Positions 1 to 49,824 of a stretch of 49,824 nt of DNA are shown piece by piece. How positions within the stretch are numbered: the stretch's first letter is position 1; each line of letters opens with the position of its first letter. The stretch is from a virus. The stretch is from the IMG/VR virus record IMGVR_UViG_3300009370_000045, positions 1 to 49,824 of that record. The stretch is one strand, 5' to 3'. The translations under genes were made by a program, and so were the position numbers. Below the pieces are notes generated by a model. It was not told the origin of the DNA. It saw only the letters and a list, made by a program, of their open reading frames with translations, and ran no database searches.

Positions 1-68
1 CTGTTTGCTTGCTAAAGGGCAAGCAAACAGCCTCGCGCACAAGCGGTGCAGGAAAAGGGCAAAAGTCT
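1..68 (+). repeat. Cassette copy 1: hairpin II plus GCACA/AAGG box
   Basis: Bases 1-12 and 19-30 form a perfect 12-bp stem. The box follows at 35-68, with GCACA and AAGG cores. The preceding operon and most of its terminator lie outside the window. Confidence 0.8.
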
Positions 69-79
69 ATAAATAAGGC

Positions 80-107
80 TTGTTATACTTCTAAGCTATG
101 TTATCTT
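80..107 (+). promoter_or_regulatory. Sigma70-type promoter
   Basis: TTGTTA at 80-85 and TATCTT at 102-107 with a 16-base spacer. The leader contains GTTAAGGAACAC, shared with other cassettes. It drives the genes at 145 and 374. Confidence 0.75.
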
Positions 108-144
108 AGGGGCAGTTAAGGAACACTAACCCAAAGGGAGAGTT

Positions 145-369
145 ATGAAAAACAAGTTCTATGTTGAAGCGGGAACACCGGAGGACTTTTTCGCCTATGT
201 CGAAAAGGTAAAAGCGTTGCACAAGGCCAAAGAATGTTTTTGCCAGAAGGAGGAAGAACAGACGGAAGAAGCACAGACGGAAGCGGAAGCCGATGCTGAA
301 TGGGATGAGCATTGGGCCGAGTTGGATGCAGAGCGTGAAGAAAACCAAAATAGAAAGTTGGACGACTAA
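145..369 (+). CDS. Small acidic hypothetical protein
   Basis: A 74-residue protein of unknown function, preceded by AAAGGGAGAG. The N-terminal half is mixed and ends in a Cys pair (CFC); the C-terminal half is strongly acidic. Its end contains EADAEWDEHW followed by DAER, a motif that recurs near the C-terminus of the 98-residue protein at 6439-6735, so the two probably share a tail module. It is first in a two-gene operon with a lysozyme-like gene starting 5 bases downstream. No catalytic motif is visible. Confidence 0.8.
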   Translation: MKNKFYVEAGTPEDFFAYVEKVKALHKAKECFCQKEEEQTEEAQTEAEADAEWDEHWAELDAEREENQNRKLDD

Positions 370-373
370 AATT

Positions 374-862
374 ATGTTCGCAAAAGTAGAACGAGTTATT
401 ACCAAAACAGTACTCATCATTTTCTGGCTTATGTTTGCAATCCTGATGCTTGGGCCTATGTTTCAGGCTTTCGCAGGGGAGAAAAATTACTCTTGGCGTG
501 AAACCTTAGATGCCATCCGAGTAGTCGAAACGGGGGGATGCCCTAATGACGGGATAGGTGCGATAGGGGATGGCGGAAACGCTCTTGGCCCTTATCAGAT
601 CTGGAAGCCCTATTGGATAGACGCAAAGATGAGCTACCACCGGAAGTATTCCGAAGTTCTGAAAGATAAAGAGCTATCCGAAAAAGTAGTTTACAGATAT
701 ATGAAACGCTACCAACCCCAAGCCCTAAAGCGTTTAGAATCTGGAACTGCCAACATTTCAGATGTCGAAAGGGTTGTCAGAACCCATAACGGAGGCCCAA
801 AGGGCTTTCTCCGGAAAGCCACTCTCCCTTACTTTCTCAAAGTAAAACGGGTTATCCGTTAA
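374..862 (+). CDS. Membrane-anchored lysozyme-like protein
   Basis: 162 residues. A single hydrophobic segment (about 9-34) is a signal peptide or signal anchor. The remainder has a lysozyme/transglycosylase look: a likely catalytic Glu at 52 in VVETGG, a GDGG turn near 66-69 and GPYQIWKPYW around 72-81, the pattern of i-type (destabilase) lysozymes and SLT-like enzymes. The inferred role is peptidoglycan cleavage in the periplasm. ATG 374 is chosen over an upstream in-frame start that would run deep into the preceding gene. Its leader resembles the 34-residue protein at 2091. The holin candidate lies 38 kb away, so the role in lysis is uncertain. Confidence 0.75.
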   Translation: MFAKVERVITKTVLIIFWLMFAILMLGPMFQAFAGEKNYSWRETLDAIRVVETGGCPNDGIGAIGDGGNALGPYQIWKPYWIDAKMSYHRKYSEVLKDKELSEKVVYRYMKRYQPQALKRLESGTANISDVERVVRTHNGGPKGFLRKATLPYFLKVKRVIR

Positions 863-895
863 CCTTAACTAGTCCAACAACCTTCTGACAATCTC

Positions 896-928
896 CAGCC
901 TACGGTTCACCCCGTAGGCTGTTTTTTT
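896..928 (+). terminator. Rho-independent terminator
   Basis: Ten-bp stem 896-905/912-921 followed by seven T. The last arm and T-run also form the left arm of the next hairpin. Confidence 0.9.
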
Positions 929-983
929 GTGGAACAAAAAAACAGATCCGCGCACAAGCGGTGCAGAAAAAGGGCAAAAGTCT
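919..983 (+). repeat. Cassette copy 2: hairpin II plus box
   Basis: Stem 919-928/936-945 with loop GTGGAAC overlaps the terminator, so the two hairpins exclude one another. The box is at 950-983. Confidence 0.85.
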
Positions 984-994
984 AAAAATAAGAC

Positions 995-1022
995 TTGTTA
1001 TACTTCTAAGGTCTGTTATAGT
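995..1022 (+). promoter_or_regulatory. Sigma70-type promoter
   Basis: TTGTTA 995-1000, TATAGT 1017-1022, spacer 16. It would start transcripts near 1029, at the first base of a structured leader. Confidence 0.8.
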
Positions 1023-1028
1023 AAGGGC

Positions 1029-1143
1029 AGTTGAGGGTGAGCGACAGGCTTGTCCTCCTGAGTAGCGGTTCGGCTGTGGAAGACCAGCTTAAATATGAAC
1101 TGGCAAAAAGGTATGGCCGTAACTCCTGTATAAGCCCTCAACT
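1029..1143 (+). ncRNA. Candidate structured RNA, closed by a 9-bp stem
   Basis: AGTTGAGGG at 1029-1037 pairs perfectly with CCCTCAACT at 1135-1143, followed by T-rich ATTTTTGATTTTT. Inside are ACAGG/CCTGT and CCAG/CTGG pairings. It begins where the promoter's transcript should begin and holds no convincing reading frame. The RNA family was not recognised. It could be a free-standing sRNA or the first domain of a longer leader. Confidence 0.5.
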
Positions 1144-1154
1144 ATTTTTGATTT

Positions 1155-1391
1155 TTGGAAGGACCAGCGGAGGCATCTGCTGGTGGCGAACCCTGTAGAC
1201 CTGTGGTCGAGACAGGCAGGGGCGACTGGAAAAAATACCTACGGGTACCTCACGCTGATGGCCGAATGGCTGAAGGTGAGGCGGGTCGGCTGGCGGGACA
1301 CACTCTCGGTCAGGAGCCTTGTGAGCAGCGTGAAGACGAAATCTCACCGTCCTACCTTCCTTTTTTACTTCTTCAACAGGAGCTTTGTCAG
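1155..1391 (+). ncRNA. Candidate structured leader RNA
   Basis: About 240 non-coding bases before the gene at 1392, rich in local hairpins: ACCAGC/GCTGGT, CCCTG with an inner CCTGT/ACAGG, CCTCAC/GTGAGG and GTGA/TCAC. The frame that stays open through it gives an atypical composition (many Gly, Arg, Glu) and has no good ribosome site at its start. The family is unknown. Confidence 0.4.
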
Positions 1392-1643
1392 ATGAAGGTA
1401 CATAAATTCGTACTAAAGAAGAGAGTTGAAAAGGAACGGTATATAGAAATCGAAACAGAAGATAACTATGACCACCAAGCCCTTAACGCTCTTTTGTGGA
1501 ATCAAGTCAACCTTTTAGATTCTGAATCTGAGGAAGTTCGGAATTGGAAATCAGGCGTAGTAATGGATTTCATCGATACTACGCTGCCCCGATGGGATTT
1601 AGATGAAGATAGTTACGAAGTCGAAACAAAGAAAGAGGATTAG
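1392..1643 (+). CDS. Small acidic hypothetical protein
   Basis: 83 residues; function not recognised. ATG 1392 follows AGGAG at a 9-base distance, and the predicted protein changes from odd to normal composition exactly here. The sequence is charged throughout and acidic in the last 20 residues, with a single helix-rich central part (ALNALLWNQVNLL). It is probably co-translated with the next frame, which begins at its stop codon. It has a long structured leader upstream. Confidence 0.75.
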   Translation: MKVHKFVLKKRVEKERYIEIETEDNYDHQALNALLWNQVNLLDSESEEVRNWKSGVVMDFIDTTLPRWDLDEDSYEVETKKED

Positions 1644-1900
1644 TTTTCAAAAAGAAGAAAGCAACATTCCCCAACGGTGTAGATCATTTCTACGGCCCCT
1701 ATTTTGTCGCACTGATAGGCGACCCCTGCCACGGATTCGAAGTTCACGGCCCCTACGATAGCTACGAGGAAGCCGAAGCAGATGCAGACGGGCAAGATCA
1801 CTGGGTCTTAGAGCTAAAAGGTCCTTCTGCTTTTTGTGGTTCTCTCCTGAAAGATAGAGAAGCTATTCGCGCCTTGCTCCCGCCTGAAACAGAAGAGTAG
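1643..1900 (+). CDS. Small hypothetical protein lacking a standard start codon
   Basis: An open frame of about 85 codons ending TAG at 1898. The peptide looks real: a core reading FYGPYFVALIGDPC, then HGPYDSYEEAEADADG. After the upstream stop at 1610 there is no ATG, GTG or TTG in frame before the conserved part, although AGAGGA at 1634-1639 could be a ribosome site. Possible explanations are a non-standard start such as GTT at 1643, a -1 frameshift from the preceding gene, or a sequence error. The assigned start is a guess; the frame is fairly secure. Confidence 0.55.
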   Translation, partial: VFKKKKATFPNGVDHFYGPYFVALIGDPCHGFEVHGPYDSYEEAEADADGQDHWVLELKGPSAFCGSLLKDREAIRALLPPETEE

Positions 1901-1920
1901 ACCAGAACAGGATTCTAAAA

Positions 1921-1949
1921 ACAGCCTTCGGTTCTCCCGAAGGCTGTTT
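1921..1949 (+). terminator. Terminator
   Basis: Eleven-bp stem 1921-1931/1937-1947, with only a short T-run interrupted by G. Confidence 0.75.
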
Positions 1950-2010
1950 GCTTTCCTTCGTCAAGCAAACAGCCATCCGCACAAGCGGTAAAGCAAAAGG
2001 GCAAAAGTCT
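1944..2010 (+). repeat. Cassette copy 3: hairpin II plus box
   Basis: Stem 1944-1953/1963-1972 overlaps the terminator's right arm. The box is at 1977-2010. Confidence 0.85.
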
Positions 2011-2021
2011 AAAAATAAGGC

Positions 2022-2049
2022 TTGTTATACTTCTAAGGTCTGTTAGGAT
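2022..2049 (+). promoter_or_regulatory. Sigma70-type promoter
   Basis: TTGTTA 2022-2027, TAGGAT 2044-2049, spacer 16. It is followed by the shared leader GTTAAGGAACACCAACC. Confidence 0.75.
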
Positions 2050-2090
2050 ACAGGGAGTTAAGGAACACCAACCTAAAGGGAGGGCTTCGG

Positions 2091-2195
2091 ATGTCCAAGT
2101 TTGAAAGAGTCATCGTCTACATAATGGCCGTTCTGTTCGCAATCGTAATGCTCGGTCCTTTTGTCCAGTACTTCATCAACAGGTGGGAGCTTTAA
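2091..2195 (+). CDS. 34-residue membrane microprotein
   Basis: One transmembrane segment (about 7-29) followed by NRWEL. It starts after AAAGGGAGGG (about 10 bases). It strongly resembles the leader of the lysozyme-like protein at 374: both read ERVI, a variable stretch, FAI, one residue, MLGP, then Q and F. It may be a truncated copy of that gene, or a membrane partner such as an antiholin or regulator of the lysozyme. It is the first of three genes; its stop is one base from the next start. Confidence 0.7.
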   Translation: MSKFERVIVYIMAVLFAIVMLGPFVQYFINRWEL

Positions 2196-2196
2196 G

Positions 2197-2403
2197 ATGT
2201 TCAAGGAAGGACAGAAAGTATATTTCAAAAAGCCGTACCGAATGTTCACAGGGATATTCGGAGATGGGGAGGTTTCGATAGTACGGCATGATGAAATACA
2301 GGTAATGATGGGGGAAGGGACTAAAGCCTACTGTGGCAAGTTCTTTCCGGTTGAAGAGCTAAAGGAACTGACAAGGGAACCGGTAGGGAGGGAGCCAAGA
2401 TGA
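2197..2403 (+). CDS. Hypothetical protein, 68 residues
   Basis: Function not recognised. ATG 2197 follows GGTGGGAG, which lies inside the end of the preceding gene, so translation is probably coupled. The alternating hydrophobic/charged pattern (KVYFKKPYRMFTG, EVSIVRHDEIQVMM) suggests a small beta-barrel. The stop overlaps the next start as ATGA. Confidence 0.7.
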   Translation: MFKEGQKVYFKKPYRMFTGIFGDGEVSIVRHDEIQVMMGEGTKAYCGKFFPVEELKELTREPVGREPR

Positions 2404-2744
2404 AGATTGAGAAACCTAAACTGGAACACGGAAGCACCGAGCATAAGAAAATCATTTGCGAGGCTATTGACTTAGAGGCGGACATTCAGAAAGTAGAAAA
2501 AAGGCTCAAAGAGCTAAAAGACATCCACAAGGCTCTTATGGAACCCGTTCACGATTTGAATAATTACGAACGCTGGAAACAGGAACTGTGGAATCATTGG
2601 ATGATCCTTGGGGAAGAGGAACGGGTAGAACTCACCCTTAACCCCGCTTACAGCTTCAAGCACTTTATGAATCTGTATCCTGAACAAGCTAAAAAGGCCC
2701 ACCCAGATCGGTTCAAGGATAAAGAGACTCACAAGTACTCCTGA
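2400..2744 (+). CDS. Hypothetical protein with N-terminal coiled coil
   Basis: 114 residues. Residues about 15-50 have heptad character (AIDLEADIQKVEKRLKELKD), followed by a Trp-rich stretch (RWKQELWNHW) and a basic C-terminus. No enzyme motif is visible. It overlaps the preceding gene by 4 bases and is last in its operon. Confidence 0.75.
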   Translation: MKIEKPKLEHGSTEHKKIICEAIDLEADIQKVEKRLKELKDIHKALMEPVHDLNNYERWKQELWNHWMILGEEERVELTLNPAYSFKHFMNLYPEQAKKAHPDRFKDKETHKYS

Positions 2745-2750
2745 AAACTA

Positions 2751-2786
2751 AACCCATTCTACGGTTCAGACGTAGAATGGGTTTTT
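2751..2786 (+). terminator. Rho-independent terminator
   Basis: Thirteen-bp stem 2751-2763/2771-2783 with five T. Confidence 0.9.
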
Positions 2787-2841
2787 GTGTAACAAAAACC
2801 CATACCGCTGCACAACTGGTTTTGCGGAAGGGCGAAGATCT
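2777..2841 (+). repeat. Cassette copy 4: hairpin II plus box
   Basis: Stem 2777-2787/2793-2803, sharing the terminator's T-run. The loop region is a variant, GTGTAAC. The box is at 2805-2841. Confidence 0.85.
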
Positions 2842-2851
2842 AAAAAAGAGC

Positions 2852-2879
2852 TTGTTTAGTTCGTAAGAACTGTTATAAT
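2852..2879 (+). promoter_or_regulatory. Sigma70-type promoter
   Basis: TTGTTT 2852-2857, TATAAT 2874-2879, spacer 16. The spacer contains the dyad AGTTC-GTAA-GAACT, a possible operator. Confidence 0.8.
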
Positions 2880-2916
2880 CCTAATATGAATCAAGTTAAG
2901 ACCACAGGAGGGAAAA

Positions 2917-3306
2917 TTGTTACAAGATACTGTCAGAATAAATCTGCAGGGCCGTAAAGAAGATACAGAGATCAGCTTTACACCGGAAGAATGGCGACCG
3001 CTTACTACTTTAATGATCGAACATTGCCCTTGGCCTAAAGAATTAAACAGGAGAACAGTTAATGAGATCTGCAGCGGAGTATGCGAAGGCTATTCAGAAC
3101 AAGACGAATGTGAGTGGGTAGCGGATGCTTTGGAACTTGCAATACATAAAATTGAACCGAGAAGAGCCGAAAAAGAGGATGTGGAAATCTTCTCTCATCC
3201 GGTACTGCGTAACGGCGAAACATTAGAGTGCAAAATCCATATCACAAAACTAAACGAGTTCATCTCATTTTTGAGAGAGTGCAACGGCTTTAAATTAAAT
3301 ATGTAG
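2917..3306 (+). CDS. Hypothetical protein, divergent relative of the gene at 3705
   Basis: 129 residues, TTG start after AGGAGGG at about 5 bases; the nearby ATG at 2886 is in another frame. Landmarks shared with the 173-residue protein at 3705 are EEWRPL near the N-terminus, ECEWVADALE in the middle, and FLRECNGF at the end (FLRKCGGF there). It is therefore probably a shortened, diverged paralog of that common phage family of unknown function. The initiator tRNA follows 6 bases after its stop, presumably on the same transcript. Confidence 0.75.
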   Translation: MLQDTVRINLQGRKEDTEISFTPEEWRPLTTLMIEHCPWPKELNRRTVNEICSGVCEGYSEQDECEWVADALELAIHKIEPRRAEKEDVEIFSHPVLRNGETLECKIHITKLNEFISFLRECNGFKLNM

Positions 3307-3312
3307 AAATAT

Positions 3313-3389
<77 letters not shown>

Positions 3390-3395
3390 ATACAT

Positions 3396-3475
3396 AGCCA
3401 GAGGGCGGGGGTACACCGCCACTACCTGCGAACGGTAGCTCTGACAGCGTTTGTATCAAGGTTCAGACTCTGGCT
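3396..3475 (+). ncRNA. tRNA-like structured RNA after the tRNA
   Basis: AGCCAGA at 3396-3402 pairs with TCTGGCT at 3469-3475, followed by five T. Inside are GGCGG/CCGCC and CTACC/GGTAG, the latter with a 7-base loop, and a longer TCTGA/TCAGA arm. The layout copies a cloverleaf, but the anticodon-like loop lacks U33 and no CCA follows. It could be a decayed tRNA, a mimic, or a branched terminator. Confidence 0.5.
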
Positions 3476-3534
3476 TTTTAATCCACGGACTGTGCAAGCC
3501 CCACTGCAGGGGTATAGAGCTTGGCCAGTCTACG

Positions 3535-3565
3535 CAGCCTACGGTTAACCCCGTAGGCTGTTTTT
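3535..3565 (+). terminator. Rho-independent terminator
   Basis: Ten-bp stem 3535-3544/3551-3560 plus five T. Confidence 0.9.
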
Positions 3566-3622
3566 CTGTGGAACAGAAAAACAGGTCTCCGCACAGGCGA
3601 TTGTGCAGAAGGGCAAAAGTCT
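3558..3622 (+). repeat. Cassette copy 5: hairpin II plus box
   Basis: Stem 3558-3568/3574-3584, with the GTGGAAC motif at the loop. The box is at 3588-3622. Confidence 0.85.
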
Positions 3623-3632
3623 AAAATAAGGC

Positions 3633-3660
3633 TTGTTATACTTCTAATGTCTGTTAGGAT
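3633..3660 (+). promoter_or_regulatory. Sigma70-type promoter
   Basis: TTGTTA 3633-3638, TAGGAT 3655-3660, spacer 16. It drives the genes 3705-4809. Confidence 0.75.
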
Positions 3661-3704
3661 ACAGGGAGTTAAGGGACGGCAACCAAAAACAGGAGGAAGT
3701 AGAA

Positions 3705-4226
3705 ATGGGATTTGATGTATACGGTAGAGAGCCAATTGTAGACAGCCCGAAGCCTACTAAGCCTGACAATTGGGACGAGATGTCAGGAGAAGAGCAGTAT
3801 GAGTGGAGAAAGAAATACATCTTTCCGTGGCAAGAGAAAAACCCCGGCGATTACTTCCGAGCATCGATGTGGTCGTGGCGACCTCTTTGGGAAATCATGG
3901 AAAAGACATGCAGCAGCATTTTGGGCGAAGAAATGCTATCGTCCCTTTGCTACAACGATGGGGCAGGTCCGGAAGATCAGGCTACTTGCGACGAAATGGC
4001 CGATGCTATTGTGGAGTTCCTACAGGATTCCGAATGGTTAGGGAAAAGCGGATATACCATTTCTTCAAACTGCCGAGTCAAGCAGAACGGCGAGTTGGTT
4101 TGTCTTTCAGAACTGGACGATGAAAAGCTCTGGCATGAAACCCGAAGTGCCTACGGGATAGAGATAAGTCATATCCTTGAGTGGTGTCGATTCCTTAGAA
4201 AGTGCGGAGGGTTTCAGGCGTGGTAA
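3705..4226 (+). CDS. Conserved phage protein of unknown function (MGFDVYG family)
   Basis: 173 residues after a strong AGGAGG site. It opens with MGFDVYG and has GDYFRASMWSWRPLW near 50, a Cys-containing centre (CYNDGAGPE, ATCDEMADAI) and ends in EWCRFLRKCGGFQAW. From recall, this set of landmarks is common in small proteins of tailed phages, with no function established. A short relative lies at 2917. The end overlaps the start of the next gene. Confidence 0.8.
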   Translation: MGFDVYGREPIVDSPKPTKPDNWDEMSGEEQYEWRKKYIFPWQEKNPGDYFRASMWSWRPLWEIMEKTCSSILGEEMLSSLCYNDGAGPEDQATCDEMADAIVEFLQDSEWLGKSGYTISSNCRVKQNGELVCLSELDDEKLWHETRSAYGIEISHILEWCRFLRKCGGFQAW

Positions 4227-4519
4227 TTGACAAGTACAGGGCACAAGAACATCGGCTTTCATTTCGATTTCGAGGCCTGACCTTTGCGATTTTCAACGGC
4301 TGCGTCAACTGGCATGTCTACAGGCTCCGCAAAGGCGGGATAAGCGGGAAGAGGTCTCAGTATGTACATGATTTCTGGAAAGCTGGTTATGATCTCAGGG
4401 ACATGGACGGAAGAGATACCAACGAAGATCTACTGAGGAAAGCCAAGGAGCTTGTGGGTCTTTGGTACGACTTCGACAAAGGCAGAACAAGCAACTGTTC
4501 AAACAGGGAGGAATGGTAA
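4220..4519 (+). CDS. Hypothetical protein
   Basis: 99 residues from GTG 4220, placed 9 bases after GGAGG and overlapping the preceding stop. An earlier in-frame GTG at 4202 is possible but would lie before that site. The N-terminal half is basic with aromatic residues (RLSFRFRGLTFAIFNGCVNW); the second half is helical and charged. Function not recognised. Confidence 0.65.
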   Translation: MVIDKYRAQEHRLSFRFRGLTFAIFNGCVNWHVYRLRKGGISGKRSQYVHDFWKAGYDLRDMDGRDTNEDLLRKAKELVGLWYDFDKGRTSNCSNREEW

Positions 4520-4809
4520 TGCTTTACGACGAATTCAGAGATGAAGACATACAGACATTAGGCGTAGGCGTGGCTGCTGTAGCAGAAGAGATTTTTAAAA
4601 TCTGTGCAGGCCCAAAGGAAGAACGGGAGGACTTGAGCCACATGGATTATGACTTTTGCGTACAAGAAATACATTGGGACTGGGCTTGTTTCGGAAGCAC
4701 TAACCGCCTGATGTGGAGACCCGCTACAGGGTGGTCTATATCAGAGTCCCATTGCACGGAACGATTCATCCGAAGGTTTAAAGAACTCGATCTTTCAAAA
4801 CTGATTTAA
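4519..4809 (+). CDS. Hypothetical protein
   Basis: 96 residues. The start overlaps the preceding stop (TAATG) about 8 bases after AGGGAGGA; a second ATG two codons earlier is also usable. There is an acidic N-terminal helix, a Trp-containing centre (IHWDWACFG) and a C-terminal helix. Function not recognised. Last protein gene of its operon. Confidence 0.7.
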   Translation: MLYDEFRDEDIQTLGVGVAAVAEEIFKICAGPKEEREDLSHMDYDFCVQEIHWDWACFGSTNRLMWRPATGWSISESHCTERFIRRFKELDLSKLI

Positions 4810-4879
4810 GAAACAGGGCTAAACGGGCTTGCGACTTCCTATATAGTTAAGAATTGATGTAAATCCTAAAAACAAAGTA

Positions 4880-4997
4880 TGCGGTACTGGTGCTTCCTCG
4901 GTCGGTAGAGTTTTCTGGTAACGCTGAAACCTTTTAGAAGGTATTTAATCGCTTGAGACATCCTTTGCGGATAAATAGAAAGACCGATTTCTACCGC
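4880..4997 (+). ncRNA. Candidate structured RNA in operon 3' region
   Basis: Nested pairings GCGGTA 4880-4885 with TACCGC 4992-4997, and TCGGTC 4897-4902 with GACCGA 4982-4987. Inside lie two small hairpins, ACCTT/AAGGT at 4928-4941 and ATCC/GGAT at 4959-4971. The 210 bases between the gene end at 4809 and the terminator hold no credible gene. Confidence 0.4.
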
Positions 4998-5018
4998 AAT
5001 TAAGTTTATCCCCATTTC

Positions 5019-5050
5019 AACAGCCTACGGTTCACACCGTAGGCTGTTTC
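5019..5050 (+). terminator. Terminator
   Basis: Twelve-bp stem 5019-5030/5037-5048, with a short T-run. Confidence 0.8.
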
Positions 5051-5108
5051 CTTGTCTGACAAGGAAACAGAGTTCCGCACATGTGGCGCGGGAAAAGGGC
5101 GAAAGTCT
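5044..5108 (+). repeat. Cassette copy 6: hairpin II plus box
   Basis: Twelve-bp stem 5044-5055/5059-5070 with loop CTG. The box is at 5073-5108. Confidence 0.85.
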
Positions 5109-5109
5109 G

Positions 5110-5137
5110 TTGACAATGTCACCGTTAGGTCTATAAT
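5110..5137 (+). promoter_or_regulatory. Consensus sigma70 promoter
   Basis: TTGACA 5110-5115, TATAAT 5132-5137, spacer 16: one of the strongest promoters in the window. Confidence 0.9.
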
Positions 5138-5173
5138 GATACTTATAAGTATCATATTAATGGGAGAGAAGAG

Positions 5174-5890
5174 ATGACCGATTTAATTACTAAAGACAGT
5201 TACAAGATTAACAAGAATCAAAAACAGGGATTCTTGACGGGTGTCATGTATCTTTCGCCTGCTAACGAGTCGGACCATCAGATGTGTTTCGATTTCACTA
5301 AAGGATGCGAGAAACTTTGTCTCGGTTGCACATCAGGCAGGATGCAAGGCGACCAAGCTAAAAACGCTCGGGTCACTCGGACGAATCTTTTGCATGAAGA
5401 TAAAGATGCGTTTCTTGAACAGATGGATAGAGAACTTGCTTCACTCGTTAAAAGAGCGGAGAAGCATAATTTCAAACCAAGTTTTAGACCTAACGGATGC
5501 AGTGACTGGCCATGGGAAAAGGATGCCCGTCACTTGATGGAAAAGTATTCTTTCCCTTGGTACGACTATACGAAATCGTTCACTCGGATGATGCGTTACC
5601 TTGATGGCAAAATGCCCGAAAACTACCATCTCTTATTTTCCCGTTCTGAAACTAACTTGAATATAAAACAATGTTCCAGAGTTTTAAAAAGAGGCGGGAA
5701 TGTTGCCGTTGTTTTCTGGCCCGAAATTCCCCACACCGTAGAGTTCGACGGCAAAGACTACAAAGTAGACGATGGCGATGTTGATGATCTCCGTTGGCTT
5801 GATAACCCCGGAACGGTAATAGGTTTGAAAGCTAAAGGATGGGAAGCCCGAAACGACGAGACCGGGATGGTTTACAGAATAGAAAACTAA
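5174..5890 (+). CDS. GP88-domain protein
   Basis: 238 residues after GGGAGAGAAG. The pattern matches the phage GP88 domain family: LSPANESDHQMCFDFTKGC followed by CLGCTSG, AKNARVTRTNLL, a helical region, then RPNGCSDWPWE. The four clustered Cys suggest metal binding, and the family is sometimes compared with radical-type folds; no reaction is established. It is a single-gene operon with its own consensus promoter, so probably well expressed early. Confidence 0.8.
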   Translation: MTDLITKDSYKINKNQKQGFLTGVMYLSPANESDHQMCFDFTKGCEKLCLGCTSGRMQGDQAKNARVTRTNLLHEDKDAFLEQMDRELASLVKRAEKHNFKPSFRPNGCSDWPWEKDARHLMEKYSFPWYDYTKSFTRMMRYLDGKMPENYHLLFSRSETNLNIKQCSRVLKRGGNVAVVFWPEIPHTVEFDGKDYKVDDGDVDDLRWLDNPGTVIGLKAKGWEARNDETGMVYRIEN

Positions 5891-5910
5891 GATCTCTTCA
5901 CTTCTATGTT

Positions 5911-5947
5911 CAGCCTATGCCGTAGCCCTACGGCGTAGGCTGTTTTT
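5911..5947 (+). terminator. Rho-independent terminator
   Basis: Twelve-base arms 5911-5922/5931-5942 with one weak pair, then five T. Confidence 0.85.
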
Positions 5948-6004
5948 CTGTGGAACAGAAAAACAGCGTCTCGCACATGCACTTCGCGTAAAGGGCAGAA
6001 ATCT
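5940..6004 (+). repeat. Cassette copy 7: hairpin II plus box
   Basis: Stem 5940-5950/5956-5966 with GTGGAAC at the loop. The box is at 5970-6004. Confidence 0.85.
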
Positions 6005-6015
6005 AAAAATAAGGG

Positions 6016-6043
6016 TTGTTATCTTTCTAAGTTCTGTTAGACT
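6016..6043 (+). promoter_or_regulatory. Sigma70-type promoter
   Basis: TTGTTA 6016-6021, TAGACT 6038-6043, spacer 16, then the shared leader GTTAAGGAACACCAACC. Confidence 0.75.
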
Positions 6044-6083
6044 ACAGGAAGTTAAGGAACACCAACCGCAACCGGAGGAAGTT

Positions 6084-6446
6084 ATGGAGACAAGAGTACC
6101 TGTCGGACTGACTGAATTTATAGGGCTGGCGGATGCCCACGGTATCGAAAGTTTCAAAAGCAGGGAGGATGCTGACGCTCGTTTCGAGACTCTCATTTCT
6201 ATTCGTGCTGGAACCAACCGCCAGCGTCATGCCGTTTGTTTTACAGCTTTACTTACTGAGGAAGGAGAGAAAGAGGTAAACGCCCAAATGGAAGCGGGTG
6301 ATTTTATAGAAGCCTTGAATGTTCTCAGGGCTGTAGCTTTGGCTCTTGTGTGTGAAGAAGGATGGGAAAAGTCTTGGAAGTTAATCCCTAATCCTAAACT
6401 CGACCCTTGGTGGTCAGAACCAAAACCGGAGGAAGACGATGAGTAA
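6084..6446 (+). CDS. Hypothetical protein
   Basis: 120 residues after CCGGAGGAAG. It is mostly helical by composition, with a central ALNVLRAVALALVCEEGW segment and an acidic C-terminal tail. Function not recognised. First of five overlapping small genes (6084-7269), an arrangement that suggests coupled translation. Confidence 0.75.
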   Translation: METRVPVGLTEFIGLADAHGIESFKSREDADARFETLISIRAGTNRQRHAVCFTALLTEEGEKEVNAQMEAGDFIEALNVLRAVALALVCEEGWEKSWKLIPNPKLDPWWSEPKPEEDDE

Positions 6447-6735
6447 TGTTAAATACCCAGAAGTAAAGTTTCAGTTAGTAGGCGTGGACAGCAACGCCTT
6501 TGGAATTATGGGAGCAGCCCAAAAAGCAGCCAAGAAGGCTGGCCTTACTGAAGAGCAGATTGAGGAATACCTCACAGAAGCTATGAGTGGGGATTACAAC
6601 AATGTAATCACGACCACGCTTAAGTACTTCGGTGGAAACGATGACGAAATGACCGAAGAAGAAGCCGATGCCGAATGGGATGAGCATTGGGAGAAAATGG
6701 ACGCTGAGCGTGATATGGAGGACGATGATGAGTAA
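6439..6735 (+). CDS. Conserved small phage protein with acidic tail
   Basis: 98 residues, overlapping the preceding gene by 8 bases. The first 60 residues (FQLVGVDSNAFGIMGAAQKA, then AGLTEEQIEEYLTEAMSGDYNN) match a widespread small phage/bacterial protein family of unknown function. The C-terminus adds EEADAEWDEHWEKMDAER, nearly the same tail as in the protein at 145-369. That tail looks like an added module. Confidence 0.8.
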   Translation: MSNVKYPEVKFQLVGVDSNAFGIMGAAQKAAKKAGLTEEQIEEYLTEAMSGDYNNVITTTLKYFGGNDDEMTEEEADAEWDEHWEKMDAERDMEDDDE

Positions 6736-6892
6736 TACCTCAATTGATTCTTTAAGTTTAGAACTGACCCTAAACGACATTCTGAAAGATGAGGGCTACC
6801 TCGCATTAGATATATGTAACATGGTGAGCGAGTTGCTGTCGAAGGAACTACCCAAGTACTTTGTGATTCTGGATAAGGAGGAAGATGATTGA
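6728..6892 (+). CDS. Hypothetical protein, 54 residues
   Basis: ATG 6728 lies 6 bases after GGAGG and overlaps the previous gene by 8 bases; ATG 6725 is an alternative. The protein is acidic and helical (LSLELTLNDILKDEGYLALD), ending EEDD. Function not recognised. Confidence 0.65.
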   Translation: MSNTSIDSLSLELTLNDILKDEGYLALDICNMVSELLSKELPKYFVILDKEEDD

Positions 6893-7001
6893 CACGCTGC
6901 GGGAATTAGAAGCGGAGTACGAAGACTGCGAGTGTTCCGCAGATATCAGAACTATACTTTGTGATTACTGTGAAGAAATGGAGCGACAAGATGAAGACTG
7001 A
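6885..7001 (+). CDS. Tiny Cys-rich protein, possible metal binder
   Basis: 38 residues, overlapping both neighbours; ATG 6885 follows AAGGAGGAAG. The sequence has CECSADIRTILCDYCEE: four Cys in a compact arrangement like a minimal zinc knuckle. It is supported by its position in the overlapping chain. Confidence 0.65.
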   Translation: MIDTLRELEAEYEDCECSADIRTILCDYCEEMERQDED

Positions 7002-7269
7002 AAATGAAGTTGTGATTTCAAAAGAGAGAATAGCTGTTCTCGATTCCATGGCTATGTTCTTAAATATGAACGGCTACGATGCGGTTTACGAAGCTACTTA
7101 CGGAACCGGACACGCCGAACATTATAAAGCTGAAAAGATCGGCAAAATGGAGAGGGGCGGTTTCGCTGCTCTGTGGTCCATGCTCGATGGCTACCACAGA
7201 AACAAACTCGCAGCAGCAGCACTCGATAAGTACTACGTAGAGTGTTTAAATTCTTATTCTAAAGACTAA
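6991..7269 (+). CDS. Hypothetical protein
   Basis: 92 residues from ATG 6991, 8 bases after GGAG; an upstream in-frame start would overlap most of the Cys-rich gene. Helical pattern with GYDAVYEATYGTGHAEHY and a final AAAALDKYYVECL. Function not recognised. Last gene of this operon. Confidence 0.7.
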   Translation: MKTENEVVISKERIAVLDSMAMFLNMNGYDAVYEATYGTGHAEHYKAEKIGKMERGGFAALWSMLDGYHRNKLAAAALDKYYVECLNSYSKD

Positions 7270-7288
7270 CGACTTCCTCCGAAGTCAA

Positions 7289-7322
7289 GAACAGCCCAGT
7301 CATACCCGTCTGGGCTGTTCGT
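7289..7322 (+). terminator. Terminator
   Basis: Eleven-bp stem 7289-7299/7310-7320 but almost no T-run, so its strength is uncertain. Confidence 0.65.
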
Positions 7323-7378
7323 CTGTCTGACAGACGAACAGCGTTCCGCACAAGTGCTTCCGCATAAAGGCGAAGTCC
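7315..7378 (+). repeat. Cassette copy 8: hairpin II plus box
   Basis: Twelve-bp stem 7315-7326/7330-7341, loop CTG. The box is at 7345-7378. Confidence 0.85.
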
Positions 7379-7405
7379 TGTTCTAAAAAAAGGCCCAGTT
7401 TTCAA

Positions 7406-7433
7406 TTGCACTAATAATCGTGAGCTATATACT
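7406..7433 (+). promoter_or_regulatory. Sigma70-type promoter
   Basis: TTGCAC 7406-7411, TATACT 7428-7433, spacer 16. Confidence 0.7.
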
Positions 7434-7468
7434 AATCCTAACGGCACAAGAAAGGAGGCGAAAACCGA

Positions 7469-8626
7469 TTGCCGTTAATCGTTGTTAGTGTTATAAACTT
7501 TCTACCCCTTATGAGGAATCTGAGTCAAATGACCGAAACTACAATTACAAAAGCGTCCAGCCAACTCTTCGGACGCAAAAAGGATGAGAAGTTTGAAACC
7601 CTTCTCTCTCTTCGTGAACACCTCAACCGCAGGAACACGAACACTTTTGAAAAGGAAGTTAAACTGTCCGACTTCCGCTACAACCACAACGGGAAAATGT
7701 TTCTCGAAGAGGCCAGCCTTACTTCAGATGTCGTCGGCCCCCGCCACGACTTGAACGACTGGTCTTTCCGTCAGCTTTGCAAGCAGTTGTCAGCACCTGC
7801 TGAATTTGTGTCGTTCCTGTCTCCCCGCCTTGCAGCGGATTGTATGCAGGAAGCAACCATCCGCAGGGAAGCCGATTCCCGCAAGGGTAAGTCTGTTTTC
7901 TGGATGGACGGTACTGGACCCGACGACAGCGAAGGGACCATCAGGGCCATCACTACTGACCGCTACACCCGCATCCTTGATAGCGATGTCTTGACTCAGG
8001 TTGAGAAGTACGCCAGCGGGATGGATGTTCAGGGACTCTACTCTGGCGAGAGGGACATCTTTTGCTTTATGACGAATGACCACAAGGTCAACATTGCTGG
8101 CGAAGATCTGAACAGGGGGTTCATGGCTTGGAACTCCGAAGTCGGGAGCAGGACCATCGGCGTGATGTCGTTCTACTACCGGACCATCTGTTCTAATCAC
8201 ATCGTCTGGGGTTGTTCCAATGTTCAGCAGAATGTCACCAAGCATATTGGCGACAAGCCGAAGGAACTGATGGAAGACCTCCCCCGCTTTATCGAGTGGG
8301 CTGCCTGCAAGGATGCTCTCATTAATGATGAGAAGGCCATCAAAAAGGCTCAGGAGATGATGCTGGCGAAAGACCCTGTGGCCTGTGCCCAAATTCTCAG
8401 GAAGATGGGATGGGGCAAAAAGGTAGCGGAGTCCATCGTCCAAGAGGCCGAAGTCGATCACGAGCGATACAATACCCCCGGCGAACCTTACAGCGTCTGG
8501 GGAATTGTTCAGGGAGCTACGGCTTACAGCCAACGCCACGAAAACCTTGATGACCGTTTCAAGGAAGACATGAAAATCTCGACCCTGATGGACAGGGCAG
8601 CAAAGGCTGCTCTTCAGGAAGCCTAA
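7469..8626 (+). CDS. DUF932-family protein
   Basis: 385 residues from TTG 7469, which has the best ribosome site (AAAGGAGG about 9 bases upstream). ATG 7529 (TETTITKASS onward) is a reasonable alternative and gives a more typical N-terminus. The body fits DUF932 phage/plasmid proteins: LSDFRYNHNGKMFLEE, the WSFRQLCKQLSAP region, then RAITTDRYTRILDSDVL, RGFMAWNSEVGSRTIGV and the TICSNHIVWG motif. No function is proven for this family; it is often encoded with early replication genes. It is a single-gene operon ending at a strong terminator. Confidence 0.85.
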   Translation: MPLIVVSVINFLPLMRNLSQMTETTITKASSQLFGRKKDEKFETLLSLREHLNRRNTNTFEKEVKLSDFRYNHNGKMFLEEASLTSDVVGPRHDLNDWSFRQLCKQLSAPAEFVSFLSPRLAADCMQEATIRREADSRKGKSVFWMDGTGPDDSEGTIRAITTDRYTRILDSDVLTQVEKYASGMDVQGLYSGERDIFCFMTNDHKVNIAGEDLNRGFMAWNSEVGSRTIGVMSFYYRTICSNHIVWGCSNVQQNVTKHIGDKPKELMEDLPRFIEWAACKDALINDEKAIKKAQEMMLAKDPVACAQILRKMGWGKKVAESIVQEAEVDHERYNTPGEPYSVWGIVQGATAYSQRHENLDDRFKEDMKISTLMDRAAKAALQEA

Positions 8627-8634
8627 ACGGTATC

Positions 8635-8667
8635 GCCCCCCACCGGAAACGGTGGGGGGCTTTTTTT
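8635..8667 (+). terminator. Strong rho-independent terminator
   Basis: Eleven-bp GC-rich stem 8635-8645/8650-8660, GAAA tetraloop, seven T. Confidence 0.95.
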
Positions 8668-8692
8668 AAATACAATCCGGTTATGAAAATTC

Positions 8693-8755
8693 CTGCTTTT
8701 TTGTGAACAAAAAAGCAGTCTCTCGCACAAGCGATTCGTTGAAAAGGCGTAACTC
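8693..8755 (+). repeat. Cassette copy 9: hairpin II plus box
   Basis: Stem 8693-8703/8708-8718, here separate from the terminator. The box is at 8720-8755. No convincing sigma70 promoter follows it before the gene at 8788. Confidence 0.8.
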
Positions 8756-8787
8756 TTTAACCCATTTTACTGAAAGGATTTTTATCC

Positions 8788-8985
8788 ATGGCTGATGTAG
8801 CTGAACAAAAACCCAAGTATCTAAATATAGGACTGCCCGCAGAACTGCACTTGGCTTTCAAAACTAAGTGCGTTTCAAACGGTCAGTATGTAGGAGATAC
8901 TCTTACCGCCCTCATGGCAATGTACTGCTCTGGAGAAGCGGACGACGCCGTCGCGAAGTATCTCCAGAAAAAGAAGAGTGACTAG
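8788..8985 (+). CDS. Possible ribbon-helix-helix DNA-binding protein
   Basis: 65 residues. KYLNIGLPAELHLAFKTKC could be the strand plus first helix of a CopG/Arc-type fold, followed by a second helix (YVGDTLTALMAMYC) and a basic end. If so, it would bind DNA as a dimer and may regulate this region. The assignment rests on pattern only. It overlaps the nuclease gene by 8 bases. Confidence 0.55.
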   Translation: MADVAEQKPKYLNIGLPAELHLAFKTKCVSNGQYVGDTLTALMAMYCSGEADDAVAKYLQKKKSD

Positions 8986-9250
8986 AGAAAATAAAATCCA
9001 AGCTGGCATTGTCCGGTTCTTGCGGAAACAAGAGGATTGTTGGGTCTACCCTACGTGCGACCGTTTCACAGTAGGGGTACCCGACATTCTTGGATGCCTA
9101 CGCGGTCGTTTCTTCGCTCTTGAAGTAAAGAAGCCAACGGGCCGCTTAAGTAAAATCCAAACTTACCAACTGGTAAAAATCCGCGAAGCCGGTGGGATAG
9201 CCGGTCGCGTCGACTCCCTAAAAGATGCGCGTGAAGTTTTAGGACTCTAA
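8978..9250 (+). CDS. VRR-NUC domain nuclease
   Basis: 90 residues from GTG 8978. It has the PD-(D/E)XK core of VRR-NUC proteins: Asp36 in GVPDILG, Glu49 and Lys51 in ALEVKKPTG, and Gln61 in KIQTYQ. It is a stand-alone phage form, about the usual length. It probably cuts branched or structured DNA during replication or recombination. It is translationally coupled to the possible RHH protein and followed by a terminator. Confidence 0.9.
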   Translation: MTRENKIQAGIVRFLRKQEDCWVYPTCDRFTVGVPDILGCLRGRFFALEVKKPTGRLSKIQTYQLVKIREAGGIAGRVDSLKDAREVLGL

Positions 9251-9255
9251 TAAAA

Positions 9256-9293
9256 AACCGCACCGAAGAAGGACTCCTCGGTGCGGTTATTTT
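9256..9293 (+). terminator. Rho-independent terminator
   Basis: Eleven-bp stem 9256-9266/9278-9288 then ATTTT. Unlike most plus-strand operon ends, no box follows. Confidence 0.85.
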
Positions 9294-9362
9294 GAGTCAG
9301 GGAATACTCAGATATTAACCCTAAGAAACTCTCGACCCTAACGAAAAATATCTTTATTTCGC

Positions 9363-9402
9363 TTGACCTTATCTTGCTAACGATTATAATAACTTATCGT
9401 TA
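9363..9402 (+). promoter_or_regulatory. Sigma70 promoter with dyad over the -10
   Basis: TTGACC 9363-9368, TATAAT 9385-9390, spacer 16. TAACGAT 9378-9384 and ATCGTTA 9396-9402 form an inverted repeat flanking the -10, a plausible operator. Confidence 0.85.
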
Positions 9403-9425
9403 ACAACAACTCATGGGAGGTACTG

Positions 9426-9851
9426 ATGAATACATTTGTTGGGTCTACTAAAGAAGCTCACGAAACGATGAGTAACTTGCTGCGTGAGCAAGGTGAGACT
9501 GAGAAGGGTGAGATACTCGCCCGTCTGATGTCCGATTACATGTGCAACGGTCGGAACACAATGGCAATGGATGGATTCGTTGACTATTGGGCCAGTGAAC
9601 ACCGGACCATCCAACAGTCTTTTACCATGCTGGTTCTGCATTGGATTCGTTCTCTTTACCAGAAAGAGAAAGAGGGTCTGTTCGATTTGCGTAACGCCTA
9701 CTCGGTTGGATTCGCAAAAGGTGTTGTCGATTGTCTTAAAGACTACGATTACAAGTACGGAGAAGGTGAGCGAATGGTTCAGTATCTCTACGATTTCAAT
9801 CTGAATGATCGCTTTGACGAAGACCGTGTCATCGAATTCCCTCTGGTATAA
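9426..9851 (+). CDS. Hypothetical protein
   Basis: 141 residues after GGGAGG. The composition suggests an all-helical soluble protein with many charged residues and several Trp/Tyr (FVDYWASEHRTIQQSF, LHWIRSLYQKEKEG). Function not recognised. First of three genes controlled by the promoter at 9363; the next gene starts 11 bases after its stop. Confidence 0.75.
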   Translation: MNTFVGSTKEAHETMSNLLREQGETEKGEILARLMSDYMCNGRNTMAMDGFVDYWASEHRTIQQSFTMLVLHWIRSLYQKEKEGLFDLRNAYSVGFAKGVVDCLKDYDYKYGEGERMVQYLYDFNLNDRFDEDRVIEFPLV

Positions 9852-9862
9852 GGAAGAGAACA

Positions 9863-10540
9863 ATGCCTAACTGGTGCAGCAACGACCTAACAGTAACCGG
9901 ACCCAAGGAAGAAATAGAGAGATGGGTAGAATTCTCTACTGGGCTTCCTCCAAAGTACAAACCTTCTAAGTTAGAAGAAGAGATCTTTGGGAAGCCTCTT
10001 AAGAATGAAAAAGAAGAACCTGAGATCCTAAACTTTCATTCTATCTGCCCCATTCCTCAACTAACTCTCGACTTCGGGTTTGACCACGGATATGTGGAAG
10101 ACGCTGACGGTAACAGGAAACCGCCAGAGGGTTCTCCAGAATGTGGGTACGACGCTCAATGCAGATTGTGGGGAACGAAGTGGCCTGCCTGTGAAGTTTC
10201 GGTAACCACCCCAGAGACTTGTACAAGCTGGAGTCCAGTTATGGAAAGTGAAGACCATTCTTGGATTTCTTATAACTTCGATACAGCTTGGTCCCCACCA
10301 GAACCTCTTGTTCGAGCAGCAGCCCTTTTGTTTCCTGATTGTATTTTCAATCTGACTTTCACAGGAGAAGGGTACGAGTTCAAAGGGCAATTGATGCTCA
10401 AGAACTCTTTAGAACTTGTGAGTGAAACAAGGAAAGGAACATTCTCAGATATGGTTTCTGACTCGGACGAACACACGGCGTGGGATATGTTCGGAATCAG
10501 CGATATGTTAGAGGAACACAAAGGAGTAAAAAATGGATAA
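9863..10540 (+). CDS. Api92/YubB-like ferredoxin-fold protein
   Basis: 225 residues. It begins MPNWCSNDLTVTGPKEEI, the signature opening of the Api92/YubB (DUF1281) family, whose N-terminal domain is ferredoxin-like. The family's later block is present as LWGTKWPACEVSV and SYNFDTAWSPPEPLV. These proteins occur on plasmids and phages without a settled function. The end overlaps the next gene by 8 bases. Confidence 0.85.
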   Translation: MPNWCSNDLTVTGPKEEIERWVEFSTGLPPKYKPSKLEEEIFGKPLKNEKEEPEILNFHSICPIPQLTLDFGFDHGYVEDADGNRKPPEGSPECGYDAQCRLWGTKWPACEVSVTTPETCTSWSPVMESEDHSWISYNFDTAWSPPEPLVRAAALLFPDCIFNLTFTGEGYEFKGQLMLKNSLELVSETRKGTFSDMVSDSDEHTAWDMFGISDMLEEHKGVKNG

Positions 10541-10724
10541 GAAAACACAATGGACAGTATGGGTAGAAGGCGTCCCTATGAATTTAGATACTGAACCTTC
10601 TACACAGGAAGAGATTCTGGAATTCGCCCAGACGAGATTTCACCCCCAACCCGCTTTATTTTTCAAAGGTGATAAACACCCGCTTGATATTAAAGTAACT
10701 CCGGGGCATAGTTCTGAAGAGTAA
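10533..10724 (+). CDS. Hypothetical protein, 63 residues
   Basis: ATG 10533 overlaps the preceding gene by 8 bases; AAAGGAG lies just upstream. QWTVWVEGVPMNLDTEPS followed by a helix and more strands suggests a small alpha/beta domain. Function not recognised. Last protein gene of its operon. Confidence 0.7.
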   Translation: MDKKTQWTVWVEGVPMNLDTEPSTQEEILEFAQTRFHPQPALFFKGDKHPLDIKVTPGHSSEE

Positions 10725-10732
10725 AAGCTACG

Positions 10733-10827
10733 GTGCTTCTAAAAGGGAGTATTAGCACTAATCTTCACTTCACAGTTCAGAGGTCCGACCCCTCCCATTG
10801 GTTGGTTAACGATCTTTTCCTCTGAAC
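10733..10827 (+). ncRNA. Candidate structured 3' region
   Basis: Two inverted repeats: GTGCT 10733-10737 with AGCAC 10754-10758, and GTTCAGAGG 10775-10783 with CCTCTGAAC 10819-10827. They lie between the last gene and the terminator. No gene is visible here. Confidence 0.35.
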
Positions 10828-10833
10828 GCCCTT

Positions 10834-10866
10834 GGGAGCCAGTATTCACTTCTGGCTCCCATTTTT
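10834..10866 (+). terminator. Rho-independent terminator
   Basis: Nine-bp stem 10834-10842/10852-10860 then ATTTTT. Confidence 0.9.
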
Positions 10867-10879
10867 AATTCCCCCGTTA

Positions 10880-10946
10880 AATGGTCGGCTGTGGAACAGC
10901 CGACCATTCTCCCCGCACAACCGGTTGCACAAAAAGGCGCGGGTCT
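10880..10946 (+). repeat. Cassette copy 10: hairpin II plus box
   Basis: Twelve-bp stem 10880-10891/10897-10908 with GTGGAAC at the loop, separate from the terminator. The box is at 10911-10946. Confidence 0.85.
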
Positions 10947-10958
10947 GTAAAAAAGGGT

Positions 10959-10986
10959 TTGACATTAGTTACCTAACGACTATAAT
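10959..10986 (+). promoter_or_regulatory. Consensus sigma70 promoter
   Basis: TTGACA 10959-10964, TATAAT 10981-10986, spacer 16 ending in TAACGAC. It is almost the same as the minus-strand promoter at 13662-13689, so both may answer to one regulator. Confidence 0.9.
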
Positions 10987-11022
10987 ACTAATTCAACCTA
11001 TCTCTTAGAAAGGAGACACGAT

Positions 11023-11244
11023 ATGGGACAGCCTTGCTTTAGTGAGGATGAAGTAGAAGAAATGAGGGTCGAGTGCTACAGGCATTGGGTCGCTCATCAC
11101 GGTACACCAAGCAGCATACGTGCAGCAGCGTGGGACGGATGCTTCGACGAGTTTCCGAAATACGGATGGAAGGATGCCGAGGACGAACTCGTTATCGAGT
11201 ATTACGTCAGGCACGTTACCAGAGGGGCGGTGAAGTCATCTTAA
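11023..11244 (+). CDS. Hypothetical protein
   Basis: 73 residues after AAAGGAGA. Helical, acidic at both ends, with HWVAHHGTPSSIRAAAWDGC in the centre. Function not recognised. It opens an operon of seven very small genes (11023-12362), most joined by ATGA or TAATG overlaps. Confidence 0.7.
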   Translation: MGQPCFSEDEVEEMRVECYRHWVAHHGTPSSIRAAAWDGCFDEFPKYGWKDAEDELVIEYYVRHVTRGAVKSS

Positions 11245-11267
11245 AGTACAAAAAAGCAGGGGAGAGA

Positions 11268-11435
11268 ATGACCTTGGTTCATCTTCTCCGAGAAATGAAC
11301 GACATGCTTACTCATTGCATGGAAGGCGAAGAGGTTGTTAATTGTTACAACAACATCATGATGGACCAGATCGAATATGTTGGCGACGACATGTTCCGCA
11401 AGGTAACCGATGGACACGGTGGGGAGGTGGACTAA
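11268..11435 (+). CDS. Hypothetical protein, 55 residues
   Basis: ATG 11268 follows AGGGGAG closely. The sequence is helical with several Met and two Cys (LLREMNDMLTHCMEGEEVVNC). The stop overlaps the next start (TAATG). Function not recognised. Confidence 0.6.
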   Translation: MTLVHLLREMNDMLTHCMEGEEVVNCYNNIMMDQIEYVGDDMFRKVTDGHGGEVD

Positions 11436-11641
11436 TGCCAAGACGACCTTCCCGCAACCAACAGAAAATGATCGGCTGTGACTGTCTTCTCGAATTGTTC
11501 GTCGCTAAATTTAAGAACTACGACGAAGCCGAGGTGATGGGGTACGGAGAAATCTACCCTGCAATAGTAGACTGGCTGGCCGATCACGGCGTTATGGACC
11601 ACGACGAATTAGAAGTTCTACTGGAGGGATACTATGGTTGA
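11435..11641 (+). CDS. Hypothetical protein, 68 residues
   Basis: It starts on the preceding stop after GGGGAGG. The N-terminus is basic (MPRRPSRNQQK), then helical, ending in AIVDWLADHGVMDHDELEVLL. That DWLADH stretch resembles CGWLADHDHLG in the next gene, so the two may be diverged duplicates. Confidence 0.65.
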   Translation: MPRRPSRNQQKMIGCDCLLELFVAKFKNYDEAEVMGYGEIYPAIVDWLADHGVMDHDELEVLLEGYYG

Positions 11642-11822
11642 TGAGGTTTACGGAGAGAAACGAATAAATGGAAGTAAAGACCTCTACGACAGGGTATGCG
11701 GTTGGTTGGCTGACCACGACCACCTTGGTTCTCCAGAAGCCGAGAAGACAGGGGGTATGTTGATGGAAGAAGCTGAGTGGCTGTTAGGAGACATTTACAA
11801 GAGTTGCGGAGGTGTGGAATGA
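11634..11822 (+). CDS. Hypothetical protein, 62 residues
   Basis: Overlaps the previous gene by 8 bases and the next by 4. It contains LYDRVCGWLADHDHLG and an acidic EEAEWLLGDIYKSC end. The WLADH motif is shared with the upstream neighbour. Function not recognised. Confidence 0.65.
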   Translation: MVDEVYGEKRINGSKDLYDRVCGWLADHDHLGSPEAEKTGGMLMEEAEWLLGDIYKSCGGVE

Positions 11823-11995
11823 ATAGTGTCCATAGGAAAGTTATTAAGTTTGCGTATCTCGACTTAGACGGAGCGATCCGCTATTGGGAAGGAAAAGATA
11901 GACTTTCCGCCGAAGAGCAGGAGTTGATGGGAGCTTACTTAGCTACCTGTAAGGATTTAGTAGAACAGTTTCCCTTTTTAGGAGAAGACAAATGA
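11819..11995 (+). CDS. Hypothetical protein, 58 residues
   Basis: ATGA overlap with the previous gene; GGAGG is about 8 bases upstream. Helical with IKFAYLDLDGAIRYWEGKDRLS. Function not recognised. Confidence 0.65.
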   Translation: MNSVHRKVIKFAYLDLDGAIRYWEGKDRLSAEEQELMGAYLATCKDLVEQFPFLGEDK

Positions 11996-12174
11996 AGCTA
12001 ACGACGACTGAGAAAACAAATATAAGATTACTAATCGTCGATACCCTGCTTCGAGATTTGTACAACGATTGGATGACAATGGTGGAACAGGATATAGAAG
12101 ACGGGAATGAGGACACCAATAAGCTATATGTCAGGTGTAGAAGGTACTTCGAGGATAACGGGATAACAACATGA
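11992..12174 (+). CDS. Hypothetical protein, 60 residues
   Basis: ATGA overlaps at both ends, with AGGAG upstream. Helical and acidic (IVDTLLRDLYNDWMTMVEQDIEDG). Function not recognised. Confidence 0.65.
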   Translation: MKLTTTEKTNIRLLIVDTLLRDLYNDWMTMVEQDIEDGNEDTNKLYVRCRRYFEDNGITT

Positions 12175-12362
12175 AGAAGTTTAGAATCCAAATAGTAGAA
12201 ACTACAGACTATGTAGTAGAAGCAGAAAGTGAAAGTGAAGCCTATGACTTCGTTCACAACTGCGGAATGGGCGAGAGGAGAACCCAAACAACCTCTACTT
12301 CTGGAATCTGGGAAATGTCAGAAGATGGTCAATGGATTAAGTATCCCGGAGTAACGAACTAA
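12171..12362 (+). CDS. Small protein with VEAESESEA strand-helix motif
   Basis: 63 residues, last gene of the operon. FRIQIVETTDYVVEAESESEAYDFV is the pattern of small phage proteins in which a beta-strand ends in VEA-SEEEA before a helix; a similar stretch occurs in the minus-strand protein at 13154. The function of such proteins is unknown. Confidence 0.7.
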   Translation: MKKFRIQIVETTDYVVEAESESEAYDFVHNCGMGERRTQTTSTSGIWEMSEDGQWIKYPGVTN

Positions 12363-12377
12363 CGTCTTCTTTCTACT

Positions 12378-12410
12378 GGCCGGGCGCGTCCCAAAGCGCG
12401 TCCGGCCTTT
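12378..12410 (+). terminator. Terminator of the plus-strand region
   Basis: Eleven-base GC-rich arms 12378-12388/12397-12407 with one wobble, then TTT. It marks where plus- and minus-strand transcription meet. Confidence 0.85.
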
Positions 12411-12424
12411 TCAGTTCTAAACGC

Positions 12425-12491
12425 AATTGGGCGGCTGTGGAACAGCCGCCCAATTTTCTAGCACAACCCCTTCGCATAAAAGGCAGAGGTC
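12425..12491 (+). repeat. Cassette copy 11: hairpin II plus box, no promoter after it
   Basis: Thirteen-bp stem 12425-12437/12443-12455 with GTGGAAC at the loop. The box at 12458-12491 touches the stop of the convergent gene at 12490. No plus-strand gene or promoter follows. Confidence 0.8.
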
Positions 12492-12966
12492 AGAACGGTA
12501 AACTCATACCTGTTGCCGATGGGATATGGCTTGTACTATCCAGAAATGAATCGCAGTCAATCCAGTGCGCCGTAATGCCGTTCTCAATGCTCATACTAAT
12601 GAAGTCTGCCTTGTAAACAAAACACTCGGACGCACCGCAATGATCTTTCTCAGCGAAAAACTGCCCGTGCTTATACGGGTTATACGAGACTACTTTATCT
12701 ATCATCTCCGGGTAACTCCCAGAATCTAAATTTAGCGTCAGCGTGGGCGTCCCCTGCACGAACGCATGGACGTTTTTCCTCTTTTCCTTGAGGACTTTTT
12801 CCCTACCAGCTTGCGAAACAACGAACGTAACTTCTTCAAGGCATAACTCCGTAACGTGGTCTATGACACGATTGTATCTCGGGCTTTTAGAATCGAAATC
12901 TCGGACGGACCAGCAGTCCAAGTGAAGGTTCCGATATACTCTTACTCTTGAGGCGGTACTTTTCAT
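12490..12966 (-). CDS. Conserved phage hypothetical protein
   Basis: 158 residues; ATG 12966 overlaps the preceding stop as TAATG, with GGAG upstream. An early RVRVYRNLHLDCWSVRD block is followed by RVIDHVTELCLEEVTFVVS, AGREKVLKEKRKNVHAFVQG. From recall, this combination (especially KNVHAFV-G) is common in small phage proteins without known function. Last of four minus-strand genes from the promoter at 13662-13689. Confidence 0.75.
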   Translation of the reverse strand: MKSTASRVRVYRNLHLDCWSVRDFDSKSPRYNRVIDHVTELCLEEVTFVVSQAGREKVLKEKRKNVHAFVQGTPTLTLNLDSGSYPEMIDKVVSYNPYKHGQFFAEKDHCGASECFVYKADFISMSIENGITAHWIDCDSFLDSTSHIPSATGMSLPF

Positions 12967-13154
12967 TAGTCTGCTTCTCCAGCGTGGGAGTAGGAATCGC
13001 AATGCCCGAAGCAATCAGTCGATTCATTCGATCCAACGATATCGGCAATACGCTCTAGCAATCCTGCGATAAGCACTTCCCTCGGAACTTCGTATGCGTC
13101 TTCCACCTCGGTATCAATGGAAAACGCTATGTCGTACATGTGGTTGTATTTCAT
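12966..13154 (-). CDS. Conserved small phage protein
   Basis: 62 residues; ATG 13154 lies on the preceding stop with GAGGAG just upstream. NHMYDIAFSIDTEVEDAYEV and PREVLIAGLLERI are landmarks of a small phage protein family of unknown function. The end has a Cys pair (DCFGHCDSY). Confidence 0.75.
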   Translation of the reverse strand: MKYNHMYDIAFSIDTEVEDAYEVPREVLIAGLLERIADIVGSNESTDCFGHCDSYSHAGEAD

Positions 13155-13339
13155 TACTGCTCCTCTGCCCACACTTCGTCTTTGTTACAGTCGTAACCGT
13201 CCCATTCTGAGGAACTGGCTATCTCGACAGCCTCTTCTTCTGAAGCCGCCTCTACTATCTTGTATTGGACTTCTTGGCTGAAAACGCAGTAGGTTTTCAG
13301 TTTCTTCGGCTCTACATTCTTTGCCGTACCTTCTTGCAT
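13154..13339 (-). CDS. Small protein with VEAASEEEA motif
   Basis: 61 residues after AAAGGAGAG. The central YKIVEAASEEEAVEIA is the strand-helix unit also seen in the plus-strand protein at 12171. An acidic Trp-containing C-terminus follows. Function unknown; located 12 bases after the first gene of this operon. Confidence 0.7.
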   Translation of the reverse strand: MQEGTAKNVEPKKLKTYCVFSQEVQYKIVEAASEEEAVEIASSSEWDGYDCNKDEVWAEEQ

Positions 13340-13351
13340 ATCTCTCTCCTT

Positions 13352-13630
13352 TCAACTATTGAAAAACAACTCGCCGGAACCCCACACCTTGGGAGCCTCC
13401 ATAGCGGGTATTTCGACAGGAATCATATCTCCGTTAATAAGCCCAAGGTGATACTTCATGGACACTTTACTAAACGCCGCTGCCAGAGACTCGATGAGGT
13501 CGGGCCTCTCTACTGCGCCTTGGATAGGTGTTGAAGTAAGAGCGATACGGAGTTCACCCTTAGCGATTCTCTCTGCCAGTTCTTCAGGCAGTTGAGCCAG
13601 TACTTCTACGCTGCGATATTCGCCAGCCAT
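13352..13630 (-). CDS. Hypothetical protein
   Basis: 92 residues after AAAGGAGG. VEVLAQLPEELAERIAKGELRIAL and LIESLAAAFSKVSMKYHLGLI suggest helices around a short strand segment. Function not recognised. First gene of the four-gene minus-strand operon. Confidence 0.7.
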   Translation of the reverse strand: MAGEYRSVEVLAQLPEELAERIAKGELRIALTSTPIQGAVERPDLIESLAAAFSKVSMKYHLGLINGDMIPVEIPAMEAPKVWGSGELFFNS

Positions 13631-13661
13631 TCCGTGCCTCCTTTCTTAAGGTTGATAGGTC

Positions 13662-13689
13662 ATTATAGTCGTTACCTACCTAATGTCAA
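13662..13689 (-). promoter_or_regulatory. Consensus sigma70 promoter, minus strand
   Basis: On the minus strand TTGACA (13684-13689) and TATAAT (13662-13667) with spacer 16. The spacer differs from that of the promoter at 10959 at only a few positions. Confidence 0.9.
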
Positions 13690-13851
13690 AGGGTTACCGG
13701 AGAAATTATGAAAATTTTAGAAATTATGAAAAAGTAACGCCGTCGCACCTCATGGCCCTCTGTCAGAATTCCGAGTAATCAAAACCACTTCCCCTTTTAA
13801 AAACTGAACGGAGTTGGTTTATGAAATGTAAACTATAAACTACATAACGCC

Positions 13852-13939
13852 GTCGCGTGGTGGACACCGCGACGTAGTAAACTCGCACCTCCGTCGCACG
13901 GCGGTCTCGCACAATTTGTTAGGGCAAAAGGCGTAGGTC
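13852..13939 (+). repeat. Cassette copy 12: hairpin plus box, promoterless
   Basis: A GC-rich hairpin at 13852-13873 (GTCGCG/CGCGAC outer arms) and the box at 13903-13939 (GCACAATTTG, AAAAGGCGTAGGTCC). Confidence 0.7.
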
Positions 13940-13957
13940 CGTCAACCACGTAACAAC

Positions 13958-14042
13958 GCCGCGCTGTCTCACAGCGCGGCAGTTTCGCCCTGAACTCGCA
14001 CAGCGTGTCCGCACAATTTGTTTGAGTAAAAGGCGTAGGCCC
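13958..14042 (+). repeat. Cassette copy 13: hairpin plus box, promoterless
   Basis: Perfect 10-bp stem 13958-13967/13971-13980, loop CTC; the box follows at 14007-14042 and is nearly the same as copy 12. Confidence 0.75.
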
Positions 14043-14060
14043 GTCCGCCAAAAACGTCAA

Positions 14061-14137
14061 GTGGCTAAAGTTTAGCCACGTAACCAAGTCAAGATGGGCC
14101 CGCACAATTAGTGGGCAGGAAAGGCGTAGGGGAGTCC
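14061..14137 (+). repeat. Cassette copy 14: hairpin plus box, promoterless
   Basis: Nine-bp stem 14061-14069/14071-14079; the box is at 14097-14137, diverged at its right end. Confidence 0.7.
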
Positions 14138-14156
14138 AACAATGGCGAAATCGTCG

Positions 14157-14175
14157 TAAGTCGTTACGACGTAAC
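14157..14175 (+). repeat. 19-bp direct repeat A (iteron-like)
   Basis: TAAGTCGTTACGACGTAAC; one of four copies in the same orientation. Confidence 0.7.
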
Positions 14176-14256
14176 AACATGACTGTTTTTTTCACTAATA
14201 AAGGTTATAAATTTCGGCCTCATCCGCGATGGGTAGAGTACCGAATTATCTCGTCA

Positions 14257-14275
14257 TAAGTCGTTACCGCGTAAC
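14257..14275 (+). repeat. 19-bp direct repeat B (iteron-like)
   Basis: TAAGTCGTTACCGCGTAAC; two differences from copy A. Confidence 0.7.
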
Positions 14276-14291
14276 GTAGTTAGATGCGATA

Positions 14292-14447
14292 AAAGATGTG
14301 CACTAGACGCAGTTCAGAAGAAGCCCAGACCCCCTGAAAAGGGGAAAAGAAAAAGAACCCCTATGATTCATCACACAACATCCTACCTCTCATCCTCATC
14401 TCACTAGGTATCATGTAAGAATAGAAAATCATCTAGTGCACATCTTT
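14292..14447. repeat. Long inverted repeat, 16-bp perfect arms
   Basis: AAAGATGTGCACTAGA at 14292-14307 and its exact reverse complement at 14432-14447 enclose 124 bases that include a CCCC/GGGG hairpin but no gene. Confidence 0.8.
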
Positions 14448-14555
14448 ATTCGTATTTAAAGTCTCTGGTTTATTGGGGATACATCAAATTAATTCGGTAG
14501 TCCACTCATCAAATTTTTTTTTGCTGTATTAGATATAACTATTAGAAAAAGACGT

Positions 14556-14574
14556 TAAGTCGTTACGCCGTAAA
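14556..14574 (+). repeat. 19-bp direct repeat C (iteron-like)
   Basis: TAAGTCGTTACGCCGTAAA. Confidence 0.7.
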
Positions 14575-14623
14575 CAGTTACGACGAATTGCTACACATCT
14601 GTGCAGTCGACTTCGACCCTAGT

Positions 14624-14642
14624 TAAGTCGTTACGCCGTAGC
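14624..14642 (+). repeat. 19-bp direct repeat D (iteron-like)
   Basis: TAAGTCGTTACGCCGTAGC, 68 bases after copy C. Confidence 0.7.
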
Positions 14643-14731
14643 GGGTTACTTCAAATCAACACCCATGATTCAAAGTAGTTTTAATTTCTGAACATGATTA
14701 CGACGTTACGGCGTGGCGTTGTGGCAGCTTT

Positions 14732-15283
14732 TTAGCCGCCTTCTTCTGCAGGGATTCCCGGTTCAATTCCCACGTCAATTATGCCATTTTCTGAATTTTC
14801 GAATAATTGTGGATTTTTGCAAATTGCTGACAATCCGGGATAGTTAATAGTGATCGTTTGATCTCCAGTAGCGCCGTCGTCGATCCCCAATGCTTTCCGT
14901 TGTCCCTCTTGGGCCCTGAGTAAAATCCGAGAAAGGCTCTCCAATTGCGCCTCATTAAGCTGCGGCATTGTCCCGTCATCGCGCTTTTTAAATCTGGAGG
15001 CAAGTTGGGCCACTACCGCTTTCCATAGGTTGTTATGTACGGCGGATATTTCTCTATACTCGTCTAGTTCTCGACCGGCGTTCTGACTTGCGAGTTCCTT
15101 TTGCTTACGTGCTTCTACGAGCTTTTTAGTCTCTTCATCCCACTCCCCCTCCTTGCGCCACCGAGCGATAAGTTGGGTATTGGTTATCTTGTGAGCACGT
15201 GCTAAGTCCGTTACTGTAGCGAACTTACCTTTAACGTAGTCTTCCCGTACCTTCTGTTTGAAACCTTCTGTGTACTTAGCCAT
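14732..15283 (-). CDS. Probable terminase small subunit
   Basis: 183 residues; the start overlaps the preceding stop (TAATG). The N-terminus has a helix-turn-helix (about 20-42: KFATVTDLARAHKITNTQLI) followed by ARWRKEGEWDEE, the arrangement of many phage TerS DNA-binding domains. A charged helical middle and a Leu/Arg-rich stretch (SLSRILLRAQEGQRKAL) fit an oligomerisation region. It would recognise the packaging site. It is unusual that the large subunit lies 16 kb away, so a plain DNA-binding role is possible. It borders the repeat-rich region. Confidence 0.55.
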   Translation of the reverse strand: MAKYTEGFKQKVREDYVKGKFATVTDLARAHKITNTQLIARWRKEGEWDEETKKLVEARKQKELASQNAGRELDEYREISAVHNNLWKAVVAQLASRFKKRDDGTMPQLNEAQLESLSRILLRAQEGQRKALGIDDGATGDQTITINYPGLSAICKNPQLFENSENGIIDVGIEPGIPAEEGG

Positions 15284-16125
15284 TATTTCTTCACTCGATA
15301 ATAGGCTTCAATTATGGAATCAGCGATAGGTGCTTCTATTAAAGTGTGGAAATGCTCTCGCATGGCCTCTATATCTGATTCCTCTGCTCCGTTTTCTAAA
15401 AAACCTACGAGGTAATTACGTAAAACGTCTTTCATATCAAAACGATAAGGTACCCCCAAAGGCCGCGCAAATCTATGCATCCACCTCAAAAACGGAAGGC
15501 ATAAAGTCTTATCTCCCCTTAGTTTATACTTTCTGTGGATATAAACCTCTTCTGCTCCGAATCCTTTGAAAAGAGAACTAAACCCTGCCCAACTTTCCCT
15601 TCTCGCGCAAAAAGCCCCCATTCCGCAAGCAGGTATCTCAAAAGGTTCCGCAAGTGGGTCTTGTGCCCGGTCGTCAGTAGCCCATTTCCCCAAAGCACCG
15701 TTCCCCCATTTGAAGGGTTCTTCAAAGTGAGTGCTGATATGCTTATGGTCGTCATAGTACAGCGGACCTTGGAGAAGATTATCGGTTTTGGGATTATGCT
15801 CTAAATACTGAAGCAGCTTCTGGATAGCGTCGGGGACAAAAAGTACATGACAGTCTACGCACAGGACAAAATCATTTGTGGCGTTTTCGAATACAGCCTG
15901 TTTCGCAGGAGCCGATCCAAACGTACCTTTGTGAGCTATATATTTACATTCTACAGTCTCGCACAGCTTCTTAGTATCTTTTCCAGATTGTGTTTCTGGC
16001 TTCTGGTCTATAACCAAGAACTCAATATCGTCGCCCAATCCGTGGTGCAGCTTCAGACTTTGGATCGTGAAGAACACGCCGTCGTAGTCGTCTGCAACTG
16101 GCATCCCTATGGATAAACTGGGCAT
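15283..16125 (-). CDS. GT-A (family 2-like) glycosyltransferase
   Basis: 280 residues. A Rossmann-like N-terminus (SLSIGMPVADDYDGVFFTIQ) leads to the metal/nucleotide motif DCH at 91-93, a DxH variant like that of GalNAc transferases. It continues through GMGAFCARRESW and the acidic FGAEEVYI, a likely catalytic region. It would transfer a sugar from a nucleotide donor; donor and acceptor are unknown. It sits between a methyltransferase gene (two-base gap) and the small-terminase candidate, so it is expressed with late genes. Confidence 0.8.
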   Translation of the reverse strand: MPSLSIGMPVADDYDGVFFTIQSLKLHHGLGDDIEFLVIDQKPETQSGKDTKKLCETVECKYIAHKGTFGSAPAKQAVFENATNDFVLCVDCHVLFVPDAIQKLLQYLEHNPKTDNLLQGPLYYDDHKHISTHFEEPFKWGNGALGKWATDDRAQDPLAEPFEIPACGMGAFCARRESWAGFSSLFKGFGAEEVYIHRKYKLRGDKTLCLPFLRWMHRFARPLGVPYRFDMKDVLRNYLVGFLENGAEESDIEAMREHFHTLIEAPIADSIIEAYYRVKK

Positions 16126-16127
16126 TT

Positions 16128-16805
16128 TTACTTTATCTTTCCGTAAAAGCTGCCAATACGGGCCCGGCGGGCACCCACGTTCACTTCTTGTAAGTACTCA
16201 CCCAATAAGCGCTTCCACCATTCGCCCTCTCGCCTGAATGTGTGCAGACCCTTCATTTCTAAACCAAGAGCAATAGGGTATTTCTCTGCGAAGCAATGCT
16301 CTCCAATCCCGATTGTCAGGCAGAGCCATTTTTTACTGACCTTGCACAGGTTCCTCAATGCCCTTCGGACCATAGCTTCGTCAACGAGGTGCTCTAAAAC
16401 GTCGTTAGTTATCACTATATCGAAGGAGTCCTCCCCACAGACTTCAGCAATATTATCATAAGTAGCCTCCCTGACAGGGAGATCCTTCAGGTCATTCTCC
16501 ATGAGATACTTGCTTACTTCGGTACCTTCTGCTTTGTACCCAAGATCTATTAGATTTTTAAGCAGGTGACCGCGACCGCAACTGGCGTCTATAACTGAAT
16601 ACTGAGAAGGGTCTTTCCAGTTTGTCATTTTCGAGATCATTGATATATGAGAACGATCTCTATCAGTGTGGGAGCCGTAAGGGGCCAGATCTCTTTCCTG
16701 ACTGGAGCAAGGGAGGGAATCGGCGCTTTCTTGGTAGACGTAATCGTACAAATGGACCAGATCCTCCGTGGACTCAGGCTTAGAAAACGTCGGTTTTTCA
16801 GGCAT
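16128..16805 (-). CDS. SAM-dependent methyltransferase, class I
   Basis: 225 residues. Motif I is VIDASCGRGH at 71-80, followed by EGTEVSKYL and the post-motif DIVITNDVLEHLVDEAMV, typical of class I enzymes of the UbiE/Methyltransf_11 type. The context of glycosyltransferases suggests O-methylation of a sugar or other small molecule rather than DNA, but the substrate cannot be read from the sequence. Confidence 0.85.
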   Translation of the reverse strand: MPEKPTFSKPESTEDLVHLYDYVYQESADSLPCSSQERDLAPYGSHTDRDRSHISMISKMTNWKDPSQYSVIDASCGRGHLLKNLIDLGYKAEGTEVSKYLMENDLKDLPVREATYDNIAEVCGEDSFDIVITNDVLEHLVDEAMVRRALRNLCKVSKKWLCLTIGIGEHCFAEKYPIALGLEMKGLHTFRREGEWWKRLLGEYLQEVNVGARRARIGSFYGKIK

Positions 16806-17037
16806 AGTTATTACTCTTTATGGTCTTCCTCATTTCGTACTGGCACTTAAGTAGTATATCAACTTCCTCAACCAGCATATCAGCGAGTTCTACTATTTCC
16901 TTAATCCTTACAGAGTACTCACTTCTGGAAGTAAACTTGTCAAGATCCCCCACGTCCATATCCAGTTCCTCTATGGAGTCCCTCAGGACTTGGGCCTTAA
17001 CTAACGTGGTTCTTTTGTCACTCTTGTCTCTTGGCAT
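16798..17037 (-). CDS. Small helical hypothetical protein
   Basis: 79 residues, overlapping the methyltransferase gene by 8 bases. Predicted to be almost all helix with heptad spacing (IEELDMDVGDLDKF, IVELADMLVEEVDILLKC). It has a basic start and end. Function not recognised. Confidence 0.7.
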   Translation of the reverse strand: MPRDKSDKRTTLVKAQVLRDSIEELDMDVGDLDKFTSRSEYSVRIKEIVELADMLVEEVDILLKCQYEMRKTIKSNNYA

Positions 17038-17077
17038 AGCACCTACTAATTTTAATTAATATAAAGAATAGTTATAG

Positions 17078-17245
17078 TTATAACTTGTTAATCAGGTTTT
17101 GTAGTTTTACGGCCTGCTTTTCGTTTTCGCATTGGAAGCATTTCTCGTCTGTTGGATTGTACCCATCAAAGCTAACGGCCCACCCTACGCCGTTAGCTGA
17201 CCGAGTTTCTATGATGATTACCCTTTGTCCCTTTGCTTGTCCCAT
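17078..17245 (-). CDS. Hypothetical protein, 55 residues
   Basis: A small gene in what would otherwise be a 250-base gap. ATG 17245 follows AAAGGAC. The protein reads GQRVIIIETRSANGVGWAVS, then a CFQC pair and a charged helix ending NKL. A small beta-hairpin plus helix with a possible metal pair is plausible. Function unknown. Confidence 0.65.
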   Translation of the reverse strand: MGQAKGQRVIIIETRSANGVGWAVSFDGYNPTDEKCFQCENEKQAVKLQNLINKL

Positions 17246-17283
17246 TCTGTCCTTTCTGCCTTAAGGGCGTGTAATAGATATGC

Positions 17284-18177
17284 CTATTTCAGCCCCCAAG
17301 CCTCCATTCCTCGGGTTTCGATTTCCGTGAGGACTTTGTTTCTCAGTTTTGTGAACATACGGAAGTAGTTATGTTTTTTAGTTTTAAAGTTGGGGTCTTT
17401 AGTTTTCCCTAACTTAGGTGCGATATTAAACTTATGGAAATGCTTCGGGTCTTTCGACCACACCTCCAGTTTGTTTTCCGTCGGCATAAAAGTGTTACGC
17501 TGCCGTGACCCTGCACCGTGGTGATAGACTAACCCGCTTAAGTCGTCTCCCCACGTACAGTAGAAAGAAGGGTCAAAAGGTGACGCCGTTACTTTTAGAA
17601 TATAAGAGTCAGGTGAATCTACAAGAAAGGCGAGAGAGGCCCCCATTTCACTCGTTCGCATAGAGTCGTCTTTATTGGCTGCCCTGTGTATGTCTACTCT
17701 TCCCCAACCCCATGTACCTTCTATCTCGTCCCAAGACTTAAGCGTACATGCGAAAAAGGAGGCATGGGGGAAATCTTCCGCTTGGTCCTTTATAAAAGCG
17801 AATTTGTGCTCTTTGAGGATACTCTTTATCCGGTCCTCGAAGTCCCCCACAACAGGCCAAGCGTCACTGTCCAAGAACACGATAATATCTTCCGGGTCCG
17901 CTACCTTTCGGACCTTAGAAACCAGATAGTCGTACTTGAGTGCGTGGTTAGAGAAACGGCGCTCTCCGGTAGGGCTTTTTTGCGGATCGTAGTCAAACAC
18001 GTGTTCTTCGCCAAAAAGCTCAGTAGCTCTCTCTATTTCCTCTGTGCCTCCGTTAGTACAGGCCCAAACGGTGGATTTAGGGGCGTTCTGCTTTATAAAC
18101 TTGTTTTGGGCGGTAAGGAGACGAACAGCTACGCTTCCGGACTTCCAGTAGAAGTGGGCCGTTATAAAGTGGATCAT
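17284..18177 (-). CDS. GT-A glycosyltransferase (paralog 1)
   Basis: 297 residues; ATG 18177 forms an ATGA overlap with the preceding gene and follows GGAGGGCG. IVFLDSDAWPV at 99-109 carries the DSD metal motif; later YCTWGDDLSGLVYHHGAGSRQRN is the family's conserved C-terminal block. It is clearly homologous to the next gene upstream (WAC near 40, LDSDAWPV, PHASFFACT, the MGASL stretch, YHHG-GSR). It is a tandem duplicate with divergent specificity. Confidence 0.85.
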   Translation of the reverse strand: MIHFITAHFYWKSGSVAVRLLTAQNKFIKQNAPKSTVWACTNGGTEEIERATELFGEEHVFDYDPQKSPTGERRFSNHALKYDYLVSKVRKVADPEDIIVFLDSDAWPVVGDFEDRIKSILKEHKFAFIKDQAEDFPHASFFACTLKSWDEIEGTWGWGRVDIHRAANKDDSMRTSEMGASLAFLVDSPDSYILKVTASPFDPSFYCTWGDDLSGLVYHHGAGSRQRNTFMPTENKLEVWSKDPKHFHKFNIAPKLGKTKDPNFKTKKHNYFRMFTKLRNKVLTEIETRGMEAWGLK

Positions 18178-19127
18178 TTCGCCCTCCATTTCTGCATACC
18201 ATTCTTTTCTAACTCTACCAGCACCTTATTTTTTAACGATATGAACCGACCTTTCCACATTCGGCGGTTCTTCCCTCTAATGTGGTTGAACCCGGAGTGC
18301 CATCCGTAAAGGTGTGCGCTGTGCCTACGCGGGATAGCGACGTCCCCCCTTGACCCTCCGCCGTGGTGGTACACCAAAGGCACTTTTTCGTTTTCTCCCC
18401 ACACGCAGTAATAATCTTCGTTGAAGGGCTGAGACACTGCGGATAGAGGGCAAGAGAATTTAGCTTCCTTACCCTTTAAAAGCTTAGAGAGGCTTGCTCC
18501 CATTTCGTGGAGTTCGACCCTCTTACCGATAACAGGGCTCCCCGCTTCCTCTTTACCCCTAAGACGAGGCCCCTCTATTTTGGAAACCTTGCAGAGTATG
18601 GGCCCTACGTCCCAGTTCCCGTTTATCCTCCCCCACTCCTTAACCGTGGTAGCGAAGAAACAAGCATGTGGGATATTCTCAACAGCGTCTTTCACGAAAC
18701 AGAATTTGAAGTTGCGGAGTATGGCCTTCAGGTCCTTAGAAAAGGTTTTACGCACAGGCCAAGCGTCGCTGTCCAAGAATATAAGAATATCTTCGGGTGC
18801 GGATTCCTTCTTCACCTCTCGGACTAAGAAATCGTATCGCAGACCGTGCATGTCGTTCGGGTGGACAGAAGGTCCTGCGTATTTCCCCTCTTCGTCCACG
18901 GCGTAGTTCTTGTGGTCTTCCGGGAACTCAACAGGAGAGTAATCGAACACCCTGTAGGATCTTTCCTTAATCTCCGCCACTTCTTTTTCGGGTGCCCCTT
19001 GCTCTACACAAGCCCATATACGGCAATTGGGCGCATTCTCCTGCAGGAATCCAAACTGCAAACGCCGTATCCGCTTGGCGTCTTCCGGAGAAACACTGTA
19101 GTGGTGTACCGTCAAGACGTGGATCAA
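18174..19127 (-). CDS. GT-A glycosyltransferase (paralog 2)
   Basis: 317 residues. ILIFLDSDAWPV carries the DSD motif at 119-121, PHACFFATTVKEWG follows, and VPLVYHHGGGSRGD near the end matches the paralog downstream. It has a roughly 20-residue insertion around 80-95 not found in that paralog. It would act on a nucleotide-sugar in the cytoplasm; the acceptor is unknown. ATGA junctions on both sides. Confidence 0.85.
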   Translation of the reverse strand: MIHVLTVHHYSVSPEDAKRIRRLQFGFLQENAPNCRIWACVEQGAPEKEVAEIKERSYRVFDYSPVEFPEDHKNYAVDEEGKYAGPSVHPNDMHGLRYDFLVREVKKESAPEDILIFLDSDAWPVRKTFSKDLKAILRNFKFCFVKDAVENIPHACFFATTVKEWGRINGNWDVGPILCKVSKIEGPRLRGKEEAGSPVIGKRVELHEMGASLSKLLKGKEAKFSCPLSAVSQPFNEDYYCVWGENEKVPLVYHHGGGSRGDVAIPRRHSAHLYGWHSGFNHIRGKNRRMWKGRFISLKNKVLVELEKNGMQKWRAK

Positions 19128-19408
19128 TCGTCGGGGTCCTCTTCGTAGGAATTAATGACAGCTTGGGCAGCTTCGATTATCCCCTCGGTTCTCTCTTCCT
19201 CGTCTTTTGAAAGTTCAAGGAGAGCGTCTCTTAGATTACAAATGTGCCTCAGGAAGTCAGATTTAAAACGTAGCTCAAGGAGTTCTCTTGTACCGTCAGG
19301 GTGTTCGCCTCTTATAAGCAGAGTGGCGAATCCCTTTCCGGGAAGAGCGTCGTCCGCTGTGTAGTTTACTACGGTTGCTTTGTCGACCTTGCCCGACACC
19401 TCATACAT
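19124..19408 (-). CDS. Hypothetical protein
   Basis: 94 residues from ATG 19408, which overlaps the preceding stop and follows AGAGAGAAC; in-frame ATGs at 19432 and 19474 would overlap the neighbour more deeply. An N-terminal beta region (FATLLIRGEHPDGTRELLEL) precedes a C-terminal acidic helix ending EEDPDD. Function not recognised. Confidence 0.65.
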   Translation of the reverse strand: MYEVSGKVDKATVVNYTADDALPGKGFATLLIRGEHPDGTRELLELRFKSDFLRHICNLRDALLELSKDEEERTEGIIEAAQAVINSYEEDPDD

Positions 19409-19700
19409 CGTTCTCTCTATCTTGTTGTCCATCTGTTTCTCGTTTGGGGTCCACCAATGTTTTAGTCTGCGCATATACGTTATCCCTATACTCCTTACCA
19501 GCCCACCTATGGGGATCAGCTACTCCAGAATCCAAACGATTCTTTTCAGTAACGTAATAACCTTTTTCATCTTCGCATATAGTAAGACCCTCGTCCAAGG
19601 GCCTCTGCCACTCACTAATCATGGAGGCATGTGAACCATACCTGCTCGGATAGGGGTGCTCGAATTGCTTGGTTATAGTACGTTTCTTCTTACCGACCAT
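19401..19700 (-). CDS. Hypothetical protein
   Basis: 99 residues, starting on the preceding stop (TAATG). The N-terminus is basic (MVGKKKRTITKQ) and the rest polar with DPHRWAGKEYRDN; no hydrophobic core is obvious. Function not recognised. Confidence 0.65.
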   Translation of the reverse strand: MVGKKKRTITKQFEHPYPSRYGSHASMISEWQRPLDEGLTICEDEKGYYVTEKNRLDSGVADPHRWAGKEYRDNVYAQTKTLVDPKRETDGQQDRENDV

Positions 19701-19963
19701 TACTCACTTTCCTCCTTGTCTGTTTTACTGAAGAACTCTTTGAGTCGCTCAACGCTGATCGCATCAAATTTAATATCAAAAGTACGGTCAGTGTACTTGT
19801 CAGTACCGGCGTAGCCCCCAAAGGTCTTCTTCAGGAGCAAATGAACGGACCCGTCTTCGTCAATATGTACCTCGCTGGCCACGTCTTCGAAGTCTCGACC
19901 TGTATAGGTCCCCTTCTTCCAACCGACAGCCCTCACGGCGTATAACTCTTTGTTAGTACTCAT
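19700..19963 (-). CDS. Hypothetical protein
   Basis: 87 residues. Alternating strands (LYAVRAVGWKKGTYTG, SVHLLLKKTFGG) suggest a small beta-rich domain, with an acidic tail. The start overlaps the preceding stop. Function not recognised. Confidence 0.7.
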   Translation of the reverse strand: MSTNKELYAVRAVGWKKGTYTGRDFEDVASEVHIDEDGSVHLLLKKTFGGYAGTDKYTDRTFDIKFDAISVERLKEFFSKTDKEESE

Positions 19964-20364
19964 TACTCACCTTCTCTATTATCAGGTACACGTGTATCGA
20001 CTCGGGAAGCGTCTGCAAGGGACTGCTCTTTACGGGCGTCCGATTGCTCGACTATTTCCTTCCACGTGGACGAATGGCCAGCGGAATCGTCTACAAGGGA
20101 CATACCCTTAATGACCAAAGCCTTACCCCTTACTTGACCCAAATCAATTTTCCGAATATCGATAGCGGACTTCTTAATCGGAACCTGCTTGTAGACGTTC
20201 TCGCAATTTTGAGGGTCCCAATCTACTATCTTAGAGCCGTCTACCTTAATAGTACGAACAAGTTCTTGACGCACCTTTACGGCTGCCTCCCTAGCCGGGC
20301 AGTAAATAGTAACGAACCCAGTTTCGCTATCTTCCGTTTGATAAGTGACCTCCCAAATAATCAT
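19963..20364 (-). CDS. Hypothetical protein, first gene of its operon
   Basis: 133 residues. The N-terminal half looks beta/alpha (WEVTYQTEDSETGFVTIYCP, AAVKVRQELVRTIKV); the C-terminal third is polar and probably flexible. It is the first gene after the promoter at 20409-20437. Function not recognised. Confidence 0.7.
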   Translation of the reverse strand: MIIWEVTYQTEDSETGFVTIYCPAREAAVKVRQELVRTIKVDGSKIVDWDPQNCENVYKQVPIKKSAIDIRKIDLGQVRGKALVIKGMSLVDDSAGHSSTWKEIVEQSDARKEQSLADASRVDTRVPDNREGE

Positions 20365-20408
20365 AGTACGTCCTCGCGAAATAAGTTTAGTGGTTATTAA
20401 GATAAAGA

Positions 20409-20437
20409 AGTATAAACGTTACGTTTATTTGCCGCAA
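20409..20437 (-). promoter_or_regulatory. Sigma70-type promoter with palindrome in the spacer
   Basis: Minus strand: TTGCGG (20432-20437), TATACT (20409-20414), spacer 17. A 7-bp dyad, ATAAACG/CGTTTAT around a 3-base centre, fills the spacer and may be an operator. Confidence 0.65.
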
Positions 20438-20440
20438 CAT

Positions 20441-20459
20441 AAAAAATAGAAATTTCTAT
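20441..20459 (-). terminator. Short terminator
   Basis: Palindrome ATAGAAATTTCTAT at 20446-20459 followed on the minus strand by a T-run, overlapping the stop of the DUF115-like gene. Confidence 0.5.
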
Positions 20460-21193
20460 AATTCTGGAAAAGTATTTATTTTCGACGGAGGTATGTACTC
20501 GTATTCGCATTTCCCCATAATGTCTCGGAAGGGGAGAGAGCAGTGGAATATCTTCTCAGGGAATTCCGGTCGCCTGTACACAAGTGCCTTCCTCATGTTC
20601 GCGAATTTCTCTTCCCTGTCCTTGTGCGGCTTCCATGACCACAGCTTGGCATATTGCCCCCTGTAGGTTTCATGCACGTCGACCCCCACCAGAAGGACCT
20701 TCTCAAACCCCCACTGCTTTGCCAGCCATAGCCCCATTTCAATCACCCCCTCGAAATGAGGACAGTGCGCCTCCATATCTGGGAAGTCATTGTAATAATA
20801 GACCGTGCTCTTCCTCAAGTGCGTGTCCGGTATCCGCCAATGAAAAGGAATCTTCATTCTCCGATTCGAGGCGTTCCGCCAATCCACATCCCCATCTTTG
20901 CCCGGCAGAAGGCATTTCCGCGTGACCAACTTCCATTTCCTATACCCACGTGAGAAGTCGTGGAACTCCCTGAACCTGAGAATCCTCTCCACGTCATTGC
21001 ATAGCCAGAAGTGATTCGGATTCTGGTAGTGCTGCGTAATCGCCGCATTCGCGGCAAAGACATAACAATCCTCTCCAAAACGCTCAGTAAAGTTATCGAA
21101 AGGAAGCTGGTTATATGAAGTCCCACAACCCGCTATTACTAGGGAACACCCCTCATAACGCTTTTTCATTTCACAGATAGGGATGTAGTTCAT
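20456..21193 (-). CDS. MAF/DUF115-like protein
   Basis: 245 residues; ATG 21193 after GAGGAGCC. CSLVIAGCGTSYNQLPF, AANAAITQ, HFWLCNDVERIL and later VLLVGVDVHETYRGQYA follow the pattern of DUF115/MptE-like proteins, which include the MAF enzymes that attach nonulosonic acids to flagellin. It is a more distant member than the two flanking the NeuB gene (41809 and 43539). A role in transferring or sensing an unusual sugar is inferred. It ends at a terminator. Confidence 0.65.
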   Translation of the reverse strand: MNYIPICEMKKRYEGCSLVIAGCGTSYNQLPFDNFTERFGEDCYVFAANAAITQHYQNPNHFWLCNDVERILRFREFHDFSRGYRKWKLVTRKCLLPGKDGDVDWRNASNRRMKIPFHWRIPDTHLRKSTVYYYNDFPDMEAHCPHFEGVIEMGLWLAKQWGFEKVLLVGVDVHETYRGQYAKLWSWKPHKDREEKFANMRKALVYRRPEFPEKIFHCSLPFRDIMGKCEYEYIPPSKINTFPEL

Positions 21194-21199
21194 CAAGGC

Positions 21200-21252
21200 T
21201 CCTCGTCACGTGGTTACGCCGTTACCATGCCACATTGTCACGTGGTTACGTT
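21200..21252. promoter_or_regulatory. Paired GTCACGTGGTTACG motifs
   Basis: TCACGTGGTTACG occurs at about 21208 and again about 21239, just upstream of the DUF115-like gene; a related motif precedes the gene ending at 22391. It resembles half of the iteron at 14157. Confidence 0.45.
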
Positions 21253-21896
21253 GTAGCGTCGTTAATTTTTTCCCAAGCGTTGAAATCGCCGTCTGAGTTT
21301 GTGTTTTTGAAACCTCCGCGCCAGAAGAGGCTAGGCCAGTCTCTGACTTTAGAGCCTTCTATTGTTATGAGTGTACCGCTTGGTTTGAGTAGCGAATGGA
21401 AGACTTTAAGTATATTTACCACTTCGTCGTCTTTTAAGACGTTAGGGCATTGAGTTATATCTGTTTTCTGCTGTAGAACGGCTCTGGTGAATATCGTATC
21501 GAATCGAGCAGGGTCGAATGATTCGCAGGTTTTGTTTTTAAAGTTATCTACGAAGATATTGATATCTTGGAAACGGGTTTTGCCTATTTCGATATATATT
21601 TCGTCGGCGTCAACGCCGAATACGTTGTTGAAGCCGTTACGGCGTAAATACTCCAAGTTGAAACCGGTGGCGCAGCCATATTCGAGAACGGTGTGGTCTT
21701 TTGACAGCGTTTCCTTAACTTTTTTAATCGCTGATAGGCAGTAGGCGAAGGAATCAAGTGACCGCGTGACTTTTTCTTTACCTTCTGTCAGGTAGAAGAA
21801 GTCGTAGTCGGTTTTTTTAACAACGTTAAAATCGTTCGAGTCTTCTCCGTAGAAATCGAAGATATCTCGAACGAGGAGACGATCATTTTCGTTCAT
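21246..21896 (-). CDS. SAM-dependent methyltransferase, class I
   Basis: 216 residues. Motif I is VLEYGCATGF at 70-79, then FGVDADEIYIEIG (motif II) and FDTIFTRAVLQQ (motif IV region), a Methyltransf_11/23-type layout like that of sugar or lipid methyltransferases in surface-glycan clusters. ATGA overlap with the preceding gene. It differs clearly from the methyltransferase at 16128. Confidence 0.85.
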   Translation of the reverse strand: MNENDRLLVRDIFDFYGEDSNDFNVVKKTDYDFFYLTEGKEKVTRSLDSFAYCLSAIKKVKETLSKDHTVLEYGCATGFNLEYLRRNGFNNVFGVDADEIYIEIGKTRFQDINIFVDNFKNKTCESFDPARFDTIFTRAVLQQKTDITQCPNVLKDDEVVNILKVFHSLLKPSGTLITIEGSKVRDWPSLFWRGGFKNTNSDGDFNAWEKINDATT

Positions 21897-22189
21897 TTAT
21901 TTACAGGAAGTGATTTTCTGCAGATTGGGCAGACTTCTACTTTCATGTCGGCGGGGATAGGGTGGTGGCATTCGAGCGCCCACAGTTCTAAGCACCAGCC
22001 GTAGACTTCGGCGTCGTCAGACGCCGCTGTGAGTCCGTAGAGGTCAAAATTTCCGAGTTTAAGGAAATCTTCGTAATGTGTAGTAGGTTTGTACATGCTC
22101 TCACGCGCACCGTCGCGGATTTTGAGCATCTTAGAAAAGAAGTCTTCAAACAGTTCTTGGTATTCGAAATGTATATCAGGTAGCTGCAT
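21893..22189 (-). CDS. Hypothetical protein with C-terminal CPIC motif
   Basis: 98 residues. Helical N-terminus (YQELFEDFFSKMLKIRDGAR), then EVYGWCLELWALECHHPIP and a final CPICRKSLP. The Cys/His content (C, C, HH, CPIC) suggests a small zinc site. Function not recognised. Confidence 0.65.
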   Translation of the reverse strand: MQLPDIHFEYQELFEDFFSKMLKIRDGARESMYKPTTHYEDFLKLGNFDLYGLTAASDDAEVYGWCLELWALECHHPIPADMKVEVCPICRKSLPVNK

Positions 22190-22431
22190 TACATCCAGAG
22201 AAAGTCTTCGTCGTGGAACTCGTCTTCTACGTCTTCTTCATCCCAAGTACCGGCTTCGAATTCTCTACCGCAGTAGCAGCAGAACGTGGGAATGAATTCC
22301 ATAGAGAGACCGCTGACGAAGAAGGTGTTGGTGCAGTTGTCACACCGACACTGGGTGAGTATCATTTTTTCTTCTACAGCGGGCACTTCGTCAGGTTCCG
22401 GGATCGGTCCCAGATGATTGTCCATTGGCAT
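22189..22431 (-). CDS. Small zinc-ribbon-like protein
   Basis: 80 residues from ATG 22431 after AAAAGGTGAAG; an earlier ATG at 22473 would overlap the preceding gene more. Two Cys pairs, CRCDNC and CCYCG separated by about 18 residues, form a zinc-ribbon pattern; the tail is very acidic. Likely structural or a protein/nucleic-acid adaptor. Confidence 0.65.
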   Translation of the reverse strand: MPMDNHLGPIPEPDEVPAVEEKMILTQCRCDNCTNTFFVSGLSMEFIPTFCCYCGREFEAGTWDEEDVEDEFHDEDFLWM

Positions 22432-23128
22432 TCTCTTCACCTTTTGAACTTCGTTGCGTCGGTTCCTCTTCAACCATTATATTTCGATATCCTTTGATTA
22501 CCTCTTCAAAGTCGGAAACTTCGAAGTCTTCTGGATATAGGATACGTTCATTACTGTATTGTCGGCCTTTGCCACGGTGTCCCATTGATCCGAAGCCCAG
22601 TATCTTATGTTGTATAAGGTCGAGAATTTCTGCGGGTGTTTTGTCTTTTAGAAGCGTCGCCCGCCATATATCTTTGACACGCCGTCGCCACCGATTACGC
22701 TCCCTGATTACGGCGCTACTTATTTTATATTGTTCACTAGGTGTGTTCTTCTCGACGTCGAGTATTGAGTCTCGATACTCTAAGGCCTTGAAAGCGCTTC
22801 TGGCTACGGTTCGTGGGAACGTAGTCGCTGTGTACACACCTAACAGGTCGTTGTCACGTGGTAACGGCAATGAATCGTCAAGGCGTTTCCAGCCAACGGT
22901 CCACGAATTTCCGTTGTCTGAGGCTTTAAGCATCCAACCTTCACGGTGCATATTGTCGATTAAAGACATTGCGGCATTGGCGTCGGCGCAGCACACGCGG
23001 GGTACAAATTTAAAATCTGCTTTGAGTTTAACGCCCCACATACCTAACTCTGAGGTTTTGCCACAGGCCTTCTGCGGATCTGGCTCTAACGTCTCTGCGA
23101 GGTAACGGTGTAGATCGTTGTCTAACAT
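22391..23128 (-). CDS. Hypothetical protein, 245 residues
   Basis: Mixed alpha/beta composition with VPRVCCADANAAMSLID, NSWTVGWKRLDD and a basic helix (VIRERNRWRRRVKDIW). The last 30 residues are polar and probably disordered. Function not recognised. Its start is preceded by a CGTAACC-type motif at about 23128-23150. First gene of a block of small genes and methyltransferase. Confidence 0.7.
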   Translation of the reverse strand: MLDNDLHRYLAETLEPDPQKACGKTSELGMWGVKLKADFKFVPRVCCADANAAMSLIDNMHREGWMLKASDNGNSWTVGWKRLDDSLPLPRDNDLLGVYTATTFPRTVARSAFKALEYRDSILDVEKNTPSEQYKISSAVIRERNRWRRRVKDIWRATLLKDKTPAEILDLIQHKILGFGSMGHRGKGRQYSNERILYPEDFEVSDFEEVIKGYRNIMVEEEPTQRSSKGEENANGQSSGTDPGT

Positions 23129-23262
23129 TACGTGGTTACGAGGTTACGTGTTTAAAAGGCTACATCACCCGCGCAGTGGCGTCGGCGCGGGGGGACATTG
23201 TATATATGTGTAAGTTACTGCGAGGGCCAGCGATAGATAACCATGAGGCTTGAAGGGAAGTC

Positions 23263-23511
23263 TTACTTACCCTTCTTGTCCTTCTTACGGCCCTTACCCG
23301 ACAGACGGGCAGGGTACGGGACCTCTCCCGTCTTCTTGGCATGAGCTATCGCTGCTACGGCTCCCTTTTTTGTATAAGGGAAACGCTTCTTGCCGCACAT
23401 TATAATATTGAAGCTACCATGGAAATAATTGTACTCCAAAGGGCGACGCGAGATCTCTACTCTTTCCCGCTCCGTCTGCTCCCTGTGGAAGTTCGACAGC
23501 CTGTTCTTCAT
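23263..23511 (-). CDS. Small very basic protein
   Basis: 82 residues from ATG 23511, just after the stop of the virion-like protein gene; a longer frame upstream would be antisense-like overlap. It contains a Lys/Gly-rich C-terminus (GKGRKKDKKGK) and an AVAAIAHAKKTG helix. It could be a DNA- or capsid-associated basic protein. Function not recognised. Confidence 0.65.
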   Translation of the reverse strand: MKNRLSNFHREQTERERVEISRRPLEYNYFHGSFNIIMCGKKRFPYTKKGAVAAIAHAKKTGEVPYPARLSGKGRKKDKKGK

Positions 23512-23521
23512 TAATAGTCCT

Positions 23522-24766
23522 CTACCTGTAAGGGTCCCACCCGTATTCGGTGGTTTCCCGTGTAATAAGCTTTGCGGCGTTAGGAGCATGGTACCCCGAC
23601 TTGAGGGGGTTAGTGGTCCTCTGAGGAGCCCGTTCCCTGCCACGGTCTCCTACGCCCAGATTCGTATTCGGAACGACACTGCTCGTACCGTGGATGTCCG
23701 AAAGGAGAGGACTTATCAAAACTCTTCCGGGCGAGTCAGAGCCGTCAAAATCTTCGTCCCAAGCGGAACCCTCCCAAGCAGCGGACCTGCACCAGTCTCC
23801 ACCCGGATAACTTTTTTGCATGGTAGCGATGTCGGCCCCCATCTGCAGGTAATTGTGGATGATGCTGCCGGAAACATGCTCAAATCCCAGATAATAGGTT
23901 CCGCCGGTTATCATTGTTAGAGGCTCTTGGAAGTAAACTCTGGACGTCCCTAGATAATAACCAATGGAACCCGAAGAGCCTCCCCCCACTTGATCGGCGT
24001 CTATATTCCCAGAGGTAGCTAACTCCGTTCCAGCGGAGTTCCAAGCGCCAGCTTTGATTACATCGGTTGAGTTGGCAACTCCCCATTGAAACAGGAATCC
24101 AGTACAGTGCATTTCAAGATCTGCGTTGGAAGCGCTACTAGCTGGTATTGTGAACCTTCCGCCAAATCTATGGCCCGCTGTTTCAACGGTCACAGCGCCG
24201 TAGCCGTGGTTAAGATGCCCACCAAGGTGATATCCTTGGTCCGTAGTAACTGTCATCGAACCGTAGTATTCCAAGTTGAAAGTCCACGTCCCGCCGTTAT
24301 TTTCCCGCATCGCCATACCCGGCCCTTGGCTACCTCTAACCCTTCCGCCTATATATTCAAGACCCACTTGGTTGCTGCTATCTATGGTCCCTGAGGAGTG
24401 AACGATGATGCAGCAGAACATCATTCCTGCTGTCGTTGTAAACGGGCTAGAAAAAGAGACAGAGTTGAGCCCCACGCTGCATTGGAAAGCAGCGGTTTCC
24501 GCCAGCACGGTTCCGCTGGTATCAGGCTGGTGATTCGAAGTCGTGCTCATAGGCCAAATCTGAGCTTTGAAATAAGGAGAGGTCCCGGTGACGGAATTGC
24601 AGATAAAATTAACGCCCGTCAAACTAAGGGCTTTTGGAGATTGGCATAACACTCCGATGCCGTCGTCATTTGAATCGAGGTCTGCGTCTCCATCATTTGT
24701 GTAGCGCATTGCCCAACAATGGTTAGTGAGCATGGGAGTATCCCAAAAAACTGCGTTGTCAGCCAT
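23522..24766 (-). CDS. Two-lobed virion/adhesin-like protein, tandem paralog 4
   Basis: 414 residues rich in Gly, Ser, Thr and aromatic residues, typical of beta-sandwich surface proteins. The first lobe has FKAQIWPMSTT then SGTVLAETAAF; the second has FQEPLTMITGGTYYLGFEH. The C-terminal tag is NPLKSGYHAPNAAKLITRET ending YGWDPYR. The three genes upstream share this plan. Likely a tail-fibre, receptor-binding or capsid-decoration subunit. Confidence 0.75.
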   Translation of the reverse strand: MADNAVFWDTPMLTNHCWAMRYTNDGDADLDSNDDGIGVLCQSPKALSLTGVNFICNSVTGTSPYFKAQIWPMSTTSNHQPDTSGTVLAETAAFQCSVGLNSVSFSSPFTTTAGMMFCCIIVHSSGTIDSSNQVGLEYIGGRVRGSQGPGMAMRENNGGTWTFNLEYYGSMTVTTDQGYHLGGHLNHGYGAVTVETAGHRFGGRFTIPASSASNADLEMHCTGFLFQWGVANSTDVIKAGAWNSAGTELATSGNIDADQVGGGSSGSIGYYLGTSRVYFQEPLTMITGGTYYLGFEHVSGSIIHNYLQMGADIATMQKSYPGGDWCRSAAWEGSAWDEDFDGSDSPGRVLISPLLSDIHGTSSVVPNTNLGVGDRGRERAPQRTTNPLKSGYHAPNAAKLITRETTEYGWDPYR

Positions 24767-24782
24767 TATTCAATTCTCATTT

Positions 24783-26039
24783 TTAAGCATACGGGTTCCA
24801 CCCGTATCCGCCGTTGGACCTTTTTATGATCTTACCAGCGCTTCGGGCTTGGTACCCAGATTTTAGAGAGTTAGACCGAGACGGGTCTTGGAAGTTCTCA
24901 CCTCTGTCGCCCTTGCCGAGATTGGTAATCACTACGCTGTTACCACCGCCGTGCATGTCGGATATGAGTAGGTTCATGGCTATCCGCTTTTCGTAACCAG
25001 TTTGTACTTTTTCCCAAGCTGTTTCTGCGTCAGAGTCATCCCAGAAGAAAGCCTCGCCTCCGAAAGCCAAACCACCCGGACTATAGTCCGGTCCCGCAGA
25101 GCCGTCTTTCCCCATAGTGTAAGTGTAGCCCTGAACAGCCCCAGTTATGTTTTTCCATCCTACATAGTAGGTGCTTCCAGAAACCATTTTTACAGCGTTG
25201 TCGAACAGGAACGTCATAAGGGCGGTGCCTGCCGAATTTCCTACCCCTATCTGCGCCCCATCGACGGTTCTTTCCGAATTGCCGACCTCTGCTCCGTCAA
25301 CATCCCAGACACCGAACATTATCTCTTCAGCATCATCGAGACCGTAAAAGCCGAATACCTGAATCCCTCGTACATGAAGCTCTATATCTTCGCCCGCAGG
25401 GATTGTGATTTTGTTGGCATATCTATCGTTGGCGGAACCGGGACTCAAGGCACCCGACCCTACAACGACGACCCCACCCAAGGGAAAGTTCTTATCTGTT
25501 TTCAAGCAGATGCCCGGCCAGTAATCGTAACCGGCGATGGCATAACTACTCCCGCTGTCGGTACTTGTTATGACGGCGGGAAGAGCGGAGGTTCCATTAT
25601 AGTCAGGGCCCTGATAATACCATTCAGTTCTATTGGATGCGTCGGTCCCGGCCTGTGGGACTATGATACAGGCTAGTTGTTGCCCTGCAGTTGCGGAGTA
25701 GGGAGAAGTAAAAGCAAATTCATGGCAGGTATACCCATTGCCATAGGCTGAAACGGCAGCCGTTGTCGCCAGCACCGTACCGCTTATATCGGGCAAGCCA
25801 TTCGTACCAGCCGTCATAGGCCACAATTCGAATTTAAAAGAACCTCCGTTTCCTGCAAAAGCGCCAACTCCTATAGCGGCGTGTGTGATGCTGCAGTTCT
25901 CTTTAACTTCGAAAACGACACCTACTCTGTCGGTCGTGGCATCGATAGCCGGAGCCCAAGCCTGAGTGACTCCGGGATGGTTTGTCGTCACCGTCGCTAT
26001 TGTCGTCATCCAGTTGTTACTTGTATGAGTATCGCTCAT
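24783..26039 (-). CDS. Two-lobed virion/adhesin-like protein, tandem paralog 3
   Basis: 418 residues; the ATG overlaps the preceding stop region after GGGGGG. FKFELWPMTAGT, SGTVLATTAAV and the second-lobe VKMVSGSTYYVGWKN match its neighbours. The tag reads NSLKSGYQARSAGKIIKRS ending YGWNPYA. Sequence between the conserved strands is strongly diverged, as expected if ligand specificity varies. Confidence 0.75.
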   Translation of the reverse strand: MSDTHTSNNWMTTIATVTTNHPGVTQAWAPAIDATTDRVGVVFEVKENCSITHAAIGVGAFAGNGGSFKFELWPMTAGTNGLPDISGTVLATTAAVSAYGNGYTCHEFAFTSPYSATAGQQLACIIVPQAGTDASNRTEWYYQGPDYNGTSALPAVITSTDSGSSYAIAGYDYWPGICLKTDKNFPLGGVVVVGSGALSPGSANDRYANKITIPAGEDIELHVRGIQVFGFYGLDDAEEIMFGVWDVDGAEVGNSERTVDGAQIGVGNSAGTALMTFLFDNAVKMVSGSTYYVGWKNITGAVQGYTYTMGKDGSAGPDYSPGGLAFGGEAFFWDDSDAETAWEKVQTGYEKRIAMNLLISDMHGGGNSVVITNLGKGDRGENFQDPSRSNSLKSGYQARSAGKIIKRSNGGYGWNPYA

Positions 26040-27257
26040 TTATTTCCCCCCTGCGTATGGGTCCCACCCGTATTGCGTGTTATCTCTTTGAATTGTCCTG
26101 TTAGCGTTAACCTTGTACCCGGACTTCAGAGGGTTATTAACTCTCGGCGGAGCAACTTCCCCTGCGTCGCCTATCCTGCCGTGCACGGACGTACCCTGCA
26201 CGGCTCCGTGGACGTCCGTCAGGATAAGGTTCATGGCAATCCTTCCGGCTTGCCCTGCGTCGCCGTTAGTGGCTGTCCACCCGCTGCCTTCGTCTTTATA
26301 CGCTACCATCCAAGCGCCGCCCGGCCACGCTTTCATAGCGTTGTCGCCAGCGAGATCCATGACAGTAACTGTCCCTGTCGCTTCTACAAACTGGAAACCG
26401 ACATAGTATGCGTTTCCAGAAGTCATTTTTACAGGGGACGAGAACAGTAACTCGCATCCATGTGCGTACTGTGGTTGGGCTCCAAAACCGGTGGGGTAGT
26501 CGTAGGTCTTGACAGGGACAACAGCGTCTCCCGCAGCGTCCCAAACCCCTACCCTGAACTCTGCAGCCGCATAACTATTCGACAAGAACCCGCAGTAGTA
26601 AAAACCTGAAACGTGGAAATCTATCCCATTAGTTTCCTCCGGCAGGGTTACTTTATTCACTATCTTGTAATTGCTTGTATTGTTGGGGTAGTAGGAGTTC
26701 GGGTTGTCGTGTGCAATTCCGCCCAAGTCGTAGTCTTTATTTGTCGTTGCCGTTAATCCCGGCCAAGCATCATAATTTGCAGAATACCAACTGGACCCAT
26801 TATCGTATGAGTATATAGCAGCAGGCATAAAGTTGTCGTTCGCCCACCCTCCCATCTTAGCGGTCCAGCTATTGGCTCTCGCTGTCACAGCCAGAACGAG
26901 GACCAATACGTCCCCCTTAGAGGCTGCATACGCAGCCGTAAAAGTGCCCGATTGCCTCTCTTGAGCGCCGAGTATTTCCGCCGATTCTGCCAGAACCGTA
27001 CCACTCATGTCAGGGCCTGCAGTAGACGTCGAGGCGGGCCAAAGTTGCCACTTGTACTTATTACCTGCCCCGCAAGTGCTAAAGAAGACCTCGCCCCCAG
27101 TAATGTTCATGTCTTCTGGGACTTCAAATACGGTCCCTAATTCGTAATTAGCGTTACTAATGGATAACGAACGGTTCGTCGTAGATAGCATAGTCATATG
27201 CGGTATACCGTTCAGCCGTATCCCAGACCAACTATAACTTGTGTGTGTATCAGCCAT
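26040..27257 (-). CDS. Two-lobed virion/adhesin-like protein, tandem paralog 2
   Basis: 405 residues after GGGGGAAGG. It opens MADTHTSYSWSG, close to MSDTHTSNNWM of paralog 3. YKWQLWPASTS, SGTVLAESAEI and VKMTSGNAYYVGFQF are the shared lobe motifs. The tag is NPLKSGYKVNANRTIQRDN, then YGWDPYAGGK. It abuts paralog 3 without a gap, supporting recent tandem duplication. Confidence 0.75.
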   Translation of the reverse strand: MADTHTSYSWSGIRLNGIPHMTMLSTTNRSLSISNANYELGTVFEVPEDMNITGGEVFFSTCGAGNKYKWQLWPASTSTAGPDMSGTVLAESAEILGAQERQSGTFTAAYAASKGDVLVLVLAVTARANSWTAKMGGWANDNFMPAAIYSYDNGSSWYSANYDAWPGLTATTNKDYDLGGIAHDNPNSYYPNNTSNYKIVNKVTLPEETNGIDFHVSGFYYCGFLSNSYAAAEFRVGVWDAAGDAVVPVKTYDYPTGFGAQPQYAHGCELLFSSPVKMTSGNAYYVGFQFVEATGTVTVMDLAGDNAMKAWPGGAWMVAYKDEGSGWTATNGDAGQAGRIAMNLILTDVHGAVQGTSVHGRIGDAGEVAPPRVNNPLKSGYKVNANRTIQRDNTQYGWDPYAGGK

Positions 27258-27268
27258 GTACCTTCCCC

Positions 27269-28621
27269 CTAGTTGTAAGGACTCCAGCCGTAATTAGCAT
27301 TTTCTCGTTTAATCAGCTTAGCCTGATTCAACTTGTACCCCGACTTCAGAGGGTTCTTAACACGGCTAGGTGCCCGGTCCCGCCCTCGATCCCCCTTGCC
27401 TTTGACTGCTGGAGGACACTCTTCCGCCTCCGCATACTTCCCGTGAATGTCATGGATAATCGGATCTATCAACATTCGGCAGTAGGGGTATACCCTTTGT
27501 TGGGGCGGATTGGAATGAAGCTTCCACGCTGGAGTACTGTCGGAAGCAAGCCAGATATACATTCTGCAATCAGCGCCAAGGGGCCAAGTCCGAAAAGCCC
27601 TCAAGGCTCTTGCTTCATCAGACGCCGAAATACCTGAACCCGTGTCCTTCACCTCCGATACAACCTGCCTACCGATAATCATCTGCGCAGTAGTCCTCTC
27701 TATGCCGATATAGTAGGTTCCGCCAGATTCCACCGTTACGTCGGTGTCGAAGTAATAGTTGACGTAGTGATCCGATGCGTCTCCTTTAGTGCCCTGCCAG
27801 TCCGGCTTCCACGGATTAGATCCCCCAAGGAAAGTTCCGGCTTCATTCCATATCCCAATCTTAGGGTTGTCGTCTTGGTCAGGCCCATGTCCGTGATGCC
27901 TAAACCCGCCGATAACCATCTCGAAAGGCTTGTCGCTGGTGGGGATGACCAATTTGTTAGCTATCCTGTCGCCGTTAGTCTGCATGACAAGGTCTGTGGG
28001 AGAACCCCCTGTGTACTGCCAGTCGCTTCCTATCGTAGCAGGGCCGCCTAAGTCGTAATCCTTATTTGTCACGCACGTAATGTTGGGGACTGTGCGACTT
28101 TTGTCGTTCCAAGTGGGACTGCCAGCCGTAAAGTTGGTAGAGGCACCTATAAAAGGGAACGCCTGATCGTCGATGGCACCAGACTGGTACTCTACGCCGA
28201 TCTTGTTTTGGTTGTCACACGTCCCACTGGAGTGTCTTAAAAGCAGTGCGAGCATCTGCTTTTTCGTAGCAGTATAGGGCGAGGTAAAGTCTTGCTCATG
28301 CCTGTAATCATCGCCCGTAGCTTGGAAAGCAGCCGTCTCTGCCAGCACAGTACCGCTCATGTCAGGATAGCCGAACTGGTTGTTCGGTGGGTTATCGGAC
28401 AGGGGCCAAAGCTGAAGTTTCCAGAAGGGGCTTGTCCCGGTAACTTGATCTACGTAGAAAGTTCCGCCCGTTAAAGTACAAGCCTCATAAGTCGCGAACC
28501 CCAGAAAAAGAGCATTATCGGCTGAGTTCATATGATGAGGGCCCGTAGTGACCGATTGAAATTCAGGGCCCGGCGACAGCGCGAGATGAGTGTTGATCCA
28601 GCCTAATCCTTGATGTGACAT
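27269..28621 (-). CDS. Two-lobed virion/adhesin-like protein, tandem paralog 1
   Basis: 450 residues from ATG 28621 (MSHQG); an in-frame TTG at 28639 lacks a ribosome site. WKLQLWPLSDN, SGTVLAETAAFQ and VTVESGGTYYIGIER are the lobe motifs; the tag is NPLKSGYKLNQAKLIKREN ending YGWSPYN. It is the longest of the four, with a more polar insertion in the second lobe, and the first transcribed. Confidence 0.75.
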   Translation of the reverse strand: MSHQGLGWINTHLALSPGPEFQSVTTGPHHMNSADNALFLGFATYEACTLTGGTFYVDQVTGTSPFWKLQLWPLSDNPPNNQFGYPDMSGTVLAETAAFQATGDDYRHEQDFTSPYTATKKQMLALLLRHSSGTCDNQNKIGVEYQSGAIDDQAFPFIGASTNFTAGSPTWNDKSRTVPNITCVTNKDYDLGGPATIGSDWQYTGGSPTDLVMQTNGDRIANKLVIPTSDKPFEMVIGGFRHHGHGPDQDDNPKIGIWNEAGTFLGGSNPWKPDWQGTKGDASDHYVNYYFDTDVTVESGGTYYIGIERTTAQMIIGRQVVSEVKDTGSGISASDEARALRAFRTWPLGADCRMYIWLASDSTPAWKLHSNPPQQRVYPYCRMLIDPIIHDIHGKYAEAEECPPAVKGKGDRGRDRAPSRVKNPLKSGYKLNQAKLIKRENANYGWSPYN

Positions 28622-28680
28622 TGTGCCCCCGTTTCCCAAAAAAGACCATTTTAACGCTTTACTTTTATTTAGTATAACCC

Positions 28681-28770
28681 AAAAAGACGACAGAGCGAAG
28701 CGGGCAAAGTTTGTGAGCCTACTTTGTTAGTAGCACCGCTTGCAGCACTTACGTGCGACTCTGTCGTCTT
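28681..28770 (-). ncRNA. Branched structured RNA or complex terminator
   Basis: A perfect 12-bp closing stem (28684-28695 with 28759-28770), an internal 6-bp stem AAGCGG/CCGCTT (28698-28703 with 28736-28741) and a GCAC-TTAC-GTGC hairpin (28745-28756) make a three-way junction. Five T follow on the minus strand, so it may end upstream transcripts before the tandem paralogs. Confidence 0.55.
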
Positions 28771-28782
28771 AAAATTAGGGGC

Positions 28783-28834
28783 CGACGGGCCGTCTGTGGC
28801 TTAACGTGGGCGTGGATCTAAGGACAGCCCGTCG
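28783..28834 (-). other. Second stem in the same intergenic region
   Basis: Arms 28783-28794 and 28823-28834 pair over 12 bp with one G-U pair. The 198 bases from 28640 to 28838 contain no gene. Confidence 0.5.
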
Positions 28835-28838
28835 ACCT

Positions 28839-29096
28839 TCATCTTCTTTTATAATTCCAACCGCCGGGCAGTAAATCACCGGCTCTGGTCTTGGAAGTAG
28901 ATCTGTAAACTAAAAACTCCGCTTCGGGCTTCCAGTCTGTGTAGAAAACAAGTTTGTCGGCCTCAGGCTTCCAGTTAGTTTCCCAGACAACGACGTCAGC
29001 TTCAGGAAGCCAATCAGTAATATACACTATGGCGTCAGCTTCCGTTTTCCACTTTGTCGGGTAAACTATATGGCCGCCATCCCAATCAACTGACAC
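28839..29096 (-). CDS. DUF6150/Septknot-like short-repeat protein
   Basis: 85 residues, GTG start overlapping the preceding gene by 11 bases. It is built of about five units of roughly 14 residues: KWKTEADAIVYITDW, LPEADVVVWETNW, KPEADKLVFYTDW, KPEAEFLVYRSTS. The EAD/V-V-Y periodicity is that of the DUF6150 repeat family, predicted to stack strands around a repeating acidic residue. Cellular role unknown. Confidence 0.75.
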   Translation of the reverse strand: MSVDWDGGHIVYPTKWKTEADAIVYITDWLPEADVVVWETNWKPEADKLVFYTDWKPEAEFLVYRSTSKTRAGDLLPGGWNYKRR

Positions 29097-29886
29097 GGTA
29101 TACCTTTTTATCTGTAGTTTTTCTTCCGTGCTTAATTATCTCAGTTATACCGAGATTATCCAGCATCACTTTACGATAGTGATCGTGGCCGAAAGGAACT
29201 ACGGATTTGTAGTAATCGCACTGTTCTTCGTCTACCTTCTTGTGCATTACTTCGCTATCGCCTCTGTAGGTAGCTAGCTTCAGCTTATCTTTGGCGTGAA
29301 AAAAGAACGACCAAGCTTCGTAGCACTTTAGTTCGGGGTCCCAGTTGACTCCCTCTTCTTTGACGCGGTCAGTCTTTCCGATGAAGCAGTTAGAAAGAGA
29401 GTCTACCACTTGACAGTTTTGCTCCATGCTGTGCATCCTGTCCCAGTACACGTGGGCCTTGTCTCCTTTTATTTCTAAAACGTGACTCCCCCGCGTAAGG
29501 TCTCCTACCCTGTGATCTATTTCTTTAAGGCCTAATATATCTATATCAGTCTCTTTAAGTATCCGCAGGGGTTCGTTTATTTTTGTTTTCTTGGTAAAGT
29601 AATTGTCGTCATCCATTAAAAAGAAGAACTCCGTATCGCACTTCTCTAGAAGCAAATTCCGTTTCGGCCCTATACCCATGTTGTGGTTGACACGCATAGG
29701 CTTGTAACCTATTTCAGTAGCTATGTTTACGCAGTCGTACTTTCTGCTGTCGTCTAGAACCATGACTTTCATGGCAGGGAAAAACTCTTTAATACTTCTG
29801 AGACAACGCTCTAAGCACTTGGGGCGTTCATAACTGCAAAGTAGAACAGTAATATCGCTATAGTAGAGTGTCAGGTCATAACTCAT
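29086..29886 (-). CDS. Glycosyltransferase, family 2-like
   Basis: 266 residues from ATG 29886 (ATGA overlap). ITVLLCSYERPKCLERCLRS is the classic GT2 opening; VMVLDDS binds the nucleotide and MDDDN at 91-95 is the metal motif. The remainder (KCYEAWSFFFHAKD) may bind the acceptor. It is followed by the short-repeat protein and preceded by a GT-B enzyme. Confidence 0.85.
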   Translation of the reverse strand: MSYDLTLYYSDITVLLCSYERPKCLERCLRSIKEFFPAMKVMVLDDSRKYDCVNIATEIGYKPMRVNHNMGIGPKRNLLLEKCDTEFFFLMDDDNYFTKKTKINEPLRILKETDIDILGLKEIDHRVGDLTRGSHVLEIKGDKAHVYWDRMHSMEQNCQVVDSLSNCFIGKTDRVKEEGVNWDPELKCYEAWSFFFHAKDKLKLATYRGDSEVMHKKVDEEQCDYYKSVVPFGHDHYRKVMLDNLGITEIIKHGRKTTDKKVYRVS

Positions 29887-30788
29887 GGGCACAGTCCTAA
29901 TTTCTCAAAAGTATTTTTTATGGCGTCGTCCAACCGGTAATTTTCCTTAATAAATTCGTACCCGTTGTTGCCTAACCTCTTACGGAGTTCAGGGTCACCT
30001 AACATTAGCTCGGCAGTTTTTTTTGCGCTGCTCACGCTTCCGGGAGAAAACTCCATATAGTGTTCTCCGTGGGTCAATGGAGACCACTCTGGCTTTTCAC
30101 ACAAAACGGCCCTTTTGTTAGAGAGCAGACGCATTATAACTCTCAGGCTCAAGAATGCCCGCCAGTCAACGTGCGGTATATCAAGGTGTACGCCGTCTGT
30201 CTGGAGAAGCCTCTCCTGAGTTTCCCACGTTGCGCCGTCCCCCTGAAACACTTTAGCGTTGAGAGCTTTTATAAACTGAGGACGACGTTTCTTCCTAGTT
30301 ACGCCGAGGAAGAATACTCCGGTCTCCTCCAGAGGTTCCCTGCGTGGCACTTCGAAAGTTTCATGGTATCCCACCGGAGTATAGACAGCACGGATTCCTT
30401 CGCTGTTGAGATCCCTAGCCGTTAACAAGTTGTATTCGAGTACGGCTTCAGCGTGTCCGGACGTTATTGTTTTCTGCAGGTCTCTAAAATACCTTTCAGA
30501 AAAGGCGTCCCATAAAGGCTTACCGGAAATCACGCGCCGGGCGGGGTGGAAGTTGTAAACGAACTTTCTCCCCTTCATAGGCCGGAACTGTTCCGCCATT
30601 CCCCTGCCAAAATTTATTATTATGTCGGAGTCTTCGGAAGGCAAAGCAGAAGAGTCTCTCCAGATCCAGATAGGTGAGTAACCCAGAGCAGGTAAGCACA
30701 TACCGAAAGCGCGGGCGAATATATCCCCGGCATATTTATGCGCTGTACGGGAGACTATTAAAAAAGCTTTTCTTTCAGGAAGGCTCAT
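29883..30788 (-). CDS. Glycosyltransferase, GT-B fold
   Basis: 301 residues. It lacks a DxD motif; instead there are two Rossmann-like halves with INFGRGMAEQFRP in the first and GVFFLGVTRKKRRPQFIKAL in the second. The terminal ELMLGDPELRKRLGNNGYEFIKENY block is typical of GT1/GT4-like C-termini. The exact family is not clear. Confidence 0.75.
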   Translation of the reverse strand: MSLPERKAFLIVSRTAHKYAGDIFARAFGMCLPALGYSPIWIWRDSSALPSEDSDIIINFGRGMAEQFRPMKGRKFVYNFHPARRVISGKPLWDAFSERYFRDLQKTITSGHAEAVLEYNLLTARDLNSEGIRAVYTPVGYHETFEVPRREPLEETGVFFLGVTRKKRRPQFIKALNAKVFQGDGATWETQERLLQTDGVHLDIPHVDWRAFLSLRVIMRLLSNKRAVLCEKPEWSPLTHGEHYMEFSPGSVSSAKKTAELMLGDPELRKRLGNNGYEFIKENYRLDDAIKNTFEKLGLCP

Positions 30789-31224
30789 ATTTTATAGGGT
30801 TAAATTCTAAACCCTCTCTCATTAAAGAAGCCAGCACGGTGCCGTCGTCGGCGTCCCACATATGTGGAGTTTTGGACTCCGCTACAATAATAGATTTCAC
30901 ATCGTTCTGCCAAAGGAGCTTAACGCATACGGCGCAAGGGTAATGAGTAATATAAGCTCTCTTTTTTAGACGAGTAAGACGTGTGACATTGGCTAAAGCG
31001 TTTTGTTCTGCGTGTACCATAAAGGGGTACTTGTGGGGACGTGTACAAAGGTACTCCTCCTCCTCCACGCCTGAGCACAAACCGTTGTACCCTATCCCTA
31101 CGATGTGGTTGTTCTCGTCGGCTATCACACAGCCAACTTTGGTTTCCCGGTCATGGCTCCTGCAGGAAACGTAAAAAGCCATTCCTAAAAAGTACTCGTC
31201 CCAAGAGGGTCGTTCATTTGTCAC
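30775..31224 (-). CDS. dCMP/CMP-type zinc deaminase
   Basis: 149 residues from GTG 31224, overlapping the terminase stop (GTGA). The zinc site is complete: HAE at 71-73 (His71, Glu73) and PCAVC with Cys97 and Cys100. The DRETKVGCVIADENNHIVGIG block fits deoxycytidylate deaminases, which turn dCMP into dUMP for dTTP synthesis. It is an odd neighbour for packaging and glycan genes. Confidence 0.9.
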   Translation of the reverse strand: MTNERPSWDEYFLGMAFYVSCRSHDRETKVGCVIADENNHIVGIGYNGLCSGVEEEEYLCTRPHKYPFMVHAEQNALANVTRLTRLKKRAYITHYPCAVCVKLLWQNDVKSIIVAESKTPHMWDADDGTVLASLMREGLEFNPIKYEPS

Positions 31225-32627
31225 GTTATAAATCCGGCACGTGCCCACATGCCGTCTATTGCGTCTTGTTGATATTCCGGTTCGCGTCGGAACAATTTAA
31301 GTTTGTAGTGGTTATAAATAGCGTACCTGAGAGCGTCCATACAGTGGTCGTTAGTTTTTTCAGGGTCTTCTACTACATTTCCGCCCACTTCTCTCCAGTG
31401 GTAGAACTTCATTTCTTCTATACAGGCTTCGCAATGAGAAAGGAAAACTAACTTAGGGTAGTTCCCCGAAGGTCCGGGGTGTAAGTGTTTAGCTACGGAC
31501 TCGATTCCTTCGTGTACCTCTTTTTTAGCTTTCACCGCAGACAATCCGTGTTTTTTAAATTGGTCTATGTATTCAGGGTTAGCAGGGTCGCAGAAAAAAG
31601 TATCTACTTCCCACTGAGCCCTTAAAACCATGGCTCTCCTAGCCCAACTGTCCTGATGCCCGTCCCTAGCGCTTACCAGTAACTCAGTTTCGTAGGACTC
31701 TTCTAAAACCCAGTACTTGTTCATACTGTCTACGCCGATAACTACTATAGCACCGGGATGGGTGTATCCCCAGTCGACTCCAGCAATAACTTGCTCAAGT
31801 ACAACCTCGGTCTGCCCATTTCCTATGGATCTTCTCCGGGAAGGCAGAGAGAATCTGTAGTTGTTGGGGTTAACCACATGTATCTTTTCATTGAACTCAT
31901 CGTATATCTGCCCCTCAAATACATCCCAAGAAGCTTCGAACGTCCTCTTGAAGTATTTTTCCGGCATAGTTTCCCTGTGGTACTCTAGCTGCTCCGCCGG
32001 GTAGTAAGGGTTGTCCAAGGTGTTCCAAGTAATGAAGAACATTTCCTCAATTCCCTTATCGGTCTTGGAATAATCGTAAACCCTCTCCTTTGCCCAGTTC
32101 GGACCACGCGGAGTACCGGTTAAAAGAATCCAGCCCCTTTTAGTAGAGACACGTGTTTGGATCTCGTCAAAGAGAAGCTCTTTAGTGAGAGGAAACTCGT
32201 CAAGCCATACCCCGTAAAGCTCCTGACCCTGCCACCCCTCCGGGTCCTTGCCGCTAAGGAAGTAAATGTGGGTTTCCCCCTTCATGCCGCGAATTCTGAG
32301 AAGTCTCTTGGTCCCGTGGTATTTGTCTAATTTAAGGACATTAGGGATAAGACGTAACAGGGTAGGCAGGATCACCCTGTCTACCATGGGAAAGGTAGGA
32401 GCGCCTACGGCAACGGTGTACGGGACTTCCCTTGCGACATCAAAATCATCGTACCCCGGCTGCATAATACATTTGTCGACAAACTCAGCAGCGGCTCCAA
32501 ACGTCTTGCCGGATCGAGCACCACACACCGCAGCCTTTATGCGCTTATCCGACATATGGAACAAGCGCTGCTTGGGGTGAGGCAGGTACTGAATAGTCGT
32601 GTCGTTAGAAGGCTTTTTTACAGCCAT
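31221..32627 (-). CDS. terL: Terminase large subunit
   Basis: 468 residues. Walker A is CGARSGKT (about 35-42), Walker B YGVWLDE (138-144) and the coupling motif LLTGTPRG (168-175). The RNase-H-type nuclease has Asp285 in GVDWGYTH, a second acidic block in FFCDPANPEYI and a last one in TNDHCMDALRYA. Together these make a complete packaging motor and head-filling nuclease. It is four bases after the actin-like gene and overlaps the deaminase start. Confidence 0.97.
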   Translation of the reverse strand: MAVKKPSNDTTIQYLPHPKQRLFHMSDKRIKAAVCGARSGKTFGAAAEFVDKCIMQPGYDDFDVAREVPYTVAVGAPTFPMVDRVILPTLLRLIPNVLKLDKYHGTKRLLRIRGMKGETHIYFLSGKDPEGWQGQELYGVWLDEFPLTKELLFDEIQTRVSTKRGWILLTGTPRGPNWAKERVYDYSKTDKGIEEMFFITWNTLDNPYYPAEQLEYHRETMPEKYFKRTFEASWDVFEGQIYDEFNEKIHVVNPNNYRFSLPSRRRSIGNGQTEVVLEQVIAGVDWGYTHPGAIVVIGVDSMNKYWVLEESYETELLVSARDGHQDSWARRAMVLRAQWEVDTFFCDPANPEYIDQFKKHGLSAVKAKKEVHEGIESVAKHLHPGPSGNYPKLVFLSHCEACIEEMKFYHWREVGGNVVEDPEKTNDHCMDALRYAIYNHYKLKLFRREPEYQQDAIDGMWARAGFIT

Positions 32628-32630
32628 TAA

Positions 32631-33674
32631 TTAGAAGGCTTTCTTAAATTCCTTCCAGTACTCTTCCGGCATATCGAGAGCTATCTTCAAAGCACCGTTG
32701 GAACCTGCGTATTGCGGCTCTTCTACCGTCGTTACGTTGCCACCGCCATACTCTTCCAAGCCTCTTTCTATAGCACGTCCAAGGCCGGGGATACGAGATC
32801 CGCCGCCGCCAAGAAGAACGTTGCTACGCATTTTTTCTTGGAACTCGGGGTCATACGTTGCTATGAGTTCCTGCAAGGCTTTAACAGTAGGAGGTATCAT
32901 ACTCATGCAGCCGCGATATAACTCGGTAGTGATATCAGTTTTAATTGGCTTACCGCTGTGGGGGAGGGGGACAATAGCTCTCCCGTCGTCTCCGTAATCA
33001 GCGAATAGAGTTGCGTACTTCTCTTTCCAAGTTTTAACCATGTTGATAGAAAACTGAGCGTCGTCGGGTAACGATTTGGTTAGGGCTTCAGATATAGCCT
33101 TGTCCACAGCGTCTCCAGCGACACTATGAGTTCTCTGGTCTTCTGCCGTCGGCATAGTACCGTGGACCCTGCAAAGGTCTACAGTTCCAGCGCCTATGTC
33201 GATAACTAAAGTGTCGTCTAAGAAATCAAGCCCGTAAGCCACCGCAAAAGGTTCCGAACAAACGATAACGGCGTCCACGGATTCTTTTGCCGCTTCGAGG
33301 ATGGCTCCTTTCCCGACCGTACTAGCTTCAGCCGGGGCTCCAATAACGGCAAAGATGTTTTTTTCTTTAGGGACATTAGCTATAGATACTATGTGGTCTA
33401 AGAGATCTTTGACTGCTTTTTTGGTTTCGCCGCTGTCTTCAGCGCCAGCGACTTTAATAGACCCGCCCGCGAGAGGCCTGTGTAAGTTAAGGGCTAAACG
33501 ATTCTCTACGGCTTCTTGTCCGTAGATTATACTCCTACCGCCGAACTTTTTCATCGCCACGTGGTCTTTAGGGTAACCTACATAAGACCAAACGGTGTCC
33601 CTCAACCCAAGAGAAGACGTTATAGAAGTCCGGCTGGTGCCCAGATCAATTCCCAAGTATACAGTTTCGCTCAT
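32631..33674 (-). CDS. MamK-like bacterial actin
   Basis: 347 residues. All actin signatures are present: phosphate-1 GIDLGTSRT (8-16), VIGAPAEAS, CSEPFAVAYGLDFLDD, phosphate-2 VIDIGAGTVDL and the adenosine motif LLGGGGSRIPGLG. SYVGYPKD near 31, DLCRVHGTMP with EDQ shortly after, and the C-terminal LP/MPEEYWKEF resemble MamK, the magnetosome actin, more than ParM or MreB. It is predicted to polymerise into ATP-dependent filaments. Its position directly before terL suggests a role in head, DNA or virion positioning. Confidence 0.85.
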   Translation of the reverse strand: MSETVYLGIDLGTSRTSITSSLGLRDTVWSYVGYPKDHVAMKKFGGRSIIYGQEAVENRLALNLHRPLAGGSIKVAGAEDSGETKKAVKDLLDHIVSIANVPKEKNIFAVIGAPAEASTVGKGAILEAAKESVDAVIVCSEPFAVAYGLDFLDDTLVIDIGAGTVDLCRVHGTMPTAEDQRTHSVAGDAVDKAISEALTKSLPDDAQFSINMVKTWKEKYATLFADYGDDGRAIVPLPHSGKPIKTDITTELYRGCMSMIPPTVKALQELIATYDPEFQEKMRSNVLLGGGGSRIPGLGRAIERGLEEYGGGNVTTVEEPQYAGSNGALKIALDMPEEYWKEFKKAF

Positions 33675-33682
33675 TTTTCCCC

Positions 33683-34084
33683 CTAGTCGCTGCTTGTCGG
33701 AAGTCGGTGGCTGTCTTCGTCGAAGTGCTCTGTAGAAAACTCAAAGATACAGCAGTCCTGCAAAGCAATTAAACGATGCCTAAGCCCTATAGGGACGTGG
33801 AAAGAATCTCCCGGAGTCATAACCTGTCTACGTCCTTCTAAAAAGCTATCCTTAATACCGTAAGCAATTTCCATCTCCCCACTTTCCAGATACAAAACTT
33901 CGTCTTTTATTTTATGGTAATGCCAAGAAGTTTGCTTACCTTTCTTTATAAATAGCTTTTTGCCGCAGTATTCTGGCTTATTGACAATCCAGTCTTCCCA
34001 ACCCCAGATTTTAGAAACGAAAACTCTATTTGCGTTACAAGGACGAAACAGGTTGTCGTGCATGTCCCTTCCTAAGTTACTCAC
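33683..34084 (-). CDS. Cupin-domain protein
   Basis: 133 residues. SWHYHKIKDEVLYLESGEM gives the first cupin motif (two His, Glu) and VMTPGDSFHVPIGLRHRL the second; the end IFEFSTEHFDEDSHR matches phosphomannose-isomerase-type or sugar-epimerase-like cupins. In this sugar-rich neighbourhood a role in nucleotide-sugar precursor conversion is likely, but the substrate is unknown. It overlaps the preceding gene by 8 bases. Confidence 0.8.
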   Translation of the reverse strand: MSNLGRDMHDNLFRPCNANRVFVSKIWGWEDWIVNKPEYCGKKLFIKKGKQTSWHYHKIKDEVLYLESGEMEIAYGIKDSFLEGRRQVMTPGDSFHVPIGLRHRLIALQDCCIFEFSTEHFDEDSHRLPTSSD

Positions 34085-34562
34085 CCGACAAGTCCTTTCT
34101 AAGCTGCTTATTCTCCTCGAAAACCACCTTTAAGAGTTCAAGTTTCTTTTCTTTATCTGAGGCGTCATCTAAGTCACTAAGTATGACGTTGTCTATCCCA
34201 GACAAAGCCGCTTCCAGCTTTGCTACTTTCACACGCAGGGAATCTCTTTCCCCTTGCGCGGACGATAAAGAATTAGCCAAGCGGACGATTTTACGGCGTA
34301 ACAATTCTACGTCGGTTTCTTTGTCGAGGCCTTTAAGAGAAGGCGGTGTTACTTCTGGTTCAGCCCCGTAATCAATTGTTGGCGGTTCAAAGAGAGAAGG
34401 ATCTACTTCTACATTATGGTAATCTTTTAGATACCTACTAAGATACCTAGACCCTTCGACGCCAGCAGCAGGTCTTCTTTTTAAATACAAACGATCCATT
34501 AATCTCCGGTCAGGCTCTTCGTAGTAGCGCCCGAATAAATCAATTACCCTTTTACCCTTCAT
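34077..34562 (-). CDS. Coiled-coil hypothetical protein
   Basis: 161 residues after GGAGCG. The first 60 residues are basic with aromatic residues (MDRLYLKRRPAAGVEGSRYL); from about 85 onward two heptad-rich helices follow (LLRRKIVRLANSLSS and KKLELLKVVFEENKQLRKD). Function not recognised. First gene of the leftward actin/terminase operon. Confidence 0.7.
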   Translation of the reverse strand: MKGKRVIDLFGRYYEEPDRRLMDRLYLKRRPAAGVEGSRYLSRYLKDYHNVEVDPSLFEPPTIDYGAEPEVTPPSLKGLDKETDVELLRRKIVRLANSLSSAQGERDSLRVKVAKLEAALSGIDNVILSDLDDASDKEKKLELLKVVFEENKQLRKDLSGE

Positions 34563-34621
34563 CTTAGCGCTCCATTTCCGTTATTTTACCATTCTTCATT
34601 TTATTACCCATAGGAGATTCG
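34563..34621. promoter_or_regulatory. Divergent intergenic region
   Basis: Only 59 bases separate the leftward coiled-coil gene from the rightward glycosyltransferase, so both promoters must lie here or inside genes. Minus-strand TAAAAT is a possible -10; no strong -35 is seen on either strand. Confidence 0.35.
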
Positions 34622-35416
34622 ATGAAAGCTGCCTCTGTAAACTACGTAATAGCTGCTTGGTCAGGAAGAAGACGAGGAAAACCAAGGCCCACTAGGAATT
34701 ACGAAGACTATTTCAACGACAGGACTCTTTATCTCCGTTTCCACATCGATCAGGTCTTAAAAATAAAAGAGCATATCTCCCACTTAACCATTGTAGCACC
34801 TTTTAATTTTGAAGACGAACCAGTAGAGTTTTCCCAGTATCTTGAGGGGCTCCCGAGCAGCGTTGAGGGCGTGGAGGTGACCGTTCTCCGCAGGGAAAAC
34901 ATGGGGATATCTTTCGGAAGCTTCTCCCATGCCTTCGCAGAGCTTGGAGATAAATGGGAGTATTACATTTTCAATGAAGACGACCATATACCAGTAGCCC
35001 CGAGATTCGATTCGCACTTGAGAAAAGCTCTTAGGAAAAAAGGCTCTAAGTACGGATCTGTTTGTGCTTGGCGAAGAACAGACGCTAACAAGTCATACGC
35101 AGCCAAGCCGATTATAGGGCACCCCTTATCCATCGCTAAATCTTCGACGCTTACAAAAGTGGCCTCTGCCAATAACGGTAAACTCCCCTACTTAAAAGAC
35201 ATTTACAGCGGTATGTCTGCTGACGAGTTTTCTAAAGGTTTCTATAAGGCAGGTTACAGAATTGGAGATATGCTTCCTCGGTTCTGCGGAGCCTTTGCCT
35301 CTGGGGACGGTCGTATACAGTGGTTTGGCGCAGGAGAAGGAAAACCTCTCGTTGCCCCTATAGAGCTTTGGGAGCCTAAGAATAAAAAAATGAGAGACGA
35401 CTTCGGGATAGGATAA
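34622..35416 (+). CDS. GT-A-like glycosyltransferase on the opposite strand
   Basis: 264 residues after AGGAGATTCG. VNYVIAAWSGRRRG starts the first strand; YIFNEDDHIPV at 116-126 carries an EDD metal-type motif; RFCGAFASGDGRIQWFG near the end is a possible acceptor loop. It is the only plus-strand gene in the late region, set between capsid and terminase operons, the position of a mobile moron-type gene. It converges on the capsid-gene terminator. Confidence 0.7.
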   Translation: MKAASVNYVIAAWSGRRRGKPRPTRNYEDYFNDRTLYLRFHIDQVLKIKEHISHLTIVAPFNFEDEPVEFSQYLEGLPSSVEGVEVTVLRRENMGISFGSFSHAFAELGDKWEYYIFNEDDHIPVAPRFDSHLRKALRKKGSKYGSVCAWRRTDANKSYAAKPIIGHPLSIAKSSTLTKVASANNGKLPYLKDIYSGMSADEFSKGFYKAGYRIGDMLPRFCGAFASGDGRIQWFGAGEGKPLVAPIELWEPKNKKMRDDFGIG

Positions 35417-35445
35417 AAAAATCGGCGGCCATAAAGACCGCCGAT
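35414..35445 (-). terminator. Terminator of the capsid operon
   Basis: Eight-bp stem 35421-35428/35438-35445, followed on the minus strand by seven T. The same hairpin lies at the end of the convergent plus-strand gene. Confidence 0.9.
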
Positions 35446-35454
35446 CCCAACCAC

Positions 35455-35505
35455 ACATTTCAAAAGGAGGTATGAAATGTACTTCTTTATATTCCTTAAG
35501 GAATA
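35455..35505 (-). other. Capsid mRNA 3' hairpins
   Basis: ACATTTCA/TGAAATGT (35455-35462 with 35473-35480) and a perfect 16-base palindrome TATTCCTTAAGGAATA (35490-35505) that contains the capsid stop codon. They may stabilise the capsid mRNA. Confidence 0.5.
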
Positions 35506-36527
35506 ATAATGACACCGAGGTTGGCGTCCATCAGCTTGACACCATAAAGGATGTCGAAACTGACCACAACGCCCTTGAAACGGTGCTCATACGAGTTAGT
35601 TACTCGCATGGAAACATCGTCCAACGTCTGGGACGTTGACACCGCGCCCATTCCAGCAGGTACCGGAGGAAGCGGACGAGTAACCAGCGTGAGAGCATTC
35701 CTATGGAACGCAAACGACTGGGCTGCCGTATCCGTGGTACGGGAGGAATTGGTAATGTTCTGGGAAGTAAAGATATTAAATCCAAACTTGCGTCCCAGAT
35801 TAGCATTTACCAGAGCTTCGGTACTACCAGACGAATTAGCCTGAACAAAGTTGTCGACCTTGAGCAGATCAGCTTCGTGCTCAGTTCCGAGAACGAGGTT
35901 ACGGCCTTCGAGAGGACACTGAGCATCATTGAGGAACTTACGTCCCGCAATAATGTCATTAGCGTTCATCGCGTGGGCCGAGCCACCGTAACCGCTGATG
36001 TCGTCATCTTCGGGTCCGGGAGGTCCACCAGTTCTGAAGGTGTCGCCACCGTCATCATTAGCGTTGGTAAAGCTAACAGCGTTACCAGCGAAGTCAGAAG
36101 ACGTATCGTTCTCGAACTCCGATACGAGGTCGTCATCGACGGCCTCTGCAAGGGGGTCCATCGCCGGGATAATGTACTCATCGCGGAGATTCTTGATACT
36201 CAGAGCAGACTCTTTGTCCTCAACGATGAAGCTGGTGTATTTCAGCTTATCGAGGGTGACACTGAGGGTCTGAGCCTGAAGCGTCTCTACGCTGAGTTCG
36301 CTACGGTCATCCAGAGGCTGGTTGGCCGTGGCGACACCACCAATACCGCTCCAAGTCTGGGCGGTAAGCTTGGTGGGCTTACGGGTGTTTACAACGTCTC
36401 CCGCCTGAGCGACGACGTTATCGAAATCGCGATGGCAAAGACGGGCCATAACGAGATTGTTACGAAGGACCATGAGAGACTCAATAGCCCAAACTTCCGG
36501 AGTATAAGCGGTACTAGCTAATGCCAT
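35496..36527 (-). CDS. Major capsid protein, HK97 fold (P22 coat-like)
   Basis: 343 residues. The N-terminus MALASTAYTPEVWAIESLMVLRNN and the following GDVVNTRKPTKL, then LDKLKYTSFIVEDKESALS, resemble the P22-type coat family, including the E-loop/spine order; the C-terminus has YEHRFKGVVVSFDILYGVKL. It lies directly downstream of a scaffold-like gene and carries a strong terminator, as expected for a highly expressed coat gene. Confidence 0.85.
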   Translation of the reverse strand: MALASTAYTPEVWAIESLMVLRNNLVMARLCHRDFDNVVAQAGDVVNTRKPTKLTAQTWSGIGGVATANQPLDDRSELSVETLQAQTLSVTLDKLKYTSFIVEDKESALSIKNLRDEYIIPAMDPLAEAVDDDLVSEFENDTSSDFAGNAVSFTNANDDGGDTFRTGGPPGPEDDDISGYGGSAHAMNANDIIAGRKFLNDAQCPLEGRNLVLGTEHEADLLKVDNFVQANSSGSTEALVNANLGRKFGFNIFTSQNITNSSRTTDTAAQSFAFHRNALTLVTRPLPPVPAGMGAVSTSQTLDDVSMRVTNSYEHRFKGVVVSFDILYGVKLMDANLGVIIIP

Positions 36528-36546
36528 GTATCACTTCCTTTACTAA

Positions 36547-37353
36547 TTATGGAGCGATGCCCTTCACCAGTCCTTTGTCAAGAGCGTCGCGTATTTTGTC
36601 GGCGTTCTTAGCATAGAATTCTGGGTTTTCGACTTGCTCCTTGGTGAACATATACCGTTCACCACCTGCATTGTTTTTATCACCGGTTGCTGGAGAACCA
36701 ACGCGCATTGAAGCTTTGAACAATTCAGGAACAGTTTCTTCCTTAACTACTCTCTTCACGTACTCGTCAACATCGAGTTCTTCTCTGCCGTACTCTCCCT
36801 CAACTGAGGCGTACACTTTATTGCGCTCCTTATCAAAACTAAGATCAGGAGCAATCATGCGAAAAACGTGGTTTGGCTTCAAACATCCGCTTTTCGATAG
36901 GGCGTCTTTTACAGAGGTTTCAAATCGAAAATCTGACTCTCTACGTTCAGAATCTTCGAGTTTACTTCGAAGGGCTTTAACTTCCGTTTCGAAATCCGAG
37001 GATTGACGGCGAAGTTCGATAAGTTCGGAATTCTCAGAAGACTCCTGTTCTTGAGCGGCTTTCTGAGCACCAGAAGTGAGGCTCTTGGTAAGCTCCTCAA
37101 TTTTGGATTCTAAACCAGTGATGGTTTGTCCGATCTTCTCTTCTTGGGTCCTTTGCTGCGCGGCAATGACACCTTGCAAAACCTGAGGAGTGACGTACTG
37201 TGAGTCGCCCTCCTTGTCGACAGCTACCGATTCTTCAGAACCGGCTTCAGGTTTTTCATCTTCGACGGCCCCTTCTGGGGCGGTTTCGTTTACGTCTTGC
37301 TGCGACTCTTCCTCCGCAGACTGAGTTGCTTCTTCTCTTTCGAGTTCGGCCAT
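36547..37353 (-). CDS. Probable capsid scaffolding protein
   Basis: 268 residues. Very acidic N-terminus (first 55 residues), then a long coiled coil (about 75-135, QRTQEEKIGQTITGLESKIE onward) and a mixed C-terminal domain that could contact the coat protein. This layout and its place just before the coat gene fit a scaffold; no protease motif is seen. Confidence 0.75.
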   Translation of the reverse strand: MAELEREEATQSAEEESQQDVNETAPEGAVEDEKPEAGSEESVAVDKEGDSQYVTPQVLQGVIAAQQRTQEEKIGQTITGLESKIEELTKSLTSGAQKAAQEQESSENSELIELRRQSSDFETEVKALRSKLEDSERRESDFRFETSVKDALSKSGCLKPNHVFRMIAPDLSFDKERNKVYASVEGEYGREELDVDEYVKRVVKEETVPELFKASMRVGSPATGDKNNAGGERYMFTKEQVENPEFYAKNADKIRDALDKGLVKGIAP

Positions 37354-37385
37354 GTTATGAAAACTCCATTTAAGTGACTGACCTA

Positions 37386-37414
37386 ACTTTAATCGCAGTA
37401 GTAACGTAGGTCAA
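37386..37414 (-). promoter_or_regulatory. Promoter of the scaffold/capsid operon with flanking dyad
   Basis: Minus strand TTGACC (37409-37414), TAAAGT (37386-37391), spacer 17. TGACCTA 37379-37385 and TAGGTCA 37407-37413 are inverted around it, a possible operator. Confidence 0.6.
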
Positions 37415-37416
37415 TT

Positions 37417-37444
37417 TAAAAAAATATCATAATTTTGGATATTT
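37417..37444 (-). terminator. Terminator before the capsid promoter
   Basis: Seven-bp stem AAATATC/GATATTT (37422-37428 with 37438-37444) followed by T on the minus strand. Confidence 0.55.
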
Positions 37445-37445
37445 T

Positions 37446-37817
37446 TCAATATCCAAGTTCATCAAGTATATCGTCCGTTTCGTTTCTCGTGTCGGGGTCG
37501 GGCAGTCTTCTCCTTCTAGTTCTTTGGCGGTGCTTGAACTCTTTATCTTTCCGGTCTCTCTTAGGTCCGATCCAGTTCCACGTTGTTTCCTGTAAAAAGA
37601 AGCGCTTAGACTTTTCCATCGCTACTTTTTTATCTGGGTGCTTGCGTCGTTTAGAGTTGTAGTGCTGTACGGCGTCTTGTCTGCACGTAGAACATTCGTA
37701 TCTATAACCGTCAGCATGAGCGCGGTCCTTCTGAAATAAAGCAACGTGTTTTTCTTTTTTACAAACAGAGCATTTTTTAACAGGTTCCCCGTTTTTCCCT
37801 ATTTTAAACTTCGGCAT
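37446..37817 (-). CDS. Zinc-ribbon protein, possibly HNH-like
   Basis: 123 residues. CSVCKKEKHVALFQKDRAHA and ECSTCRQDAVQ give two CxxC pairs about 25 residues apart, the N-terminal zinc ribbon of many phage HNH and related proteins. No clear HNH His/Asn set follows; the C-terminus is instead very basic (HRQRTRRRRLPDPD) and could bind nucleic acid. Overlaps the preceding gene by 19 bases. Confidence 0.6.
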   Translation of the reverse strand: MPKFKIGKNGEPVKKCSVCKKEKHVALFQKDRAHADGYRYECSTCRQDAVQHYNSKRRKHPDKKVAMEKSKRFFLQETTWNWIGPKRDRKDKEFKHRQRTRRRRLPDPDTRNETDDILDELGY

Positions 37818-38584
37818 AGCTTTTGAAGTCTCCTCACTTCTTCCTTAGCAGATTCTATCCAAGCCCTTGTCCTAGAACCTGTTGTAAACCCCACAGCCGC
37901 ATCTATACTACCGCCGAGGGTTAAGAAATGAGATCTATTTCCTTTAAGCCATAACCTTTTACCTATAACAGCGGCTGATGGGCCGCAAGCCATTAGGATA
38001 ACTTCTACGTCTTTGTAGCCTCTTCGTATATGAGGCCACCACTTATCTATTTGCCCATAAGCCTCTTTTTCAGGCGTTTCGACGTGTATATCAATTTTAC
38101 CTAAAAGCTTCTCACATTCTTTTTTAGGTAAAGAGCCGATGAACATTTTTCTCTTGGGTTGGATATGCTCTACAAAGAACCTTAAAAATTCTTCTGTCCG
38201 GAAAGCTGCATAATAGTGAAAAAACACGGAGTTTTCAAAAGAAGACCTGTGCGGAACTCCAGCGGCGTTTAGGAACACAGGAAAAGACCGGATGGTGTTT
38301 CTGGCGTATTTAGGGTTATAGAAAAGACTGCCATCCATCTTTTCTTCTTTAGGGTGGACGTCGTTAAGAGCTACTAAGTAATTAGGGTCTTCTATACCGA
38401 GAGCCTCTATCAACTCGTCACGTAATTTCGGGACAGGTTGCTGACAGGGATCTACCATCCCTTTTATGCCCTTAAATTCTCCGTGGCTGAATCGAACATA
38501 AGTAACAGGGCTATCATCTTCGAAACTTTTTTTGACCCTCTCAAAAGTTTCTGACGTAGACGCTGCTACGAGGTTACGCGGCAT
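37799..38584 (-). CDS. GT-D-fold glycosyltransferase (DUF1792-like)
   Basis: 261 residues. VTYVRFSHGEFKGIKG (27-42) corresponds to the RFGDGEF motif of GT-D/DUF1792 enzymes, with S-H in place of G-D; VILMACGPSAAVIGKRLW with FLTLGGSIDAAVG is the second signature block. GT-D enzymes extend O-linked glycans in streptococcal glycoproteins. The changed GD pair could alter metal use. Confidence 0.7.
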   Translation of the reverse strand: MPRNLVAASTSETFERVKKSFEDDSPVTYVRFSHGEFKGIKGMVDPCQQPVPKLRDELIEALGIEDPNYLVALNDVHPKEEKMDGSLFYNPKYARNTIRSFPVFLNAAGVPHRSSFENSVFFHYYAAFRTEEFLRFFVEHIQPKRKMFIGSLPKKECEKLLGKIDIHVETPEKEAYGQIDKWWPHIRRGYKDVEVILMACGPSAAVIGKRLWLKGNRSHFLTLGGSIDAAVGFTTGSRTRAWIESAKEEVRRLQKLCRSLK

Positions 38585-38593
38585 TAATTGACC

Positions 38594-38644
38594 TTTTAAA
38601 AATAGGGGACGTGCCCTTCATCCGTAGAGTCTTTGCACGTCCCC
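38594..38644 (-). terminator. Terminator downstream of holin candidate
   Basis: Ten-bp stem 38605-38614/38635-38644 followed by TATTTTTAAAA on the minus strand. Confidence 0.8.
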
Positions 38645-38658
38645 CACCCTGAAATAGA

Positions 38659-38850
38659 TTACTTCTTGGAACCCTTGTGCTGTCCGAAGCCTTTAAGACC
38701 ATCTTCAGCAGCAACGGCACCTGCGCCGCCAAGGGTCAGCCAGATGATATTTTCCTCTGGCAACCCGAGATCAGCAAGCTTATTGACCGTTGTCAATATA
38801 ATGCCCAAGATCACAAGAAACATCTTCCTACCGCCTAAAAAATCGACCAT
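38659..38850 (-). CDS. Holin-like membrane protein
   Basis: 63 residues. A TM segment at about 9-25 (MFLVILGIILTTVNKL), an amphipathic stretch and a second hydrophobic run at about 36-48, then a basic C-terminus (GFGQHKGSKK). Size and the GLPEE-to-GL pattern resemble small phage holins. It sits next to a lipoprotein gene in a possible lysis pair. Assigned from general features. Confidence 0.5.
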   Translation of the reverse strand: MVDFLGGRKMFLVILGIILTTVNKLADLGLPEENIIWLTLGGAGAVAAEDGLKGFGQHKGSKK

Positions 38851-38851
38851 G

Positions 38852-39076
38852 TTACGATCTCCTCTTCTTTTTGGCGTGAATATGACCGGCGAGAGTGGCC
38901 AACACTGACCCCCCTGCCACGATTGCCCCTATAGGTGAAGGATTAGCCGCTAAAGCAGGGGCCGCTTCAGCCGCCGCTTCTCCTACGACACCAACAAGTT
39001 CCGCTGTCTCTCTTAACTGCGCAGAAGAGCAGGAAGTTAAAAGAAGCATTGGAGTCAGTAAAATAAATCTATACAT
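38852..39076 (-). CDS. Small lipoprotein
   Basis: 74 residues. The signal peptide ends in the lipobox LTSC (Cys16), followed by an Ala-rich helix and a second hydrophobic stretch (IGAIVAGGSVLATLAG), ending in KKKRRS. It would be lipidated and anchored in a membrane. An outer-membrane spanin-like role or surface/exclusion function is possible; an inner-membrane spanin partner is not seen. Confidence 0.7.
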   Translation of the reverse strand: MYRFILLTPMLLLTSCSSAQLRETAELVGVVGEAAAEAAPALAANPSPIGAIVAGGSVLATLAGHIHAKKKRRS

Positions 39077-39078
39077 GT

Positions 39079-39696
39079 TTACTTATTTCCTACGTTGTCT
39101 GGTAAATACACTCCGGGTTCTTCGCTGGATTTTTTAACTCCTCCCGGTTTATCAAAGTCCACAAAAAGCTCGTCTTGGGGGACAAGGTAATAGTGGAAGT
39201 TCTCACGCGGTGAGTAAGCCCATTCCTTCTTCTTGGCCTCTGTACCGGGTATCCAGCCCACTATGTAATAAGTAGGCGGGTGGAAGTCCCACATATACAT
39301 GCTGTATCCTACGACGAGCACATATTTGTCATAATCGCTGTCTTTCTTCCTGACCACTAACGAGTAGGTAGGTATTGTCGTACTTCGTACTTGGTACTCT
39401 AATACATCCGGTTGTTTGAATGTGTTGATACCGGCATTCCACTCCACGCCTAAAAACTTAGCAAAAGCTAATTCCGCTACAGCGCCTTCGATATCATTTT
39501 TCCACATACGAGCGGGATTGTGGGGCCGTTTGTGGTACTCAGGGCCTTTAGAAAATTGAAGAGATTGGACCCTTCTCTTGACGCCTATAGTGGCTGCGAA
39601 TTGCGCAGCGTTGTAGCTCAGAACAACTTTTGGACAGTCTTCTAAGGCTCTATATTCATCTGGATGAGTGGGGGCTGAATTCTTGTAGTAAGCCAT
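39079..39696 (-). CDS. PD-(D/E)XK-like protein, possible nuclease
   Basis: 205 residues. NDIEGAVAELAFAKFLGVEW gives an EGA-AE helix often seen in PD-(D/E)XK nucleases; KQPDVLEYQVRSTT would be the PD and the strand that normally holds E-x-K. In this protein Q-V-R replaces the usual acid/Lys pair, so activity is uncertain. The aromatic-rich C-terminus may bind DNA. Confidence 0.5.
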   Translation of the reverse strand: MAYYKNSAPTHPDEYRALEDCPKVVLSYNAAQFAATIGVKRRVQSLQFSKGPEYHKRPHNPARMWKNDIEGAVAELAFAKFLGVEWNAGINTFKQPDVLEYQVRSTTIPTYSLVVRKKDSDYDKYVLVVGYSMYMWDFHPPTYYIVGWIPGTEAKKKEWAYSPRENFHYYLVPQDELFVDFDKPGGVKKSSEEPGVYLPDNVGNK

Positions 39697-39700
39697 CGTG

Positions 39701-40648
39701 CTATTCTCTGTAAAATTCGAAGTATCGGTTAAGAATGTCTTTTGGGTGGTAAAAAGTTTCCATCCAATATCGAGATTCTATCCCGGCGCTTTGCAGTAAT
39801 TCTTTATCTCCGGTTACCCCATCTACCAGTTCTTTTAAGTTCTTCGGGTTGGCATTTAAAAAAGGAACTGTTTCAGAGCCCGTCGCTTCTTTTAGTATTT
39901 CAGAAGTAAAGTCGTCGTGAGAGCAGATACAGGCGGTCCCTTGACTAAGGAATTCTAAGCCGGATAGGTGATAGTACGGCGTTACTACCTCGTCTACCCC
40001 CAACACGCTTTTCCTTTTTCTGCGGAGACATTCTTCAAAAGAGACCTTAGTAATAACTTCTAGATCCACATCTTTACAGGCTCGTTCTACCTCGTCCACC
40101 CCTTTTTTGTTTACCACGGTTTGACTGCGTGTAGAGGGGCTAAACCCGACTTTATCGTCCCTTTCTTCCCAAGGTAACGGCGTATGGATCTCGTCGTCTA
40201 TTGAAACCAAGTTGGGCAAAATACGTAACTTGAACTTCTTAAAGAACTTATCTCTGTTCCAGCCCTGTCCTATGTGGGCCCATTTAACGTGTTTGTAGTC
40301 AGGCCTCGACCAGACCTGACCAAAAGGCCATATCTGAGCCCCGTGCCACTGGAACACCCACGTTTTAGATTTTAAAAGGTCCCAACGCTTCATGGTCCGG
40401 GCTGAAACATTTGCATTACAGTGGATCACGTCGGCCCACTCCAAGCATTCATTTACGTGGTCTGGGTTGTCTATTGAGTATTTCTTTAGCTGCTTCCCGT
40501 CCCGCTCTTGGAGGTACCAATCAAAAGGACCCACCTTGCGGATGAGGATTCTCGCTTCATGCTCGTCCGGGAAATAGTCGTTTACCAGCCGAGCTACTCG
40601 CGGGGTAACTCCAGCTAAAGGGGTATTACAGGCGTATACAATTTTCAT
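39701..40648 (-). CDS. GT-B-like glycosyltransferase
   Basis: 315 residues. KIVYACNTPLAGVTPRVARL opens a Rossmann half; WADVIHCNANVSART and WHGAQIWPFGQVW are the acceptor-side strands. The C-terminal half has VTPYYHLSGLEFLSQGTACICSHDD, the GT4 region that binds the nucleotide-sugar, but without the usual E-x7-E spacing being clear. Last gene of the sugar operon that starts at 44447. Confidence 0.75.
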   Translation of the reverse strand: MKIVYACNTPLAGVTPRVARLVNDYFPDEHEARILIRKVGPFDWYLQERDGKQLKKYSIDNPDHVNECLEWADVIHCNANVSARTMKRWDLLKSKTWVFQWHGAQIWPFGQVWSRPDYKHVKWAHIGQGWNRDKFFKKFKLRILPNLVSIDDEIHTPLPWEERDDKVGFSPSTRSQTVVNKKGVDEVERACKDVDLEVITKVSFEECLRRKRKSVLGVDEVVTPYYHLSGLEFLSQGTACICSHDDFTSEILKEATGSETVPFLNANPKNLKELVDGVTGDKELLQSAGIESRYWMETFYHPKDILNRYFEFYRE

Positions 40649-40650
40649 GC

Positions 40651-41622
40651 TTACTGCTCAGATACATAAACTGCTCCAGCGCAGCCTTCAAATATTTGAT
40701 AGGGGAAAAGAGGGCCCCAGAGACTCTCTATTTTGTCTTTCTGTTTCTGGAAGGAGGGGACTAAAAGGAACCCGGTTCCTCCGGCCCCGCAAAGTTTAAA
40801 CTGTTTTACTTCTTTTCCAACTTCCTCAAGGTCTTTTGATTCGTACCCCGGAAAGTAGTTACGCTTTAATTCGTTATGCTTCTGAACAGTTTCCCCCAAG
40901 CTCAGCCACAAGTGTCCCGCCACTCTGCTGCTGAACTCTTCGCAAAGTGAGATGCACTTCTTCCTGAACTGAGAGCCTCCTTTAAAGGCGCTAAGTATAG
41001 TATCCGAGTTTCTCCCTAAAAAATTATCGTCACCCCTCGGCACGTGCGGCCCGAAAAGGTAGAAGGATTTTTGCAGCTTATCCTTTTCATGGGCAGTTAA
41101 GCTCAACCGCCGTCCGCCTACAGATCCGTTAGGGGAGTACATGAAAAACCGAACCCCGCCAAAAGTAGATATGTAGGGGTCCTGCGGGCCGCATGATCTC
41201 CCCAGAATATCCATCTCAACTGAAGCCGCAGTCTCCGCTATTTCTTGCTGACTTTTGGGCTCCCCTGTCAGGCCGTACAAGGCGTACAAAGTAGCTACTG
41301 TTGTAGAGGCGCTAGAACCTAGCCCGCTCCCTACTCCCGGTATGTCGGAAAAAGTAAGAATCTCTACCCCGTTTTCAATCCCGCAGAGCTTCATACACTC
41401 TCGAATTATGTCGTGCTGGACTTCTTCTACAGAATCTACGATTTCTTTTTCTGTCCAAGTGACATATATCTTTTTGTCGTACCTTCTTTTGGCTATGCAG
41501 TAAACAAACTTGTCTATAGCAGCCGACACGGTCGCCCCCTCACCTCCGGGTAAGTCGGACCCTCCTCCGACGTAACCGATACGTAAAGGAGCCCTCGCTA
41601 TACTTATGTTATTGGACAGCAT
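40651..41622 (-). CDS. GHMP-type sugar kinase (HddA-like)
   Basis: 323 residues. RAPLRIGYVGGGSDLP is the HddA/fucokinase-type start; GVGSGLGSSAS is the GHMP ATP loop; KLCGAGGTGFLLV is the third GHMP motif. Closest in pattern to D-glycero-D-manno-heptose-7-phosphate 1-kinase, which makes a 1,7-bisphosphate for GDP-heptose. It would supply an activated sugar for the transferase encoded next to it. Confidence 0.85.
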   Translation of the reverse strand: MLSNNISIARAPLRIGYVGGGSDLPGGEGATVSAAIDKFVYCIAKRRYDKKIYVTWTEKEIVDSVEEVQHDIIRECMKLCGIENGVEILTFSDIPGVGSGLGSSASTTVATLYALYGLTGEPKSQQEIAETAASVEMDILGRSCGPQDPYISTFGGVRFFMYSPNGSVGGRRLSLTAHEKDKLQKSFYLFGPHVPRGDDNFLGRNSDTILSAFKGGSQFRKKCISLCEEFSSRVAGHLWLSLGETVQKHNELKRNYFPGYESKDLEEVGKEVKQFKLCGAGGTGFLLVPSFQKQKDKIESLWGPLFPYQIFEGCAGAVYVSEQ

Positions 41623-41815
41623 CTTTTGTATGTCTTTCCGTAAGCTGAGTAATTAACTTTAAAAAAGTATCTGTTAAAACGGACTGATCTTCTTCGGTCG
41701 TCACTTCAGCAGGGTCAAACATGAATTGACCTACTTCTTCCGGAGGGAGGAAGGTCCCTACTTCGTCGCCCTCTTTTAAATTGGCGTATACGGCAGCGTG
41801 AATTTTTATCAGCAT
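41609..41815 (-). CDS. Hypothetical protein in sugar operon
   Basis: 68 residues, overlapping both neighbours by 7 and 14 bases. An N-terminal strand (LIKIHAAVYANL) and an acidic segment with a final helix. Function not recognised. Confidence 0.65.
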   Translation of the reverse strand: MLIKIHAAVYANLKEGDEVGTFLPPEEVGQFMFDPAEVTTEEDQSVLTDTFLKLITQLTERHTKDAVQ

Positions 41816-42690
41816 AAGAATTTATTTATCTCTGTAACGGACGATTCTGCAGAAGCTATCTTTTCTATTTCCGAATAAGAGATACTTTCAAACGGTAAGT
41901 TCTGTTTATCCGAGTGCGGACTTCCGTTGAAAACTTTAAATCCGGGTATCTGGAATTGGGCGAGGCTTTTTAATTGCCATTCAAAGGAGGCGTTTACCCC
42001 TTTAGCAGTTACGGGAACAGAGTCTATGTAGGTCTGACCTCCGGGTTTACAAAGGTCCATGCCTATCACGTAAGCAGAATCGCATCCCAATTTCCACGCA
42101 GCTACGAGGGCGGCAGTAGTAGACGGAGCGGAGTTACGCGGTGGTATAGCCCCTTCTTCTTCCCATTTATGGATAAACGCTGATCTTATTTTGGTCGTCC
42201 ACCCGTTCATTTCTCGCCACATAAATCTAAAAGCTGTCCGGGCGTTCCACAGAAAAGACGAGTCCGTTGGGTACCGCTGGTCAAAGAACCAGTTCATATA
42301 ATTACACTCAGCCATTTCCCATAAGTAAGGCTTAAAGTTAAACCCGGCAGAGTTGACGGCTATAGTTAACAGGCCAGAGAACTTAGTAAGGTCTACTTCC
42401 ATGGCACTGGGGCCGGGGCATACGATAAACGCAGGCTTACCGGAGAAAGCACCTTCGAGCACGTCAGATCGGTAATACGGGTGAGAAAAAGGAGAGGACA
42501 CCTTGTCTTCTATGCACTTAGCGTCTGTGCCGCTTTTCTGCGGAAGCAGGAAAGACTCCCCGCAGCACTTTTTTGTGCATTTCTTTACCCATACATCAAT
42601 GTCATACATCCCTTTTTTCTTCCACCGCTCTTCGTCGCCATCGGGGAAGTAAGTGTACGGCATTACGTACTTAGGGCGTTTTTTATACAT
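41809..42690 (-). CDS. MAF/DUF115-like protein, glycan-linked
   Basis: 293 residues from ATG 42690, which overlaps the NeuB stop; a longer in-frame start at 42729 is possible. KPAFIVCPGPSAMEVDLTKF, LLTIAVNSAGFNFKPYLWEM and AYVIGMDLCKPGGQTYID are the three conserved blocks of this superfamily, whose MAF members attach nonulosonic acids to flagellin. The last block is followed by FNGSPHSDKQNLPF. It pairs with the gene at 43539. Confidence 0.75.
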   Translation of the reverse strand: MYKKRPKYVMPYTYFPDGDEERWKKKGMYDIDVWVKKCTKKCCGESFLLPQKSGTDAKCIEDKVSSPFSHPYYRSDVLEGAFSGKPAFIVCPGPSAMEVDLTKFSGLLTIAVNSAGFNFKPYLWEMAECNYMNWFFDQRYPTDSSFLWNARTAFRFMWREMNGWTTKIRSAFIHKWEEEGAIPPRNSAPSTTAALVAAWKLGCDSAYVIGMDLCKPGGQTYIDSVPVTAKGVNASFEWQLKSLAQFQIPGFKVFNGSPHSDKQNLPFESISYSEIEKIASAESSVTEINKFLC

Positions 42691-43546
42691 CGTCTCTGAA
42701 ATAGGGGACGGGGTTTTTTTCGTCGCCATATAAGACCTTGTCGTATTCGCCTAGAATCTCTTCGGTTTGCTTAACGTCCCTAACCAGCCTCTTCAGCCCC
42801 TGAGGCTCCACAGAAGCAGCTTGGTCAGCGCCGTACAAAGCTCTGTCTAAAGTTATATGTCGTTCGATGTAATCTGCGCCCAGAGCCGCCGCGACGACAG
42901 AAGGCATTAAGCTTATTTCGTGCCCGGAATACCCGATCCCTTTGCAGTGCTTGAAGACGTTACCGTCCAGATATTCCACTTTCAATAAGTGGATAAAATT
43001 AAGGTTAAGTCTTTCTATCGGAGCAGGGTAGTTCGGGACGCAGTGCATTACCACATAAGGGCATTTAGCTTCTTCGAATATTTTAGTGCACTCAAAGATG
43101 TCTTCTAAAGTTTCAAAGAGACCGGTTGAAAGAAATGTGAAGATACCTTGCTCTGCGGTTTCCTCGACAAACTTTTTACGCAGCGCCATAGCAGAGGCAA
43201 CTTTGTTAAAGGGTCTCTGGGTAAACATAGAATCTAGGCGTCTAAGGCTTACAAGGTCAAAGCAGGACGCTGACCAGCCAATTCCTAAATTCCTGCAAAA
43301 CTCGTCTAAATCCAAAAAGTCGTTCCAGCTTAACTCCCGCCCCCGCACTTTATCTTCGATAGTGTTTCCCCAAGGAGAGTCGCAAGGGTTCTTAAGTTCT
43401 TCTTCTGTGTAACAGTACTCTATTTCTCTTTTCTGAAATTTAACCCAGTCACAGCCAGCGTCGTATGCGGCTTTTATAAGCATCTTTGCTTTATCGAGAT
43501 CACCGTTATGGTTGATACCGATTTCCGCAATAACATGTTTAGGCAT
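42683..43546 (-). CDS. NeuB-like nonulosonic acid synthase, lacking SAF domain
   Basis: 287 residues. AEIGINHNGDLDKAKMLI, WVKFQKREI, ASCFD, FLSTGLFETLED, MHCVPNYPAP, GYSGHE and ADYIERHITLDR are the NeuB TIM-barrel motifs, for condensing PEP with an N-acetyl hexosamine. Family members usually run about 340 residues with a C-terminal SAF (antifreeze-like) domain; this one stops before it. The active-site Arg supplied by that domain is therefore missing or replaced. It lies between two DUF115 genes. Confidence 0.9.
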   Translation of the reverse strand: MPKHVIAEIGINHNGDLDKAKMLIKAAYDAGCDWVKFQKREIEYCYTEEELKNPCDSPWGNTIEDKVRGRELSWNDFLDLDEFCRNLGIGWSASCFDLVSLRRLDSMFTQRPFNKVASAMALRKKFVEETAEQGIFTFLSTGLFETLEDIFECTKIFEEAKCPYVVMHCVPNYPAPIERLNLNFIHLLKVEYLDGNVFKHCKGIGYSGHEISLMPSVVAAALGADYIERHITLDRALYGADQAASVEPQGLKRLVRDVKQTEEILGEYDKVLYGDEKNPVPYFRDDV

Positions 43547-44447
43547 TTAAAATTTTCCCGATAGAAGTTGGTGGTTCCGAAGAAGAAGCTATTTTCTCTA
43601 TTTCTTTGTAGTCCATATATTTAAAAGGTAAGTTTAGCGTTTTTGAATGGGGACTTCCGTTATATATCTGCATATCTGGAATTGAAAATTGCCGTAACGC
43701 CTTTATCTGGCCGTCAAAAGAGTTCGTAGCGCCTCTTTGTGTGTGAGGGACCCCTTTTGCATAAGGCTTGTCTTTGGGACGAGAGAGGTCCATGCCTAAA
43801 ATGAACGCTCTCGCGCAGCCCATTTGCCAAGCGGTTACCAATGCGTTAGTTATACAAACTGCCGGTGTCAGGATAGGAACCAATTTATTTTCTTCCCACC
43901 TTATTACAACCGAAGGGCCGATGTCCACGTGGTCACCGCGTACCAACACAGCGGCTCTCGCTGAGAGAACAAAGTTCTTCTTAGCGGGTATTGAGATTTT
44001 AGATCTGTTTCTCTTATGCTTCTCATGTTCTTGGAGGAGCCAGATCGCGTATCCTGTTTCACACATGACCCACAAATACGGATCAACTTTAAAACCTGCT
44101 GAATTAGAAGCCAGAGTCAGACGGTCTTCAAATGCTGAAATGTCTACGTCGGACAAACTGGGACCGGGGCAGAAAATAAAAGCATCCTTACCCTTGTACT
44201 GGTCTACTATTTTTTCGCAATCGTGGTAGGGGTTTTTGAAATTACCCATCGCGGCCATCAACCGTCGACAGCGCTTATTTAAAAAGTATTTATTACCTCC
44301 GAATTCCCTGCAATGGGCTTCCCGGTAATAATCTTCGTCTATTTTTCCGTTGGGATGGAACCACGGCTCATTCTTAGGTTTCGAATTCCTAAGATCGACA
44401 ACGTCGTCCGTTTCCCACATTTTAAAATCTAATTTGTAGGTCTTCAT
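43539..44447 (-). CDS. MAF/DUF115-like protein, glycan-linked
   Basis: 302 residues. KDAFIFCPGPSLSDVDISAF, LTLASNSAGFKVDPYLWVMC and AFILGMDLSRPKDKPYAKGV are the same three blocks as in the protein at 41809, and both end NGSPHS-LNLPF. An N-terminal extension of about 90 residues is basic and Cys/His containing. First gene of the leftward sugar operon. Confidence 0.75.
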   Translation of the reverse strand: MKTYKLDFKMWETDDVVDLRNSKPKNEPWFHPNGKIDEDYYREAHCREFGGNKYFLNKRCRRLMAAMGNFKNPYHDCEKIVDQYKGKDAFIFCPGPSLSDVDISAFEDRLTLASNSAGFKVDPYLWVMCETGYAIWLLQEHEKHKRNRSKISIPAKKNFVLSARAAVLVRGDHVDIGPSVVIRWEENKLVPILTPAVCITNALVTAWQMGCARAFILGMDLSRPKDKPYAKGVPHTQRGATNSFDGQIKALRQFSIPDMQIYNGSPHSKTLNLPFKYMDYKEIEKIASSSEPPTSIGKILNA

Positions 44448-44489
44448 ACACAGACGACAAGAAACGCAACTTTATCCGCGCCTCTTATC

Positions 44490-44789
44490 TCAGTAAGAAC
44501 TATTCTTCCTCGGCCACATACCATTAGGCACGGGTCGACTCGAAGTTGTAGGATCTGGGTTAATATTTGGAATATGTCTAGCTTTACCGGCGGGTGTAAG
44601 GTTCCCGTCGTGAGCTACAGAATTGTCGTGAGGTCTTCCGCAAGAATAACGGTCATAGTTCAACTTATCGGGTTCAGCCGTAAAGTCGGCTGATCCGAAT
44701 TTTGCCTCTTTTCGGTAATTAACGTCTATTTGGGCCTGTCTCTCACCGGCAGGGGTGTAAGGGTATTGCTTCCCATTAACTTCTGGCAT
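44490..44789 (-). CDS. Hypothetical protein, Pro/Asn-rich
   Basis: 99 residues. PYTPAGERQAQIDVN, LTPAGKARHIPNINPDPTT and a final PRKNSSY suggest an extended, flexible polypeptide with little hydrophobic core, such as a linker or minor virion protein. Function not recognised. Confidence 0.65.
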   Translation of the reverse strand: MPEVNGKQYPYTPAGERQAQIDVNYRKEAKFGSADFTAEPDKLNYDRYSCGRPHDNSVAHDGNLTPAGKARHIPNINPDPTTSSRPVPNGMWPRKNSSY

Positions 44790-44791
44790 AA

Positions 44792-44920
44792 CTATTTCCT
44801 TTTTTTCTTCTTACTGACCTTTACCTTAGGCAGCTTCATTATCCCGCCTGAAACTCCTGCCCCTACAAAAGAGAAAGGGCGGCCATTTCCTATCCAACTG
44901 AACGATCTAACTTTTAACAT
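44792..44920 (-). CDS. Small basic protein, 42 residues
   Basis: A short frame between two late genes. ATG 44920 follows GGAGA at a longish distance. It has a Gly-rich centre (GRPFSFVGAGVSGGIM) and a strongly basic C-terminus (VKVSKKKKRK) similar in character to the end of the 82-residue protein at 23263. Low-confidence gene. Confidence 0.5.
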   Translation of the reverse strand: MLKVRSFSWIGNGRPFSFVGAGVSGGIMKLPKVKVSKKKKRK

Positions 44921-44965
44921 TATATCAACTGTCTCCGGGATAATAAGACCTTAAAAGAAAAGTAA

Positions 44966-46075
44966 TTATTGATCGTAGGTAGTGGCCTTCTCATACACGC
45001 CAAGGTAATGAGGCCTTAAAAGTAGTGTCATGGTCAATCCCGTCGGGGGGTCGGTAGACAACTGTCCAGCTTGGTTGTCTGTTATGGCTGGCTGGACAAA
45101 ATCTCCGGCGCTTAACTGGCATGGGGGGTCTAACGCGCTTAGGGTGTGGAGTTCCATGTCGTGGTCCAGAATCACGGGACCATTCAGGATCTGCCCATCG
45201 TCAATGTTCGGAGTTGAGATGCCGTCTTGGTGCTGCCCCTTAAAGAGGTCCAGCCTGTACCCGTCCGTTACTGTCTGGGAACCTGTTGTCTCACACATGA
45301 CGTAAGCCTTGGTGACTTCACAGTCCCAAGGAATGATGAACCCTCCGACAGTAGGAACGAACCCCTCAGTATTCATTTTGGGGGTGACGTTGTTATAAGA
45401 CCATGCAAGTGGGTCTTGGAGGTTAATCGTCAAGGGGTGTTCAAATTCGTATACTCTTTTGAACGCATCGGCAGCCGGTAAGACCGGCGCTTCGCGCCTC
45501 AACTGAGAAACCGTATACGTGGAGGAGGCTTTTGTATACTTGAAGGTGTACAAGAGGAGGTCCATGCCAGCCTCTTCATAGTCGGTACCAGTTGGAGGCA
45601 CCTTAGCCACTACATACTCCAAGTTCGGGGAGCCGACTGACGACACTCCAACGCATATGTCGTAGGTACCGTCGACGCTTACCAAACTCGTCAATGTCGT
45701 GGTAGAAGCGTCAGAACTTGTGTACCACCGAACCTGCGTCCCCGCCTCAATAAAAGCGCAGTGGGACTCACCCGCCAAAGACGGGTGGGAGATTGTCATA
45801 GTTTCGTGATCGGTGCTGAACGCGACATTGAACGCATCTTCACCTACCACGCCGCCGGTAGGTCTGCTCGGACCTTGCGTTCCGGGGTCTATCAGCTTAA
45901 AGAGATGGCCGAAGTTAGTAGAACCAGTAAGGCTAGGGGTACCTCCGAAACTGCCCCCTAGTTCTGTTTGGATCTGCTGGAAAGCAGTATTGATAGAAGA
46001 AAAATTGGTATTTAGCTCACTCGCGTAACCAGTGGTAGTTAAGGAAGTGGTTAAAGTTGGGGCAGTAAAAGCCAT
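44966..46075 (-). CDS. Tail-fibre-like or structural protein
   Basis: 369 residues. The N-terminus (APTLTTSLTTTGYASELNTN followed by FSSINTAFQQIQTEL) resembles tail-fibre/neck attachment regions; the rest is beta-rich with Gly, Thr, Pro and ends in a polar segment. It is encoded directly after baseplate proteins. Assigned by position and composition. Confidence 0.6.
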   Translation of the reverse strand: MAFTAPTLTTSLTTTGYASELNTNFSSINTAFQQIQTELGGSFGGTPSLTGSTNFGHLFKLIDPGTQGPSRPTGGVVGEDAFNVAFSTDHETMTISHPSLAGESHCAFIEAGTQVRWYTSSDASTTTLTSLVSVDGTYDICVGVSSVGSPNLEYVVAKVPPTGTDYEEAGMDLLLYTFKYTKASSTYTVSQLRREAPVLPAADAFKRVYEFEHPLTINLQDPLAWSYNNVTPKMNTEGFVPTVGGFIIPWDCEVTKAYVMCETTGSQTVTDGYRLDLFKGQHQDGISTPNIDDGQILNGPVILDHDMELHTLSALDPPCQLSAGDFVQPAITDNQAGQLSTDPPTGLTMTLLLRPHYLGVYEKATTYDQ

Positions 46076-46087
46076 TCGTTTAATCCT

Positions 46088-46708
46088 TTATGAAGATGAT
46101 ACCCACTGGGGGTCATTTCCGTTCAGAGGGGTCGTACCAAATTCAAACTGTTCTCCCCCGAACTCAGTTAAGTCGTTGCTCCACGTGTAGTTCCTAGTTA
46201 CGCCCGTAACCGATGTTGGGTCCGTAATAGAGTACCCAAAACCATCTTCGTAAGTAAGGTCTTCTGTCTGTATCAAGTTCTGCATAAACAGGAACTCTAA
46301 GTCGTTGTAGGAGTAGGTTTTATAGCGAATGTCCGGGAGCCTGACATTGCTTCTCGCTATTATACTAATTCTTCCGGCTTCATTCCGTTCTAAAAGAACG
46401 GGAACATTCATGTCAGCTACCGCTCCTACGGCCCACTGAGAAATCACAACATTCTTCAGAAGTCCCCATTGCGGCTCTATGACATCGTCAGAGTTCACGA
46501 ACCCTTTGAAGTCAGATCCTCCGAATTGCTGGATATCAACTCTTACATCCGCCACCCATTCCATATGGGCCTGAGTATCGGTGTCGCCTTGGTCTATATA
46601 CCGAGGGACGGTTACAGTTATACCAATGAAGCGGCTCCGGTGCCTCCAAAGTTCCTTGTAGGCTATCTCCCTGACTATACTAAAGGTTCTACCGGAGCCC
46701 GATGGCAT
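46088..46708 (-). CDS. Tail or baseplate structural protein
   Basis: 206 residues, RBS GGGGGAAT. Mixed beta composition with VTVPRYIDQGDTDTQAHMEW and DIRYKTYSYNDLEFLFMQNL. No enzyme motif. It is adjacent to the hub-like gene with a small membrane protein between them. Precise role unknown. Confidence 0.6.
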   Translation of the reverse strand: MPSGSGRTFSIVREIAYKELWRHRSRFIGITVTVPRYIDQGDTDTQAHMEWVADVRVDIQQFGGSDFKGFVNSDDVIEPQWGLLKNVVISQWAVGAVADMNVPVLLERNEAGRISIIARSNVRLPDIRYKTYSYNDLEFLFMQNLIQTEDLTYEDGFGYSITDPTSVTGVTRNYTWSNDLTEFGGEQFEFGTTPLNGNDPQWVSSS

Positions 46709-46709
46709 A

Positions 46710-46838
46710 CTATTCCCCCCGCCACCCGAACCAAGTCCGGGTAAAAAATATAGGCGTCACGCACATGGCAAGGGCTAACGCCGGTAGGAAAAAAACTACT
46801 TTAAATAGGCCCTTCATAATTTTAGTCTCTGTATCCAT
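46710..46838 (-). CDS. 42-residue single-pass membrane protein
   Basis: ATG 46838 shares a base with the preceding stop (TGATG). Hydrophobic segment about 11-33 (LFKVVFFLPALALAMCVTPI), then a short basic end with two Trp. Its position inside the tail operon could fit a small holin, spanin or tail-tip membrane protein. Confidence 0.6.
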   Translation of the reverse strand: MDTETKIMKGLFKVVFFLPALALAMCVTPIFFTRTWFGWRGE

Positions 46839-48490
46839 CAAGCTAATCTCCAAGCCTGTACCTGCATCGTCCCAGAGAAGGGGCGGGACAAGCTTCTTGT
46901 AATAGAAGTGATATAAAATTTCATGGAGTCCATTTCGATAATGTCGTCAGTCTCTATGATGGGGTCATCCAGCATAGTAATAGTATACGACCAACCTTTG
47001 ATAAGTTCTCTACGGAGAAGTTCCTTAGCAATCGTGTCCATGTAATCTATGTCGTAGAGCCAGTCGTTTTGGATCTGTATCTCTTTTATATCTTCAGTCA
47101 AAACTGAAGCCAACTGCGCGGTAGTGGAAAGCTGCTGGTAAACGTTAGCCACTGGCCTTCCATGGATCTCCCACTCAATCCTCGCGATCATCATCATAAT
47201 CATTATGGCAATCGACAAATGCATCTGTCCGTTGGTCCCGGCGCGTATAGCGAAAGCGGGGTTAGTATCGGCCATGTCGTAAGCCATCCACTCATGCGCT
47301 AGCCAATTCGCAACAAAGAAGGTCCAAAGAAAGACCATGAACGGTGTCTGCCACTGTATTTTTGCCCCTGAAGCCGTCACGCCGTCCCCTTCTAAGAAGG
47401 GAGAGATCGTTTGAAAATTACCATGCAGCCATTCACTCACCCCCTCTATCCCTGCAATCTGACTGCTTCTCAGTTGCAGCACGTGGTCATTGCCCATAGT
47501 TGGATCGTGCAGAGCTATCCTGCCCTGCTGCCCCGGCTCTGTCCCTTGGTCGTCGCTAAAATAAACGTCTATCTCAGGATTGGGGTCAAAGAACCCAGTT
47601 GTACAACTTCCAAAAGCTAATCTTCTTTTTGATTCGACTATCCGGGTTACGTCTTTATCCAGCCCAAGGAGCCTGACTGAATTGTTAATCGAAGCAGAAG
47701 AACTGGACCTTGTGATGGTTTGTATGAGGTCTTTACCTGTGTAGGTTCTGACGGGAGCTTTGTTGAGGTCCGTATCCGCCGCAACAAGTTTACCTTCGCT
47801 ATCAAACCGGGGCTTCTTCCCAACGGTGAACAGCATTTGTTGGATACCCTTAAGGACTTCAATGTCTACAAGCTGAGAGTATATCTGCCCAAGAGAGTAG
47901 TCCTGAAAACCTATATTGATTTCCCTCCTGTCTAACCGCATAAATTCAATGGCGGTTTCGACGGAAGTTCTTCCTATGTCCTCTCCCCTTTGATACGACC
48001 GCGCCGTTACGACTTTATTAAGATACTTCTCAGCCCTGTCAACGCATTGAACTTGTAGCGTCTTAACCTGTGCTTCTGATCTACCGTATTCGACGTAAGA
48101 GGGGTTACCGCGTATCACGCCCGTAAAGAGAAGGACCCAATCTTTCTCAGGGAGTCGTGTATCCCCTATGTAAAGCCTTACCGGAGTACTGTCTAAAAGA
48201 GTTCTTTCTGTTATTTCTATCGGCTCTGCGTCGGGGTCCCTGACAAGCGTCATGGCCATGTTCGTAGCTACCGCATCGTCGTTGTTTTCGAAAACAATGT
48301 TCTCGTTAAAAGAAGCCCCGGTTACCCAGTTAGTAATGTCGTAACGAGGGCTTTCGGCTTTATCGAGAACAACGTCTTGGACGGTGCACCTGTTTGGGTT
48401 CCATATATAAATCTTATACGCGGGAGACCTGCCCGTAATGTCCTGAGAAATAGAATCTATAGGTGTTCCGAATAGTTCTCTTTTACTCAT
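46838..48490 (-). CDS. Probable baseplate hub/tail protein
   Basis: 550 residues. The first 350 are beta-rich (RLYIGDTRLPEKDWVLLFTG, then the KTLQVQCVDRAEKYLNK stretch) like gp27-type tail hub proteins; about 385-430 is a hydrophobic/helical region (MVFLWTFFVANWLAHEW, IAIMIMMMIARIEW). The last part returns to beta (MKFYITSITRSLSRPFSG). It could form the tail-tip hub; the hydrophobic part might contact a membrane. Confidence 0.6.
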   Translation of the reverse strand: MSKRELFGTPIDSISQDITGRSPAYKIYIWNPNRCTVQDVVLDKAESPRYDITNWVTGASFNENIVFENNDDAVATNMAMTLVRDPDAEPIEITERTLLDSTPVRLYIGDTRLPEKDWVLLFTGVIRGNPSYVEYGRSEAQVKTLQVQCVDRAEKYLNKVVTARSYQRGEDIGRTSVETAIEFMRLDRREINIGFQDYSLGQIYSQLVDIEVLKGIQQMLFTVGKKPRFDSEGKLVAADTDLNKAPVRTYTGKDLIQTITRSSSSASINNSVRLLGLDKDVTRIVESKRRLAFGSCTTGFFDPNPEIDVYFSDDQGTEPGQQGRIALHDPTMGNDHVLQLRSSQIAGIEGVSEWLHGNFQTISPFLEGDGVTASGAKIQWQTPFMVFLWTFFVANWLAHEWMAYDMADTNPAFAIRAGTNGQMHLSIAIMIMMMIARIEWEIHGRPVANVYQQLSTTAQLASVLTEDIKEIQIQNDWLYDIDYMDTIAKELLRRELIKGWSYTITMLDDPIIETDDIIEMDSMKFYITSITRSLSRPFSGTMQVQAWRLA

Positions 48491-49080
48491 CCTCTAAATG
48501 CCCGTCCTTCTGAATAATCAGTTTTATTCACCAAAGAGGTCACATTGCCTTCTGAGCCCGTGGGGTACATAGGGTAAACCAAGGGGTTGTTTTGGGAACC
48601 GTTGAAACCGTCCAGAAGAACTTGGGTACTGGGGGTACTGGCTATCCAGATTGAAAATTTAACTTGAGACCCGCCGGGCCTGTCTACGACGGACTTATCA
48701 TACGTCAGCCCTGTAGTATTTTCTTCGGTTTTCCCTGTATGTCTGTAACGCACAGGAGAATGCTGGCCATTAGTCGTCGTTATGTGGAAAATATTTCGCT
48801 GCGGCGGGTCGGAAACCGCCACATAAGGGGGCTGAGCTACAAAGGACCAACTAATGTACTCGTCGGTCTCAGAGGTAACGTTGTTCGTGAATACCCTGTA
48901 AATTTTACCATTTACGGTAACCCATGCTTTTTTCAGCTTTACGTCTTTATGCCACTTATGGATTTTCAGCGTAAAGTAGGCCCCTTGAACAATAGGATTC
49001 TCAACAGAGTCTCCGGCGTTGTTCAGGACAGCCCTCTGTACCTTGGTTACTCTGTAGCTGAGATTTGGGGAATTCGGCAT
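48487..49080 (-). CDS. Structural protein, beta-rich
   Basis: 197 residues. VQGAYFTLKIHKWHKDVKL and INGKIYRVFTNNV-like strands (here VTVNGKIYRVFTNNV) suggest a beta-sandwich; no catalytic motif. ATGA overlap with the hub gene suggests co-assembly. Probably tail or baseplate. Confidence 0.6.
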   Translation of the reverse strand: MPNSPNLSYRVTKVQRAVLNNAGDSVENPIVQGAYFTLKIHKWHKDVKLKKAWVTVNGKIYRVFTNNVTSETDEYISWSFVAQPPYVAVSDPPQRNIFHITTTNGQHSPVRYRHTGKTEENTTGLTYDKSVVDRPGGSQVKFSIWIASTPSTQVLLDGFNGSQNNPLVYPMYPTGSEGNVTSLVNKTDYSEGRAFRG

Positions 49081-49091
49081 AGGTACTTACC

Positions 49092-49824
49092 TCAACAAGG
49101 GAACCTTCCTATGTGTATATTAGCTCCTATGTCTACATGATACGAACTTCCTTGCTTCGCCCTGAGCCTGAAAATCAGAGACTCATCTGTCAGTTCGTAC
49201 TCACTCACTGTTCCCCACGATACCCAATCTACTTTTTCTATCGCGGTCTCCGCGACAATAGGCGTAGAAGATGTACTGTTCTTGAATATCTCTACAGTCT
49301 CCGCGCCTCCCCAGTTTCTAAGAGTATTGGCATACCGGTTACCGAAACCGGTCTTAGCGTTGTAATATTCTTGGTTCCGGAAAAACTCGTCTGAAACCGT
49401 AGGGAGGATGTTCACTGAGAATGTCAGGTTCCTATCCCAATAAGCGGTGTTCGCAGTTTCCCCTGTCCCTATCCCGGTCGACTCTGTAGAGGTTGGGTCG
49501 ACAAACAGGGCAGCCCTGCCTATTTGAGCTTCTTGATTGTCGATGAAAACGCCTCCAACCGTAGGGGTGTTTATGACAAAAAACTGACGTCGACACGTCC
49601 CAAAAGAGGAAACCCACTCCAACACGTTCCTTGTGGCAGTGTCCCCCGTGTAGGTGTCCGTCCCGAAAGTGGCGTCAACATACTTGGTGCCGTCAGACGC
49701 TGTAGCTACAACGTAGGTCCAGTCTTTGTTGGCAGACAAATCTTCATTGTAAACCTTAACAGTGCTAAGGGTCTCCCCGCCTTCAGTGTCCAGCGTGAAG
49801 GTGAATCTGCCCCGGAACCCCGCC
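49092..49824 (-). CDS. Structural protein, 5' end outside the window
   Basis: The frame stays open through the right edge, so the first codons are missing; the visible part has about 244 codons. A TTG at 49739 is not the real start. The visible sequence is beta-rich (GRFTFTLDTEGGETLS, RNLTFSVNILPTVSDEFF, SLIFRLRAKQGSSYHVDIG). Likely a tail or baseplate component. Confidence 0.7.
   Translation of the reverse strand, partial: AGFRGRFTFTLDTEGGETLSTVKVYNEDLSANKDWTYVVATASDGTKYVDATFGTDTYTGDTATRNVLEWVSSFGTCRRQFFVINTPTVGGVFIDNQEAQIGRAALFVDPTSTESTGIGTGETANTAYWDRNLTFSVNILPTVSDEFFRNQEYYNAKTGFGNRYANTLRNWGGAETVEIFKNSTSSTPIVAETAIEKVDWVSWGTVSEYELTDESLIFRLRAKQGSSYHVDIGANIHIGRFPC

What the first reader, a model, noticed from the sequence alone, without database searches (positions are those of the whole stretch)
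1..14137. A 14-copy hairpin/GCACA-AAGG cassette separates early operons
Fourteen boxes, all on the plus strand, lie at 35, 950, 1977, 2805, 3588, 5073, 5970, 7345, 8720, 10911, 12458, 13903, 14007 and 14097. All contain GCACA and AAGG about 12-18 bases apart. A perfect 9-13 bp hairpin precedes each, directly or within about 30 bases. Stem sequences differ freely but remain paired, which is covariation and argues for selection on structure. The order terminator, hairpin II, box, promoter, leader recalls the PeSL cassettes of T4-type phages (established), but the box is additional and here also occurs without promoters. It may be a structured RNA, a replication or recombination signal, or a protein-binding site.
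Basis: partly seen in the sequence, partly recalled or inferred. Interest (0 to 1): 0.88.

Follow-up and report, generated by a model that had tools for sequence, protein, structure and literature searches.

The report
Phage hairpin-plus-box intergenic control element
An otherwise unknown phage carries fourteen same-direction copies of a 33-letter sequence box, eleven of them sitting exactly 5-6 bases after a hairpin whose sequence changes but whose pairing is always kept; it is a real, apparently undescribed control element, most likely a landing site for a phage regulator, but what it does is not yet shown.

Summary
All 14 boxes are real, on the + strand, in non-coding DNA of the rightward early region. 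They align without gaps over about 33 nt: YC-GCACAA-N11-RAARGGC-RNRRGTCYR. They score 29.8-50.6 bits; the next best site in the window scores 8.4. In copies 1-11 a 10-14 bp hairpin ends exactly 6 nt (once 5) before GCACA. Seven of its 12 pairs change on both sides with pairing kept in every cell; the apex (TGT/ACA) and foot (TG/CA) are fixed. Copies 12-14 lack this adjacent hairpin, so 'a hairpin precedes each' is only partly right. The box itself shows no covariation. The order terminator, hairpin, box, promoter holds for copies 2-8 and 10. Copies 9 and 11-14 have no sigma70 promoter, and two sigma70 promoters have no box, so box and promoter are separate parts. No second genome carrying it was found in IMG/VR, GTDB representatives, GenBank phages or PLSDB. 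Best reading, at moderate confidence: a directional DNA site for a phage-encoded regulator of the rightward early domain, working like L5 stoperators, coupled to a structure-selected hairpin. A promoter for a phage polymerase or sigma factor is the main rival. Mechanism and partner protein are inferred.

The parts
37..69 (+). box copy 1
   Evidence: 50.6 bits
1..30 (+). hairpin II of copy 1 (12 bp, 6-nt loop); contig starts here
80..107 (+). sigma70-like promoter TTGTTA-16-TATCTT after copy 1
   Evidence: score 9.6 (background 95% = 9.4)
896..921 (+). terminator stem (hairpin I) before copy 2
919..945 (+). hairpin II of copy 2, overlaps the terminator end and T-tract
952..984 (+). box copy 2
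995..1022 (+). promoter TTGTTA-16-TATAGT
1919..1949 (+). terminator before copy 3
1944..1972 (+). hairpin II of copy 3 (10 bp, 9-nt loop)
1979..2011 (+). box copy 3
2022..2049 (+). promoter TTGTTA-16-TAGGAT
   Evidence: score 9.1, inside background range
2750..2784 (+). terminator before copy 4
2777..2803 (+). hairpin II of copy 4
2810..2842 (+). box copy 4
2852..2879 (+). promoter TTGTTT-16-TATAAT
3535..3560 (+). terminator before copy 5
3558..3584 (+). hairpin II of copy 5
3591..3623 (+). box copy 5
3633..3660 (+). promoter TTGTTA-16-TAGGAT
   Evidence: score 9.1, inside background range
5019..5048 (+). terminator before copy 6
5044..5070 (+). hairpin II of copy 6
5077..5109 (+). box copy 6, abuts the -35 hexamer
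5110..5137 (+). promoter TTGACA-16-TATAAT
5911..5942 (+). terminator before copy 7
5940..5966 (+). hairpin II of copy 7
5973..6005 (+). box copy 7
6016..6043 (+). promoter TTGTTA-16-TAGACT
   Evidence: score 9.7
7289..7320 (+). terminator-like stem before copy 8
7315..7341 (+). hairpin II of copy 8
7348..7380 (+). box copy 8
7406..7433 (+). weak promoter candidate TTGCAC-16-TATACT
   Evidence: score 9.3, inside background range
8635..8660 (+). strong terminator before copy 9 (32 nt from hairpin II)
8693..8718 (+). hairpin II of copy 9
8725..8757 (+). box copy 9, no sigma70 promoter above background
8788..8985 (+). small protein with weak ParG (ribbon-helix-helix) similarity, first gene after copy 9; untested candidate box-binding protein
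   Evidence: E 0.28; E 0.0024, below cut-off; structure prediction uninformative
10833..10861 (+). terminator before copy 10
10880..10908 (+). hairpin II of copy 10
10915..10947 (+). box copy 10
10959..10986 (+). promoter TTGACA-16-TATAAT
12378..12407 (+). terminator before copy 11
12425..12455 (+). hairpin II of copy 11 (14 bp)
12461..12493 (+). box copy 11, between convergent operons, no promoter
13909..13941 (+). box copy 12, in non-coding region
13958..13980 (+). 10-bp hairpin with TGT-CTC-ACA apex, 30 nt before copy 13
14011..14043 (+). box copy 13
14060..14078 (+). hairpin GTGGCTAAAGTTTAGCCAC, 23 nt before copy 14
   Evidence: sequence
14102..14134 (+). box copy 14

Best explanation
The box is a directional binding site on double-stranded DNA for a phage-encoded regulator of the rightward early gene domain. 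The protein reads GCACAA and AARGGC...GTC on one face of the helix. Bound next to a promoter it changes initiation; bound behind a terminator, at the convergent junction (copy 11), or in the three-copy cluster at the domain's right edge (copies 12-14), it acts on elongating polymerase or on the origin-like region. This is how operators and stoperators of L5-type mycobacteriophages work. The palindrome 6 nt upstream is a second module, selected to be able to fold and read mainly at its fixed TGT/ACA apex and TG/CA foot, probably as an extruded DNA hairpin that helps assemble or orient the complex. Shown here: the sites, their direction, fixed geometry, hairpin pairing, and independence from promoters. 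Inferred: that a protein binds, that it is phage-encoded, that DNA rather than RNA is the acting form, and the regulatory outcome.
For: Ungapped, asymmetric, bipartite box with no internal covariation and conservation peaks about 9.5-10 bp apart (column-shuffle p about 0.003-0.007, optimistic because neighbouring columns are not independent). All 14 in one direction, non-coding, only in the rightward early domain. Boxes stay 45-73% identical between diverged copies whose downstream DNA is random at 17-45%. Present with and without promoters. Hairpin pairing kept through changes in 7 of 12 pairs, always 5-6 nt from the box. 135 Watson-Crick pairs and 1 G-T among the 11 stems, and GNA triloops (GGA or GTA) in 6 of 11, the loop type used on the N4 promoter template strand. 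Copies 2-11 lie behind terminators, so terminated transcripts would not contain the hairpin. Published parallel: L5-type repressor sites are asymmetric, occur in promoters and short intergenic spaces, and follow the direction of transcription (PMC9283540).
Against: No regulator is identified; the ParG-like gene after copy 9 is only a weak hit. Stoperators have no hairpin. Copies 12-14 lack the adjacent hairpin and do not sit in rightward genes. Gene 8788, after copy 9, has a strong terminator behind it and no clear sigma70 promoter, which a pure operator does not explain. The DNA-versus-RNA argument from G-T pairs is weak, because the neighbouring terminators also have few.
Confidence: 0.4

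Rival explanations
1. Promoter for a phage-encoded RNA polymerase or sigma factor (middle class), placed in tandem with sigma70 early promoters, with the hairpin extruded as in N4 virion-polymerase promoters, and used at the origin-like region to prime replication.
For: All boxes point with the genes they precede; copy 9 precedes a gene with no other visible promoter behind a strong terminator; copies 12-14 lie in an iteron-rich non-coding region; N4 stems likewise mix conserved and free-but-paired positions with a 3-nt loop; HF2 class I intergenic repeats, also confined to early-middle genes, proved to be promoters.
Against: The middle of the box (7-17) is mostly free, unlike T7-type promoters; arms are 12 bp and the conserved box lies beyond the hairpin, unlike N4; copy 11 would drive antisense of a convergent operon; no polymerase or sigma gene seen, though the contig is incomplete.
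Confidence: 0.22
2. PeSL-like mobile regulatory cassette: the repeated hairpin-box-promoter header is homology or a recombination site by which early gene modules are shuffled.
For: Headers of copies 1, 2, 3, 7 (and in part 5) are paralogous far beyond the box; operons form a same-direction array of small genes; PeSLs are reported to mediate module shuffling in T4-like phages.
Against: The box is kept in copies whose flanks are unrelated and in copies without hairpin or promoter, which homology alone does not require; no second genome to show shuffling.
Confidence: 0.13
3. RNA element acting in read-through transcripts (processing, antitermination or protein-binding RNA).
For: Hairpin covariation; the strand is always that of rightward transcripts.
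Against: Lies downstream of terminators and upstream of the next promoter, so most transcripts would not contain it; the box has no RNA covariation; no Rfam family above threshold; copies 12-14 are outside any known rightward unit.
Confidence: 0.12
4. Replication or segregation site (dispersed origin-type or centromere-type repeats).
For: Three copies in a 1-kb non-coding region with GTTACGNCGTAAC-like palindromes; ParG-like small protein after copy 9 and an actin-like partition-family hit at 32631-33674.
Against: Eleven copies are tied to operon boundaries; the partition hits are weak and not linked to each other.
Confidence: 0.1

Closest known systems
Operators and stoperators of L5-type (cluster A) mycobacteriophages
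   Same: Many dispersed asymmetric sites, in promoters and short intergenic spaces, oriented with transcription (PMC9283540).
   Different: Site here is about 33 nt, not a 13-mer; coupled to a covarying hairpin; no repressor identified; not an identified actinophage.
PeSL elements of T4-type phages
   Same: Terminator stem-loop plus early promoter between early gene modules (cited in PMC4503421; primary papers not held).
   Different: Extra hairpin and box; box also without promoter; nothing T4-like seen.
N4 virion RNA polymerase promoters
   Same: Hairpin with 3-nt loop, fixed and free-but-paired stem positions (PMC4496689).
   Different: 12-bp arms; conserved block beyond the hairpin; many copies; tandem sigma70 promoters.
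Halovirus HF2 class I intergenic repeats
   Same: About 58-bp repeats between genes of the early-middle region (PMC8707807).
   Different: Archaeal TATA-type promoters; no adjoining covarying hairpin at each copy.

Membership tests
T4-type PeSL | terminator stem-loop followed by early promoter between genes | tested here: met
   copies 2-8 and 10, with weak promoters at 3, 5, 8; not copies 9, 11-14
T4-type PeSL | occurs in T4-like myoviruses | tested here: not met
   MCP matches phrog_283/267 and actinophage-type heads at about 30%; TerL matches general families; no T4-like match among the proteins tested
T4-type PeSL | module shuffling between related phages | not testable with these tools
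   no related genome with the element found
Stoperator | asymmetric site, intergenic, oriented with transcription | tested here: met
   14 of 14 on + strand in the rightward domain; copies 11-14 have no rightward gene behind them
Stoperator | bound by a two-domain phage repressor | not testable with these tools
   no candidate of that family seen in the window; contig incomplete
N4 vRNAP promoter | hairpin of 5-7 bp with conserved sequence -17 to +1 | tested here: not met
   12-bp arms, conserved box 6-39 nt beyond the hairpin
N4 vRNAP promoter | giant virion RNA polymerase gene | tested here: inconclusive
   not in the 49.8-kb record, which is a fragment
lambda nut / HK022 put RNA sites | transcribed between promoter and terminator | tested here: not met
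   element lies after the terminator and before the next promoter
any Rfam family | score above gathering threshold | tested here: not met
   only the tRNA matched

The most novel reading that the evidence does not exclude
A new kind of phage control element in which a DNA hairpin, selected for pairing and read by its apex and foot, is coupled at fixed spacing to an asymmetric 33-bp recognition sequence, used by an unknown phage protein or polymerase to run a whole early domain.
Probability: 0.25. Interest if true: 0.8.

Novelty: new variant of a known kind. Interest (0 to 1): 0.55.

Why it matters
Structure-dependent DNA control sites in double-stranded DNA phages are rare (N4 is the classic case). 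An element with fourteen natural variants, exact geometry and paired compensatory changes makes it possible to test directly whether DNA hairpins are read in an early regulatory programme, and to fish out the protein that reads them.

Tried and rejected
Box as an internal RNA fold: no column pair or helix stood out among 1176 pairs, and short predicted hairpins differ between copies. Box as an upstream activating sequence for sigma70 promoters only: rejected because copies 9 and 11-14 lack promoters while promoters at 9363(+) and 13689(-) lack boxes; offsets to -35 are 42-44 nt in seven copies, 33 and 58 in the others. nut/put antitermination: wrong place relative to promoter and terminator. 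Hairpin II as antiterminator: its 3' arm is made only after the T-tract. Relatives: close-relative scans with TerL and the DUF932 protein found none; a distant MCP scan gave 80 loci, nearly all at 36% identity or less, none with a box; DNA patterns gave only single hits, in number about as expected by chance or none; the one GTDB hit showed no matching hairpin; blastn gave only short matches at E of about 1 or worse or none. Generic search for similar hairpin families in fetched loci found nothing of this kind. AlphaFold of the ParG-like protein without alignment was uninformative (pLDDT 55).
Full report
WHAT IS THERE. The window is a 49,824-base virus record, taken to be a fragment. Rightward small genes fill about 0.1-12.4 kb, a leftward early operon lies at 13.6-12.5 kb, and leftward structural genes run from 49.8 to 14.7 kb. 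GCACA boxes start at 37, 952, 1979, 2810, 3591, 5077, 5973, 7348, 8725, 10915, 12461, 13909, 14011 and 14102, all on the + strand. They align without gaps: GCACAA at 1-6, T at 11 (13 of 14), AARGGC at 19-24, A at 27, TC at 30-31. PWM scores over 40 nt are 33.8-50.6 bits (29.8-45.0 with the shorter 35-nt matrix); the next site in the whole window scores 8.4. Box identity between diverged copies is about 45-73%, while the DNA just downstream is at 17-45% except among the paralogous headers of copies 1, 2, 3, 7 and partly 5. So the box is kept for its own sake.

THE HAIRPIN. In copies 1-11 a palindrome of 10-14 pairs ends 6 nt (copy 11: 5 nt) before GCACA. In nine alignable copies, all 108 pair cells are paired; 7 of 12 pairs carry changes on both sides (23 cells), and no shuffle of 500 reached the covariation score; sliding the partner breaks it. 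Pairs 2-3 (TG/CA) and 10-12 (TGT/ACA) never vary. The structure was read off these same sequences and the copies are paralogues, so these counts support selection for pairing but are not independent events. Perfect stems of 11 bp or more with loops up to 10 occur 13 times in the window, all in the first 14.2 kb, against 0-1 in shuffles; these are hairpin II copies and the terminators near them. In copies 2-8 hairpin II shares its 5' arm with the end and T-tract of the preceding terminator; in copies 9-11 it stands apart. Thus hairpin II is not a by-product of the terminator. Copies 12-14 lack it next to the box.

WHAT THE BOX DEPENDS ON. Sigma70-like promoters follow copies 1-8 and 10, at 42-44 nt from box start to -35 in seven, 33 in copy 6 and 58 in copy 8; several are weak (copies 3, 5 and 8 fall inside the background range, 95% point 9.4). 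Copies 9 and 11-14 score 4.5-8.1 (background median 6.1). Strong promoters at 9363(+) and 13689(-) have no box. Box and promoter are therefore separate.

RNA OR DNA. The box has no covariation and its conservation peaks are spaced about 9.5-10 bp, as for a protein lying on one face of the helix; the column-shuffle p of 0.003-0.007 is optimistic. The hairpin must be able to pair in one strand. Because it lies behind terminators, terminated RNA cannot contain it whole. 135 Watson-Crick to 1 G-T pairs and GNA triloops in six of eleven copies lean towards DNA, but weakly. This is inference.

MECHANISM. I favour a directional DNA site for a phage regulator of the rightward domain with an associated DNA hairpin (0.4). 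It explains direction, place behind terminators and before promoters, the convergent copy 11 and the cluster at the right edge. It does not explain how gene 8788 is expressed; a phage polymerase or sigma promoter (0.22) does, and is the main rival. The gene after copy 9 has weak ParG resemblance and is a candidate partner only by position.

COMPARISON AND NOVELTY. It works most like operators/stoperators and resembles PeSLs in layout, N4 promoters in hairpin logic and HF2 repeats in being intergenic repeats of the early-middle region, but fails at least one defining feature of PeSL and N4 promoters, and stoperator membership cannot be tested without the repressor. No other genome carrying it was found in IMG/VR, GTDB representatives, INPHARED or PLSDB with the searches used. 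Those searches need near-consensus matches, records very near this genome may be left out by the tools, and metagenome contigs could not be scanned, so absence is not proven.

Noticed in passing
window 13690-14735, also 21194-21265, 22842-22866, 23130-23155: Palindromic GTTACGNCGTAAC-like sites (20 in the window with up to 2 mismatches against 1.7 expected) and CACGTGGTTACG repeats, partly clustered in non-coding DNA; possibly an origin or a second control element of the leftward genes.
   Followed up: partly
window 9378-9390(+), 10974-10986(+), 13662-13674(-): Three strong sigma70 promoters share TAACGAYTATAAT over the -10 (0.07 expected), suggesting a second regulator site.
   Followed up: partly
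window 114-131, 2056-2073, 3667-3684, 6050-6067: Conserved leader AGTTAAGGAACACCAACC after the copy 1, 3, 5 and 7 promoters (0.08 expected).
   Followed up: partly
window 1026-1145 and 1155-1375: Long non-coding leader behind copy 2 with a 10-bp closing helix in the predicted fold; overall folding z only -1.3.
   Followed up: partly
window 4810-5050: Non-coding stretch that folds better than shuffles (z -2.96, includes the terminator); possible small RNA.
   Followed up: partly
window 3313-3389: Single tRNA-Met (CAT) gene between early genes, 86-95% identical to stretches of unannotated gut phage records.
   Followed up: no
window 32631-33674 (-): Partition-family (phrog_691) protein beside the large terminase gene.
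   Followed up: no
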